A DNA stretch of 64,000 nt from Mayamaea pseudoterrestris (lineage: Eukaryota; Bacillariophyta; Bacillariophyceae; Sellaphorales; Sellaphoraceae). The notes under the pieces were generated by a model. That model saw only the letters and a program-made list of their open reading frames with translations. It was not told where the DNA came from and did no database searches. Made by a program: the position numbers and the translations under genes. This document shows, piece by piece, positions 1 to 64,000 of this stretch. The stretch spans positions 558,001 to 622,000 of the forward strand of contig BROI01000019.1 in NCBI GenBank assembly GCA_027923505.1, read 5' to 3'. The first letter of the stretch is position 1, and every line of letters starts with the position of its first letter.

Positions 1-601
1 ACTCCAACTTTATTTCAACTCGATGCGGACCTGGTCCAAACCTTGCCATGAGTTGCTTCATTGAGTATTGCTGTATCGAGTCATGCGTAGTGTGCTTTTG
101 CTGCACCAGCTGCTTTATTTTGGCGTCCAACTGTTGCACTTGCTCTCGCTCGCCTTCCGTTCGTTCCAAGTTTCTGGCCTGCTGCTCGGCAAGCTGCAGC
201 TCTCGCGTCAATTTCAGATTCTCTTGCTCAAAGGTCGCTACTCGTTGTTGTAGCTTGCTCATGGCAGCATTCTCATGGTTCGTCTCATGTTTCATTCGAT
301 CCCTTGACTCGGGCGAGTGAATCAACACGTAACCCATCGCCGCGACGGCAATCAAGAGTAATCCAGCCACAACCTTGTAGAAGGTCGACGTTCCTTCACT
401 ATTGGGACTGTACGATCGATGGCGGGCACTCAAGCTGAAGCTCCGTTGCACGCCGGGTCGCTTGTGTCCGGAAACGTTGCTCAGTGGACTCGTCGCCGCG
501 TCGCCCGCTAGTGGCAGCAGCATGGACGAGTCGCTCGAGGCGGATCGAGCCATGCCAATGCCTCGCATGCCGCGGTGCTTGAGGTCGCTCATGTCCATCA
601 T
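1..601 (-). CDS. Single-pass membrane protein with coiled coil, C-terminus off the left edge (partial)
   Basis: An open frame starts at an ATG ending at 601 (MMDMSD, with a CACC before the ATG) and runs off the window edge after 200 codons. Residues 1-75 are Ser-rich and look cytosolic. A TM helix follows at about 77-95 (FYKVVAGLLLIAVAAMGYVL). Next is a Gln/Glu-rich coiled coil to about residue 175 (QQRVATFEQENLKLTREL). The visible end reads ARFGPGPHRVEIKLE. From general knowledge, the FGPGPH.VE motif precedes a cyclophilin-like domain in type II membrane proteins of diatoms and other algae, so the missing part may be such a lumenal domain; this is inference. It is divergent from NOP58 with about 350 bp between start codons. 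I am confident it is a gene but not of its function. Confidence 0.75.
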   Translation of the reverse strand, partial: MMDMSDLKHRGMRGIGMARSASSDSSMLLPLAGDAATSPLSNVSGHKRPGVQRSFSLSARHRSYSPNSEGTSTFYKVVAGLLLIAVAAMGYVLIHSPESRDRMKHETNHENAAMSKLQQRVATFEQENLKLTRELQLAEQQARNLERTEGEREQVQQLDAKIKQLVQQKHTTHDSIQQYSMKQLMARFGPGPHRVEIKLE

Positions 602-951
602 GGTGGTGAATGTCATATGCTGCTGGATAAAATGATTTTGGAAGATGTAAAGCAGTGTGTGTATGGCTTGTGTGCATGTATAATGCCTGTCAAAATAGTG
701 TGAAGCATGCAAGGAAAGAAGGTGGTCGGTCGCGATTTGCTTCGCAAAGAGGGCGCAGGTAGCCAAGAATGTCATGGTCATGCAGTCATTTGCGAAAGGT
801 CATCCATGCCTTTCCATGTGAGTATCGCTACGATGTGTGTGCGTCGGACGGACGACACCAGCAACCACCCAAGATCGGATCTGCTTTTGACCATGACGGC
901 AAGTCTTCCTTGAAACGGACAATCAGCTTGACCAAAGGTGCATTTGGAACC
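602..951. promoter_or_regulatory. Divergent intergenic region upstream of NOP58 and the membrane protein
   Basis: This 350-bp gap separates two divergent start codons (601 on minus, 952 on plus), so it must hold both promoters and both 5' UTRs. It contains no coding signal I can support. I see no clear TATA box. Confidence 0.5.
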
Positions 952-2641
952 ATGCTGGTCCTTTTTGAAACTCCCGTGGGATACTCCTTGTTCAAGGTTA
1001 GTCGCCAATTCAAATGTCAAAGCATTACTCCTCGGCTAGTTTCATTTGTTCTTTCGATTACAGTAACTCATCAATTCGATGTTCTTTCACCTTTAGGTTT
1101 CAAACGAGAAGAAACTATTGAAAACTGATGCTGCCGACATTTATGACACATTCTTCAAAGACTCGGAGGCTGCGCAAAAGACGCTAGAAATGGTAAGCTT
1201 TCAGCCATTTCAGGACACTGCCGACGCCGTCTCGGCTGCCACTGCCATGATGGAAGGCTCCGTGAGCGCCAGCCTCAAGAGCTTTCTAAAGAAGAAACTA
1301 AAGAAGGCGAGTGCACCGGAAATGCTGGCCGTGGCGGAACCGACGCTTGGAGCATCCATCAAGGATACTGGACTGCCGAATCTATCCAAGATTGCTCACG
1401 ACGATCGCATCAAGGAAGTCTTTCGGGGAATTCGTTGCTACATGGATGAGTTGCTTGGCGACGAGGATGCGCCCCAGCATGTTTCGCCGGCTGACGTTCG
1501 CGCCATGCAGCTTGGTTTGTCGCATTCGCTGGGACGGTACAAGCTCAAGTTTAGTGCCGACAAGGTTGATACAATGGTCATTCAAGCTGTTGGTTTGCTC
1601 GACGAGCTCGACAAGGAAATTAATACATATGCCATGCGCGTCAAGGAATGGTATGGATGGCACTTTCCCGAGTTGCAGGCGCTGGCTGGGGACAATGTCA
1701 AATACAGCAAATTGGTGCTGTTGTGCGGCATGCGCGAAAAGTTCAAGGAGTCTGATTTGAGCAGCATTTTGGAGGATGAAGCACAAGAAGCGACAATCAA
1801 GGATGCAGCGGAAATTTCCATGGGTACCGAAATTGCCATGCTGGATCAAATCAACATTCAGGCATTGGCCGATCAAGTTTTAAGCATGACCGAATATAGA
1901 GCACAACTTTACGAGTACTTGCGGAACCGAATGAATGCGATTGCTCCAAACTTGACAATTCTCGTCGGCGAGCTAGTGGGAGCGCGACTGATTGCGCATG
2001 CTGGCTCTCTCATGAATCTGGCCAAGCAACCAGCGTCGACGGTGCAAATCCTTGGAGCGGAGAAGGCTCTCTTTCGCGCACTCAAGACCAAGCATGATAC
2101 GCCCAAGTATGGTCTCATCTACCATGCGTCACTCATTGGACAAGCGGCGCCCAAGAATAAGGGAAAGATCAGTCGTGTCCTTGCGGCCAAGGCTTCCTTG
2201 GCCATTCGAGTGGATGCACTCAGTGACGAGACGCAAGACGAGCTTGACACAACGATCGGTTTCGAGGGCCGCGCCAAGGTGGAAGCACGACTGCGACAGC
2301 TTGAGACTGGCGTCGTTACCAATGGTGGGCTAACGGCACAAAAGACAGCCAGATACGACCCCGTCGCCGCCAAGCAAGCCGCTGCGGCGCCAGCTTACAA
2401 CTCTGCGAGTGATATGGTACTAGACAGCAAGCCTGCCGCAGAGAATAGCGATAGCGAATCAGAGAGTGCCAAGAAGAAGAAAAAGAAGGATAAGAAGAAA
2501 AACAGGGAATCGGTTGAAACTGCCGATTCCAGCAAGTCAAAGAAGGATAAGAAGAAGCGCAAGGCAGCTGACAGCGACGATGAGTCCGATGGAGAAGCAA
2601 AGAAAAAGGCAAAGAAGGAGAAAAAGAAGTCTATAGGTTAA
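952..2641 (+). CDS. NOP58: NOP58, box C/D snoRNP core protein
   Basis: Two exons: 952..996 and 1097..2641, with a 100-nt GTTAGT...TTTAG intron in phase 0, giving 529 aa. Exon 1 encodes MLVLFETPVGYSLFK, the canonical NOP58 N-terminus, which exon 2 continues with VSNEKKLLK. The Nop domain is highly conserved, e.g. LGLSHSLGRYKLKFSADKVD, REWYGWHFPEL, VGARLIAHAGSL, KYGLIYHASLIGQ. From about residue 460 the tail is KKK/KKD-rich, as in eukaryotic NOP58. The protein binds 15.5K and fibrillarin on box C/D snoRNAs in the nucleolus to guide 2'-O-methylation. It is NOP58 rather than NOP56 because of the N-terminus and the YEYLRNRM...ETPVGY pattern. An AATAAA lies near 2820. It converges on the RING gene, 228 bp away. 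Confidence 0.97.
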
Positions 2642-2869
2642 GCATTAGTACTTTAATACATTTGGCTGATCTGGAGTTATATATTAGAGACTAGTCGGAT
2701 AGCTATCGTTCCACCTGCAAATTCTGATGACTTGCCCTTGGCAGTATAGCGCATCACAGGTCGCTGCAGCCTACAGCCAAACCTACCGGCAGGACGTTAC
2801 GCTAAACCACATACTAAGAGAATAAACATAATGTTGTTGTATATTGCTTAAATGTGAATTTCTATATTA

Positions 2870-3457
2870 TTATGCGCTAGCTTCTATCTGCAATGCAGCG
2901 CTCAGTTGCTCGTTCAATGGCCGAGAGTCGTCGACAAAAAAGCAAGTATGAAGATGCGGCAGCTTGCAGTTGCAGCTTGTGACGTGACGATCCTTCATGC
3001 GGTCAAGGCGGTTTTGCTCGTCGCTAACGTTCTTTTCAGTTGATAGTTCATACCGACAGTCGGGGCAGCTACTGTTACGCGCCAACCAGGTGGAGCAGCA
3101 GGAAAAATGAAACAAGTGGCCGCACGGAAGGCGCGTGAGTGTCAAGCCGTCAATGAGGCGATCGCAGCAAATGCTGCATTCCGAATTATCACGTTGATAA
3201 GCTTGCCGATCACATGGAAGAATGCGCGTCCAAGGCAATTTCCTGACGGCAGACTGCGCGAGTGGTGGAACTGGCTTAGCATCGTGGCGTTGGCGGACAT
3301 TCGTTTCGGTTGATGGCAATGCCGTGGCAGTTTCGTGCTGGGTGGAAAGCAAGCTTGCAAGTGGAAGACTTGTGGGTCGGTCGTCGTTGCTCGGGGGAGA
3401 GTCTGAACGCCGGCATGCGGATTGGTGAGCAAGGATGGCAGAGGTTGCGAGGCACAT
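2870..3457 (-). CDS. RING-H2 zinc-finger protein, putative E3 ubiquitin ligase
   Basis: A 195-aa protein starting at the ATG ending at 3457; the frame is open upstream only to a non-ATG codon. A C3H2C3 RING occupies about residues 92-133: CSICC...LPCGHLFHFSCCSTWL...SSCPDC. The tryptophan after the H2 pair is the usual E2-contact position. Residues 1-85 are Ser/Thr/Pro-rich with a mildly hydrophobic start (MCLATSAILA), too weak to call a signal peptide. The tail has two further Cys/His clusters (SCNCKLPHLHTC). By family, RING-H2 proteins transfer ubiquitin from an E2 to substrate; the substrate is unknown. It is intronless and convergent with NOP58. Confidence 0.75.
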   Translation of the reverse strand: MCLATSAILAHQSACRRSDSPPSNDDRPTSLPLASLLSTQHETATALPSTETNVRQRHDAKPVPPLAQSAVRKLPWTRILPCDRQAYQRDNSECSICCDRLIDGLTLTRLPCGHLFHFSCCSTWLARNSSCPDCRYELSTEKNVSDEQNRLDRMKDRHVTSCNCKLPHLHTCFFVDDSRPLNEQLSAALQIEASA

Positions 3458-4057
3458 GATGACCAATGACTGCGAATTGAATGATTAGATGCGGCGTTCC
3501 GATAATTTGTGTCATGATGAATGAAGTTGCTGATGCACTTGCCAGTGCATGGTCAGTGCTCGATCATGAAACTCAGCCACGACGCGCCGGATGGAATTTG
3601 TCCCAATTGCTCCCTTTCACACTTCTAGCTGACGTGTCACTTGCGGGCAATGCTTGCACGACAATGCTCGTGTCGTTCCTGTCGATTCAGCCATAGCTGT
3701 GATGCACAATGATGACCAATTGTCAACGAGGCAATTCGATTCACCGCCATGTCAGGTTTTGCCATTGGCCAAGGTTCGTTTTCGTTTTACGCCAGCGTCG
3801 AGATGCCGTCTCATTTTGTGCCTGTTAGGCAGGCTCGCCCGGCTTGAGAGAGACGCGCGCGCGTGTAGACTGTCGAACCGCGACTGAAGGAAGCTAAAGT
3901 AGCTCGTCGATGCAGCGCGACGCATCGCGGAGATCCATTTCACGTGACAGCCCATCGCCAACGTGCATCCTCCATACGATCACCCCGACTCGAGCAGTGT
4001 CTCCTCTCTCTCTTATTTCTTCTTAATAATACATTCAAAATCTTTATCAAAAACGCC
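3458..4057. promoter_or_regulatory. Divergent gap between the RING gene and PP2A B56
   Basis: This 600-bp gap separates the RING-gene start (3457, minus) from the B56 first ATG (4058, plus). It should hold two promoters and 5' UTRs. A CT-rich stretch (about 3998-4020) lies just upstream of the B56 start. No gene, RNA or repeat is supportable here. Confidence 0.4.
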
Positions 4058-6615
4058 ATGCGCTTGAATCCTCGCAAGTCCAAGCAGAAGAACCAAGCGG
4101 CCAAGCAGCAGGTTGCAGTGCAGGTGAGTTTTTAGGCGCGTGCGCGGATTCCGCATTCCAGCAGCGCTTCGTTTTCCAACGGCGGAATTTGCGAAAATTT
4201 CGTCCATGACGGAAAATGTTGGCTCTTGCGAGCTAGATGATTGTCGTTGCCGCGATTCGCGTCAAGCGTTATGCGACTGCTTGCCTGTGCAGTTTGATTA
4301 TTTGTGCGTGAGCATGTGCCGAGCGTGCACTCTTAGAAAGCATTGCCAGAAGCCTTTTTTCCCATGCGACTCTTTGGCAAGGCTCGCCGAGTTACCATCC
4401 TTGAGTCATGCTCTATTACTCCCATATTTGAAGAAACAAACCAAGACGTCTATCATGAAGAAGTAGGCGAGCATCATTCTCCGGCCAAGTCCATGACTTG
4501 GGATTACTACTGTCACCCAATCTCGCCCGACAGCGTTTCGTCACCACTCTTGACGCCTACCACCGCTTGCTACGACTGTTCCTATCGATTACCGCCCGCC
4601 GCATTATCAACTAAATGCTTGGCTGACGAGGAGAATGACTTGGGCTCGACGGATCTTGTCCGCAGCCTGCTAAACATGGGGCCTTGCGCGTGCATGTGCA
4701 GCGTTCTCGACTTGAACAAGGGCGGTCTTGACGAAATGCATACCGTCCATGACAATGGCATGCTTCCCGCTGTCTTGGACTGGTTTCAGCACCAATGCAG
4801 TTCAAAAGCTGTATCGCTGCATCAAGTTGCTTCGCAAATACTTGTCAATGACGATGAGCTTCATTGCGAGCGGCCATGTCAAATGGAGTTGCGAGTGGAA
4901 GTGGAATCAAGACCTACCGTCATTATATGGGAGCCAAGAACAAGCATGGAATATATGGAGACCATTGACTTATTGGTGTGTCTGGGTTGATCACTCTCGT
5001 TACATCGTACAATTGGATCGTTTCGCGCAATCGTTACTTGCATGTCTAAACATTTCGTTCGTACATTTAAATTTCTCACTTGTGCACTATCTGTTTTACA
5101 ATCTTTAATCAGACGGACGATGCGGCCCCGAAGGACCTTTCTGCTGCCGACAAGGGACGACGCCCCGCCCGAGGCCCTCCAGGAGCAGTGCTGTCACTTT
5201 CTGCCACGCCTCCAGCTGCCAAGGGATTAGGTTTGAGTGCTTCGCCCACGGAGCGGACAAAGACGACGACTTCGAATAAGCCAATTGCTGCAGATGTTGA
5301 AACGGTGCAAGTTCAGACTCCTGGTGCCGACCGCAGCGCATTGAAGGACTTGTCGGCCTTGCGCGATGCTCCTCCAGCCAAGCGCGAAGAATTGTTCATC
5401 GCCAAGCTCAAGCTGTGCAGCGTCATTTTCTCGTTCGACGATCCAACCATGGATAAGCGCGGCAAGGACATGAAGCGTCAGACATTGCTGGAACTTGTCG
5501 ATTATGTGAATACTCCTGCCGGCCAGAAGATTTTTACTGAAAACATTATGGGTGATCTCATGGCAATGGTGTCGGCGAATGTATGCCGCGCGCTTCCACC
5601 TGCGACGGACGACTTTGATCCGGAGGAGGATGAGCCGGTATTGGAACCGGCGTGGCCTCATTTACAAGTCGCTTACGAGTTCTTTCTTCGCTTCATTGTC
5701 TCATCGGAAGTGAATGCCAAGGCTGCCAAGAAGTATGTCGATCAAAAGTTCTGTCTCCAGTTGGTGGAGCTCTTTGACAGCGAAGATCCTCGTGAGCGTG
5801 ACTACCTCAAGACGATTCTCCATCGCATCTACGGAAAGTTTATGTCGCATCGTTCCTTTATCCGCCGGGCCATTTCGAACGTCTTTTATCGGTTTGTCTA
5901 CGAGACGGAGCGCCACAATGGCATTGGAGAGCTCTTGGAGATTCTTGGCAGCATTATTAATGGCTTTGCCATTCCGCTCAAGAAGGAGCATTTGCAGTTT
6001 TTGGTCCGAGCCCTTATTCCGTTGCACAAGCCCAAGTGTGTCGCCCTTTACCACCAGCAGCTTTCGTACTGCATCATCCAGTACGTTGAGAAGGATGCCG
6101 ATACGGCGACGCCCATCTTGAATGGCTTTTTCAAGTGCTGGCCTTGGAGTTGCAGCGGCAAGCAAGTCATGTTTTTGAACGAGCTGGAGGAGATTCTTGA
6201 ATTGCTGGGAGCAGACCAGTTGGCCGAAGTGAGCAACATGCTCTTTACGAACCTTGCTCGTTGCCTCGACTCGGATCATTTCCAAGTCGTTGAGCGCGCG
6301 CTGTTCTTGTGGAACAACGAGCACTTGGTCAATTCTGGTTGCCTCAGTCGCTTGAACGCGCAGGTTGTCCTTCCCATTATCTACGGCCCGCTGTACAAGA
6401 ACTCGTCGGGACACTGGAACGCAACTGTGGAAGGCTTGGCGCAAAACGTTTTGAAGATGTACATGGAGTACGACTTGGCTTTGTACGACAAGTGCACGGC
6501 TGCGTACTTTCGCGACGAAGAGGAAGCCAAGAAGAAGATGGAAGCGCTGAATGACAAGTGGAACGAGATTGAACGCATGGCGTTGGCCAATGCTCCGGCT
6601 CTCATGGCCAAGTAG
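4058..6615 (+). CDS. PP2A regulatory subunit, B56 (B') family
   Basis: Two exons, 4058..4123 and 5113..6615, with a 989-nt GTGAGT...AATCAG intron in phase 0; 522 aa. Exon 1 encodes MRLNPRKSKQKNQAAKQQVA. After a disordered linker, the B56 HEAT-like fold runs from about residue 110 to the end: RDYLKTILHRIYGKFM, RRAISNVFYRFVYETERHNGI, EILGSIINGFAIPLKKEH, HKPKCVALYHQQLSYCIIQYVEKD. These are hallmark B56 blocks. The subunit docks the PP2A A/C core to substrates with LxxIxE motifs. No charged C-terminal extension of the B56-delta type is present. The first intron is far longer than any other here (44-135 nt) and contains an open frame (4364..4990), so it may hold regulatory DNA, an alternative start or a nested gene. 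Confidence 0.95.
4364..4990 (+). CDS. Possible nested gene inside the B56 first intron
   Basis: A 208-codon open frame beginning MRLFGKARRVTILES, fully inside the 989-nt B56 intron and on the same strand. I do not recognise the protein. It is acidic and Cys-rich (e.g. MGPCACMCSVLDLNKGG, CERPCQMELRVEVES) with no signal peptide or TM helix. Codon use (GAC, GTC, AAG, TTG) resembles the neighbouring genes, and such a long frame is unlikely in non-coding DNA. Alternatives are an alternative first exon of B56 or a chance frame. Transcript evidence would decide. Confidence 0.4.
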   Translation: MRLFGKARRVTILESCSITPIFEETNQDVYHEEVGEHHSPAKSMTWDYYCHPISPDSVSSPLLTPTTACYDCSYRLPPAALSTKCLADEENDLGSTDLVRSLLNMGPCACMCSVLDLNKGGLDEMHTVHDNGMLPAVLDWFQHQCSSKAVSLHQVASQILVNDDELHCERPCQMELRVEVESRPTVIIWEPRTSMEYMETIDLLVCLG

Positions 6616-7080
6616 GGACGGCACTGTACAGGTCGTCTTGACGTTTTCGATATACATATAACTAAATTACCAATTAAGGAACGATTTCGATAAATTAGCT
6701 TCTTAGCTACTTGCTTTCCAAACAAAGTTCGTCAAACATCGCAAGGACTAGCAAGAACATGAAAGGCCCAACCGGTATTCATGCGGTCATTGTGATTGCG
6801 TGTGATACTGAAAGCCACGATTGATGACCGGTGACGCACGCCAACCAGCGAATCCGTTTCCATTCAGCGACTCGTTTCGCACGCGCCGTGCGAGGATCAA
6901 GGTTTACGACCCGTCTTGACATTATCTTGCGCGTACAAGACGCGGGCACTCTTGACTTTTTCTTGTGAAAGGATTTAAAGGCTTGTCAAAGGCAAAGGAG
7001 CTCGTCCATCTCGTTGCTCTGGCTGCATTTGCCACAACTTTCGCTCCGAGCCAATTTCCTTGCATAGATTACATCACAAC
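6616..7080. other. Intergenic, B56 3' flank and promoter of the thioredoxin-like gene
   Basis: This 465-bp gap between two plus-strand genes contains the B56 3' UTR and the promoter of the next gene. No ORF, RNA gene or repeat can be supported in it. Confidence 0.4.
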
Positions 7081-7644
7081 ATGATTTGGAAGCCAACCAT
7101 TGCCACCTTTCTTCTCGCCTCGACATGCGGCGGGGACTCGACACATGCATCTGAGCTGTCGTCCTTGATTCCTCGCTTTCTTCAAGAGCTGTGGCCGATC
7201 CGATTTGCAGCCCACAAGCCACCGACGTTGATACCGGAGAAGAAGGACATTTCGTTTCAAGCCAACGATGCCACCTCCTTGACGATGGAAACGTTTGATT
7301 TCTTTGTCGCAAACCATCGAGCCGTCTTTATCAATTACTGCAGTAGCAAGACTGGTATCTGTCATCATGTTGCGCCAGAGTGGGAGCAGTTTAGCGACAT
7401 TGCGCCGCACATCTTTTCTCACGTTGGAGTCGCCAAGGTGGACTGCGCGCAGGAACCAATTCTGTGCAAGTCCAAGCACGTGAAGAACTATCCAACCTTG
7501 CGATGGTACGACGAGCGCCAAGTCCAAAACTACCATGGCGTTCTCAGTGCCAAGCACTTTGTGCAGATTGTTGCCCGCAACATGAATCAAACGGCCAGCT
7601 TTTCGAATGACGAGGATGGATTGCCAATGGTTTCGGTTGCCTAG
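7081..7644 (+). CDS. Secreted thioredoxin/PDI-like protein lacking the N-terminal active-site Cys
   Basis: A 187-aa protein. The start is set at the ATG of MIWKPTIATFLLAS, which gives a good signal peptide. One thioredoxin fold is visible at about residues 60-165: NYCSSKTGICHHVAPEWEQF aligns with the PDI block (YAPWCGHCK.LAPEWE), VAKVDCAQEPILC is the beta3 strand, and KNYPTLRWY is the cis-Pro loop. Only the second Cys of CxxC is retained; the nucleophilic first Cys is replaced, with a one-residue insertion, although a Cys lies six residues upstream. There is no KDEL-type tail (ends VSVA). By family it would act in the secretory pathway, but it is probably redox-inactive or altered. Intronless. 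Confidence 0.7.
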   Translation: MIWKPTIATFLLASTCGGDSTHASELSSLIPRFLQELWPIRFAAHKPPTLIPEKKDISFQANDATSLTMETFDFFVANHRAVFINYCSSKTGICHHVAPEWEQFSDIAPHIFSHVGVAKVDCAQEPILCKSKHVKNYPTLRWYDERQVQNYHGVLSAKHFVQIVARNMNQTASFSNDEDGLPMVSVA

Positions 7645-7862
7645 GTTGTTGCATTCACATTCCATCCCAATCCAAGGCGGTTGATGCCCGTGCAAGGAAA
7701 ACTAAATGGATGCACATTCTTTCTTGCAGGGCTCAATAAGCCTCTACATTACTACCTTCTTGCGCGTCCTATAAACACGTTAATGAATTTATAAACTAAA
7801 TAACGTTATGAACCAAACTCAAGCGCGCATATTGTACTTATGTGACTCAATCGCCCTCGTGG

Positions 7863-9197
7863 CTACCTGCGCAGCTCTTGGAGGGCAACCTCCAGCTCTT
7901 CCTTCCTTGCACTTTCTTTCATTCCACGATAGTCTCGAGCATGCCCATGGCCAGGTGCAATCATGGTCCATCCTGGTATTGCAACTAGCTTGCGCAGCGT
8001 TGCAGCCTGACGTTGCAAATCATTGCCGTAACGCGGAAAACCAGTCATGTGACCATTGTTGCGCGTCGTCCATGCGTACGAGTCGCCCGTGAACAAGATT
8101 CCGTGGTGGCGGTCCCAGAGTGTCATGCTGCCCGGCGAATGTCCAGGTGTGTGTAAAATGACGCAAGACTTGTTGTCGTTCCTGCTGTTGGTCGAAAGCC
8201 AGTCGTCTTGTAAAACCGTTCCATTTAACGAATAGGCAGTCAATCCATCGTTAAGATCATCAGCATCATTTGCGGGCTGCAGTAAGACTTCGACATGTTC
8301 CAACGATTCGTCGCCAAAATTGTGTCGACCCAAGTCACTCGCATGAAAGATTCGCTTCAAGTTTCCCTGGTAGTGCGCTGCCCACTTGCCATGATCAGCG
8401 GTATCATCAATGTGCGTCAAAAAGAGATAATTTGGACCATCCGGTCCAGTGATTTGCTCAACAGCCGCCACGCTCCGTTTCGAATACTTTGGAGTGTCGA
8501 TCATGACAAAGACTGGCTTTTGACTGTCTTGCACGTACGTTTTCACAAGGTATGGGACTGCTCCAAACGATGCCTCATTGTGATGACCAAGCCAGTAGAC
8601 GGAAAGAGAACTGTCATTTAGAAATCGGCGCGGAAAGGGCTTGTCATTGGACCGACTCAGTTGATGCACCAATGTTTGATCCGCCATTGTCCACGCTTGC
8701 TCCACAATAGTCTTGTTGGAAGCGCCATGTCGACGCTCCGCCAGCGTTTCGACGCGAATGGCAGCCACGGGACAGGCCATCATGGCGGCGCGAGCCGCAT
8801 CGATATCGTCGAGTGCCTTTGGTTGACTGTATACAAAATGAGCGTTGGAATTCTCCAATCGACGAAAGGATTCGGGAGCAAAGAGACTGCATGCAGCGCA
8901 GTTGATGCACTACTTGAAGAGGAAGGACAGATAAAAATATTAAAGAAGAAAAGCATTGTAATGACGCATTGATAGAGAAAGGAAGCTGCGCAATAGAAGA
9001 AAATGGAGGAAGAAGCATACCTTGTCGTTGACGTACAAGACTCCTTCCACATTCTCCTCCAGACGTCGGGGTTTAGCGTGCAAAATGATCAAACTACTTG
9101 ACTTTTGATCCAGTACAAAGGTTTGAACTGGACGAAACAGAATTGCAGCAACGATGAGGAAGGAAGCAGTCGTCGTCATGGTGATGGTCGTGCTCAT
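7863..9197 (-). CDS. Plastid ferredoxin-like/metallo-beta-lactamase fusion protein
   Basis: Two exons: 9021..9197 and 7863..8909, with a 111-nt GTATGC...AAGTAG intron in phase 0; 407 aa. Residues 1-27 form a signal peptide, followed by Phe (PVQTFVLDQ), resembling the ASAFAP-type plastid presequence of complex plastids. At about 45-115 is a ferredoxin-like region: VNDKCINCAACSLFAP...ACPVAAIRV, with Cys spaced as in single-cluster ferredoxin folds. From about 150 a metallo-beta-lactamase fold follows: FLTHIDDTADHGKW, HTPGHSPGSMTLW, FTGDSYAW, APGHGH. The first motif is HIDDTADH, with an Ile where glyoxalase II enzymes usually have THxHxDH. Plants have homologous Fd-MBL fusions of unknown substrate. 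Likely stromal. Confidence 0.85.
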
Positions 9198-9610
9198 TTT
9201 CGATTGCCGCGTCACATATCAGCGCGTGATGTCGAAGTCTCAATGCGACTGGTCAGACAGGCTTTTCAGACACGCTGCAGGTCGATCCCAGCCGATCCAT
9301 GTAGCAGCCCATGTCAAATGGTGGCGTTCTCATCCTCTCTTGCGCTTGCTCGTAAGTGCAGTTGTCTGGTTGGCGACGGAATTTTTGCATGTTCGTTCGA
9401 TCCCGTCGCTAATTATCTTCAAAAGCAAATCCAGATAGTCGTCTGAACACACATATTTCCTTGGCTGTATCTTTCGCTTCCGATATAGGTCGAAGTAATA
9501 ATACTGGTGGCAAAATTATGGTAATCAACCTCGTGGCAGTAGTGCTGTTGGCGCTGGCTTGCAAGATCAGGTTGGGCGAACAAATCCGGCAGTAGGCGCC
9601 GCAAGTTGGT
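9198..9610. other. Intergenic, promoter side of the ferredoxin-MBL gene
   Basis: 413 bp between the Fd-MBL start and the interrupted remnant. It holds the Fd-MBL promoter. A 16-base string at 9261-9276 recurs exactly at 10509-10524, but this is expected by chance at this window size. Nothing else is supportable. Confidence 0.35.
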
Positions 9611-10404
9611 CTAAGTTAACCAGGCCAAGTCGGCGTCCCAGGTCGGAGTGGCTCGTGCAAGACCTGGAACAGTGGGCACTCCATCAGCGGCTCGACAAGT
9701 GACTAACAGCTTCAGCCAAGTGCATAGATTGGTCAAAACATGCTCAAGTTCCGCATCAACAATAGCCGGCGCCAAACGGTCCAAGAATTCGCGCCGCGTC
9801 AAACTCTGCCCCATTACCAGCGGTGCGAACCGCACGGGCAAGGCCTGGACGATACGTGCACGAACTTGGACATTGGTCGCAACCCCTTCGTCAGTCGGCT
9901 GCAATGACGGCATGTACTTGGTGCCAAGAGGCAAAGCTTGCAGTCTTTCAATTGTTTGCGCCAATGACGCTGGCACATGGATAAAGTGCCCGTTCAGGTT
10001 GAAATCCGCCCCGTCAATTCGACCAAGCCTGCCGTGCCTTGGAAGATCTCCGAACCAAAACCGAAAACTCGATTATCCCAACGGGTGGTACGGCCTGCAA
10101 TGGCAAGGTACCGCTGGGTTCCGACAATTACTTGAATGCAACCGTGTGGGTGCATTAGCTGGTCGGCGTTGACCAGAGCAGCGACAAGGACGGGAGCGGT
10201 ATCCAAGGGCGTGTCGACCAGTCCTTTCAAGCAGTCAGCTGCAGTTAGAGCAGTGCGAGTGAGACCGTTCAAACCATTGAATTCAGCGTTCATAGGATCA
10301 TTACTTGCTTGACTGTAACGGGCAAGAAAGGTGACCGTAGGAAGAATGGCGGCGGCTGCGGCAGCAGCGTCTGCTCCATTGGCGGTGGCCATGGTGGAAT
10401 GCAC
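9611..10404 (-). pseudogene. Unrecognised interrupted coding remnant
   Basis: Two adjacent minus-strand stretches have protein-like composition but are not in one frame, so the coding unit looks broken at least once. The upstream part starts near 10392 (MATANGADAAAAAAAILP) and contains VLVAALVNADQLMHPHG. The downstream part contains VRARIVQALPVRFAPLVMG and LTRREFLDRLAPAIVDAEL. There are no TM helices, zinc knuckles or enzyme motifs. I cannot assign a family. A decayed gene or a fragment of a mobile element's structural protein are both possible; no terminal repeats are visible nearby. An unrecognised intron is a weaker alternative. Confidence 0.35.
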
Positions 10405-11036
10405 TTAAATCTATCCTCTTTTCTTGTCAATAGCAGCAGTTGGGGCGGCCGGGGAAGGGTCCGTGTTCAGTGTGTGAGCAGAAGGAATGCGCTCCACGGT
10501 ACGAATACGCTTTTCAGACACGCTAAAGATATTTTTCAAACACGTATTCGTTTGACTCGAGTACACGAGTACGCGTAAGCAACATGCACGAAATAAATGT
10601 CATCGACGCCAGTGGCGACTGCAACTATGGATAATGTCCGCGACAAACCGAAGCCTGAGCCAGCGACACGCAACGTGTCAAAGGTTTCGTCGATTGAAAA
10701 AGGTCCTATTGGTTTACTCTGGTTCCAATACCTTTTGGCACTTCAAACACACATGTCTGAGCGGAGAGGCATCCGATTTTAAACCAATCATAAGCTGTCG
10801 ACATTGAACTTCTCAGGGGCATATACTCATCGGGGGCAGCCCAATTGTCCGTTCAGATTTTACTTAGATGATCAATCGTGCAAAGATCTCGGACAAAATG
10901 CGATGACCCAAATGCCTGCCGATCTCGTGGCGAGGTCCACCAAATTTCGTCCATGCAGCCTCATTCATTCGACTCCACACGCATACTGACAGCGGCAAGC
11001 CTTGGCATTCATTCTACTATTAACTGTATCAGACAA
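10405..11036. other. Intergenic region before the lectin gene
   Basis: 632 bp. It contains a short open frame at 10597..10782 (61 codons, MSSTPVATATMDNVRDK...) that I do not regard as a supported gene, and a small inverted repeat around 10501-10550 (ACGAATACG / CGTATTCG arms). The lectin promoter must lie toward the right end. Confidence 0.35.
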
Positions 11037-13368
11037 ATGAAGGCTCTAATTGTTACTCTTCTCCACTTGATGCTCTCTGTGCAGCATACGAGTGCGGCGG
11101 CTACGACATTCACCTACTCACTCCACAAGTACGAGTTTCATTTTGCCAGTGAATATGACTACATTGTGAACACCAACAGGCAGCAAGCAGCGGCGACATT
11201 TGCCGCCACGTTAACGTTGGTAAGCACATTGGATGCCATGCTTTGATGTCTCCAACTGCTGTTGAATCAGGAGCGCCACGCGCCACGCACCTTGTTCCTC
11301 TCGCTCTCGAGTCCCAAACAAACTGACAGACATTAATCTCTTCTCACCCTATAGTGCGGCGTGAAGGGGCACCTTGCGGATCTGACGACGAAGGAAGAGA
11401 TTCAAGCAATATCTACCTCGGGAATTGTTAACGGACAAAATGCATGGATCGGGTTGACTGACTCCGCCGAGGAAGGCAAATACGTTTGGACAACCAATCA
11501 ACCTCTGTCGACTGTTCCTGGCAATGATAACTGGAGCACTCTGGAGCCCAATCAGCAGACAGCGCTCGAAGATTGCGTCAACATTATTGCTTCAAATGGC
11601 AAGTGGAACGACGTCGTTTGCAGCACTGCCAATTACGGAGTTTTAGTGGAGTTCGACTGCGCCTACCCATCACCCACTGCCGTAAAAATTATAAGTGGTC
11701 ATCGATATGAGTATTACCCAACTGCTTTACTTCCCTCAACTTGGGAGGCAGCCGTGGTGGCATGCTCACAGGTAAGTTTAAGAGTGGCAGCGATTATGTT
11801 GATTCTTATCATTTTTTTGAAGCTCGCTTGTGCAATTTCACCAACTTGAACTGAAAAAATGTCCGCTATTTTAGATGGTGCGCTGTGGAACTTACGGGCA
11901 TCTTGTAACATTGTCAACATCTGTAGAGCAAGCTGCGGTCAAGACGGCCTTCCAGACGCAATTCTCAAGTGACACACTGGCTTCGTGGATTGGGTTGAGC
12001 GACAAGGCAACTGAAAATACTTTCTTATGGGTCAATGGCGAGACGTATACAACCCCTACTGATCCAACTGGTCCACAATTTTCATCGGGAGAGCCCAATG
12101 ATTACAATAATGGCTCACCGGGGGAGGATTGTGTTTCGCAGCGAAGGTCAGACTCTCTATTGAACGACCAACGATGTTTAACAGAACAGGGCTTTATCTG
12201 TGAGTTTGATGTAAACTGCCCTACCGAAGCTCCTAGTATGTTTCCTTCAAGGCAGCCAAGCAGGTCACCGAGTAGAACGCCAAGTAAGTCGCCATCCAAG
12301 ACGCCGTCAAAGATGCCATCCAGGACTCCATCAACAACGCCATCTGGACTCCCTAGTTTGGTCCCAAGCAAAGCTCCATCAAAACAACCATCAAAGCAAC
12401 CAAGCGTGACTCCTTCCACTGAACCAAGCAGACACCCAAGCTCTATGCCTAGTGCAGTCCCGAGTATGCTTCCTAGCAAAGTGCCAAGCTCACTTCCATC
12501 AAAGCAACCAAGCTTAACTCCTTCTGCTACTCCAAGTGTCCGCCCAAGCTCAATGCCTAGTGCTGTTCCAAGTGTACTTCCTAGTAAACAACCAAGCTCA
12601 CTGCCATCTAAGCAACCAAGCTCTCTTCCATCTAAGCTACCAAGCGCACTTCCATCTCAGCAACCAAGCGTGACTCCTTCTGCTGAACCAAGCAGACACC
12701 CAAGCTCTATGCCTAGTGCAGTCCCGAGTGTGCTTCCTAGCAAAGTGCCAAGCTCACTTCCATCTAAGCAACCAAGCTCGCTACCGTCGAAGCAACCAAG
12801 TGTGACTCCTTCTGCCAAACCAAGCAACCGCCCAAGCACCTTACCAAGTCTGCTTCCAACATCAACTCCAAGTAAAGTGCCCAGTTCACGTCCATCCAAG
12901 CAACCATCCAAGCTTCCCAGTAAATCTCCATCCACAAAGCCAAGCACTCGTCCCAGTGCTGTGCCAAGCAGAATCCCAAGTGTTGTTCCAAGTAGGCTGC
13001 CTACTAAGCTACCAAGCGTATCCCCATCCGGCAAACCCAGTCGCCACCCAAGTGCCAGGCCAAGTCGTCTCCCATCGACAAGGCCTAGCGGTTTGCCGTC
13101 TCGAAAGCCATCATCGAAACCCAGTCGTGCACCCACCGTATACAAATACAACATTAAGAAGTGCGTTCGCTTTGTTTTTAAAAAATGGTGCACGTGCGAA
13201 CAGGATGGGACGGAATGCCTCACTGATAAGCGAGTCCGCACCTGCATTAATAAATATGAGAAGAAAAATCGGCTGAATACGAGAGATGAGACTGAATCAT
13301 TCAAGGAAAAGCTCAACATTGCATATGATCGGGAATGCCTTCGCCGTCAGAAACTGGGAATTGTGTAG
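11037..13368 (+). CDS. Secreted two-domain C-type lectin with Pro-Ser-x-x repeat stalk
   Basis: Three exons: 11037..11219, 11355..11771, 11875..13368 (introns 135 and 103 nt, both phase 0); 697 aa. A signal peptide (MKALIVTLLHLMLSVQHTSA) precedes two C-type lectin folds. CTLD1 has AWIGLTDSAEEGKYVWTT and EDCVNIIASNGKWNDVVC. CTLD2 has SWIGLSDKATENTFLWVNG and SSGEPNDYNNGSPGEDCV, including an EPN motif typical of mannose-type Ca2+ sites. From about 320 to 620 comes a PSxx repeat of about 75 units, likely an O-glycosylated extended stalk. A Cys-rich basic tail (KKCVRFVFKKWCTCEQDGTEC) ends the protein; no TM or GPI signal is evident. PS-repeat proteins are common in diatoms and often cell-wall or surface associated; that location is inference. 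Confidence 0.9.
12406..12770 (+). repeat. Intragenic block duplication in the PS-repeat stalk
   Basis: A segment starting at 12421 (GAACCAAGCAGACACCCAAG...) recurs nearly identically from 12685, an offset of 264 bp (88 codons). It lies inside the lectin's PS-repeat coding region and indicates recent in-frame expansion of the stalk. Confidence 0.75.
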
Positions 13369-13627
13369 TGGACATGTTGTCATCTAGCGATCAGTAGATA
13401 TCTGTTCTTAGATTTTGACTTGAGAGAGTACCGGTAGGTATTACTGTATTGTACAAGTAGTAGGCTCCGAGACAAAGCCGATGTTTTGTCGGACTGGCAT
13501 ACGACGCCAGTTTTCATTGGTGCGTTTTGGGATGAAATGCTCTCGTCGCGATGAGTGGGTCGTCGCGTCGTCGCGCTGCCATCATCAAATACTTTGACGT
13601 TACTCCCCTTGAGCAAGCCATTTTCAC

Positions 13628-14020
13628 ATGTCAATTCGTCGCAATCTACTGTATAGCTTTCTCGTATTTGTTCTGGTTTGCTTTCTGCTGCAACTTACGC
13701 GGTTACATGCCGTGACAATCCACCCTTCATCCAGCCATCATCAAGGTGGAACGAACGACGCGCCACTGTATTCCATAATGGGCTACCACTTTGTTGACGT
13801 AATGAACGATCCTTGTATACAAAGAAAGTCATTGGCTATCAGCAGTAATTATGAGCATCCTGCATACTCGGCTGATCAGACCCTGTCACTCGCACTTTGT
13901 CGAGCGTGGTACCTGAGCACCAGCGTTCTTTGGAGCGCATGCGAAGCTATTCACTCCATTGCATGCGATGCACGTAGTTATAATCTGCTGTGGGGGCGAA
14001 GAAATGATCTAAATGAGTGA
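13628..14020 (+). CDS. Small putative secreted protein, family unknown
   Basis: 130 aa. The N-terminus MSIRRNLLYSFLVFVLVCFLL is strongly hydrophobic and followed by QLTRLHA, a plausible signal peptidase site. The mature part has four or five Cys (NDPCIQRK, ALCRAW, SACEAIHSIACDA) that could pair in disulfides. I do not recognise it. An AATAAA lies at about 14073, just downstream, which supports transcript termination before the convergent ABC gene. It could also be an anchored peptide or a chance frame. Confidence 0.45.
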   Translation: MSIRRNLLYSFLVFVLVCFLLQLTRLHAVTIHPSSSHHQGGTNDAPLYSIMGYHFVDVMNDPCIQRKSLAISSNYEHPAYSADQTLSLALCRAWYLSTSVLWSACEAIHSIACDARSYNLLWGRRNDLNE

Positions 14021-14098
14021 ATGTGTTACACGTGTAAAAGGCAGAGAGCTGCTGAGATGTGTGGATACAAAAATAAAAGAACTTTATATCATCATAAA

Positions 14099-16783
14099 TT
14101 ACTTGGATGAATGCAACTGCATATTCCACATTTCAGCGTAAATTCCTTTGCACTTGAGAAGTTCGTCGTGTGTTCCCTGCTCTGCGACTACGCCATCCTT
14201 GACGACGACGATATTGTCAGCGTTGCGAATGGTACCAAGCCGATGCGCAATTACCAAAACCGTCCTATCTTGCCCGAGACGATCTAAAGCATCTTGAACG
14301 CTTCGCTCAGTTATATTGTCAAGCGAGCTCGTAGCCTCGTCTAGCAAAACAAAAGGAGGATTCTTGAGCAAACATCTGGCGATAGCCGCTCTTTGAGCTT
14401 CACCGCCGGAAAGCTTTAAGCCGCGATCGCCTACCATGGAATCCCATCCATCGTCCAAACTCTCAATAAACTTGAGAATCTGCGCATCGTCTGCAGCTTG
14501 CTCCAGCTCCTGTTGCGTTGCATTTCGTCTTCCATAGGCAAGATTGAAGCGGATCGTGTCATTGAAGAGAGCCGCAGCCTGAGGAACGACTCCAATCGCG
14601 TCGCGCAAGGACTTTTGCGTGACGCAACGAACATCAACCCCGTTCACCTTGACAGCGCCACCTATGACATCGTAGAAGCGAAACAGCAAGCGTGAAATTG
14701 TGGTTTTTCCCGCGCCGGTGCTTCCGACAACAGCTGTTGTTGTGCCTCGCTTCATGACAAACGACAATCCCTTCAGTCCTTGGTTCGATGGTTGTGACGG
14801 ATAGTGGAACCTGACATTGTCGAATTCCACCGCAATATCTGGATTAGCGGTATTGCTCAGTGGAAGCTCCATTGCATCAGGTGCGTCAATGACGTCTGGG
14901 TTCTCAGCGAGCAGCTCCGACATGTTTCCAAGATCAACAAAAGCCATGACAACCGCGTTGTAGACGGATCCCAAAAAGTTGAGAGGCGCAAACAGATTTA
15001 GCGTATACGTCAACACCGCCACAAAGTCTCCGACCCTCATGCCTGGGCATTCCGCCGTGCTCACATTGGCGCAGCAGTCGGAAATCATGGCGTCGCACCC
15101 CATGGTTTCGGTGCAGCACAAGCTCCGCTTGCGAATACCAAGGACGGAGAGTGCGAGCGCCGTGGCAAGGCAACACTTTAGCAACGCTTGCTGTGAAATG
15201 TTCAAAAATGAAAGGCTTGCTTGGACATTAGTACTGCCCGCTTGGTAATGCTTGACGGCGTCGCTGAATCGGTCTCGTTCAAATCGCTCAGCGGTGAAAT
15301 ATTTGACTGTCTCGTAGTTCACGATTGAGTCAGTAAAAATATCATGGTAGCGATTATCCGACTGCACCAAGGCCTTGCGGAACCGTTTGCGCCACAGAGT
15401 GACCAAAATTGTCCAAACAATGTAGACAAAAACGAAATAAAAGACGGCAATCGCGAGCGGCATGTACTGAAAGTATGTGGCGAAAATGATGCAAACCACC
15501 ACGCACTCGACCGCCGCCGGAACAAGCCATAGAAACAAGTACTTCATCAGCGTGTCGCAGGCGGCAATGCCTCGGTCCATGCTGCGAAGCGTTTCACCAA
15601 GCTTTTTCCGAATGTGAAAGTCCAGCGACAGCGAGTGTAAATGCTCAAACGAAGCCTCCGAGAGTTGCACAAAGGCTGCCTGTGCCACTTTCAGATACAC
15701 CAACGACTGTCCTTCCTTCATGGCAGCGCCTAGGAACGAAACCACGCAGTGCGCGACTGCGTAAATGACTGTCTTGCGGTAGTCGGCGTGCGCCAAACTC
15801 GTCGACGCCCACCCCAGATACAAGGGACTATATAATCCACAAACCTTGCTGCCAACGACCATGACCCAGGTGGCAATGGCTCGCATTCTGTTGCGAATGG
15901 CCGAATCGTCCGTGGCGTCGGGCCAAAAGTAGGGTTTCAGCATGACAAAGAGCGCTCGGCGCGAAACGTATTGCTTTTGGCAGGCGCACTGGCGCTGCAC
16001 GTGCGGCAAGTGCACCGTCACCCAGCCGTCGAGTATGCTCAACAAGACGGTCAGTGTCGCAAGACCGATCCAAACAAACGTACTAATGCTGCTGCTGACG
16101 TTGCTGCTGTTGTTTTGCACTTGCGTTTGCCATGTACGAACGTACATGAACCATGATATGAGATAGACTGTATTTTGCAGAAACCGCTGGATGGCTCCGC
16201 TGCGCTGCTTGCTCGCATCTCGTGCCAGCAGCGCCACTTCCAGCGCCAAGTTGATGCTTGTGACGGCCAACAGCATGACTGGATAGGCGGAGGTAGTAGC
16301 GAGCCACGGCGTAAGACTGGCAGACGCGAACATGAGCGACAATACGCTCCACGCGCCGTAAAAGAAGTAAAGTCGCATCGATCGATGTCGCAACGTTTCG
16401 TCTCCAAATTCATCAGAGGATAACGACGTTCCAAGTAGCGGAAGTGCCTCGTCAATGTTGCTGCTGCCATTCTTGACGCCAGTGGCACTGCCTTCACTCG
16501 TTCGAATTGGATTCGACATGGTGCTTCCATATAAAGGATTGCTAGTGCTGGAAGCAGTATTCGACGCTAGAACCTTGAGTGCATCCATCTTGTTCTTGCT
16601 GGAGGAACCATTCGATGTCGTTGCTGTTGCTGCGACTCTTGGTGTCGTTTCCGTGGACGGCGCGTTTGACGCGGCTTGAACGAGATCAATCGACAGTCGA
16701 ACGAGCTGGAGCGTCAGCGCGACGCAGGATCCAATCACCACCATGGTCGAAGTGCTTTCGTAGGTTGCGGAATATGACGACAT
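14099..16783 (-). CDS. ABC transporter, ABCB half-transporter of the HMT1/ABCB6 type
   Basis: 894 aa, intronless. N-terminal TM helices and a Ser/Thr-rich loop (residues 30-130) come first; further helices form the extra TMD0-like segment typical of HMT1/ABCB6. The core TMD follows with SLDFHIRKKLGETLRSMDRGI and NYETVKYFTAERFE, signature blocks of the ATM1/HMT clade. The NBD occupies the last 250 residues: Walker A VGSTGAGKTT, Q-loop VVPQ, signature LSGGEAQR, Walker B FVLLDEATSSLD, H-loop IAHR. A lumenal loop carries a Cys cluster (SLCCTETMGC...SDCCANVSTAEC), possibly metal- or disulfide-bonded. By family it exports phytochelatin/glutathione conjugates, heme or porphyrins across a vacuolar or organellar membrane. 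Confidence 0.92.
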   Translation of the reverse strand: MSSYSATYESTSTMVVIGSCVALTLQLVRLSIDLVQAASNAPSTETTPRVAATATTSNGSSSKNKMDALKVLASNTASSTSNPLYGSTMSNPIRTSEGSATGVKNGSSNIDEALPLLGTSLSSDEFGDETLRHRSMRLYFFYGAWSVLSLMFASASLTPWLATTSAYPVMLLAVTSINLALEVALLARDASKQRSGAIQRFLQNTVYLISWFMYVRTWQTQVQNNSSNVSSSISTFVWIGLATLTVLLSILDGWVTVHLPHVQRQCACQKQYVSRRALFVMLKPYFWPDATDDSAIRNRMRAIATWVMVVGSKVCGLYSPLYLGWASTSLAHADYRKTVIYAVAHCVVSFLGAAMKEGQSLVYLKVAQAAFVQLSEASFEHLHSLSLDFHIRKKLGETLRSMDRGIAACDTLMKYLFLWLVPAAVECVVVCIIFATYFQYMPLAIAVFYFVFVYIVWTILVTLWRKRFRKALVQSDNRYHDIFTDSIVNYETVKYFTAERFERDRFSDAVKHYQAGSTNVQASLSFLNISQQALLKCCLATALALSVLGIRKRSLCCTETMGCDAMISDCCANVSTAECPGMRVGDFVAVLTYTLNLFAPLNFLGSVYNAVVMAFVDLGNMSELLAENPDVIDAPDAMELPLSNTANPDIAVEFDNVRFHYPSQPSNQGLKGLSFVMKRGTTTAVVGSTGAGKTTISRLLFRFYDVIGGAVKVNGVDVRCVTQKSLRDAIGVVPQAAALFNDTIRFNLAYGRRNATQQELEQAADDAQILKFIESLDDGWDSMVGDRGLKLSGGEAQRAAIARCLLKNPPFVLLDEATSSLDNITERSVQDALDRLGQDRTVLVIAHRLGTIRNADNIVVVKDGVVAEQGTHDELLKCKGIYAEMWNMQLHSSK

Positions 16784-17108
16784 GATGCAAAAAATGACTG
16801 ATTCAAATGGACAGTCTGGTTGGTAGTGAACTTAAGTAAAGAACACCCGCAACGCAATGATCGAAACGCCAGCAAGCAATGACCGAGGCTTGTTCGAAGC
16901 TGCAACGTTACTAGTCAATGATAAAGTCTGAATCTCTGGCTTGATCTGACTTCTTCCTCAAACTATAACGAGACTGCTTGCGCAAGCCAAAGAGTCGCAA
17001 GGGTGTGGACGGCCGCTTGCCGAACAATGATGACCTCGTGGTTGCAGTGCCATTCGCTGGTTCCTTTTCGAAAACGTCGTAGCGGGACTTCAGTAACACT
17101 ACGACAAA
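16784..17108. promoter_or_regulatory. Divergent gap between the ABC transporter and the PIG-X-like gene
   Basis: 325 bp between divergent start codons (16783 minus, 17109 plus). It should carry both promoters. No other feature is visible. Confidence 0.4.
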
Positions 17109-18401
17109 ATGGATGGCGCGGCAACCGCGCGACGAGTGTTGACCAACTTGCATCACTTTGAGCACGACCATGGGAAGGAAGTAGTGTGTACAGACACTTT
17201 TCGCAACAGAAGGTACACTAGAGACATGTCAGTAATTGCCTTGCTTGGCCTACTGACGTTGGTCGCCGTCTACGGAGTCGAAACGGTTCACTACACCCGC
17301 CGCAACACGGAACATGCTCACGACTTGTACATTTTGACGAGCGTACTATCGGAGGCCAATGTGGCATTGATGCAGTGCTTCGTCAAAGAGAATTCAAACG
17401 TCAGACTCACGTGGAACGAAACGAGACATCTCTGCTGCAAGGCCATTGCGACGAGCTCGGTGCACGTGTTGGAGCGACGAAACGTTTTAAGCAATTGTCA
17501 AGCGCAAGCCGCTCCTGTTCCTACAGTTGCGAAAACGAGTCCATCGCAAACGCAACCGCGACTGTTGCTTTTGGAAAGTCATTCCGTGAACAAGATTCCC
17601 GACGTGACAAACTCCGTTTGGTCGTACTTTGTCTGGGACGATGTCATATTGCTCGGTTTTTGGTTGACCTCGCACGAAGCGGGGCAAAGGACGGCCTTTC
17701 TGCAGCCACTCATGTCGGATGACTCTCGTTCGTTCTTTCAAGCAAGTATAAACTCCAGTCTTGCATTGAGTGGTGGTATGCATCGGTCGATGCAGCATTC
17801 AATCAATGTCATTTTGCCAGAATTGGCAACTGACTTGAAAGCAACATTAAATTTGCAGGTTTCAATTTGGATACAACTGTTTTTGCCTCCGGACGTTTTT
17901 GTGTTACCAAACGATGCTTTCGAAGACAATGCTCAATGGAATTTGACTATGCATACAGCTTCTGGTCGCGTCATGAGCGAGGAGGAAGCAGCGTATGCGA
18001 GTCCATCGCATGTTGTCCTCGTTCATGTGCAAGGCCATGTCAACGCAAACAATGTTTCGCAGATCAACTTTGCCACCAAGATGCACTTTCGGTATCCGCA
18101 GCCGTCGAAAGATCCGTTGAAGAATTTTCAAATTGTTTCCATCATGGCTCCCGAAGTCGTTGCCGGCCAAATTATTGCTGTAGAAGCAAGCAACAACATG
18201 ACTACTACTTTGTACTTGCAGCCACCCGGACATGTCAAACCAACATCCACACTCGACAGCCCCGTCATACTGTATGTGCAGGTTGCAACACCGTTGGCGT
18301 CTGACGTTACGTTCGTCTTGGCTAGTACGATTGTGGTGTCGCTAATTGGTGCTGCTGTGATTTGGAACGAAATGAGACGGGCGGCGTCAAGATTACGATA
18401 A
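17109..18401 (+). CDS. PIG-X/PBN1-like protein, GPI mannosyltransferase I accessory subunit
   Basis: 430 aa from the first ATG. An in-frame ATG at 17226 (MSVIALLGLLTLVAVYGVE) gives a cleaner signal peptide/anchor and may be the true start (391 aa). The C-terminal half resembles PIG-X: a beta-rich lumenal domain (PPDVFVLPNDAF), then NFATKMHFRYPQPSKDP, matching the conserved H.RY..P block, then a single TM helix (VTFVLASTIVVSLIGAAVIW) and a short basic tail. PIG-X stabilises PIG-M, which adds the first mannose to GPI precursors in the ER lumen. The N-terminal 150 residues have no recognisable match. The assignment rests on topology and one motif block. Confidence 0.6.
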   Translation: MDGAATARRVLTNLHHFEHDHGKEVVCTDTFRNRRYTRDMSVIALLGLLTLVAVYGVETVHYTRRNTEHAHDLYILTSVLSEANVALMQCFVKENSNVRLTWNETRHLCCKAIATSSVHVLERRNVLSNCQAQAAPVPTVAKTSPSQTQPRLLLLESHSVNKIPDVTNSVWSYFVWDDVILLGFWLTSHEAGQRTAFLQPLMSDDSRSFFQASINSSLALSGGMHRSMQHSINVILPELATDLKATLNLQVSIWIQLFLPPDVFVLPNDAFEDNAQWNLTMHTASGRVMSEEEAAYASPSHVVLVHVQGHVNANNVSQINFATKMHFRYPQPSKDPLKNFQIVSIMAPEVVAGQIIAVEASNNMTTTLYLQPPGHVKPTSTLDSPVILYVQVATPLASDVTFVLASTIVVSLIGAAVIWNEMRRAASRLR

Positions 18402-18735
18402 GTCTGGCTAATCGAACGATAAATACCGGTATGATTGCAATTGTGAAGCTAGTATTACTATACAAGTCATTTGTATTATGTAAATAGGCGAAACAGTATT
18501 ATTTGGTTGCATTACTGTATCTGCGATTGGTGAGCTCGTTCAAAATTCTCGCAACACTCCTCGCATCACACAAAGCGTTACAAGCTGGATTCGCGCGCGT
18601 GATACCTCACGTGGAGCTTACCAAAGTCGCACCGGTTGAATCGGATTCGCTTATCATCGTACCGGTACTCCGTGTTAATTCACACGATAATTCGACGGAG
18701 AGCTGCTCTAGAGTCAACTATGAACCAGTTTGACG

Positions 18736-18814
18736 CGTTAAGGCCACTATTATTGGACCGTAACATGCGTTAATATGCCACGGATGAGATTGATAAACAA
18801 TAGTTGCCTTAACG
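18736..18814. repeat. 79-bp hairpin repeat, copy 1 (MITE-like)
   Basis: The left arm CGTTAAGGCCACTATTATTG is mirrored by a right arm whose complement reads CGTTAAGGCAACTATTG, about 16 paired bases with one mismatch. It aligns without gaps over all 79 bp to the copy at 19077. No clear target-site duplication is visible. A short non-autonomous DNA transposon derivative is the best guess; a structured RNA or regulatory hairpin is possible. Confidence 0.65.
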
Positions 18815-19076
18815 ACATAGGGATCATGAGTAATTACCCTCGCAGTGGTGCGTTGCCTCGAGCCTCGAGCCTGATCGGCAAAATTTGGTTCAATCAAACC
18901 AAAGACCTCTTTCAGCACCGGCGCAAAGTCGTCCATACACAAACGTGATCATAGAGATGTCATATTTAGCAATTCGTCAACCAAAGGATCGGCTAGTGCG
19001 TCAATATAAAAGTTTTGGGCAAGTGCTCGTTCCATGCCGCCGCCACAAAACTGGAAAGACGAAGACAAGTATGAGG

Positions 19077-19155
19077 CGTTAAGGCCACTGTTATTGGATG
19101 AAAACGAGCATACACATGCAATGGATGCAATTGATGAATAATAGTGGCCTTAACG
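19077..19155. repeat. 79-bp hairpin repeat, copy 2 (MITE-like)
   Basis: The left arm CGTTAAGGCCACTGTTATT pairs with a right arm complementary to CGTTAAGGCCACTATTATT, 19 bases with one mismatch. It has exactly the same length and orientation as copy 1, 341 bp downstream, with weak similarity continuing a few bases past the arms on the left. Confidence 0.65.
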
Positions 19156-19922
19156 GCGTTGGATGGTGAGTTTCATTTGCCCTAGAAGAGCTCATCAAAA
19201 TGTCGCTCTGGTTGCTGCCTCCATTTACGACCTTTAAAGGGTACAATTTCTGCAAGTTGCGTCCACTCTGTGTTAATTTTATGATGAGCAATGAGTCGAT
19301 AGCTGGATGCCGTGCTTAAATCATTTTCTGAGGCATTGTATTCCATTTGACTCCGGCAAGGGAGCGCGCAAATGAATACTTCACATTGCAGCGGGTCCCA
19401 AATACTCAAACAAGCTCCGATTGACTTAATTTTAGCGTCATATACACTGGATGATTGTATTTTATAAGCTTGTGTAATCTATATTGCTACGTTACCTATA
19501 TAAAACATGACCGGTGGGATCATGACCAGCTTGTCATGGTGATGGTCAGTTTTCGACTGTCTGCCCTTGGTGCGTCATGATCGAGTTATGTGGTGGAGAA
19601 TCAGTGCCGGAACGACGTTGGTAAGGCCTACGTGAGGTATCGCGCGCGCGAATCCAGCTTGTACCACTCAGTGCTCTTGTGTACGCCATGTGTGCATAGC
19701 AGCTGTAAAAGTTTTCCCTGATATGGCTGCGCGTTAATCGAAATGGCACCTTTGCGTCAACATTTTTCATGCGTCATCTCTCTTCGTTACATGAAACTTT
19801 ATCCAAGCTTACTTCGTTACAACCAAACAAGCTACGCGCTTACAGTTATTTCGTAATAACCTTGACTGCGGTCGAATAATCGGTGAATTGTAGCATGAAT
19901 CGATGGAAGTAAGCACTTGCTT

Positions 19923-21089
19923 TCACGCCGTTCCATCACCGCTGGCAATGAGCAAACTTGGCGGAGAGCCTTCCACCATTCTCCTTCGACCACGCCGCGG
20001 CGTATTCGTTCGCATTGGCCCACGTGCAACGCTCGGATTGAAGGAATTGCTGCGGGCGACGAGCATCTTGTCGCGTTGCATATTGCGCTCGTTGTTCATT
20101 CGGCTCGACATTGATCGCGTCGGCACGGTTCGCTCGTGATGACTGTGCGCCATACGACCAGCACTGAAACTTTTGCTATTCGCAATGAGGGGATCAAATA
20201 AAACGTCCCGATCGTAGGAGCGAGACCGTCGACGCGTTGTTGCATTGGATGAATCAGTGGGTCGACGCATTGCCGGCGGCCGGTTCGATGCGTTTGCAGC
20301 GGTTGGAAATCGCAACGATAGTATTTTCTTAATGGATCGAAACAAGCTTCGTCGATACGACTTCTTCACCTTCCAGTTTTTGCGCTTGGGTCGCGTGTAC
20401 ATTTCAATAAAGCATAGAACAATGGCAAGGAGAGCGCCCATCGACATGAACGCCACCAATCGCATGGTCTCGTCGCCACGGAGCAGTTGATTGTCGATTT
20501 CGTCATGTACACGAATCTTTTCGGCAGTGGACGCATGCAGCGTCACTTTGACGCCCCTGACCACTGGCAAGCCGGGAGCTGCATGCAATCGCTCCACGAG
20601 GCGCGTATATTCCTCCTTGGTGACGAGCGCTCGCTTGACCAAAACGAACAACCGAGCAGGCGAGTACTGCGTCAGCATATCCGCTGAAAGTGTCACAGAG
20701 CCTGTGAAATTGGCTTCTATAATTACGGTTTCGTCGTCAGCGTGTAGTATTGTAAGCTTGTCGGAATGCAGGTTTATCTGTAGGTCGAGGTCCTCTTGAA
20801 TCACGCCAAGTAAATGCTTTGAAACGACGGCTTCAAGCTCCTGCTGAACCTGTTTCCAATGCAAGTCCTTATCAAGATTTTCGTGAGCATTCGACACTTT
20901 GATGCGCAACGAAAAGGACGGCAGATCATGTTGATGGTGCGCCTCAGGAAGACCCAGTAGAGCGGCTGCATTTCGTAAACGCAGTCGCCGATTCAACGAC
21001 GTCGCCTCCAAATTTTGGAATGTTTGTAGTATATGGAGACACGACCATGATGCTAATAAAAGCGTCAGCGCTACCAAAGTTCGGGCCAT
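19923..21089 (-). CDS. Receptor-like type I membrane protein with SEA-like ectodomain (family member 1)
   Basis: 388 aa from the ATG of MARTLVALTLLLAS; this gives a signal peptide. The ectodomain (about 55-205) begins SFSLRIKVSNAHENL, has an alpha/beta pattern with the block VIIEANFTGSVTLSADML, a helix (LFVLVKRALVTKEEYTRLVERL), and ends VRGVKVTLHAS just before the single TM helix (LVAFMSMGALLAIVLCFIEMY). The cytosolic tail of about 155 residues is basic, Arg/Ser-rich and probably disordered. The same order of elements occurs in three other genes here (35407, 36970, 46952). The domain recalls SEA folds or a diatom-expanded unknown family, but I cannot name it. No kinase domain. Confidence 0.75.
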   Translation of the reverse strand: MARTLVALTLLLASWSCLHILQTFQNLEATSLNRRLRLRNAAALLGLPEAHHQHDLPSFSLRIKVSNAHENLDKDLHWKQVQQELEAVVSKHLLGVIQEDLDLQINLHSDKLTILHADDETVIIEANFTGSVTLSADMLTQYSPARLFVLVKRALVTKEEYTRLVERLHAAPGLPVVRGVKVTLHASTAEKIRVHDEIDNQLLRGDETMRLVAFMSMGALLAIVLCFIEMYTRPKRKNWKVKKSYRRSLFRSIKKILSLRFPTAANASNRPPAMRRPTDSSNATTRRRSRSYDRDVLFDPLIANSKSFSAGRMAHSHHERTVPTRSMSSRMNNERNMQRDKMLVARSNSFNPSVARGPMRTNTPRRGRRRMVEGSPPSLLIASGDGTA

Positions 21090-21453
21090 GGTGATTTCCA
21101 AGAGTCAGCTACCATTCGTAGGTGTCCGCCGGACCGAGTTGATGGTCGCAGTTGCCAATCCTCCGAGTCCTCATCAATCTCAAGATGCTTTTTCAAAAGT
21201 GAAGCAGGAAGTATAAAAACTGCTGCATGTCTAATCACTCGTCTCCCATCATGGTCATGAGATGGCTTCCACAAGTACAAGTACAAGTACCGTGGTATCA
21301 CGCGTCGCATGCATCTGCGTTGGCAGTCGCATCGGTTTACGTTGAAATCGCACCGGTTATGAGGCGTGCAGCAAAAAAATGACCGTTGCGTTGCAAAATA
21401 ATTATAATGCAACAAGTTTGCTGCGCCTGTTTACATTGTAATCTACATGCATT
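21090..21453. promoter_or_regulatory. Divergent gap between the receptor-like gene and the coiled-coil gene
   Basis: 364 bp between divergent starts. It contains a short tandem (CAAGTA three times near 21276-21293). Both promoters should lie here. Confidence 0.4.
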
Positions 21454-23319
21454 ATGGAGCTGAATGATGGTTTAAATCCGCCGCTGCGTCAATTTTTGAC
21501 GCGAGTCACCGACCCAGAGGAACTGCCTCGTGTAGCACACAGATGGGTTCGCGACGCTGACGGCAACGACGAGAATGAGGAGGGCGCTGCGGCCTCTAGA
21601 CCTTTATGGGATCTTCCAGTCATTCCAGTCTACAAGCTAAATGATGGTTTTGAACTCTGGCAACTTGCTTTGGTGGATGCTGATAGTTTTTGGATGCTCT
21701 TTGCTAATGAGGAGATCACCGAGGACGAGGACTTGATCATTTGCATTACCAGCGATATAGGCGTCATCTTTGGTAGCACATTAAAAAGGTTCAAGTCTTT
21801 GCGACTTGTTAATAATAATGGAGACAAATTTGTCAAGCTTGGTCCAAGATTCGTATCTTATGTTGGCGAGGAAAGTCGCAATGCAATTTTTGAAGGCGAA
21901 CTCTTCGTATTGCACTCGTCGGGTGTTCGGCCGAGCACAGACAAGCTACAGCTTTGCCAGAAGGAAGTACAAAATCTCCTTCGCCTGGCCACGCGCTTTC
22001 CTTTGCCGCGGCGCATACTGCCGGGGACTGACCATGGTCGACGTCTCGAGCTTTATGGTAAAGACTCGAACAATGCTCAAACAAAACCGCTTGACATGTT
22101 TTCCGCAGAATGTTTGCGCGAGTGTTTCGGGCAAGCCGACTGGAAGCGAAACGCAAGACTCACACTAAGCAATTATCCGCTTTCCGCAAAGGAATGGAAC
22201 GTGTTGCAGGAGTTTACATTCAAAGACCTGCGAGTGTCTGGTCATGCGCCTCTCTCATGGACCTTTTTGCAAAATACGAAGGCTGAGTCAATTCAGGTTC
22301 ATGACGACCCTGAGTTAGAGCGAGATTTTCAAAACGACGCAAGCCCAGTGTCAACAAGGATTGTTTTTCGCCCTCCCTACTTATTGCAAGTGAGCGGAAT
22401 TGATGGCTTTTGTCGCAAATGGCTCTCCATTGCCAGTGATGTGGAATTAGAGGAAGTGCGCATGAGCGAAACGTCTTGGCAGTACCTGTGGCAATCAAAC
22501 GTTTTGTTGGACCGCACCAGCTGGACATCAATTAGAATCACTGACTTGAAGATTGGTAGAAAAAACATGGAATTTGAGGATGCGAGGGTTATTCCAGCCG
22601 ACCGACCGTGGACACTCAAGTGGTTTGCGGCAAAAGACGACGAAAGCAATGGCTCGTTGCTTATTCGTCGCATAGTTCCGTCCTTTGCAGATGAAGAAAT
22701 GTCCTACTCGCGTCGGGACGCCAGCAATCCACTTGTCCGTGATGCGCCTCCACCGGAAGCTAGTCAGTCGGTGGTATTGGCCGCCATGTTGGCTGCTCGC
22801 AACGACCCCGATCGGCTCTACCGACTTTGTCGCTCGTATGCGCACATGCTCACCAAGCCACGAACATCAGCTACTCGGCTTTCGGAGTTGGAGACAGGTT
22901 TGATTGAGCTTCGGACATTGGGAATGGACCATGATGCAACGATTGCATTGGTCATGCAAGTCATGAATGCGCAGCAGTTCCAGCATGATCGCGAGCTGCA
23001 GCAAATGGGAGAGCAAATGCAGCAAGCACTGGAGCAGCAGCGCGTAGCTTCTGCCCGCGAGCTGCAGCAAATGCGAGAGCAAATGCAGCAAGCACTATGG
23101 CAGCAGCACGTAGCTTCTGCTCGCGCTCTGCAGCAAGCACTGGAGCAGCAGCGCGTAGCTTCTGCTCGCGAGCTGCAGCAAGCACTGGAGCAGCAGCACG
23201 TAGCGTCTCGGGTGGAACAGGAGCAGTTTAGTGAACAGCTGCATTCTCTCGTGGATTTGAATCGCTCGCTCGAGATGAGAGTGGTTGACTTAGAGGAGCA
23301 GCAACGAGACCGTCGCTGA
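21454..23319 (+). CDS. Unknown 621-aa protein with C-terminal tandem coiled coil
   Basis: Intronless. There is no signal peptide or TM helix. Residues 1-440 are globular-looking and mixed alpha/beta (e.g. PVIPVYKLNDGFELWQLALV, DLIICITSDIGVIFGSTL), with no motif I recognise. From about 500 to 605 lies a Gln-rich coiled coil built from near-repeats of ELQQALEQQRVASA; the DNA repeats are also near-identical, so this part expanded recently. It may be a cytosolic scaffold or self-assembling protein. I do not assign a function. It converges with the TAP-like ABC gene downstream. Confidence 0.7.
   Translation: MELNDGLNPPLRQFLTRVTDPEELPRVAHRWVRDADGNDENEEGAAASRPLWDLPVIPVYKLNDGFELWQLALVDADSFWMLFANEEITEDEDLIICITSDIGVIFGSTLKRFKSLRLVNNNGDKFVKLGPRFVSYVGEESRNAIFEGELFVLHSSGVRPSTDKLQLCQKEVQNLLRLATRFPLPRRILPGTDHGRRLELYGKDSNNAQTKPLDMFSAECLRECFGQADWKRNARLTLSNYPLSAKEWNVLQEFTFKDLRVSGHAPLSWTFLQNTKAESIQVHDDPELERDFQNDASPVSTRIVFRPPYLLQVSGIDGFCRKWLSIASDVELEEVRMSETSWQYLWQSNVLLDRTSWTSIRITDLKIGRKNMEFEDARVIPADRPWTLKWFAAKDDESNGSLLIRRIVPSFADEEMSYSRRDASNPLVRDAPPPEASQSVVLAAMLAARNDPDRLYRLCRSYAHMLTKPRTSATRLSELETGLIELRTLGMDHDATIALVMQVMNAQQFQHDRELQQMGEQMQQALEQQRVASARELQQMREQMQQALWQQHVASARALQQALEQQRVASARELQQALEQQHVASRVEQEQFSEQLHSLVDLNRSLEMRVVDLEEQQRDRR
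23000..23210 (+). repeat. Tandem coding repeats in the coiled-coil gene
   Basis: Four or five imperfect copies of an approximately 42-66-bp unit around GAGCTGCAGCAAGCACTGGA and GCAGCAGCGCGTAGCTTCTG. They encode repeats of QQALEQQRVASA and keep the reading frame. Confidence 0.7.
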
Positions 23320-23663
23320 GGTTTATGTAAACGACTTGTCTGCTAGTATATGTTTTACTCTATATGTGGATACAATAAAAAGCATTTTGATAGCTATTAA
23401 ATACTGTTGTATTGTCAGTACCAATGGCTAGCCTTGAACCATCGGAAATTTGTGCATGTACAGCCGCTGCTTCGTCTCGCTGTAAGTCTTCTTCCCCCTG
23501 AGTGATGTTGTGCCACTCGATCAATCGATTTCGTGTAATTTGCCGCAAGTGATGCGAACAAGGCCCAACCCATTTGATGTGAGACAATCACGCCGTTGTT
23601 GACACATTGAAACGATAAATCGCTACGTTAGACAAGTCCTACCTTCTTTTGAAAGGCGAATAG
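23320..23663. terminator. Convergent 3' region of the coiled-coil and TAP-like ABC genes
   Basis: 344 bp between two convergent stop codons. An AATAAA is present at about 23373 for the plus-strand gene. A short minus-strand open frame (23360-23587) is not supported as a gene. Confidence 0.4.
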
Positions 23664-26327
23664 CTAGTTCTCCGGTAAAATATTCGACGTTCCGGCCCGC
23701 TCCACCATGCTTTTATAGGATCCATTTGCCTTGTTCATTAACTCGGAATGGCTGCCAAGCTCAGCGACCTGTCCTTGGTCAATAACGGCGATATAATCGG
23801 CGTTCCGGACCGTCTGAAGTCGATGTGCAATGACAATGGTCGTCACTGAATGATTTGTGGTTAGCAAAAGCTTATCGAGAGCCTCCTGAACGATTTTTTC
23901 GCTCGTAGAATCAAGGCAACTCGTTGCTTCATCCAAAATTAGTAGTGAGGGCTTCTTCACAATGGCTCGCGCTATGGCGATTCGTTGACGCTGGCCGCCT
24001 GCAACCAGACACAACAAAGGATTAGACACAAAAGGATAAAGAATTACGATTACCAAACAAAACTAACCGCTCAAAGAACCACCTCGTTCACCCACTTGTG
24101 TTTCATAGCCGGCTGGAAATCTCTGGATAAACGAATCTGCATTCGCGAGAACAGCAGCTCGAATAGCTTCCTCCCGAGATGTTTGCGGACAACCATACAG
24201 TATGTTGTCGAGTATGGATCCTTGAAACAAAACTGGTTCTTGAGTTACCACTCCAATCTCTCGCCGATACGCCAAGATATCGAAAGAGCAAAGGTCCCAC
24301 CCATCGATAAGAATTGTACCTCGCTCGGGATCGTACATTCTTTGTATCAAGTTGATTATTGAACTTTTGCCGCATCCCGAACTGCCAACAAGAGCCAGCG
24401 TCTTTCCACGTGGAATGTCCAAGTTAATTGATGAAAGGACCATGGCTTGCGGACGGCTTGGATATGAAAACGACACATTCTTTAGGTGCACGGAGAATGG
24501 CCTGGTTGCTGGCTGAAATCTATTAATAAACCCGTCGCTTTCGACAAATTCATCGTCCACCGCAATAACATCCTCACTGTTCGTAGCAGGAGGAGGAGGT
24601 CTGCGATCCAACAATGCAAACACCTTGTCACCAGCTCCCGACGACTTTATCAGCGACGAATATGACTGAAACAAATTTAGTAGTTCCTGTTGTAGAGATC
24701 CTTGATACAGCATAAAGGCGAGGAGAACCTCAGAGCTAAGACCATGTCGCTCAATGAGGTGAGATCCGACGTAAAGGAGCATGCCTTGGACGACCGTGTT
24801 GATGAGAAAAGTGCTGACTGCCATGTAGTAGACTCCAGTCATGTACAACTGCCGGACATTGAGCCTGAAATGCTGTTCAATCTTCTCACTGTATCGCTTG
24901 CTTTCCTGCCGTTCTGCTGCAAACGCAATTACCGTCCTGACGTTTGTCAACGCTTGCTGCGCCACGTTATTGGCTTCTGCTAGCGCATTTTGAACTTGTT
25001 CCGCATTCTTGGCAAGCCAGACGCCATAGAATCTGTTAATCGCCGCCACAATTGGTGCCATGGAGACGGCGCATGCACCCAAAGTGGGACATCGCCAAAG
25101 CATGTAAGTTGTGATTCCGGTTATGCGTACGACTGATTCAATGCTGAATCGAAAGAACCAGGTCAAGTCACCACCCATTTCCGAGCAATCACTTGTGAGT
25201 CGACTCGTCAATTCTCCAGTACTCGTCACGTCAAAAAAGCCCATTTCCTGTCGCAGCAAGTGGCCAAACAAGTGTAGTCGCAAATCCTTGACGATGCGTT
25301 GGTTGGAATAGCCAAACAAAAAGACGCACCAGAAGTCAAGCAACGCATCAATCGAGCCCGCGACGAGCAAATACAATATTTCTTGGTGCGCCTTGTGAAA
25401 ATCGGCTTGCGCGAGTGCCGAAAGCGTCGTGGCGACAAAGTGCGGCATCGACAGCGAGCACGGTAGACGAAGCAGCAGTACAAAGCAACCCAAGTACAAG
25501 TACATGGTTTGTGGCTCGGCAAGCTTGAGTAAGCGGCGTGTCCCTCGAAGTCGATCCGAAACATCAGCGGCTTCATTATGCATGTCTGGACTGTTGGGCG
25601 GCGATAGGAGTGGCGTTGTCGGCGAATTTTGGTCGTCGTCGTCACACGTTTCAATCGCGACGTCAACATTAACGCATGCATTGGCATTAGCGCATCCTTC
25701 CAAACCCGTAGATTGTTCAAAGTTTTCTTCGTCGAGTATTAGATGGTAGTCGGTAGTCGCTTCGAGGGTGGATTCGTGATAATTTGTTGAATTTGTTGTC
25801 GAAGCTGCTGCGCCATTTGTATCTTCCTCCGATGCTTCGGGCCAGAATGACAGCATCAAGGCTAAAGCAGACGTGATAAGCATTCCTAGACCAATCAATA
25901 GCATCCAGATATCCATTGAAGCGTTGAAATCGCGGTCTTTGCTGTTCAAGTGATTCGCATTCATTCGCCATCCGACGAAAACCAATCCGAAACCAGTCAC
26001 CGTGCTACATATGTTTGACGCTCGAGTCAGCATGCTGGCAAGTAGCGAATGATTTTGTCCGACGCGTTCCTGCTCTTGCTGACTGCCAAGAGTGCCCTGT
26101 TGTGCCGACACAATAAACCACGGAACGAGCACTAGCAATGTGACACCACTCGCCAGCTGCCCCGACAGAACCATGGCAATGAGAGTGAGCCATGGATGCT
26201 GCTGTACGAAAAGTACGAGAATCAGTACTGCAAGGCATGCATAAGATGTAACGCTAAGAATAAAGGTATTCGAGTGAACATTGGCAGGTCTCGTGGACTC
26301 GACACCAGTGGCCAATGGCGCCACCAT
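23664..26327 (-). CDS. TAP-like ABCB half-transporter
   Basis: Two exons: 24068..26327 and 23664..23998, intron 69 nt, phase 1, splitting the ABC signature LSG|GQRQR; 864 aa. The start is the ATG in a CACC context ([12 protein letters not shown]). The N-terminus has about four TM helices, then an acidic Ser/Thr-rich loop (about 175-270). The exporter TMD follows with [24 protein letters not shown], the MDR/TAP signature. NBD: Walker [12 protein letters not shown]-loop VVTQEPVLF, signature [14 protein letters not shown], Walker [14 protein letters not shown]-loop IAHR. Resembles ABCB8/9/10 and TAP proteins; these act as dimers exporting peptides or hydrophobic compounds from an organelle. It is divergent from the MFS gene, 161 bp apart. 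Confidence 0.93.
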
Positions 26328-26488
26328 GGTGATGACGACAAAGTGCGCGCGTCGCAACAAAGTGTGTGGTCAAGCGCAATTGAAAAGAACTATGATTCGT
26401 GAATACTCCGTTGACGCGACTATTCAAGACGAAATTCCGATGCGCGCGAGTGTTAACCATCTCATCACCAATACCATCCTTCTTGTTG

Positions 26489-28124
26489 ATGTACAATAAT
26501 GGTTGCTTGCGAAAGCTACTATCTGTATATTGTACATCAATCCATACAATTTCGTGTTTATGTCTCATCATCAAAGCGAGCAGACGAGTTCAGGAGCCGG
26601 CGAAGACGATAGATGTTGAATCCTCCGTAATCGTTGCGCCAACCGATGACGAAGAACAAAGCAGACTGCCTCCATTGTCGGCAGCAAATGAAACGAACGA
26701 ACCCATAAAGCCATTACTATCAAAGCTGGAACGATGGAACCTATTGTTTTGTCTCTTGAGCTGGGCTTGTTCGACGGCGGCAGCGACACTTGGTATGTGG
26801 ACGTTATGGAGGGCTGTGGTTTTCACTGTTGATCGTTCCCTGAATCATCTCATTTTTCGCAGTCGTTGGATAATCAAACCTTGTCTTGGTTGCCATTGGC
26901 GCTCCCGAAAGTCATTCCGCCTTGGCGCTTGGTTTATTCTTTGTCGGCGCATCAATTGTGTCCATCTTGGTCCCATTCATTGCATCGGCAAAACTCTTGT
27001 ATGTCACGGGCACCATTTTGGGCATGCTTGGCGCATTCTTGTTTGGAATTCTCGCCGTCTATCTACAATCGGAAGCTCTCTTTCTCTTGGCGTCATGTGC
27101 TTTCGGCATGGCCATGGGCATGGGCTTTCATTTACGGTTCGCCGCCCTGGGCGTCGTTTCGAGTGCGCACCATAAATCGTTCGCCATGACGCTCGTCGTT
27201 TCGGGAGGTTGCTTGGCAGCCTTCGCCGGGCCGGAAGCGGCGCAAGGGACAATCAACATGATTCAAGCGTATCCGTATATGGGGACCATGATCATGACGG
27301 GCATTTATCATGTGCTGAACGCAGTCTTCTTGCTAATGGTCATGTTTCCGGAGACAGTCGAGACGAAAAAAGATGAACTGGTCTTGTCGAAGGATACACC
27401 ACCGTCACCTGCAGCAACTCGTCCGCCAATATATCAACTTCTATTGACGCGATCTTTCCTAGTCCCCATGCTCCTCAGTAGCTGCAGCTGGGCAACCATG
27501 GCCATGCCCATGGGCATCGTACGCATCGCCATGGCTAGCGTTGGTTACACGAGCCGACAGTCGCTCTACGTCATGGAAATGCACTTTCTGGGCATGTACG
27601 CGCCTGGCTTTGTCACGGGAAAATGGATTCAAGCCAGCGGCTACAAGTTCATGTGTCGAATTGGTTGCGCCGTCTTTATGGTGGCACTGATTTTGCTGCA
27701 AGTGGTGCGCGTCGTTGATCACTTTGCGCTATGGGCGATTGGCATGGTTCTAATCGGAGTTGGCTGGAATTTTGTCTTTACATCGAGTACTGTGTGGTTG
27801 ACCAAGGGGAATCTGCAGGAGCAGTATGCGTCATCGACGGTGCGAGCTATGCACGACTTTTTCATGTTCATGCTCAGCGGTATATGGATTCTCAGCGCGA
27901 GTTTTATTTACGCCGCCGGAGGAGAGCAATTAAGTGGATGGGGGTTGCTTTTATGGGTTGTCCTCGGGATTTGGGCCTTTATGCTTTTGTTGCTGGTGTT
28001 TGATTTTTTGGGTCCACACATCACAACGAAATTACCTGCTGCCGTCCAGTCGGACGCGAACGATAAACGCACTGATACACCCAAAGAAGCTTTAGCCTTA
28101 TCAGTATCTATAACAAATCGTTAA
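26489..28124 (+). CDS. MFS transporter with an in-frame stop next to its splice junction
   Basis: Model: exon 1 from 26489 (start uncertain) to 26792, intron 26793..26862 (GTATGT...TCGCAG, 70 nt, phase 1), exon 2 to 28124. Exon 1 encodes an acidic N-terminus and TM1 (RWNLLFCLLSWACSTAAATL). Exon 2 encodes the remaining helices: FGMAMGMGFHLRFAALGV, MTLVVSGGCLAAFAGPEAA, FLGMYAPGFVTGKWIQASG, MVLIGVGWNFVFTSSTVWL. These blocks match a bacterial-type MFS family (YRFAA...LAGG..A...GPE; F.P.FVTG; GVGWNF) of mostly unknown substrate. With this phase the junction reads V-V-G, then TAA (26871-26873), then S-N-L-V-L-V-A-I-G in the correct frame. The stop may be a nonsense allele, a sequence error or recoding. 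An ATG at 26559 with good coding look lies in another frame. Confidence 0.75.
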
Positions 28125-28241
28125 TATGCGAGAGACCAAGAACAATGTACTTATCCGACTGCCATGCTATCGGTCGACAACTGGTGGACGATATGGCCAC
28201 GAGTAATTGCACGCCACCTTAAAAGCTTCCAAGTATCAACT

Positions 28242-31200
28242 TCACGAAACTATATTACCGCAGCTTAAAATACATTCGCCTTCTGGGCATTGCCAGTTGA
28301 TAAATCCACGACAAGTAGCAGATTGACAACGGCATGGAATGCGTTTGCTTAGATCTCGTTCGACCGGCAATCTATAATCGTAAGTAATTTCATCTCCCAT
28401 CGCAATTGACGTCCTTGCCATAACAAAGACTCGCGTCTTATGTACTCCAGGCTCCATCCCATGCACGACTTTTGTGATGCAATTGGGCGTGCAGCTGTGG
28501 TTTATGAAGCGGCTGATTCGTCCTTTACGGGTTGCATCCAGTACATAGTTTTTCTCAATGCGGAACTGAAAGCACTGCTGCCCAAAATGCAAGTTCTTCT
28601 TCTGTTTAGCTTCGGCAAGCAAAGCATTGCAATACTCACCAACAATTTCGCATACAATCTCACCAGTTTCATAAGCCTTGTCTGCAAAAAGGCCGACGCC
28701 ATGTATTTTAGACTTTCTCACCGAAACAATCTCCTGCTTAATTCCGGCGCCACCCATCAAGTCCTTATCTTTCTTTGCCATTTGTCTGCATGTTTTGTCG
28801 CTGCCCGTCCCTGTAGAAAGAAATAGGCGGGATCCGTCGATGCGCTTTAAAATGTTCTCATCCCTTTTCGCTTTGGCAATCTCCCTGGCCGACGCCTTCA
28901 GTATGTCAAGCTGTTCCTGCAAGCTGTTACAACGAGCGCACCCGCTACTGAGCAGCGCCGTGCGTAAATTTAGGCGACGGGCTCGAACACAGTGCAGCAA
29001 CCGAATGATAGACTCCTCGCGAGGCGAAGTGATATCATGAGGACGTACACAATGCACAACAGCAACTTGTTGATCAATGTGTTCGCAAAGAGCATCATCA
29101 TCAATGAATGAGCGAAAGGGAATGGCACTGAACGGATTCAGAGATCTTGGATATGGTGCTATTGACGCTTCCGCTGCTTTGGCAGCGCGGCGGACAGCCA
29201 GCGCGCCGTACAATGCCACTTCATTCTCAAACATCCGCACGCAACCTGTTTCTATCTGATTCTTCAGCCATTTTTCCAATCTCCGCATGGTCAAAGCTAT
29301 CGAAGTTGCTGTATGTTCTGCAGAGTTGTTGAAGGTATCAGCGGATAGGGCAACTGTAATTGCTTGGACCCATTCTTCGGCTTTCGTGGCCATCTCGCTT
29401 AGCAAAGTAAATATTAAGTCCGCTGTTTCAGTCTGTAGCGAGCCTACAGGGTAGATTGAACGTGCATCGTGACACAACAAACGTATTTGCTCCACAAATG
29501 ATCTGACATCAACGTATTCATTCCTCAGTAGTCGTGAACGTATCATGGTAAGGCCCTTTGGTTGACTAACGCTGTCATCTGCGTTCTCGGGTACTGTTAG
29601 TTTGGATAATTCGTTTAATGAGCGAAAAGGGTCGCGTCTCAAGATGGCTACAAATATACCGGCGCAAGCAATAAATGTAATTCGTTTGCTCCACCCACCA
29701 GAATCGAGCAAGCTCTTCGTTTCGTTGACTGTAATCATTTTATCAAGATTCGAAAGATTAGACCCCATCTCGCCAACCGTCTCGATGGAGATAAAGTCCG
29801 CCGATGATTGGTCCGCCGGGTTCTCAAGCACTTTACTGTGGCGGCTGACAACATGCTTCTCCGGTTCGTGTTTAACGTCGCTAGTTGAAGCACCAGACTC
29901 GTCTTCGTCTCTTAAAATGGCTGCATCTACCTTTGGCCGCGGAGCAGCGACAGGCCGAGAAGGGAGAATGGCAATTGGAAGGAATTCTCGTTTAGCGAGC
30001 TTCTTGGCGATAGTACGATCACCTTCCGACAATTCAACCGTCTTTTCCTTACTGTGCACACGATTTAGCATGGTGCTATGCACGACAAGATTTTCATGTC
30101 GCTCAGAATTCCTTCGCCTTGCCGAAAAATCGACGAACTGGGCTTTCAGGCACTTTAAGCAACCTGCATCTAGGCGTGTAATGCAATGACAACTACCGCA
30201 CTCGTACAAATGGACACTTCCAGACTCCATCGATTCGCTCGAAAAGGCTGAAGTAGTGTCTGACGCTTCACTTTCCCCAGTGAGAGCTGTTGGCATGAAA
30301 TTTGACAAGGCTAACGCTCCTTCCACGAATCTTGCGATATCGTCGGCCCGCGCACTTGGATTAGTCAGAGAGCAGCTTGGACTCGGTAGTAGATTGTCCA
30401 GTATCTTTTGTTGCATGGTTGGCCTCCACTCCATCATTTCCCCATCGCGTATTTCTGGTGAATTGTCATGTTGCAAACGTGGCCGCAACCCTAAACCCAC
30501 ACGCGTTGCCAGAAGCGAACTCAGTCCAGGTTGGACCTTTGCCCGACGCTTGACAGCCGGCAAACGACGCTGGACTACGGGACAGTAGTGCAACCACCCA
30601 CGTGTACAACCGTAACACTCATCGCCCACACTAGTTGCGACTGGTCCGTGCATTGAGGCAGCACCCTTGGTGGCTCCTTGCCCTTCTATGATCTCCAGTC
30701 GATTCACCGCAAACAATGGATCCGATGCGTGAAACCTCACGTCGTGCAGAGCGGCGATTAAGACTTTGTTGTAAAACACATCTGATTCCATTTCAACTTC
30801 CTTGTGACCAACAGAAACTTTGTCATATAGGCGTTTGTGTAGCGCGTTCTGCAGTTTTAAATCTTCCTCCGTATCTGCCATGCTTTGTGGCTCAGTCATA
30901 AAATCCTCCGCCGCGTCATCATCAGCCATTGCCTGCACATTCTTATCTTCTTTCCACTGAATGATGCGGTGCTCAAATTCATTCATGGACATGTTGACGT
31001 ACCGCCGGCATTCAAATGGGCGGAGCTTAGAAAACCAAACTGCCGCTTCCTTGGCAACGAGTGCGTTGCGTTCCAAATTGCCTTTGGACAAGCGGTTGAA
31101 GTATCGATGGGATTTAGTGAGAGCGCGCTCAATCTTCCAGCGATTCTCGCTCAAGAAAAAGTAGACTTGTGTGTAAAAGTGAAATAATATGTGAGTCAAG

Positions 31201-32203
31201 TCATCTGCGACAAATGAGATAACATTGTAACGCTCACTTGTTTCCACTCACACGCTGGAGTAGCTTGCACGAGACCTTGCGCATGAGTCCGATTTCCTAG
31301 AGCAGCCATAAGAGGATCAGCTGGAACTCGTCGATCCATAGATGGACTAGCTGGTACTGCAAGCGGAGCAAGAGCTGCAATGACTTCGGATTGATCCGGA
31401 TTCTCCGAGCGCGAGTCAGTTACCCTCCGCTGCTTCCGGACCGGCCTGTCCCCGTTTCTCTCGCGCTTCTTGACCTTTTGCTTGATATTGTCTTGTTCGT
31501 TTGAATCATAATCGGTATCAGCCGTCAGTGCGGGTTTTGGAGATGTTGCTCTAGCGCGTCGCTTCCGTGCCGGATTGGTTACTTGATCGGTCGGGTTTAC
31601 TGGCTTGTGGTGCTCTTTTAAGGAATCATTTACTTGTCCTTCCTCCGAGTTTGTCTCATGGTCTAGTAAATGGGAACCCATCTGGAGGTTCTTGTTTGCT
31701 TGTTCTTCCGGTGAATGACGATCTGTCTCCTCGTGATTTACAGAATTTTCATCAGCTGGAGTTGCTACTTTCAACTCCCAACAGACTGGACAAAACCATG
31801 GATCATCGTCTCGCAGCAGACTCAAATGAGATTCTCCCTCCAAAGGCAGACATCTCAAGTGGTATGCTCTGGGACATCCATCACAGCACACAATTTCCCC
31901 GAGTTGTTTGCAGACTTGACAGTAGAATTTGTTTCCATCATGCCCAATGAACGAGTCTTGTGGGGCGAATCCCGGAGGAGACGCAAAGATTTGATTATCA
32001 ACCATGATTCGAAGTGCAACAATATCATTTTTGTGTAAAGCCGTCAAGAGTTTGAGTGGCTCTGACGCTATATTATTGTTCATTTCAGCCGGCGATTCGG
32101 ATGGAGAATGATCGAGCGTTGGAATAGGTGATGATGCTTGGAGCGATGCTACATCATCAGCGGGTGTCAATTCGTCTAGTGAATCGCTTTCCTTCATAGT
32201 CAT
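28242..32203 (-). CDS. PHD finger and SET domain histone lysine methyltransferase, trithorax/MLL-like
   Basis: Two exons: 31252..32203 and 28242..31204. The 47-nt intron (GTGAGT...TCGCAG, phase 1) is very short but joins the two frames exactly; 1304 aa. A PHD finger lies at 95-141: CQVCKQLGEIVCCDGCPRAYHLRC...WFCPVCW. Basic NLS-like runs follow (ARKRRARATSPK, KQKVKKRERN). The middle has Cys/His clusters (CYGCTRGWLHYC, CGSCHCITRLDAGCLKC). The C-terminal SET domain (about 1140-1280) has HGVGLFADKAYETGE, RFINHSCTPNC, GDEITYDY and post-SET CRCQSATCRGFINW. Order and motifs resemble KMT2/trithorax H3K4 methyltransferases. Nuclear chromatin regulator by family. No bromodomain, FYRN/FYRC or AdoHb-type extension is obvious. 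Confidence 0.9.
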
Positions 32204-33756
32204 CAAGGTAAATTACTTTTAAAACAATTGACCCGATCCGTCAGTTGCGAGCTGCACAACTATTGTGTGGGCCTTGAATTTTCGCTGGACGCCGCTCGTG
32301 AACGTGGAAGTCGAAATTGAAGCAGCGGCGCTTGGACAAAAGGTCGAGTCACTTCGTGTTCTAATATTGCCCGACGAGACACTTTTCACGAAATATATAA
32401 GTAATGTCGGAATCACGAAGTATGAAAACGAATATCAATCAACCACCTGTTTCTAATCGCGTGCGTCGTCAATCACAAGGTGCCGGAACGTCAATGGGAC
32501 TTTAGATGGGCATCCTCCATTCTACTACAGAAAGGCTCGTCACATGGTTGGCAGCAAGTCCATTCACTCGTTACCGTTTAATATAGTTGGGGGTATACAA
32601 AGAACGACGACCTAAGCTACGACTTTTGTTATGAATTTTAAGGCAAATGGAGGAGATAATGACACCGCTTGTCATAGAGATTGCCCCTTACTTTCGGCGC
32701 CACCCAACGGGTGAGAAGGCAGCGCCGCGTGTGCACGTTGCTACAAAAACTATATAAACATCAGGACCGCACAGCCGAGGGGCATGAAGTGATAGCCGAG
32801 GGAAATGCGCCGATGGAAAAGAGGAATGCAGCATTGTTGTTGGTCGATTGGACGGCAAATGTGGAACGCTTCCCCAACTTTGCGGCTATTCGAACAGGGA
32901 TCCGAAACGTCTGCGATACTGGATAGTACTCCCCGAAGTTTGCGATAACTTAAGATATCTCAAGTCTGTCCGACACCTGCAACTGTTGTTCTTTGCTGTA
33001 ACAATGGCCACCGCACACCTCCTGCTCTGCTGGGCGTCAACCTCAACCTTCCTCGTCTGGATCGCCTCCGCTGCGCCATGGGCTGAAGCAATGCTCCTCA
33101 CCAGATGGCCTACGGCAATTGTCGAAGTACTGCTGCTGGAGCACGTCTCTCAATGCTCGCTAGGCCAATCCAGAAATACTCGAGCATTGTGGGTTGCAAG
33201 GCATTACAAGTCTCTTCATAAAGGGCCGGAAGACTGTGGCAGCAGCAAGTGAAACAGGTTTCGCATGGCGGGAGAGCATGCGATAAAACGCGTCGCAATT
33301 GATCCGTTAAAGCAATATGCTCATGCGAGTATCCGGGCCGGATTGGGAATGTAGCATTTGCATCCCGCATTGCTTCCTTCGAATCCTTTTGATTTAAAAT
33401 GCGGGGCTCGTCCACAGTCTTTGCAGACGACTTGATAAACGGCTGTGCATAAAGCCGTTGGGCAAAAGGAGGATCAGTCGACGGCGTATATGGCGGTCAA
33501 AACGATCCAAACAAATGTATCCAGGAACAATTACTCGCCGGAAATTTAAACTCTGACCGTCCTTGGCCTTCGATGGCGATTTTGAAAGGCCACATGATAT
33601 AGTGGAAAATACCCAAAGAAGCGTTGGTCTACCGGTAGAAAGTAGTTTTTAGTATATAAATGGCAGACGTAGTAAATGTTGTTAAGCTGCGAGAGACCAA
33701 GAACTAGGGCTGTACTTGCTCGCATTTGCTTACCAAACAACCGCCAATTCAATCTA
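32204..33756. other. 1.55-kb intergenic region with no supported gene
   Basis: It lies between the SET gene start and the ankyrin gene end. Several short frames exist: 33004-33252 plus has a hydrophobic start (MATAHLLLCWAS), and 33110-33498 minus has protein-like text (e.g. AQRLYAQPFIKSSAKTVDEP) but no ATG at its beginning. They overlap on opposite strands and neither is recognisable. They could be exons or remnants. No RNA gene or terminal repeat was seen. Confidence 0.4.
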
Positions 33757-34827
33757 TTAAAGTTCATCCGCCACAACGGATCGTAGTATACTCACAATCT
33801 CACTATCGTCTCCGTGATATTCCTTGGCAAGTGTTAGTGCTGTTCTTTCATTCGCCGTCTGCAGACTCACACTTGCGCCAGCATCCAATAGCAGCTTGAC
33901 AATGTGCACATGTCCAGACCGCGCCGCCATATGCAAAGCATTCCACTTGTTGCCATCGGAATGATCCAATATATCAGTGTTTCTTGTTTCGCGAATGGCC
34001 GCCAAAAAGTGCTCCACCTGTTCAATCTGGCCGCGGTCAGCCGCCGCTCGGAATTCGTCAGCCGTGAGCAAGCCACCACCGTTCGGCAGAACCAAGACTG
34101 GTCCACTCAGTAAACGCACAATGGCATGATCAGGTTCAAGCGATTCCGTGGCAATGTCAAAGGCAGTCTTGCCCATGGATGTTTCAAGTTTAACGTCTGC
34201 GCCAGCTGCCAGCAAAATGCGAACCGAGTCGGTAAAGCCGGCGCGAGCAGCCACGTGCAAGGCCGTCCACTGATTGTGGTCGGAAGTGTTCACCAAATCA
34301 GGATTTTTCAATAAATATTGTTGAAGTAGACTCGGTTGATCCTCATGAGCAGCATGATGAAGGTCGTCGGCTGTCGGATCTGGTTGCGGATGCGATTGCA
34401 TAACTGGATCAGACAATGCAGGTTCTTGTCGAGAGTCGGTCGTTGGTTCTTGAGGATTGTCGTCAACCGGATCGGCTTGCTGAACATTTCGCTCTTCATC
34501 GTTTCCCAATGGCTCTTCATCTTCGGCGACTTGTTCTGCAATGGCATCCTTTGCTGTCGAATCGTCCTGCTTCTGTTCCAAGCCCTTTTGCGGCTCTAGT
34601 AATGCATTCAAAATTTCAGCCGTCGTTTCGGTCGAGTTACCAATGCATTCCAGAGCTCCACTCGGCATTCGCTTACAACCCTTCGGTGCCTTGAAGAAGA
34701 GTTTGCCGCCCGTCTTGACATGATGTTGAATTTGTAAGGCAACGGCGGCGAAAATGGCTACTCCGATGACGGCAAAAAGCATGTTGAGGAGGATCATGCA
34801 AGAGATTGAGATGGACGGACGCTGCAT
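33757..34827 (-). CDS. Membrane-anchored ankyrin-repeat protein
   Basis: 356 aa, intronless; the start is the ATG of MQRPSISISC. A signal-anchor helix occupies residues 8-31 (CMILLNMLFAVIGVAIFAAVAL). An acidic, Gln/Glu/Pro-rich linker (60-160) follows, then at least four ankyrin units: QWTALHVAARAGFTDSVRILLAAGADV, MGKTAFDIATE, TADEFRAAADRGQIEQVEHFL, KWNALHMAARSGHVHIVKLLLDAGASV. Ankyrins bind partner proteins. If the helix is a type II anchor the ankyrins would be lumenal or extracellular, which is unusual; a reverse topology with cytosolic ankyrins is also possible. Confidence 0.8.
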   Translation of the reverse strand: MQRPSISISCMILLNMLFAVIGVAIFAAVALQIQHHVKTGGKLFFKAPKGCKRMPSGALECIGNSTETTAEILNALLEPQKGLEQKQDDSTAKDAIAEQVAEDEEPLGNDEERNVQQADPVDDNPQEPTTDSRQEPALSDPVMQSHPQPDPTADDLHHAAHEDQPSLLQQYLLKNPDLVNTSDHNQWTALHVAARAGFTDSVRILLAAGADVKLETSMGKTAFDIATESLEPDHAIVRLLSGPVLVLPNGGGLLTADEFRAAADRGQIEQVEHFLAAIRETRNTDILDHSDGNKWNALHMAARSGHVHIVKLLLDAGASVSLQTANERTALTLAKEYHGDDSEIVSILRSVVADEL

Positions 34828-35406
34828 CAACGAAACGCTTGGTCAAGTGCCTTTTTCGATTTGCGGATAATGTTGTCGCAAAACCTGAGGCTGATGTGTA
34901 AACTTTCGCGTGACTATCAAACATGCACGAGGCGGGCCAAGGAATCGCAAGGACACGAACGTTTTGCCGATCGCTTGTGATTCGTTGCCCAGTCGCAATT
35001 TGCGCGCGCCAATGCATCTCACTGCTTCGGCGTGGGAGTCATTTCGAGCATTTAGCAAGACTGAAAACGAAGAAATGACCGCTGACAAACTTCAATGACC
35101 GCTCAGACACGTCAGTCATCGCGCCCAAGCATTCGAAACAGCAGAAACCGCTTCGAGTCTTGGCGAAAGGTTTTGCACCACCACCAAGAAGAAAATCGGA
35201 AGGACGAGCAGCAACAGCGCAACTACTCTCATGTCGAGGTAGAAGAGGCTTTCAATTGACTCTCTACAGACTTTGCTAGAACTATCTGAAGTGGTCGCTG
35301 CAGCACCCGTCGAATTTGTATGCTTCAGCCGTCAGCCGTCAACGACTCCGATTCATGGTCACATACAAATTGCTCCACCACACTCCATCTGGCTTTACAA
35401 TTCACC
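34828..35406. promoter_or_regulatory. Divergent gap between the ankyrin gene and receptor-like gene 2
   Basis: 579 bp between divergent starts. It contains only short chance frames, including an in-frame non-signal leader (35320-35406) upstream of the chosen start of the next gene. Confidence 0.35.
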
Positions 35407-36864
35407 ATGACAAGGCATGCAATATTACGATTGGTTGGAGTAGTGCTATGTTGCTATACATCATTCGCATGGTCGCCTCATGAATCGATCCACTCGAATC
35501 TGTCAGCTGCGCCAAATTGTTCACACTCTTCACCACCTACACAAAGAATAAGCGAATTAATTCGCGGATCGCGACGGAGAATACAAACGCTGGCATCCTT
35601 TCCAATACCTGGTTTCACCATGACAATGAAGGTTGGATCCAAAGGGCTTGATCTCTTGACATTTTCCGACGAGCTAGAGACAGTCACGGAGAAACACTTG
35701 TCGGATGTACTGCTTGATCAAATACCAACGACTGGACCACTTGGTCAAGACAACTTTAAAGACTTTGTTCTCGAAAATGCAGTATCAGCGAGTCCATATG
35801 ATGACATTGACGTGCTACTGCAAGTTAATTTTACTGGTGGAGCAATTTTCGCCAACACTTCACTGTTAAGCAACGCCACTTTTGTACAAACAACCATGTT
35901 TGACTCCATCAAGGCTGCATTCTTGATAGCAGACGGATATAATACATTTGTGGCTCGCATTGAAGCCAACGCGGAGCTGCAACGCATCAAGGGCGTCAAA
36001 ATATCGGTGAACCCGTACTTTGGGCCGGCGCCGCCTCTTCCTTCCAATGCACCCACAATGGCGCCAGCATCCAATAGTCCAAGTGAAGCTGACGACGCTG
36101 CTGTTATTGGAACCATGATGATTGCGGTCATTGTCATTGTAATCATTGTGCTAGTGGCAGGCTGCTTGGGAACGTGGTACTATTGTAATCAGCGCAAGGC
36201 CAAGGAGCGACGACGACAGGTTGCAAAACTGGCCAAGCAAAGGTCGGACCGCGCGTTGCTACGAAAGCATCAATCGAGTCGGTCGCTGGGAACAAACAGC
36301 ACGATAACTATGAGTGGGATTGACGGCAGTATGTCCAGTATGAATGGGAGCGCTCGCAATGTAGCAGCAGGTAGTATGACGAACGGTGCCTCGTTGAGTC
36401 CTATTCGACAATCGCCAGCTTCATCAATGGGCCAGAAGAATGTTCCTCCAGCCGCCTTTTCTCGGCCGTCGTTACAATCAAGACGTGCCATTTCGTTAAT
36501 GGCAATTACAGAGGATGAAGACGAATCCGAAGCAAGCGGAGATGTTGGTTCTGAAACGCGCTCGTCGAGCCGAGGGTCTGCCAAGCAAAAGCGCCTCATT
36601 GCGTCCGACAGTGCTCTTGGAGAACGTGATTTGTCCAATAGTTCGGGGACAGAAGATCATATATATGTATTTGACACGAGTGTGCCTAAATTGTGGGCAT
36701 CCGATGCCTCCATCAACCAGCAGCATCTGCCTTTTACGGATGAAGACGGAAATGAAGATGGAGATGACGACGAAGACGATGAACTTATAAGTGGAGCGAG
36801 CAGTGCAGACGAGCGATTTGAAGATGAATACAAAGCACAGTATCACGGGAGAGAGGCGCTATAG
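35407..36864 (+). CDS. Receptor-like type I membrane protein with SEA-like ectodomain (family member 2)
   Basis: 485 aa from the ATG of MTRHAILRLVGVVLCCYTSF, chosen because it opens a signal peptide; the frame extends 29 codons upstream. The ectodomain (about 65-205) starts FTMTMKVGSKGLDLL, has DVLLQVNFTGGAIFANTSLL, a helix (DSIKAAFLIADGYNTFVARIE), and ends RIKGVKISVNP. A short Pro/Ser stalk (LPSNAPTMAPASNSPS) precedes the single TM helix (VIGTMMIAVIVIVIIVLVAG). The tail of about 230 residues starts with a basic anchor and is Ser-rich with a very acidic end (DEDGNEDGDDDEDDEL). Potential N-glycosylation sites occur in the ectodomain. Same layout as genes at 19923, 36970 and 46952. Confidence 0.75.
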   Translation: MTRHAILRLVGVVLCCYTSFAWSPHESIHSNLSAAPNCSHSSPPTQRISELIRGSRRRIQTLASFPIPGFTMTMKVGSKGLDLLTFSDELETVTEKHLSDVLLDQIPTTGPLGQDNFKDFVLENAVSASPYDDIDVLLQVNFTGGAIFANTSLLSNATFVQTTMFDSIKAAFLIADGYNTFVARIEANAELQRIKGVKISVNPYFGPAPPLPSNAPTMAPASNSPSEADDAAVIGTMMIAVIVIVIIVLVAGCLGTWYYCNQRKAKERRRQVAKLAKQRSDRALLRKHQSSRSLGTNSTITMSGIDGSMSSMNGSARNVAAGSMTNGASLSPIRQSPASSMGQKNVPPAAFSRPSLQSRRAISLMAITEDEDESEASGDVGSETRSSSRGSAKQKRLIASDSALGERDLSNSSGTEDHIYVFDTSVPKLWASDASINQQHLPFTDEDGNEDGDDDEDDELISGASSADERFEDEYKAQYHGREAL

Positions 36865-36969
36865 CAGTTATCTTATCAGTTTAAATGTTTATGTACTTTG
36901 CTATTTTTTCTGAAAATTATCGAGCCACCTTGAACATTTAATGATTTAGCATGCAGCTTATCAAGTGCC

Positions 36970-38886
36970 CTATGCCAGCTTTGAATACGCAGCAATACCA
37001 AAGGTCATGACATCGTCCACCGGGGCACCGCTCTCTTGAGCACGTCGACGTCGCTCATTAGTACCATGGCTGTGTGAGCGTCGGGATCGACGACCTGGAG
37101 CGGCTGTGCGACCACGAGAGATGCTTGCGTTTAGACTGGGACTTGTGCTGGTAGCAGTTCCATTGCGTTTGCTTCCACTGGTTGGCGGCAACGGTGGTGC
37201 CATTGCTTGTAGCGACCCCTGACTGGACGATCGCACGAGGCCCGCTCGTTTCGGTTTTCCCATCATCGAATCACCAATAGTCGTCATTTTAGCCTTTGCT
37301 CCGCCAAATCTTTGCGCAATTTTACCAACGGCTGACATGGAACTTTTGCTACGCGTTACGCGATGGCCAGGGAGTGCTGCACTCCCCGTGTCGTTGCTAA
37401 TTTCCGGCTGATGTATACGTTGACGTTGCATAGGTTTCGGTGGCAACGTCTTTCGCGGCGAAAATTCAGCTTCAATGGCTGACAAATCAAGCTCCATTTC
37501 ATGTCGGCGTAGTTGCAAATCACGCTTTCGCGCCTCTTCCTCGATGCGATATTTCTTATCATGCTGCATGCGATTTTCTTGGTAATGCTGATGTTTCCTC
37601 TCAAACAAACCTTCCAGCTTGTCCATGAATACTTCGGCATCATTTTGCGAAAACTCATCATCATCACGGCTAAGTTGTTCCCTATCAAAGCTCGCCTGCA
37701 AATTGCGCCGAAAGAATTCATCCGCGTATCCCTCGGGAGATTGCTCATCACCCTCTTTAGAATCACTATACTTCCAGATTGGCGTACCATCGTGGCGCGA
37801 CCAGTCTTGAAAGGCAAAATCGTATTTTGACGCATCCTTGCCGCGGACCAAACCATCGCCAGTGCCACATTGCCCAGCTCGTCGACGCAGCAAGGTATGT
37901 TTGAGCCAGCCAGACACTGAAATAATCTTGGCTGCCGGCGACGACGGAGACACATTACTCGATGACGGCGAAGTCGCAGCCGTTGCTGGAGAAAGGCCAG
38001 GCGAAGTCTTGTCCATGAGGTCGGGTCGATGTCTCGACAAGTATTGGTCAGACGCTTGGAGCACCTTGTTCGCCACGGCGGACGCTTCCGATTCATCATT
38101 GTCCGTGTCGTCCGATTCGCGACCAGCCAGTACAGTAGTCGAGTAACTATTGTCGTTTCTGTGGACCCATTTCTTGTGAATGTTTGTTATTATGTGATTC
38201 TTCTTGACGAGCAAAAAGAGAGGAATCATGCCAACCAAACCAACCAGGAGAACGGTCGTCAGGAGAATGGGTTGCTCCATACCAGTCTTTTCGGAGTCCA
38301 AATTAATGAGCCCCAGTGCAGCGTCTCCCACTTGTAGACTCAAGAAGGAATGCTTTTGTATCACGATATTAGCGCTATCTTTCATGTATTGCTGCAAGAA
38401 TTTACGATCTTCGGTAAATGTTTGGAGAAGAACGCTTTGGGCAACATAGTAGATTTCCTTGTCGGAAAGTTTGTTTTCCGAGCTATAAGTCCCATTACGA
38501 AGCATGACTTGACCTTGGAAGACGGCAGTAATGCGTTGCTTGGAGGGACTGATTGACTTGGAAGATAAATCTGAAATGCTCACGCGGAGCGTGACGTAAT
38601 TCTGTCGCAGCCAAAGCAACCTAACATCATTTGTAGGCATACTCAGAGCTTCATCAAAGCTTTCGGCTAAAAATTCTCCTGCAATGAGTGACAAAGGACT
38701 GTTTATCCGATCCAAATCCGAGTCTGAGGTCACCAATGAAGTAAATTGTATGGAAAATGGAGGGAGATTGGCAGAAGCAGTTTCTAATCGTCGTCGATCG
38801 CTGCTAGATCCGCGTAAGCTGCCTCTTCCTTCAGCTCCATAGAGCCATAGCAGCAGGAGAGTAGAAATAGCTTGCAGTTTCATCAT
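36970..38886 (-). CDS. Receptor-like type I membrane protein with SEA-like ectodomain (family member 3)
   Basis: 638 aa, intronless. Signal peptide MMKLQAISTLLLLWLYGAEG. The ectodomain (about 40-205) opens PPFSIQFTSLVTSDSDL and has ITAVFQGQVMLRNGTYSS, a helix (YYVAQSVLLQTFTEDRKFL) and HSFLSLQVGDA. One TM helix follows (ILLTTVLLVGLVGMIPLFLL), then a cytosolic tail of about 400 residues. The tail is Ser-rich with a charged helical stretch (KHQHYQENRMQHDKKYRIEE) and an Arg/Ser-rich end (RTAAPGRRSRRSHSHG). It is tail-to-tail with member 2, 105 bp between stop codons. Function unknown; the tail length suggests signalling or scaffolding. Confidence 0.75.
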   Translation of the reverse strand: MMKLQAISTLLLLWLYGAEGRGSLRGSSSDRRRLETASANLPPFSIQFTSLVTSDSDLDRINSPLSLIAGEFLAESFDEALSMPTNDVRLLWLRQNYVTLRVSISDLSSKSISPSKQRITAVFQGQVMLRNGTYSSENKLSDKEIYYVAQSVLLQTFTEDRKFLQQYMKDSANIVIQKHSFLSLQVGDAALGLINLDSEKTGMEQPILLTTVLLVGLVGMIPLFLLVKKNHIITNIHKKWVHRNDNSYSTTVLAGRESDDTDNDESEASAVANKVLQASDQYLSRHRPDLMDKTSPGLSPATAATSPSSSNVSPSSPAAKIISVSGWLKHTLLRRRAGQCGTGDGLVRGKDASKYDFAFQDWSRHDGTPIWKYSDSKEGDEQSPEGYADEFFRRNLQASFDREQLSRDDDEFSQNDAEVFMDKLEGLFERKHQHYQENRMQHDKKYRIEEEARKRDLQLRRHEMELDLSAIEAEFSPRKTLPPKPMQRQRIHQPEISNDTGSAALPGHRVTRSKSSMSAVGKIAQRFGGAKAKMTTIGDSMMGKPKRAGLVRSSSQGSLQAMAPPLPPTSGSKRNGTATSTSPSLNASISRGRTAAPGRRSRRSHSHGTNERRRRAQESGAPVDDVMTFGIAAYSKLA

Positions 38887-39428
38887 ATTCTTCGTCTATA
38901 GGCAGCAATGAAAAAACCTTAGCTGTGTGTGGACAAAGCCATGGCGGTGCGCAATCGAACAAAACGTGTGCATCATCCATGTGCATCGGCTGGCGCGCCG
39001 GCGCGGAGGGACTTTGGAATGAAAACGTGACCCAGAATCGCAGCGTTACTTACGTCTCACGATGCGACGCGAATCTGCGCCAACGAGGTATGCATCGCTG
39101 GCAAATAGTATAGAAGCCGATTTGCTAGCGGACTATGTACTTATACACCTATTCAGTTGCATCTGCGCAGTCACAGAAATGGATAGCGCATTATTGACGG
39201 AATATTATCTGAAGTAAAGGCTTCCTGGACCGCGAAGGTTGCAGCGACGACGAATGATACCGGTACAAAACTTCAAACATATATACATCGCATTGCAAGC
39301 AGGCATTTACCACCGTGACAATGAAGACAGCTCGCTGCACAACAGCGTCGACGCGTTTGTATCCAGAAGTTACGGCCACTCCTGTAGCAAGTGGCGACGT
39401 CATCGTGACTATTGCAACATCATCCTAG
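38887..39428. other. Intergenic, promoter of receptor-like gene 3
   Basis: 542 bp between the start of the minus-strand receptor-like gene and the end of the minus-strand esterase gene. Only short chance frames are present. No RNA gene or repeat seen. Confidence 0.35.
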
Positions 39429-41048
39429 TCATGCAGCCACCATGCCTGCTTCTATAGCGCTGCCTGTATCATTGACATGGGCTCCGCTGTCGTCGCGAGA
39501 CTCGGATGTTTTCAGTACGAACTGCACATCTCGCAGTGACCGCACAGTCTCGTCAGCGTATGCATACGTACTGCGAGCCGTGCTATCTATGTACGCGAGC
39601 GAGTCGCTTGCTGCCTCGGCCATGGCGTTTGTTGGGACCACCATGACACCAAGCAGCAAGTTGCCTTCGTCATCTGTTGGTACAACAGCTCTTACCGCTG
39701 GCCTAATCTTCTCCATTGTCCTGCTCCATCCGGTACGCAGACTGACACTATTTCGCGATACTGCATAAACCAATACCAGTCCCATCATGAGCGCGCCAAA
39801 TACAAGGAGAATCATGTTGTGATTATTTGTAACGTACGATTGGAAATCAGCTTGAGCATTCGTTGACGTGTAAGGATCAACATTAATGTTGCCCATGGCG
39901 TCGTCGTCTCCATTCAGTAGCAGCAAAAGACCTTCCGCAAAAGCAGCTCCAATCGTAATCATGAACGCTGCCTGATGGTAGTAGTATTCGTAGCCTACCT
40001 TGTCGAAACCGATGTCCTTTTGATCGAGCTTGTCGTGCGTTTTTACAAAGTAGCTCATCTGAACTGCATCGTCCTTTACACTTCGCTCTTGGTACACTCT
40101 AAAGTTATGTTCATAGAGTGTAACTCGCTTCGTGCCCATACCACCTAGTTCACCAATGACAATTGGCCTACATGCGAGATGAGAAAGGACATTTGTTTGA
40201 GCAAGATTACCTTCTAAAGCATCAATCATTTTTCACAACTCAAAGCGACACTCACAGATATGGGCGCTTTAAGTCCTTTCGTATGTCGTTCATGAACAGT
40301 TTTAAATGATCGCTATACGATTCTCGATGGTCTTTGTCTTCCACATCACTGTATCCGTGCCACCAGATCAAACCCTCCAGCGAATGACCTGCACCAGAAT
40401 AGTCCTTCGCCGCCTGACCAAGTAAAATGTCGTCCACATTATTAAGCGTCTGTTTCACACTCAATAGAATTTGCTTGTAGTAACGCTGTAGTTAAAGAGA
40501 CATAAACGACGCCTTGAGATCATGTTTGACGACTTCACCGCTCAAACCTCGTTCTGACATATTTAATCTTACACCAGTGGTTCCACCAGCAGACGGCGGC
40601 CGAAAGTCTTTGGCCAAAGATTTGTTGTCCCAAGCACACTTGATAATGACTACTGGTTCCTCGTATATTTCTCCCAGTATGTGTCCGAGTTGGATTTCTG
40701 GTCCAAAGTATTCGTCGGAATGCGACAAGCCCATGTCTGCTGAGAGCGGCTTGTGCTCCCATCGTTTATCCAGTTTCGATTGATAAGCAACGTAAACATC
40801 GTCTCGCACTTTCCAAATTGACCTTTGATTTGAAGCCTTGTCCTTTTCGACAAGCAAATGGCCATAGTTGTCGGGGTCGGACTCGGTCAGTTCTTGGAGT
40901 TCGCTGAGTGAAGCAAAACTTCCACAGCACCGTCACCTGCCAATATAAAGATGCGTACAGGATTTCGCTTTGCAGCTCTTGTTAAATGCAGCAGTGTTGC
41001 GGCTATGAAGAGTATTAGCGCCGTCGGGCGAAGGAGGGTGATGGCCAT
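39429..41048 (-). pseudogene. Damaged or unusually spliced membrane sialate-O-acetylesterase-like gene
   Basis: The signal peptide MAITLLRPTALILFIAATLL leads to KRNPVRIFILAG, the first strand of SASA/CE6 esterases. The expected catalytic block GQSN does not follow: it is absent and the frame changes at about 40937-40918. The next part matches the family well (WKVRDDVYVAYQSK, FGPEIQLGHILGEIYEEP, KCAWDNKSLAKDFRPPSAG). A TAA at 40492-40494 interrupts it unless a 48-nt phase-0 intron (40486-40533, weak GTCGTC donor) is removed. Then comes GLIWWHGYSDVED, a normal 88-nt intron (40168-40255), LPIVIGELGGMG, a TM helix (MILLVFGALMMGLVLVYAV) and a cytosolic tail. Without GQSN the enzyme should be inactive. 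It is either decaying or a non-catalytic relative. Confidence 0.65.
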
Positions 41049-41249
41049 GGTGGTTTTTATGTGAGTGACGACTGTATGACCGAAAGAAAAATCTGATGAC
41101 CCGTGGAGTAACGAAGCGACGTTACGAGCCTTCATCGCTAAATCTTTTAGCTATCGATACAGGTACCTATTGATACCTGGAGTGCGTATATACTTACACG
41201 TTGACGTACGAGTAACATAAAGGCAAAGACAAGTCAGTAATCGTAAAAT

Positions 41250-42614
41250 CTAGCCACATAACAGCTCCGGTTTCTCTCTCAGCATGTAGAACAAGACGTC
41301 AGGAATACACGGAGACAATCTGTTGTTCGACTGCGCCAAAATCCTGGCTGACAAGCCGTCAGAGCACAAGCTTGGTTTACCTGTATCGGACTCAGTGTTC
41401 AGCAGCAACCTTCGTCCACTACGGTTCAGGCGTAACCAGAAGTCCAGGTCTGCATCGCCTTGACTATAGCCATCTTCTTTTATGGCAAGTTCCATGCTCA
41501 GAGTATTCAAATGTACGTTAGTTCGAAGGCTATAAGAGAAGGCATTGGCCGCTTCCTGATCGAGTATAGATCCAAGATCCAAGTGCTTCAAGCCTTGCAT
41601 TTTAGGTAAGAGGTCTGCCATGACTCGAAGTCCTTCCATGCCAAATCGATTGCTCGATATTATAAGTGATTGAAGAGTCGCATTGACTGTAAGAGCCTTT
41701 GCAAGCGATGCAATCCCAGCGTCTCCTATTCGGTTCAAACCAAGAGAAAGACTCGTGAGCGAAGTGTTATTGTACAGTGCCTGTGCCAACTCATCGGCAC
41801 CAGTATGCTTGATACGATTGCCAAATAACGACAAATCTTGAATGCTGCAGCCAGGAACGCGCAAAAGTTGAGCCACGTATACAGCAGCCTCGTCTCCAAG
41901 ACCGTTAAAATCGAGAGATAGGTACGTGAGACTAGAGTTTTGACTAGATTCTTTTTCGCTGAGTGAATGGGACGTCATTAAATATAATCTTGAGAGACCT
42001 TGCGCCAGAATCAAAAGTGATTCAGCATTAAGCGCATTCCCAGACAGATCGAGTAAACGTATCGATAAAGATGTTGCAAGACCGTTCAAAAGCGATGTCA
42101 TGGTGACATACTTTCCATCACTTGTCGATAGAAACATGGACGGAGAAAAGCATATCCGTAGTTCGGTCAAGGAAGTGTTTCCGTACAAAATGTTTCCCCA
42201 AGCGTTCGACGGCTCAAAATCACAGTTGCGAATGAAAAGGCGCTTTATGTCATGGCACTGAGCCAAGGCTGTTGCAAGTGTCGACTCACAATCATCCGAA
42301 CAATCCTCCAACTCCAAAACATCAAGCGCCTTATATCTGAGACTTGGAAGCAGCCACTGGCTCATCCAACTTTTGTCGAAATGCATATTCTGTAGAGTCA
42401 AGGTCTGAAGTGTGACGTTGTCTCGAAGCGCCATGCAGATGCTATGAAGCGATTGTTCGGATAAGAGCTCACCCTGAATAGTCAAGTGTGTCAGACTGGG
42501 GTCATTCCTGAGCAATAGATGAGTCGTATCGTCAATAATGCGGCTCTCATTGTCGTCTCGCTCCTGGCGGCGATGACGAAGCTTAAGCCACAGTGAGATC
42601 AGGATGAAGAACAT
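41250..42614 (-). CDS. Leucine-rich repeat protein (RNI-like)
   Basis: 454 aa, intronless. It starts with a short hydrophobic stretch (MFFILISLWLKL), possibly a weak anchor. Ribonuclease-inhibitor-type LRRs run from about 40 to 365, e.g. IRLLDLSGNALNAESLLILAQ, SLTYLSLDFNGLGDEAAVYVAQ, IQDLSLFGNRIKHTGADELAQ, SLTSLSLGLNRIGDAGIASLAKAL. The C-terminus has FWLRLNRSGRRLLL and CIPDVLFYMLREKPELLC, a pair of blocks I associate with LRR proteins of diatoms and related algae. By family it is a protein-interaction module; no NB-ARC or other effector domain is present. Confidence 0.8.
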   Translation of the reverse strand: MFFILISLWLKLRHRRQERDDNESRIIDDTTHLLLRNDPSLTHLTIQGELLSEQSLHSICMALRDNVTLQTLTLQNMHFDKSWMSQWLLPSLRYKALDVLELEDCSDDCESTLATALAQCHDIKRLFIRNCDFEPSNAWGNILYGNTSLTELRICFSPSMFLSTSDGKYVTMTSLLNGLATSLSIRLLDLSGNALNAESLLILAQGLSRLYLMTSHSLSEKESSQNSSLTYLSLDFNGLGDEAAVYVAQLLRVPGCSIQDLSLFGNRIKHTGADELAQALYNNTSLTSLSLGLNRIGDAGIASLAKALTVNATLQSLIISSNRFGMEGLRVMADLLPKMQGLKHLDLGSILDQEAANAFSYSLRTNVHLNTLSMELAIKEDGYSQGDADLDFWLRLNRSGRRLLLNTESDTGKPSLCSDGLSARILAQSNNRLSPCIPDVLFYMLREKPELLCG

Positions 42615-42927
42615 GTTTCCTTGTTCGTCGTAGGATCTTCGGCAAGGAAAGGACTTTTGTTGACTTCATTGATCAGGTTGCGCCGATGAGGTAAAACATC
42701 GTCACAAATTGGCCGAAAATTTCGAAATCGGTTCAAAGCTGACTTTCAACACTTATATGCCTAAACTTTTCGCAAAATGTCACGCACGATTTCGAACGGA
42801 CGATCCGTTTCTTCCCTGAGACTCGTATCGGTACTCGATCACCTTTCGATTCGTTCTTTCGAAGCGGCCATGGGCGATTATGGAACCAACAGCCGCTCGA
42901 TGAAGCAGCGAGCGAACCGATACAACA
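42615..42927. promoter_or_regulatory. Divergent gap between the LRR gene and the HTTM gene
   Basis: 313 bp between divergent starts. No other signal is supported. Confidence 0.4.
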
Positions 42928-44505
42928 ATGTCTATGCGTCGATATTTTCAAATAAGCGTCATTGATGTTCGCAGTCTGGCAGCCTTTCGAATCCTCCTTG
43001 GGCTGCTACTTCTTTATGATACCTACACTCGATTCTCGCTGGGTCGCTTCGATTTGTATTGGTATACACAAGACGGCTATCTAGGCCAGTCGGAGCTACC
43101 TCATCAAGCTCCTCTTCATAAACTATGGTTTTATCGAGGAAACATTGAATTTCAAATTGTCTGCGTCGGCTTGTCAATCTTTCTGTCGCTGCTCTTTACG
43201 CTCGGCGTTTCAGACACCCCCATTCTGAAAATACTCTTGTTTGTGGTTCACACGGCTGAACAGTCGCGCAACATGCCGGCTCATGATGGAAGCGACTCTT
43301 TTGTGCGTCACTTGCTGCTATGGTCATGCTTTCTGCCGCTCACGCGCGTTTGGAGTATGCAGGCGCGGCAAAGGTCGCGACGAACAAGCAAGAATCTCTT
43401 TCCAAACTACACTATTTCTGGATTACCATGTCTTGCAATCAAACTGCAAATCGTGCTCATGTATCTTGGAACTGTCTTGCTGCGACTAGAAACCATGGGG
43501 TGGAAATCGGAATGGATGCCGCCCCAGTTGACAGCCGTCCATTACGCACTGAGTGGATCCTTTGCTGCTCGCGACAACTTTATGACAAGGCTAATCACAC
43601 AAACACCCTGGCTGTCGAGGATAATGACGGCTCAGGCCATGCTGTTGGAGGGACTTGCTCCCATTTTTTGTCTTCTTGGAGGTCCGTATCGTCATTTAGC
43701 GGCAATGGCAATGTTTGCGCTGCACTTTGGGTTGATTTTAACGGTGAATCTCGTCAATTGGCAGCTTGTCGGTATGCTAGTGCAAGTGATATGGATACCA
43801 ACGCACGTATGGGATAGATGTCTTGGGGTTGGAGAAGGGACGGACAATACCACGTTGACATACAAAAAGGACGATGGCGACGGCGCTCCCACGAGGAGGA
43901 AAAGTGCGCATGATTCGATCGACGCCGCACCAATTTCCCGATGTTTGCGCACATTCTTCTTTGCATACATGATTTACAATTGGATGGGAAATCGAAAATG
44001 GATTCCAAAGCATGACCATGGCGACATTGGCGAGGGCTTGCGCTTGTCGCAGTACTGGGTCATGTACCGAACGGTAGGTACCACGGCTCATCTTCCCTTT
44101 CTGACTGGCTACTGCCACGATGACAGAACGGGCGTGGCAAAGCAACACAATGATACGTTACAAGTGGTCGATTTGTTTCACTACGTCAAGACTGGCAATT
44201 GGAAGATACAGGATCCGCTGGAGCTACTGCACACTGGCATGACTGACCACTTTCCGTCAGCACGATGGGAACGTGCCATTACGCAATGGATACAACAATC
44301 GGGAAAAAGGACTGCCATCAAGACATTTGGCAGAAAGTTGTGCACTCTTGTCAACAGTGATCGGCAAAATCAGGGTTTGCCACAGATTAATGAAGTTGAA
44401 CTTTCTTGGATCGACGTCGAGCTTATGCCGCCTGGAAGCACATCAAGATATAACCGAAAGAAGATGAAGCGGCATGCTGTGTCTGCCACTTGCCGCTTAG
44501 CTTAA
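42928..44505 (+). CDS. HTTM-domain membrane protein (vitamin K gamma-carboxylase-like)
   Basis: 525 aa, intronless. The HTTM fold is visible from residue 10: DVRSLAAFRILLGLLLLYDTYTRF, then several TM helices, with RNMPAHDGSDSFVRHLLLWSCFLPL, KLQIVLMYLGTVLLRLE and ALHFGLILTVNLVNWQLVGML. These correspond to conserved HTTM blocks (GD...R....W..FLP, Q....Y...G..K, HFG......L...). After a cytosolic or lumenal loop and another helix, the C-terminal 150 residues are hydrophilic. HTTM is shared by metazoan gamma-glutamyl carboxylase and many bacterial and algal proteins with unknown substrates; the carboxylase C-terminal region is not evident here. Confidence 0.8.
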   Translation: MSMRRYFQISVIDVRSLAAFRILLGLLLLYDTYTRFSLGRFDLYWYTQDGYLGQSELPHQAPLHKLWFYRGNIEFQIVCVGLSIFLSLLFTLGVSDTPILKILLFVVHTAEQSRNMPAHDGSDSFVRHLLLWSCFLPLTRVWSMQARQRSRRTSKNLFPNYTISGLPCLAIKLQIVLMYLGTVLLRLETMGWKSEWMPPQLTAVHYALSGSFAARDNFMTRLITQTPWLSRIMTAQAMLLEGLAPIFCLLGGPYRHLAAMAMFALHFGLILTVNLVNWQLVGMLVQVIWIPTHVWDRCLGVGEGTDNTTLTYKKDDGDGAPTRRKSAHDSIDAAPISRCLRTFFFAYMIYNWMGNRKWIPKHDHGDIGEGLRLSQYWVMYRTVGTTAHLPFLTGYCHDDRTGVAKQHNDTLQVVDLFHYVKTGNWKIQDPLELLHTGMTDHFPSARWERAITQWIQQSGKRTAIKTFGRKLCTLVNSDRQNQGLPQINEVELSWIDVELMPPGSTSRYNRKKMKRHAVSATCRLA

Positions 44506-44844
44506 AAAGAAATCGTTAACATTGTCCTCGGAAGTGATGCGCGTTAATTCATGCGACCTTTCAGACACAGTAATAGCTGTTGAGCAACCACGAGGGGTAC
44601 TACTGGTCCATATATGTAACCTAAGGATCGAAATCTGTATATTATCTTTACAACTTTGTTGGCTGTCTGGGTAGGCAACGTAAAAGAGCTGCAAGTTCTT
44701 CAACTCTATAAAGCTCATAGCAATCATCGCATCGGTACTGAGTTATTTGTTCTTTCAAACCACCGATTCGTCGGCCCTTCCTCTATTCGACCACAAAAAG
44801 CGACAATTTAAGCTTTGACGGACGGCTCTGAGTGTGTATGCTGA
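44506..44844. other. Intergenic between the HTTM and methyltransferase genes
   Basis: 339 bp, 3' flank of one plus-strand gene and promoter of the next. Nothing else is supportable. Confidence 0.4.
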
Positions 44845-46386
44845 ATGAACAAATTACAAGAAGATGCAGACGACATGGAGTGGGTGCTGTTGGTGCCTCC
44901 CAAGCTGACCCAACTCGTCTACAAGGCCCTCGTCGGCTGCGACTGCGTAAGCCGTCCATGGGAACTAGCCGGCCGCACCGGAGCACGAATTCACAGTCAC
45001 TCAGAAACGCAAATTGGAATTCCAATTGCGAGAAAGGAATTGCTTGATGCTTTGATTCAAAATGCAAGTGCCGGAAATGGCATTGTCGATGACAACCTTG
45101 GGCCTGACAATGACGACAGCCAGAACTACAACAATGAGGATCGAATCTTTCTACGCGACCTTCTATCACACACTCCTGGTGTTGAATTGATACGGAAACC
45201 GTTTACAGCTTCAAAATCGGCCAAAATATACGAAGAAAAACAATTCGATGCACGTGTTCATCCAGAGCGAGCTCCCAGTCCAGATGAAGGAGCTGGCTGC
45301 AACATGGACAACGACTCGACAATGTCACCAGCATTCACTTACGCCGAACTCTTTGCCGGTATTGGTGGATTTGGTGTGGCGCTGGAGCGTCTTGGTGGAA
45401 CGTGCATCTTTTGCTCCGAGCTGGAAGAATCTTGTCGAGACTTGTATTCGCTCATCTTTCCGAACACGAAGCACCTTGCTGGCGATATACTAGAGGTTCT
45501 TGACCATGACCTACCGAAAGCAGGTACACTGGATTTGCTCGTTGCTGGGTTTCCTTGCCAACCGTTTTCGGCTCTCGGCGAACAGCCGGGGCTGACCTGT
45601 CCAACGAAAGGCAACTTATTTCTTCAAGTCGTGCGCCTCCTGAAGGTGTCACAGCCCAAGGCTTTTCTCCTTGAGAACGTTCCTGGACTGCTGGGTATGG
45701 TCAAGGATTTGGAAGTTATAACAACTGCATTGGAAGAAGCAGGATATGATGTTACCATTGAGGTTTGTAGCTCGCGGGGTTTGACTGCTTCTATGCGCAA
45801 ACGGCTTTACTTTGTGGGGCTCCGCAAGGAGGAACAAGAAGATCAATTCTCGCATCCATTCGAATTTCCATATATTCCGGACCTTGGTTTGCGCGCGAGA
45901 CATATTCTTTTATACAATGACAATCCCGAGAACGATTCACTGCGCGTTTCCGATGATCAATTCGCTCGGCTGCAGCGCGAGAATCACTGGCGGCCGAACC
46001 ACATGGCATGGCCCACCACCGTGTGCGATACCTTGGTGTCGCATTATGGAAACGCCATTGGGCAAGGCAACAGCCAGCTAGTGCCTTGCGCGCGTGGAAA
46101 GCCTCGTCGGTTCACGCCGCGCGAGTGCGCCCGCCTCATGGGCTTTCCAAACTCGTACAAGCTTTTTGACAAGCCCCGCCAGCATCAAGGGGAAATGGCA
46201 TTCGTCAAGGAGCAGTATCGTATGTTTGGTAACGCTGTTTGTCCTCCCATCATTGCGGCTCTAGCCGGAGCAGTCTTGGCGCATTGCGACAGCATTGGTG
46301 GTTACAAAAACCATGAGGACTGGGTTGCTTTTGGACGGTTTTGTGCGGTGGAGCTAGCCCAGGCTGCGATGCTACCCAAGTCTTAA
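44845..46386 (+). CDS. C5 cytosine methyltransferase with extra N-terminal domain
   Basis: 513 aa, intronless. Residues about 170-500 carry the C5-MTase motifs in order: I FAGIGGFG, IV GFPCQPFS with the catalytic Cys, VI ENVPG, VIII RKRLYFVG, a target-recognition region, IX RRFTPRECARLMGFP, X YRMFGNAVCPP. The layout is prokaryote-like; the DNMT2 CFT motif is absent. Residues 12-75 (WVLLVPPKLTQLVYKAL... QIGIPIARKELL) resemble the N-terminal region of tRNA methyltransferases of the TYW2/TRM5 type (inference). No signal peptide, BAH, PWWP, RING or SNF2 domain. The enzyme methylates C5 of cytosine in DNA, or perhaps RNA given the extra region. Diatoms carry several bacterial-like C5-MTases, so ancient transfer is plausible. 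Confidence 0.9.
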   Translation: MNKLQEDADDMEWVLLVPPKLTQLVYKALVGCDCVSRPWELAGRTGARIHSHSETQIGIPIARKELLDALIQNASAGNGIVDDNLGPDNDDSQNYNNEDRIFLRDLLSHTPGVELIRKPFTASKSAKIYEEKQFDARVHPERAPSPDEGAGCNMDNDSTMSPAFTYAELFAGIGGFGVALERLGGTCIFCSELEESCRDLYSLIFPNTKHLAGDILEVLDHDLPKAGTLDLLVAGFPCQPFSALGEQPGLTCPTKGNLFLQVVRLLKVSQPKAFLLENVPGLLGMVKDLEVITTALEEAGYDVTIEVCSSRGLTASMRKRLYFVGLRKEEQEDQFSHPFEFPYIPDLGLRARHILLYNDNPENDSLRVSDDQFARLQRENHWRPNHMAWPTTVCDTLVSHYGNAIGQGNSQLVPCARGKPRRFTPRECARLMGFPNSYKLFDKPRQHQGEMAFVKEQYRMFGNAVCPPIIAALAGAVLAHCDSIGGYKNHEDWVAFGRFCAVELAQAAMLPKS

Positions 46387-46951
46387 TAGCAGCTTCGAGC
46401 GACTCAAGCTTGATGGCTACTTGCAGCGTAGCGGTACGGTAAAAGCGTCACTCCGAATCTACGAATTGTGCATGGATGCAAACCAACTTTCTCGCGACGG
46501 GGAGCAAGGTGTGTACCGCTCCGACGATCATTTGACTTTTCATTCTTGCTTTCGGAACAGATGGTCGCAGACCATGAGTATTCGACCACAAACAAGCAAG
46601 CATGCTGCCATCACCGCTTTTCGCTTAGCGACTATACGTAGAATATAAGATTGAAGTGCTTTCAAGCGCTCATTGCACAATGCTGAGCTTGATGGCTTGT
46701 TTGTCATTGTATTATGAAGCCGTTATGGAACGCGAGCCTCGAGTGGAACGTGGAACGACGACAAAATTGTCGAGCATCAACGTTGCGACGGTCATTCGTG
46801 ACCTCGAGGAACCAGCTTGATCCTCCTCTTTCAATATGCAAGATGTGCAAGAAATGGACATCTTTAACCTGTGGTGATATCTGCATGCGCATGACCAACG
46901 AAAGTTGCACTCAAACGAACCAGCAGTCGTGAGACTCGCGAAACAGAGGCA
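46387..46951. other. Intergenic between the methyltransferase and receptor-like gene 4
   Basis: 565 bp with small chance frames on both strands. It holds the promoter of the next plus-strand gene. No RNA gene or repeat seen. Confidence 0.35.
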
Positions 46952-48856
46952 ATGGGTTGCTTATGTTGCTGTAAGAGTTCGTTTGTCAAAGCATGGTTTG
47001 CAATATTCGCATATTCGCTCCTTTCGCAATGCGTTTCATCGCTCACTTTCAAGAACGGAGCGAAGGACGATGCAACTGCCTACACGCTGCCACAAGTTTC
47101 CGTGATTGCTGAGTACGCCACACAAGCTCAGCTACGCATTACAAGTACATCCGACACTTTGCAAGGTCCGCTTCAAAAGCAGACAGAGATTTATTTGGCC
47201 GTCTACATGTTTAGAGAGTTTTCTGTGCAGCAATCTCTAAATTTTGGAAAACTTGTTTCGTTTTCGCTGGATGCCAAAGTCTACACCTTGCCCTACAACG
47301 AAACGCATACCTTACTGCAGGCAGACTTGCAGGGCAACATTTACTGGCTCGACCAGCCAGCGAAATCGGACGTTACGACTGCCATGCTCGACTTGTACCA
47401 GCAAGCATTCATGACAAAGGAAGGCGTGGGCGAATTGCAGAATCGCTTTCAAGATGAACTTGGCTTGGAGGGAGTCGAGATATTGCGCACACGAGTACAA
47501 GATCGCAAGTATAATACGCGCACGGGCAAGACATCTGGGGAAAAGCCGCAGGGTGCCGCTCCTGCTAACCCAGATGCATCACCGTCGTCTCCAGAAACAT
47601 CTGAAAGCAGCAGTTTCATCATCAGCAATTATTTATTGATCTTTATCGCTGTTATTCTTGTTGCATTGTCACTCCTCCTTGCAGTCTTTGCTATATGCGT
47701 CAGTAAGCGCAAGTACCAGCAACGTGTACGCGCCGAAAATGCGAAAGTGACGGAGAAGCAAGCTGAAGCGGCGTCCTTGCCGACGGATCCAGGCGGCGAA
47801 GACGTTGAAAGTGTCGTGAGCAATTATAGTGGAGGAGATGCAGGTCTTTTACCTGGCAAAACAGACAAAGACCGCCCTGATGATCTTTTGCGGGGCTGGG
47901 CAAGCCCGCAAGAGCCATCACAGTTCGTGCAGAACGTTCGCAACAGCAGGGCGCTTAATACATTCCTGAAAGTTGTGGGACTCGAGACCCCAGCAGATCC
48001 TGAACAAGCCGACAAAGGTAACTTTCGGCAGAACGAGCGCGAAAGAATTTTAAACGATGGAACTGCCATTGAGCGAAGCGAAAAACTTGTGGTACCAAAG
48101 TACAAGAAGGATATATTTAGCATGAATAGTGCAAAGCTCGAGCAGAATCTTGATGATCTCTATAGCCTTTCATTTTCCAACATCCAGCAGGCAGCGGAAG
48201 ACCAGAAAGTAATTGAAGATGATGAACCGGAGAACGGAGAGATATTGGACGTTGATGTACTTGCTGTGTCTGCGGTGCATCGCCTCACGCGTGCACACAG
48301 CGCGCCTTTGTCGGACAGGTTGGGAAGTTCTACCACTGAAAAAGTTTCTGATGACCGACCACTTGTTTCATCACTGAACACTGCCCATTCAAAAACACCC
48401 GGTGAAGCGGAGCAAGCGAGACGCGACGATTTGATGAGAGCGTGGAATCGAGTTGAAGAAAAAGTGTGTGCAGATAAGAAGACACTAATGAGTGCGCCAC
48501 CTATTTCGATTGATTACAAGACTGATAGCAACGTCAGCGATCTCATGCGAGGCTGGAAGTATGACGACGGGAGATCCGTTGGGCACATTTCGAGCAGCGA
48601 AGAAAGCAAACTGCGAAATAGTGGCGTCGCCGCAGCTGGCACTTGTGTTGGTCCGACAATGACTGAAAAAGAAGCAGGTACAATTTTCGAACGCCTTGTT
48701 GCTTCGCCGGCTGCGGACGAGTCTGGCTTTGTGCTCCCGACTACGAAAAACATGTCTGGCTCGTCTGATGAACACACAGAGCCTACAATGGATGTCAGCT
48801 ACGAGACTGAAGCCGGCGCTTCGTCCGCATCTTTCGATGAGCACTCGGACTTGTAG
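46952..48856 (+). CDS. Receptor-like type I membrane protein with SEA-like ectodomain (family member 4)
   Basis: 634 aa, intronless. It opens MGCLCCCKSS, an acylation-like motif, directly before a hydrophobic segment (FVKAWFAIFAYSLLSQCVSS) that could act as signal peptide. The ectodomain (about 45-190) opens LPQVSVIAEYATQAQL and has HTLLQADLQGNIYWLDQP, a helix (AMLDLYQQAFMTKEGVGELQ) and LEGVEILRTRV. A Pro/Ser stalk leads to one TM helix (NYLLIFIAVILVALSLLLAV). The cytosolic tail of about 385 residues is acidic, Ser-rich, and carries three copies of a motif [DS]DL[LM]R[GA]W at residues 310, 492 and 529, likely docking sites. Members at 19923, 35407 and 36970 share the order of domains. Confidence 0.75.
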   Translation: MGCLCCCKSSFVKAWFAIFAYSLLSQCVSSLTFKNGAKDDATAYTLPQVSVIAEYATQAQLRITSTSDTLQGPLQKQTEIYLAVYMFREFSVQQSLNFGKLVSFSLDAKVYTLPYNETHTLLQADLQGNIYWLDQPAKSDVTTAMLDLYQQAFMTKEGVGELQNRFQDELGLEGVEILRTRVQDRKYNTRTGKTSGEKPQGAAPANPDASPSSPETSESSSFIISNYLLIFIAVILVALSLLLAVFAICVSKRKYQQRVRAENAKVTEKQAEAASLPTDPGGEDVESVVSNYSGGDAGLLPGKTDKDRPDDLLRGWASPQEPSQFVQNVRNSRALNTFLKVVGLETPADPEQADKGNFRQNERERILNDGTAIERSEKLVVPKYKKDIFSMNSAKLEQNLDDLYSLSFSNIQQAAEDQKVIEDDEPENGEILDVDVLAVSAVHRLTRAHSAPLSDRLGSSTTEKVSDDRPLVSSLNTAHSKTPGEAEQARRDDLMRAWNRVEEKVCADKKTLMSAPPISIDYKTDSNVSDLMRGWKYDDGRSVGHISSSEESKLRNSGVAAAGTCVGPTMTEKEAGTIFERLVASPAADESGFVLPTTKNMSGSSDEHTEPTMDVSYETEAGASSASFDEHSDL

Positions 48857-49107
48857 GAGCTTCTGTTAACAAGTAAGCTAAGATGTGCATGTTAAGTTAT
48901 CTCTAAATACACGATGCAGTAGCCTCTTTTCATCTATATATTATTAGCTATTTGTAGAAGTTCGAATATAATTGTACAAACAATCAAAGTCCTTTTAGCC
49001 CTGCCTGTGCGGCGGGCAGCCAGCAGTGCTCTCAGAGTATGCAGTGATGCTGTTTTTGAATGGCTAGAGACAGCTAATGCGTACCATTTTTTTTAAAAAA
49101 GAAAGTA

Positions 49108-50514
49108 TTATACAGATACACCGGTGTGGCTCCGATCATAGAGCGAGTTAGTCGAGATTGACGACACTGACTCTGACGCATTTGAAGCACCTTCGAGTGC
49201 CTGCTGCGCAAACAAGTTATGTCCGCAGCCTTTTGGAATCCGTGGCATGCGAGCCCGCGTATGAGGCATCCGAATAAAGTAGCATCCAGCGGTCTCTGCA
49301 ATGTGTTCGGATCGAATGTCAGCCTCGTCCGAGGTTTCTCGAGCCGAGTCGCTAAAGTTTCCACAGCTCGGGCTATAGGGTCCCTGCGCGGTCTTGTCGT
49401 CAATGATAATGCCTTGCTTCTCGGATCCAAAGTCCAATGCATCTTGAAAAGCTTGCAAACACCAGTTAATGAAAATTGCTCCGGGTAGTAGCAATGGTAT
49501 TCCGAAACAAACCACCATCCAGCCATATCCTTGGTGCATCGGCTCCAAATGCTCCACAACGTGAATTGCACCAGCTATACTGCCCAAAACCAGCGATCCC
49601 GATAGGGCCATGGATAGTTTTCTGCATTTGGACGCCTTCCAAAGGCAATATTCCTCGTCCAGAAACTGCTGCTGCTGTTCTTCCTCCTGCAGCTCCTTTT
49701 CATAATCGTCGCGAATCACCGAATATGTTGGCTCTTGCGGCAAAACAAGCAGCTCCACATTGCTGAAGCCTTCCTCAAGAGGCAGCTGACTCTCGAATTG
49801 TTTCCGAATGTGGAGTCGATGCGGTTTTGCAAGGCTGTTCGAGTAGTATTGGTTCGTGCATTCCGAAATGAGCGAAGGACAATTGATTGCGGCAGCCCAG
49901 ATTTGTGCATTGTCCAACGAATCAACTGTATCCATGATTGGGCTCATGACGGGTACCATATAGTCAATGACGGCGCTATAGACTGGTATACCAAGCTCCG
50001 AGTCTCGTATTGATACTTGACGAATATGTCCAAGTACAATCATACTCTCCGTTTGGTACTTGCCGCGCAATTCACTTTCCGCGCTCTTGACGACACTGGA
50101 AAGCATCCAGACGGCCCACCCCAGCGCCATGGCGAGACAGGCAAACACATCGGAAATGTGCGTATAGTAGTTGGCGTAATTGTGGCGTTGATTGTTGTAG
50201 CGATAGGAGCGTCCGCCCGCATCGGCGTCGTAGTATGGATCGCGACTATAGGAACGTCTGTAGGAGTACTGGTAAGTGTTGTAGTTGTTCGCGTAGTGAT
50301 GATTGTTGTGATTGTTATTATGATTATTCCTGTCGCGGTCGTCTCGATTATTATGTTGCCGATTGTTGTGGTCCTCCAACGCACGTTGTCGACGATGCAG
50401 CAACGGCTGCTCTATGACGGCTGCGGCATCGATACGCGTCACGCAGCATGCCAGAAACGCGGTCGCGGAGGTCAGTTTTCTTCTAAAAGAGCTTCGTAGC
50501 TTACAGTTAGTCAT
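49108..50514 (-). CDS. Unknown membrane protein with Asn/His/Tyr-rich N-terminal region
   Basis: 468 aa, intronless. A signal-like start (LTSATAFLACCVTRIDA) precedes a low-complexity stretch at about 48-115 rich in Asn, His, Arg and Tyr (NNHNNNHNNHHYANNYNTYQ). A TM helix follows (ISDVFACLAMALGWAVWMLS), a folded middle part with Cys (IWAAAINCPSLISECTNQYY), a Gln/Glu helix (YEKELQEEEQQQQFLDEE), then two TM helices (LSMALSGSLVLGSIAGAIHV and WMVVCFGIPLLLPGAIFIN) and a Ser-rich tail. I do not recognise it. Its 5' end is divergent from the HIR gene. Confidence 0.7.
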   Translation of the reverse strand: MTNCKLRSSFRRKLTSATAFLACCVTRIDAAAVIEQPLLHRRQRALEDHNNRQHNNRDDRDRNNHNNNHNNHHYANNYNTYQYSYRRSYSRDPYYDADAGGRSYRYNNQRHNYANYYTHISDVFACLAMALGWAVWMLSSVVKSAESELRGKYQTESMIVLGHIRQVSIRDSELGIPVYSAVIDYMVPVMSPIMDTVDSLDNAQIWAAAINCPSLISECTNQYYSNSLAKPHRLHIRKQFESQLPLEEGFSNVELLVLPQEPTYSVIRDDYEKELQEEEQQQQFLDEEYCLWKASKCRKLSMALSGSLVLGSIAGAIHVVEHLEPMHQGYGWMVVCFGIPLLLPGAIFINWCLQAFQDALDFGSEKQGIIIDDKTAQGPYSPSCGNFSDSARETSDEADIRSEHIAETAGCYFIRMPHTRARMPRIPKGCGHNLFAQQALEGASNASESVSSISTNSLYDRSHTGVSV

Positions 50515-50828
50515 GGTGTGAATTACTAGAATGGTGGTTGCTGATGGACGCTCGGAGCGTGTGACACTTTTTTGCGTTCGCCATGGTCGCTCGCGGCGAC
50601 TGTTTTCATGAACGATAGGACGTCATCAGCTGTTCTGTAACGGCTGCGACGAGCCGGCAACGTCTCATTACCACTACGACAGATCCTGACGCTTCGCGAT
50701 CTTTTCATGCGCGTCAGCGCGGCGCGCCGCGAATCCATCGATCATTCTCACCATGGCACTTTCTGACTTTGTGAGCAGCTTCACTTTCTCTCAGTTACAT
50801 AGAATCTATCTACTCATAGAACATTACC
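50515..50828. promoter_or_regulatory. Divergent gap upstream of the HIR gene
   Basis: 314 bp between the Asn/Tyr-rich gene and the HIR start. A 70-codon minus-strand frame (50526-50738) is Arg/Ser-rich and unsupported. Both promoters should lie here. Confidence 0.35.
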
Positions 50829-52112
50829 ATGCAACAGAATCCCCCCATCTGCGGTGGCAACTGTTGCTGCTTCCAATGTGTTCGTCAGCAAGAAGTGTAA
50901 GAACCTCCGGCATTCGGCAGCAAGCCACGTGCAACGTTACATCGCGACGAAACACTTTCAAATGCAATCGAATCTTACTCTTTCATCTCGCATTTTGACG
51001 CAGAGCTGTTGTCGAGAATCTCGGAGAGTTTAAAGGTATGTTTGACTTCGTTGACTATCGCTATCTATGTTTTTCTTGCATGCCTGCATGGCGTCGGCGC
51101 TTGACCGACGAGTGTGCGATTTTTGATGGTGAATTCATCGCATTCATAGTGATCTAGCCTCAGACATTTTATTTTGTTTTAGTATCCTAAAGCTCACGCT
51201 TCTATCCTTACTATCTACAGAACTCCTTGACCCTGGATTGCACTGCATTCTTTGGCCCCTTCAGTGCGTCGTTGGTCGCTTGTCGCTTCGCCTCCAGCAA
51301 CTCAACGTGACCTGCGAAACCAAGACGAAGGACAATGTCTTTATTCAAGTCGCCGTGGCGGTGCAGTATCGCGTCATTCTCGAGGGAGCCTACAATGCGT
51401 GGTATCGCTTAACGGATCCTCGTGGGCAGATTCAAAGTTACGTGTTTGACGTTGTCCGCTCCACCATTCCCAAGATGGAACTCGACGAAGCCTTTGCAAG
51501 CAAGGATGACATTGCCAAGGCCGTCTTGACGTCGTTGCAGCGCGTCATGCAGGAATATGGGTATGAGATTCGCGCGACGCTGGTGACGGACCTCATGCCC
51601 GACAGCAAGGTCAAGGCGAGCATGAACGAGATTAACGCTAGCCGACGATTAAAGGAAGCTGCCTCGCACAAGGCTGAAGCTGAAAAGACTAGGTACGCAA
51701 GAGTGGGTGCCTCATATCTGCGATGCATTGGTGTGATTGGCAAATTTCAATATGATTCAGTTGTAGTTGTAGTTGCCAACACTGACCTGTCCATCTTCAT
51801 CAATTATTCTCCAGACAAGTAAAGGCTGCGGAAGCAGAGGCGGAAGCTCGCTACTTGTCAGGCTTGGGTGTGGCGCGTCAGCGGAAGGCTATCATCGAGG
51901 GTCTCCAAGCATCCGTGGCGGAATTTACCGAGGAGGTTGATGGCACCAGCGCAAGCGACGTCATGAGCATTCTACTCTTGACGCAGTATCTTGATACTTT
52001 GAGTGCTGTGGGTGCCAATTCCATCTTTTTGGAACATGATCCTGCGACGGTGGCAAACCTGCAGGCAACCATTGGTGAACACTTTTTGAAGACTGCCAGC
52101 AACTCCAAGTGA
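50829..52112 (+). CDS. HIR-type SPFH/prohibitin-domain protein
   Basis: Four exons: 50829..50896, 51004..51035, 51221..51692, 51815..52112 (introns 107, 185 and 122 nt; phases 2, 1, 2); 289 aa. All junctions give GT-AG and restore the family sequence: QQEVAVVENLGEFKE|LLDPGLHCI and AEKTRQVKAAEAEAEARYLSG. It matches hypersensitive-induced-reaction proteins: LSLRLQQLNVTCETKTKDNVF, DPRGQIQSYVFDVVRSTIPK, MNEINASRRLKEAASHKAEAEK, YLSGLGVARQRKAI. SPFH proteins oligomerise on membranes in lipid domains; plant HIRs act at the plasma membrane in defence and channel regulation. The start is MQQNPPICGGNCCCFQC: the usual Met-Gly for N-myristoylation is missing, but a palmitoylatable Cys cluster remains. 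Exon 2 is only 32 nt. Confidence 0.93.
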
Positions 52113-52326
52113 ATGTCATCGCCTTTCGTCCCCCTACGATGAGCATGACTTTTCATCCTGACAGTAATTAGTAAATAATGTAGGACTCGTATACGTAGTA
52201 AAATCATGTGATCAAGAAGTTATGTGTTCATGAAGCTGCTATTTACAGAAGGCATTGTGACAGAGATGAATCATATTTGGAAATTGCCGATGTTTTACAT
52301 CACTAGTACGGGAGGTATGGTGGAAG
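52113..52326. other. Unique spacer between the HIR gene and the satellite array
   Basis: About 214 bp of non-repetitive DNA that should contain the HIR 3' UTR. The satellite begins abruptly after it. Confidence 0.4.
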
Positions 52327-53315
52327 AGAGACACCAGCCAGTCAACGTATCTTGTAGCGCACCTGAAATAAGGATGTTTGCACCATTCTGGCTTGATTTG
52401 GGCATACACATGGCTCAAGGTATGGGCATTTAAAAGGCGGCAGCTGCTGGCTAAGAGTGGTGACAAGTTACCACCAAGCACATTGCAGTCCACTGAGACA
52501 CCAGCCTACACTTTAGATAAGGATGTTACCACCATTCTGGCTTCATTTGGTCATACACATGGCTCGAGGTATGGGCATTTGAAAAACATGACAGATGCTG
52601 GCTGAGACTGGTGACAAGTTAATATCAATCACGTTGAAGTCCTTAATGACACTAGTTAGTCCACTTATCTTGCAGAGCACCAGAAATAAGGATGTATACA
52701 CCATTCTAGCTTGATGTGGGCATACACATGGCTCAAGGTATGGGCATTTGAAAGGTGTGGTAGCTGCTAGCTGAGACTGGTGACAAGTTTTCACCAATTA
52801 TATTGCAGTCCACTGAGACACCAACCAGTTAGCTTATCATGAAGCGCACCTGAATAAGGATGTTTGCACCATTTCAACTTGAGTTGGGTGTGCACATGGC
52901 TCAAGGTATGGGCATTTGAAAGGCTTGGCATCTGCAATCTGAGATTGGTGACAACTTGTCACCAATCACATTGCAGTCCACAGAGACACCAGCCAGGCAT
53001 ACAATCTTCTCGCGCAGACTGAATAATGATGTTGGCACCATTATGGTGTGATTTGGATGTATACATGGCATGTTATATGGGCAATTGAATGTAATGGCAT
53101 CAGCGGGCTGAGATTGGTGACAACTTGTCACCAATCACATTGAAGTCCACGAAGACACAAGCCAGGAATACCATATTTGTAGCACAGACTGAATAATGAT
53201 GTTGGCACCATTCTGGTGTGATTTGGGTGTATAAATGGCATGTTATATGAGCAATTGAATGTAATGGCATCTGCAGGCTGAGATTGGTGACAAGTTGTCA
53301 CCAACCACATTGCAG
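52327..53315. repeat. Diverged edge of the 169-bp satellite array
   Basis: About six monomers that are clearly related to the main array (GAGACACCAGCC, TTGCACCATTCTGG, TGGTGACAA) but differ from it and from each other far more than inner monomers do. The dyad starts lie at about 52455, 52606, 52774, 52943, 53112 and 53282, so spacing is 151, 168, 169, 169 and 170 bp. The inner-array phrase TTTTGGGCACCTACAGGGC is replaced by TTGGGCATACACATGGCTC. Such decay is typical of a satellite edge. Confidence 0.85.
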
Positions 53316-56300
53316 TCCACGGACAAGTTCTCATCAAATACATTGCCATCCCCTGAGACACCAGCCAAGCCTACCATCTTGTAGCGCAGCCTGAATAATG
53401 ATGTTGGCACCAATCTGGTGTATTTTGGGCACCTACAGGGCTTGCTGTAGGGGTGTTTGAATGACACGGCATCTGCGGGCTGTGACAGATGACAAGTTGT
53501 CACCAAATACATTGCCATCCCCTGAGTCACCAGCCAAGCCTACCATCTTAAAGCGCAGCCTGAATAATGATGTTGGCACCATTCTGGTGTATTTTGGGCA
53601 CCTACAGGGCTTGCTGTAGGGGCGTTTGAATGTCACGGCAGCTGCGGGCTGAGACTGGTGACAAGTTGTCACCAATCACATTGCCATCCCCTGAGACACC
53701 AGCCAAGCCTACCATCTTGTAGCGCAGCCTGAATTTTGATGTTGGCACCATTCTGGTGTATTTTGGGCACCTACAGGGCTTGCTGCAGGGGTGTGTGAAT
53801 GTCACGGCATCTGCGGGCTGAGACTGGTGACAAGTTGTCACCAAATACATTGCCATCCCCTGAGACACCAGCTAAGCCTACCATCTTGCAGCGCAGCCTG
53901 AATAATGATGTTGGCATCATGCTGGTGTATTTTGGGCACCTACAGGGCTTGCTGTAGGGTGTTTGAATGTCACGGCATCTGCGGGCTGAGACTGGTGACA
54001 AGTTGTCACCAAATACATTGCCATCCCCTGAGACACCAGCCAAGCCTACCATCTTGCAGCGCAGCCTGAATAATGATGTTGGCACCATGCTGGTGTATTT
54101 TGGGCACCTACAGGGCTTGCTGTAGGGTGTTTGAATGTCACGGCATCTGCGGGTGGAGACTGGTGACAAGTTGTCACCAAATACATTGCCATCCCCTGAG
54201 ACACCAGCCAAGCCTACCATCTTGTAGCGCAGCCTGAATAATGATGTTGGCACCATTCTGGTGTATTTTGGGCACCTACAGGGCTTGCTGTAGGGGCGTT
54301 TGAATGTCACGGCATCTGCGGGCTGAGACTGGTGACAAGTTGTCACCAAATACATTGCCATCCCCTGAGACACCAGCCAAGCCTACCATCTTGTAGCGCA
54401 GCCTGAATAATGATGTTGGCACCATTCTGGTGTATTTTGGGCACCTACAGGGCTTGCTGTAGGGGCGTTTGAATGTCACGGCATCTGCGGGCTGAGACTG
54501 GTGACATGTTGTCACCAAATACATTGCCATCCCCTGAGACACCAGCCAAGCTTACCATCTTGTAGCGCAGCCTGAATAATGATGTTGGCACCATTCTGGT
54601 GTATTTTGGGCACCTACAGGGCTTGCTGCAGGGGCGTTTGAATGTCACGGCATCTGCGGGCTGAGACTGGTGACAAGTTGTCACCAGATACATTGCCATC
54701 CCCTGAGACACCAGCCAAGCCTACCATCTTGTAGCGCAGCCTGAATAATGATGTTGGCACCATTCTGGTGTATTTTGGGCACCTACAGGGCTTGCTGTAG
54801 GGGCGTTTGAATGTCACAGCATCTGCGGGCTGAGACTGGTGACAAGTTGTCACCAAATACATTGCCATCCCCTGAGACACCAGCCAAGCCTACCATCTTG
54901 TAGCGCAGCCTGAAGTATGATGTTGGCACCATTCTGGTGTATTTTGGGCACCTACAGGGCTTGCTGTAGGGGCGTTTGAATGACACGGCATCTGCGGGCT
55001 GAGACTGGTGACAAGTTGTCACCAAATACATTGCCATCCCCTGAGACAACAGCCAAGCCTACCATCTTGTAGCGCAGCCTGAATAATGATGTTGGCACCA
55101 TTCTGGTGTATTTTGGGCACCTACAGGGCTTGCTGAAGGGGCGTTTGAATGTCACGGCATCTGCGGGCTGAGACTGGTGACAAGTTGTCACCAAATACAT
55201 TGCCATCCCCTGAGTCACCAGCCAAGCCTACCATCTTAAAGCGCAGCCTGAATAATGATGTTGGCACCATTCTGGTGTATTTTGGGCACCTACAGGGCTT
55301 GCTGTAGGGGCGTTTGAATGTCACAGCATCTGCGGGCTGAGACTGGTGACTAGTTGTCACCAAATACATTGCCATCCCCTGAGACACCAGCCAAGCCTAC
55401 CATCTTGTAGCGCAGCCTGAAGTTTGATGTTGGCACCATTCTGGTGTATTTTGGGCACCTACAGGGCTTGCTGTAGGGGCGTTTGAATGTCACGGCATCT
55501 GCGGGCTGAGACTGGTGACAAGTTGTCACCAAATACATTGCCATCCCCTGAGACAACAGCCAAGCCTACCATCTTGTAGCGCAGCCTGAATAATGATGTT
55601 GGCACCATTCTGGTGTATTTTGGGCACCTACAGGGCTTGCTGAAGGGGCGTTTGAATGTCACGGCATCTGCGGGCTGAGACTGGTGACAAGTTGTCACCA
55701 AATACATTGCCATCCCCTGAGACACCAGCCAAGCCTACCATCTTGTAGCGCAGCCTGAATAATGATGTTGGCACCATTCTGGTGTATTTTGGGCACCTAC
55801 AGGGCTTGCTGTAGGGGCGTTTGAATGTCACAGCATCTGCGGGCTGAGACTGGTGACTAGTTGTCACCAAATACATTGCCATCCCCTGCGACACCAGCCA
55901 AGCCTGCCATCTTGTAACGCAGCCTGAGTAATGATGTTGGCACCATTCTGGTGTATTTTGGGCACCTACAGGGCTTGCTGCAGGGGTGTTTGAATGTCAC
56001 GGCATCTGTGGGCTGAGACTGGTGACAAGTTGTCACCAAATACATTGCCATCCCCTGAGACACCAGCCAAGCCTACCATCTTGTAGCGCAGCCGGAATAA
56101 TGATGTTGGCACCATTCTGGTGTATTTTGGGCACCTACAGGGCTTGCTGTAGGGGCGTTTGAATGTCACGGCATCTGCGCGCTGAGACTGGTGACAAGTT
56201 GTCACCAAATACATTGCCATCCCCTGAGACACCAGCCAAGCATACCATCTTGTAGCGCAGCCTGAATAATGATGTTGGCACCATTCTGGTGTATTTTGGG

Positions 56301-59300
56301 CACCTACAGGGCTTGCTGTAGGGGCATTTGAATGACACAGCATCTGCGGGCTGAGACTGGTGACAAGTTGTCACCAAATACATTGCCATCCCCTGAGACA
56401 CCAGCCAAGCCTACCATCTTGTAGCGCAGCCTGAATAATGATGTTGGCACCATTCTGGTGTATTTTGGGCACCTACAGGGCTTGCTGTAGGGGCGTTTGA
56501 ATGACACGGCATCTGTGGGCTGTGACTGGTGACAAGTTGTCACCAAATACATTGCCGTCCCCTGAGACTCCAGCCAAGCCTACCATCTTGTAGTGCAGCC
56601 GGAAAATGATGTTGGCATCATGCTGGTGTATTTTGGGCACCTACAGGGCTTGCTGTAGGGGCGTTTGAATGTCACGGCATCTGTGCGCTGAGACTGGTGA
56701 CAAGTTGTCACCAAATACATTGCCATCCCCTGAGACACCAGCCAAGCCTACCATCTTGTAGCGCAGCCGGAAAAATGATGTTGGCACCATTCTGGTGTAT
56801 TTTGGGCACCTACAGGGCTTGCTGTAGGGGCGTTTGAATGTCACGGCATCTGCGGGCTGAGACTGGTGACAAGTTGTCACCAAATACATTGCCATCCCTA
56901 AGACACCAGCCAAGCCTACCATCTTGTAGCGCAGCCTGAATAATGATGTTGGCACCATTCTGGTGTATTTTAGGCACCTACAGGGCTTGCTGTAGGGGCA
57001 TTTGAATGTCACGGCATCTGCGGGCTGAGACTGGTGACAAGTTGTCACCAAATACATTGCCATCCCCTGAGACACCAGCCAAGCCTACCATCTTGTAGCG
57101 CAGCCGGAATAATGATGTTGGCACCATTCTGGTGTATTTTGGGCACCTACAGGGCTTGCTGTAGGGGCGTTTGAATGTCACGGCATCTGCGGGCTGAGAC
57201 TGGTGACAAGTTGTCACCAAATACATTGCCATCCCCTGAGACACCAGCCAAGCCTACCATCTTGTAGCGCAGCCTGAATAATGATGTTGGCACCATTCTG
57301 GTGTATTTTGGGCACCTACAGGGCTTGCTGTAGGGGCGTTTGAATGTCACGGCATCTGCGGGCTGAGACTGGTGACAAGTTGTCACCAAATACATTGCCA
57401 TCCCCTGAGACACCAGCCAAGAGTACCATCATGTAGCGCAGCCTGAATAATGGTGTTGGCACCATTCTGGTGTATTTTGGGCACCTACAGGGCTTGCTGT
57501 AGGGGCGTTTGAATGTCACGGCATCTGCGGGCTGAGACTGGTGACAAGTTGTCACCAAATACATTGCCATCCCCTGAGACACCAGCCAAGCCTACCATCT
57601 TGTAGCGCAGCCGGAATAATGATGTTGGCACCATTCTGGTGTATTTTGGGCACCTACAGGGCTTGCTGTAGGGGCGTTTGAATGTCACGGCATCTGCGGG
57701 CTGAGACTGGTGACAAGTTGTCACCAAATACATTGCCATCCCCTGAGACACCAGCCAAGCCTACCATCTTGTAGCGCAGCCTGAATAATGATGTTGGCAC
57801 CATTCTGGTGTATTTTGGGCACCTACAGGGCTTGCTGTAGGGGCGTTTGAATGTCACGGCATCTGCGGGCTGAGACTGGTGACAAGTTGTCACCAAATAC
57901 TTTGCCATCCCCTGAGTCACTAGCCAAGCCTACCATCTTGTAGCGCAGCCGGAATAATGATGTTGGCAACATTCTGGTGTATTTTGGGCACCTACAGGGC
58001 TTGCTGCAGGGGCGTTTGAATGTCACGGCATCTGCGGGCTGAGACTGGTGACAAGTTGTCACCAAATACATTGCCATCCCCTGAGACACCAGCCAAGCCT
58101 ACCATCTTGTAGCGCAGCCGGAATAATGATGTTGGCACCATTCTGGTGTATTTTGGGCACCTACAGGGCTTGCTGTAGGGGCGTTTGAATGTCACGGCAT
58201 CTGCGGGCTGAGACTGGTGACAAGTTGTCACCAAATACATTGCCATCCCCTGAGACACCAGCCAAGCCTACCATCTTGTAGCGCAGCCTGAATAATGATG
58301 TTGGCACCATTCTGGTGTATTTTGGGCACCTACAGGGCTTGCTGTAGGGGCGTTTGAATGTCACGGCATCTGCGGGCTGAGACTGGTGACAAGTTGTCAC
58401 CAAATACATTGCCATCCCCTGACACACCAGCCAAGCCTACCATCTTGTAGCGCAGCCGGGATATTGATGTTGGCACCATTCTGGTGTATTTTGGGCTCCT
58501 ACATGGCTTGCTGTAAGGGCGTTTGAATGTCATGGCATCTGCGGGCTGAGACTGGTGACAAGTTGTCACCAAATACATTGCCATCCCCTGAGACACCAGC
58601 CAAGCCTACCATCTTAAAGCGCAGCCTGAATAATGATGTTGGCACCATTCTGGTGTATTTTGGGCACCTACAGGGCTTGCTGTAGGGGCGTTTGAATGTC
58701 ACGGCATCTGCGGGCTGAGACTGGTGACAAGTTGTCACCAAATACATTGCCATCCCCTGAGACACCAGCCAAGCCTACCATCTTGTAGCGCAGCTGGAAC
58801 AATGATGTTGGCACCATTCTGGTGTATTTTAAGCACCTACAGGGCTTGCTGTAGGGGCATTTGAATGTCACGGCATCTGTGCGCTGAGACTGGTGACAAG
58901 TTGTCACCAAATACATTGCCATCCCCTGAGACACCAGCCAAGAGTACCATCATGTAGCGCAGCCTAAATAATGATGTTGGCACCATTCTGGTGTATTTTG
59001 GGCACCTACAGGGCTTGCTGTAGGGGCGTTTGAATGTCACGGCATCTGCGGGCTGTGACTGGTGACAAGTTGTCACCAAATACATTGCCATCCCCTGAGA
59101 CACCAGCCAAGCCTACCATCTTGTAGCGCAGCCGGAACAATGATGTTGGCACCATTCTGGTGTATTTGGGCACCTACAGGGCTTGCTGTAGGGGCGTTTG
59201 AATGTCACGGCATCTGCGGGCTGAGACTGGTGACAAGTTGTCACCAAATACATTGCCATCCCCTGAGACACCAGCCAAGCCTACCATCTTGTAGCGCAGC

Positions 59301-62300
59301 CTGAATAATGATGTTGGCACCATTCTGGTGTATTTTGGGCACCTACAGGGCTTGCTGTAGGGGCGTTTGAATGTCACGGCATCTGCGGGCTGAGACTGGT
59401 GACAAGTTGTCACCAAATACATTGCCATCCCCTGAGACACCAGCCAAGCCTACCATCTTGTAGCGCAGCCGGAATAAAGATATTGGCACCATTCTGGTGT
59501 ATTTTGGGCACCTACAGGGCTTGCTGTGGGGGCGTTTGAATGTCACAGCATCTGCGGGCTGAGACTGGTGACAAGTTGTCACCAAATACATTGCCATCCC
59601 CTGAGACACCAGCCAAGCCTACCATCTTGTAGCGCAGCCTGAATAATGATGTTGGCACCATTCTGGTGTATTTTGGGCACCTACAGGGCTTGCTGTAGGG
59701 GCGTTTGAATGTCACGGCATCTGCGGGCTGAGACTGGTGACAAGTTGTCACCAAATACATTGCCATCCCCTGAGACACCAGCCAAGCCTACCATCTTGTA
59801 GCGCAGCCGGAATAATGATGTTGGCACCATTCTGGTGTATTTTGGGCACCTACAGGGCTTGCTGTAGGGGCGTTTGAATGTCACGGCATCTGCGGGCTGA
59901 GACTGGTGACAAGTTGTCACCAAATACATTGCCATCCCCTGAGACACCAGCCAAGCCTACCATCTTGTAGCGCAGCCTGAATAATGATGTTGGCACCATT
60001 CTGGTGTATTTTGGGCACCTACAGGGCTTGCTGTAGGGGCGTTTGAATGTCACGGCATCTGCGGGCTGAGACTGGTGACAAGTTGTCACCAAATACATTG
60101 CCATCCCCTGAGACACCAGCCAAGCCTACCATCTTGTAGCGCAGCCTGAATAATGATGTTGGCACCATTCTGGTGTATTTTGGGCACCTACAGGGCTTGC
60201 TGTAGGGGCGTTTGAATGTCACGGCATCTGCGGGCTGAGACTGGTGACAAGTTGTCACCAAATACATTGCCATCCCCTGAGACACCAGCCAAGCCTACCA
60301 TCTTGTAGCGCAGCCGGAATAAAGATATTAGCACCATTCTGGTGTATTTTGGGCACCTACAGGGCTTGCTGTGGGGGCGTTTGAATGTCACGGCATCTGT
60401 GGGCTGTGACTGGTGACAAGTTGTCACCAAATACATTGCCATCCCCTGAGACACCAGCCAAGCCTACCATCTTGTAGCGCAGCCTGAATAATGATGTTGG
60501 CACCAATCTGGTGTATTTTGGGCACCTACAGGGCTTGCTGTAGGGGCGTTTGAATGTCACGGCATCTGCGGGCTGTGACTGGTGACAAGTTGTCACCAAA
60601 TACATTGCCATCCCCTGAGTCACCAGCCAAGCCTACCATCTTGTAGCGCAGCCTGAATAATGATGTTGGCACCAATCTGGTGTATTTTGGGCACCTACAG
60701 GGCTTGCTGTAGGGGCGTTTGAATGTCACGGCATCTGCGGGCTGTGACTGGTGACAAGTTGTCACCAAATACATTGCCATCCCCTGAGTCACCAGCCAAG
60801 CCTACCATCTTAAAGCGCAGCCTGAATAATGATGTTGGCACCATTCTGGTGTATTTTGGGCACCTACAGGGCTTGCTGTAGGGGCGTTTGAATGTCACGG
60901 CAGCTGCGGGCTGAGACTGGTGACAAGTTGTCACCAAATACATTGCCATCCCCTGAGACACCAGCCAAGCCTACCATCTTGTAGCGCAGCCTGAATAATG
61001 ATGTTGGCACCAATCTGGTGTATTTTGGGCACCTACAGGGCTTGCTGTAGGGGCGTTTGAATGTCACGGCATCTGCGGGCTGTGACTGGTGACAAGTTGT
61101 CACCAAATACATTGCCATCCCCTGAGTCACCAGCCAAGCCTACCATCTTGTAGCGCAGCCTGAATAATGATGTTGGCACCATTCTGGTGTATTTTGGGCA
61201 CCTACAGGGCTTGCTGTAGGGGCGTTTGAATGTCACGGCATCTGCGGGCTGAGACTGGTGACAAGTTGTCACCAAATACATTGCCATCCCCTGAGACACC
61301 AGCCAAGCCTACCATCTTGTAGCGCAGCCGGGATATTGATGTTGGCACCATTCTGGTGTATTTTAAGCACCTACAGGGCTTGCTGTAGGGGCATTTGAAT
61401 GTCACGGCATCTGCGGGCTGAGACTGGTGACAAGTTGTCACCAAATACATTGCCATCCCCTGAGACACCAGCCAAGCCTACCATCTTGTAGCGCAGCCTG
61501 AATAATGATGTTGGCACCAATCTGGTGTATTTTGGGCACCTACAGGGCTTGCTGTAGGGGCGTTTGAATGTCACGGCATCTGCGGGCTGAGACTGGTGAC
61601 AAGTTGTCACCAAATACATTGCCATCCCCTGAGTCACCAGCCAAGCCTACCATCTTGTAGCGCAGCCGGAATAATGATGTTGGCACCATTCTGGTGTATT
61701 TTGGGCACCTACAGGGCTTGCTGTAGGGGCGTTTGAATGTCACGGCATCTGCGGGCTGAGACTGGTGACAAGTTGTCACCAAATACATTGCCATCCCCTG
61801 AGACACCAGCCAAGCCTACCATCTTGTAGCGCAGCCTGAATAATGATGTTGGCACCATTCTGGTGTATTTTGGGCACCTACAGGGCTTGCTGTAGGGGCG
61901 TTTGAATGTCACGGCATCTGCGGGCTGAGACTGGTGACAAGTTGTCACCAAATACATTGCCATCCCCTGAGACACCAGCCAAGCCTACCATCTTGTAGCG
62001 CAGCCTGAATAATGATGTTGGCACCATTCTGGTGTATTTTGGGCACCTACAGGGCTTGCTGTAGGGGCGTTTGAATGTCACGGCATCTGCGGGCTGAGAC
62101 TGGTGACAAGTTGTCACCAAATACATTGCCATCCCCTGAGACACCAGCCAAGCCTACCATCTTGTAGCGCAGCCTGAATAATGATGTTGGCACCATTCTG
62201 GTGTATTTTGGGCACCTACAGGGCTTGCTGTAGGGGCGTTTGAATGTCACGGCATCTGCGGGCTGAGACTGGTGACAAGTTGTCACCAAATACATTGCCA

Positions 62301-64000
62301 TCCCCTGAGTCACCAGCCAAGCCTACCATCTTGTAGCGCAGCCTGAATAATGATGTTGGCACCATTCTGGTGTATTTTGGGCACCTACAGGGCTTGCTGT
62401 AGGGGCGTTTGAATGTCACGGCATCTGCGGGCTGAGACTGGTGACAAGTTGTCACCAAATACATTGCCATCCCCTGAGACACCAGCCAAGCCTACCATCT
62501 TGTAGCGCAGCCTGAATAATGATGTTGGCACCATTCTGGTGTATTTTGGGCACCTACAGGGCTTGCTGTAGGGGCGTTTGAATGTCACGGCATCTGCGGG
62601 CTGTGACTGGTGACAAGTTGTCACCAAATACATTGCCATCCCCTGAGACACCAGCCAAGCCTACCATCTTGTAGCGCAGCCTGAATAATGATGTTGGCAC
62701 CATTCTGGTGTATTTTGGGCACCTACAGGGCTTGCTGTAGGGGCGTTTGAATGTCACGGCATCTGCGGGCTGAGACTGGTGACAAGTTGTCACCAAATAC
62801 ATTGCCATCCCCTGAGACACCAGCCAAGCCTACCATCTTGAAGCGCAGCCTGAATAATGATGTTGGCACCATTCTGGTGTATTTTGGGCACCTACAGGGC
62901 TTGCTGTAGGGGCGTTTGAATGTCACGGCATCTGCGGGCTGAGACTGGTGACAAGTTGTCACCAAATACATTGCCATCCCCTGAGACACCAGCCAAGCCT
63001 ACCATCTTGTAGCGCAGCCTGAATAATGATGTTGGCAACATTCTGGTGTATTTTGGGCACCTACAGGGCTTGCTGCAGGGGCGTTTGAATGTCACGGCAT
63101 CTGCGGGCTGAGACTGGTGACAAGTTGTCACCAAATACATTGCCATCCCCTGAGACACCAGCCAAGCCTAACATCTTGTAGCGCAGCCTGAATAATGATG
63201 TTGGCACCATTCTGGTGTATTTTGGGCACCTACAGGGCTTGCTGTAGGGGCGTTTGAATGTCACGGCATCTGCGGGCTGAGACTGGTGACAAGTTGTCAC
63301 CAAATACATTGCCATCCCCTGAGACACCAGCCAAGCCTACCATCTTGTAGCGCAGCCTGAATAATGATGTTGGCACCAATCTGGTGTATTTTGGGCACCT
63401 ACAGGGCTTGCTGTAGGGGTGTTTGAATGTCACGGCATCTGCGGGCTGTGACTGGTGACAAGTTGTCACCAAATACATTGCCATCCCCTAAGTCACCAGC
63501 CAAGCCTACCATCTTAAAGCGCAGCCTGAGTAATGATGTTGGCACCATTCTGGTGTATTTTGGGCACCTACAGGGCTTGCTGTAGGGGCGTTTGAATGTC
63601 ACGGCAGCTGCGGGCTGAGACTGGTGACAAGTTGTCACCAAATACATTGCCATCCCCTGAGACACCAGCCAAGCCTACCATCTTGTAGCACAGCCGGAAT
63701 AATGATGTTGGCACCATTCTGGTGTATTTTGGGCACCTACAGGGCTTGCTGTAGGGGCGTTGGAATGTCACGGCATCTGCGGGCTGAGACTGGTGACGAG
63801 TTGTCACCAAATACATTGCCATCCCCTGAGACACCAGCCAAGCCTACCATCTTGTAGCGCAGCCTGAATAATGATGTTGGCACCATTCTGGTGTATTTTG
63901 GGCACCTACAGGGCTTGCTGTAGGGGCGTTTGAATGTCACGGCATCTGCGGGCTGAGACTGGTGACAAGTTGTCACCAAATACATTGCCATCCCCTGAGA
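53316..64000. repeat. Homogeneous tandem satellite, 169-bp monomer, about 63 copies, open at the right edge
   Basis: Head-to-tail monomers of 169 bp (a few 168), mostly differing at only a few positions. Each contains GCACCTACAGGGCTTGCTGT, GGGCGTTTGAATGTCACGGC, the dyad TGGTGACAAGTTGTCACCA and CCATCCCCTGAGACACCAGC. The minus strand shows overlapping 88-codon open frames every 169 bp. These are repeat artefacts: the period is not a multiple of 3, and they have no independent coding support. Monomer length is in the range of centromeric and subtelomeric satellites (about 150-180 bp). The array continues past the window, so its full length is unknown. Confidence 0.97.
54911..55924. repeat. Two copies of a 507-bp three-monomer higher-order repeat
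   Basis: Variant markers recur at exactly 507 bp: TGAAGTATG/TGAAGTTTG (54911, 55418), AGACAACAGCC (about 55042, 55549), GCTGAAGGGGCG (55130, 55637), GTCACAGCATC (55319, 55826) and GTGACTAGTTG (55348, 55855). This marks a block of three 169-bp monomers duplicated as a unit. Confidence 0.8.

What the first reader, a model, noticed from the sequence alone, without database searches (positions are those of the whole stretch)
19923..48856. Four dispersed genes share a receptor-like architecture with one unrecognised ectodomain
Genes at 19923-21089 (-), 35407-36864 (+), 36970-38886 (-) and 46952-48856 (+) each encode signal peptide, an ectodomain of about 150 residues, one TM helix and a long disordered tail. 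The ectodomains share a pattern: an opening beta strand, a strand with [FL]xGx[VAI] (ANFTGSVTL, VNFTGGAIF, AVFQGQVML, ADLQGNIYW), a helix with an Ala/Phe core and a closing strand (VRGVKVTL, IKGVKISV, LEGVEILR) just before the TM. Identity is low, so this is either an old family or convergence. Four in 30 kb suggests a surface receptor or adhesion family not tied to any standard domain I know.
Basis: partly seen in the sequence, partly recalled or inferred. Interest (0 to 1): 0.75.

Follow-up and report, generated by a model that had tools for sequence, protein, structure and literature searches.

The report
Diatom membrane-protein trio sharing an ectodomain
Three genes lying close together on one chromosome of a likely diatom encode single-pass membrane proteins with the same unclassified compact ectodomain and unrelated intracellular tails; a fourth neighbour has the same layout, but its kinship is not shown.

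Summary
The four open frames exist at the stated coordinates. Each has one TM after an ectodomain of about 136-151 residues and a low-complexity tail; the signal peptide is an inference and weakest in g4. Three of the four (19923-21089, 35407-36864, 46952-48856) are relatives: leave-one-out HMMs recover each held-out member at 4e-6, 6e-9 and 9e-5 among 1916 ORFs, and a consensus query hits exactly these three places in the 30.6 Mb genome, all within 29 kb. The fourth (36970-38886) is not linked by sequence; only weak hints join it. AlphaFold gives the shared ectodomain a beta-alpha-beta-beta-alpha-beta order (pLDDT 81, pTM 0.76), as in ferredoxin-like folds, but no PDB match is convincing (TM 0.38 or less). 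No Pfam family reaches its cut-off. Tails share nothing. Silicon transporters suggest a diatom. I read this as one old local family of lumen-to-cytosol membrane adaptors, possibly of the cell-wall or silica pathway. A receptor or adhesion role is neither shown nor excluded.

The parts
19923..21089 (-). g1, 388 aa: N-terminal hydrophobic signal, RRL at aa 34-36, ectodomain, TM, 155-aa basic tail
   Evidence: family member
20517..20924 (-). g1 ectodomain (aa 56-191), contains ANFTGSVTL and VRGVKVTL
35407..36864 (+). g2, 485 aa: signal, RRRI before the ectodomain, ectodomain, Pro/Ser stalk, TM, 223-aa tail
   Evidence: central family member
35605..36024 (+). g2 ectodomain (aa 67-206), modelled with beta-alpha-beta-beta-alpha-beta order
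   Evidence: pLDDT 80.7, pTM 0.76
36970..38886 (-). g3, 638 aa: same architecture, RRL at aa 32-34, 408-aa tail; convergent neighbour of g2 (105 bases between them); kinship unproven
38314..38766 (-). g3 ectodomain (aa 41-191), contains AVFQGQVML
   Evidence: single-sequence model pLDDT 58.1, pTM 0.54
46952..48856 (+). g4, 634 aa: weaker N-terminal signal (MGCLCCCKSS start), ectodomain, Ser/Pro stalk, TM, 378-aa tail
   Evidence: family member
47087..47515 (+). g4 ectodomain (aa 46-188), contains ADLQGNIYW and LEGVEILR
47882..47899 (+). g4 tail motif DLLRGW, first of three
48428..48445 (+). g4 tail motif DLMRAW, second of three
48539..48556 (+). g4 tail motif DLMRGW, third of three

Best explanation
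g1, g2 and g4 are paralogues from old local duplications in a likely diatom. Each is a type I single-pass membrane protein: signal peptide and short pro-segment, one cysteine-free alpha/beta ectodomain (probably ferredoxin-like) in the secretory lumen or outside the cell, a short linker, one TM, and a disordered cytosolic tail. Most likely the conserved ectodomain binds one kind of partner or oligomerises, while the fully diverged tails dock different cytosolic partners by short linear motifs (in g4 a DLxR[GA]W motif occurs three times). They would thus act as adaptors that couple the lumen or cell wall to the cytosol. Shown: homology, one TM by hydropathy, predicted strand and helix order, tail divergence, repeated motif. 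Inferred: signal peptide, topology, fold class, binding, adaptor role.
For: Homology. Restriction to this locus at the sensitivity used. Architecture and charge step across the TM in four of four. Strand and helix order. No Cys in the four ectodomains (the single Cys counted in g2 lies N-terminal of the domain). Tail divergence: 6 of 6 tail pairs within the range of 300 shuffles. Motif in g4: 3 observed, 0 expected, reached in 0 of 1000 shuffles; of 10 genome matches of the DNA pattern 3 are these, the other 7 lie in frames of 10-106 residues.
Against: No expression, localisation or partner data. g4 failed the crude signal test and its Cys-rich MGCLCCC start could mean another topology. The five AlphaFold models range from 61.3 to 80.7; the alignment held four rows, and the g3 row was not inspected (summary only) and is probably misaligned. 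Foldseek TM-scores against the PDB are 0.17-0.38 in the rows shown, below what a shared fold usually gives. No eukaryote collection could be searched, so conservation is judged from three paralogues only.
Confidence: 0.45

Rival explanations
1. They belong to the diatom cell-wall or silica pathway: the luminal domain sits in the silica deposition vesicle or under the wall, the pro-segment is cut at RXL, and the tail meets the cytoskeleton, as proposed for Sin1 and the SAPs.
For: The genome has silicon transporters (10 matches, 9 over the cut-off). Sin1 has a signal peptide followed by about 30 residues ending in RRL, a luminal domain and one TM (passages seen); SAPs have a signal peptide, one TM and RXL sites (abstract and passages seen). 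g1 has RRL at aa 34-36, g3 at 32-34, g2 has RRRI. RRL occurs at 0.69 per 1000 residues in the 228 ORFs examined.
Against: Only two of the four genes have RRL and one of those (g3) is not a proven member; g2 and g4 have none. Of the 30 other ORFs that passed the crude signal test, 1 has RRL and 9 have some RXL in the same stretch, so the motif is not specific. No Cys-rich NQ domain, no dense Ser run, no shared cytoplasmic segment.
Confidence: 0.25
2. They are plasma-membrane receptors or adhesion proteins for outside ligands.
For: Receptor-like layout, N-glycosylation sequons in all four ectodomains, strong divergence between paralogues, disordered tails that could signal.
Against: No Pfam domain at its cut-off in ectodomain or tail, so no known ligand-binding or signalling domain; no evidence of plasma-membrane location.
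Confidence: 0.2
3. g3 is a fourth, highly diverged member and all four descend from one gene.
For: Next to g2; same layout; LPPFSI opening and an FxG in a strand; highest hhalign score of the 356 non-training ORFs given (20.9 against 18.5 for the next); similar strand and helix order in a single-sequence model; one PDB chain (5thw_A) and other M20-type amidases appear in both fold searches.
Against: No sequence-level link; hhalign probability 1.8-3.6%; model confidence 58.1 with the other four at 27-33 and an extra strand and helix, which makes its fold matches unreliable; the order is common among proteins.
Confidence: 0.45

Closest known systems
Silicanin-1 (Sin1), diatom silica deposition vesicle protein
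   Same: Signal peptide, RRL-ended pro-segment (here g1 and g3 only), luminal domain, one TM (passages)
   Different: Sin1 has an NQ-rich domain with 18 Cys and a 20-residue cytosolic end; here no Cys in the ectodomains and tails of 155-408 residues
SAP family (silicalemma associated proteins)
   Same: Signal peptide, low similarity between paralogues, single TM, RXL sites, cytosolic part
   Different: SAPs have a serine-rich luminal region and a conserved 28-residue cytoplasmic segment; the densest luminal stretch here has 7 Ser in 23 residues against 18 in 23 in TpSAP1, and the tails share no segment
SEA domain
   Same: Similar strand and helix order beside a TM (SEA features recalled); g1 has FTGSVTL, which looks like a GSVVV site
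   Different: No Pfam SEA match in the four proteins; only one of the four has Gly-Ser; in the g2 model the Gly lies inside the third strand, not in the hairpin before it (position of the SEA site recalled)
Ferredoxin-like domains (M20 amidase dimerisation domains, MoaC, IsdG; fold class recalled)
   Same: Order of strands and helices; best Foldseek matches
   Different: E no better than 1.5e-3, TM-scores 0.17-0.38 and identity 6-15% in the 50 rows shown; no kinship implied

Membership tests
SEA domain (PF01390) | Pfam profile match | tested here: not met
   No match for the four proteins or ectodomains. The genome search also found none, but nothing rang in its control genomes
SEA domain (PF01390) | G|SVVV autoproteolysis site between second and third strand (recalled) | tested here: not met
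   GS in one of four (g1); the others read GG, GQ, GN; the site lies inside strand 3 of the g2 model
SEA domain (PF01390) | Ferredoxin-like beta-alpha-beta-beta-alpha-beta fold (recalled) | tested here: inconclusive
   g2 model has this order; no SEA entry among the 50 PDB rows shown of 589; no direct superposition was made
SAP (silicalemma associated proteins) | Conserved 28-residue cytoplasmic segment after the TM | tested here: not met
   6 of 6 tail pairs show no similarity above shuffles; TpSAP sequences themselves were not at hand
SAP (silicalemma associated proteins) | Serine-rich luminal region | tested here: not met
   At most 3, 7, 7 and 5 Ser in any 23 luminal residues of g1-g4 against 18 of 23 in TpSAP1; luminal Ser 5.4, 11.2, 15.4, 8.6%
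Silicanin | NQ-rich luminal domain with 18 conserved Cys | tested here: not met
   0-1 Cys in the lumen, N+Q 9.1-12.7%
Silicanin | Signal peptide plus RXL pro-segment | tested here: inconclusive
   RRL in g1 and g3, RRRI in g2, none in g4; cleavage not testable
Cell-surface receptor or adhesion protein | Plasma-membrane location and a bound outside partner | not testable with these tools
   Sequence only

The most novel reading that the evidence does not exclude
A diatom-specific family of membrane adaptors built on a luminal alpha/beta domain that has no described family, arisen at one locus, with tails wholly rewritten while the luminal domain stayed, and with a role in patterning the silica wall through docking motifs such as DLxR[GA]W.
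Probability: 0.15. Interest if true: 0.6.

Novelty: new variant of a known kind. Interest (0 to 1): 0.32.

Why it matters
Membrane proteins that carry information between the cytoskeleton and the wall-forming vesicle of diatoms are sought and few are known (Sin1 and SAP papers, passages seen). A small family with a Cys-free ectodomain and separable tails would be easy to tag and test. As it stands, it is an orphan local family of a kind that many protist genomes hold (recalled).

Tried and rejected
SEA membership: no profile match, and the GSVVV-like site is in another place and in one of four only. Weak Pfam hits below cut-off: DAG1, FAM163, TMEM154, TMEM51 and others lie on TM and stalk, two or so on the tails; the ectodomains alone give other weak hits, all below cut-off (best PaRep2b, E 0.038). 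A non-self, non-family genome hit for g2 on contig C14 (E 0.54) lies in a frame that reads as a LepA/GUF1-type GTPase (named by recall): chance. Viral and prokaryote collections: 51 and 42 pattern matches, 0 confirmed. Phosphosite and 14-3-3-like motifs in the tails: 3 of 24 tests at P 0.017-0.045 apart from the DLxRxW motif, uncorrected; not used. The DLxR[GA]W pattern elsewhere: 7 of 10 genome matches lie in frames of 10-106 residues and several read DFFR, DLFR or DLLS rather than the motif; the tool's control, the pattern read backwards, had 0 matches, and short exons are not excluded. g3 could not be placed stably: alignments A2, A5, A6, A7 and three gap settings disagree. The viral fold search gave one match below 0.001 (3.8e-4, TM 0.47, no name) and otherwise weak ones. 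Paper searches list no title that describes such a family (listings and abstract starts seen; 20 of 103, 12 of 78, 0 of 0 and 10 of 64 listed). The species was not identified.

Full report
What was checked. The window is C19:558001-622000 of a 30.6 Mb genome in 41 contigs. Silicon transporter matches (10, of which 9 over the cut-off, best E 2e-197) make it most likely a diatom (inference). I call the four genes g1 (19923-21089, -), g2 (35407-36864, +), g3 (36970-38886, -) and g4 (46952-48856, +). All four frames are open. Each has one strong hydrophobic segment between residues 203 and 261, with net negative charge before it and net positive charge after it, which fits an ectodomain outside and a tail inside. 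N-terminal signals are a hydropathy inference: a crude test listed 33 of 228 ORFs, with g1, g2 and g3 among them but not g4; 9 of the 33 have exactly one later TM.

Genome-wide. Single-protein searches give g2 to g1 3.4e-4, g2 to g4 0.22, g1 to g2 1.6e-3, g4 to g2 0.19, and g3 only to itself; full-length g4 finds g2 at 9.4e-5. A consensus of the three ectodomains hits three places at E up to 10, and these are g2, g1 and g4; their high scores are built in, the absence of others is the result. That the only relatives found in 30.6 Mb lie within 29 kb argues both for homology and for local duplication. The search has a loose first look and reads exons singly, so distant or intron-split members may be missed.

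g3. For: same layout, next to g2 with 105 bases between the two genes, RRL before the ectodomain, the best hhalign score of the 356 non-training ORFs of 120 residues or more given (ORFs over 600 residues were cut to 400), with the match in register from the first residue over 42 columns. Against: probability 1.8-3.6%, no sequence link, unstable alignments. A single-sequence AlphaFold model has a similar strand and helix order with an extra short strand and helix, at pLDDT 58.1 and pTM 0.54, the other four models at 27-33. Its PDB matches are all weak, none at 0.001, and share some M20-type amidases with those of g2. I leave g3 open.

Fold. The g2 ectodomain, with four rows of which g3 is probably misaligned (not inspected), folds at pLDDT 80.7 and pTM 0.76; the other models have 61.3-74.7. 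The order is strand (in two pieces), helix, two long strands, two helices, strand. The FxG motif falls in the second half of the third strand, before the helix. Foldseek finds 589 PDB matches at E up to 10 and none at 0.001; top rows are beta-alanine synthase and other M20 amidases, MoaC and IsdG, with TM-scores of 0.17-0.38 in the 50 rows shown. I recall these as ferredoxin-like or related sandwiches. The order fits that class; the TM-scores do not prove it. Pfam finds no family at its cut-off in the four genes or ectodomains. The profile finds one PDB sequence, at E = 1.

Tails. 6 of 6 tail pairs score within the range of 300 shuffles, so only the ectodomain is shared. In g4 the motif DL[LM]R[GA]W occurs three times, reached in 0 of 1000 shuffles. 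The DNA pattern has 10 matches genome-wide; the 7 outside g4 lie in frames of 10-106 residues. The backward control had 0 matches, so the pattern is not simply what base composition gives; I do not know why. In g4 it looks like a docking motif.

How it may work. A conserved lumen-side domain with diverged tails is the pattern of an adaptor: one shared interaction outside, different ones inside. The likely diatom setting and RRL after the signal in g1 and g3 resemble Sin1 and the SAPs (passages seen). But RRL also occurs in 1, and some RXL in 9, of the 30 other signal-bearing ORFs, and the defining luminal and cytosolic features of both families fail. So it may work like them without being one. 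Receptor and adhesion roles remain possible.

Verdict. A real but small finding: one orphan local family of three, perhaps four, with a probably common fold in an uncommon setting. No paper describing it was seen in the listings, which cover only openly licensed papers.

Noticed in passing
52517-64000, continuing to about C19:626284 (L024): A 169-bp tandem satellite: 63 copies at 96% from 53322 to the window end, about 24 more beyond it. Matches, mostly 94-99% identical, lie on 13 contigs in the rows listed. C19:642001-651910 holds arrays with a 347-bp period (L026).
   Followed up: partly
28242-31247 and 31196-32206 (-): Overlapping frames, one with a PHD finger, the other with bromodomain and SET: perhaps one trithorax-like gene (recalled name) split by an intron or frame change near 31200.
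   Followed up: no
11361-13368 (+): C-type lectin domain followed by long Pro-Ser-rich repeats: a secreted or wall-type protein; the upstream frame reads by eye like a second lectin domain.
   Followed up: no
44845-46386 (+): C5 cytosine DNA methylase (PF00145, E 1.8e-57).
   Followed up: no
17109-18401 (+): PIG-X / PBN1 family protein (E 2.2e-8).
   Followed up: no
C19:672028-673779 and 678592-681003 (outside the window): Two more signal-plus-one-TM ORFs that share a stretch after the signal (YYPxGxVNPNxxxxMYWxDASNxLQDxDQFxEL): another local pair.
   Followed up: no
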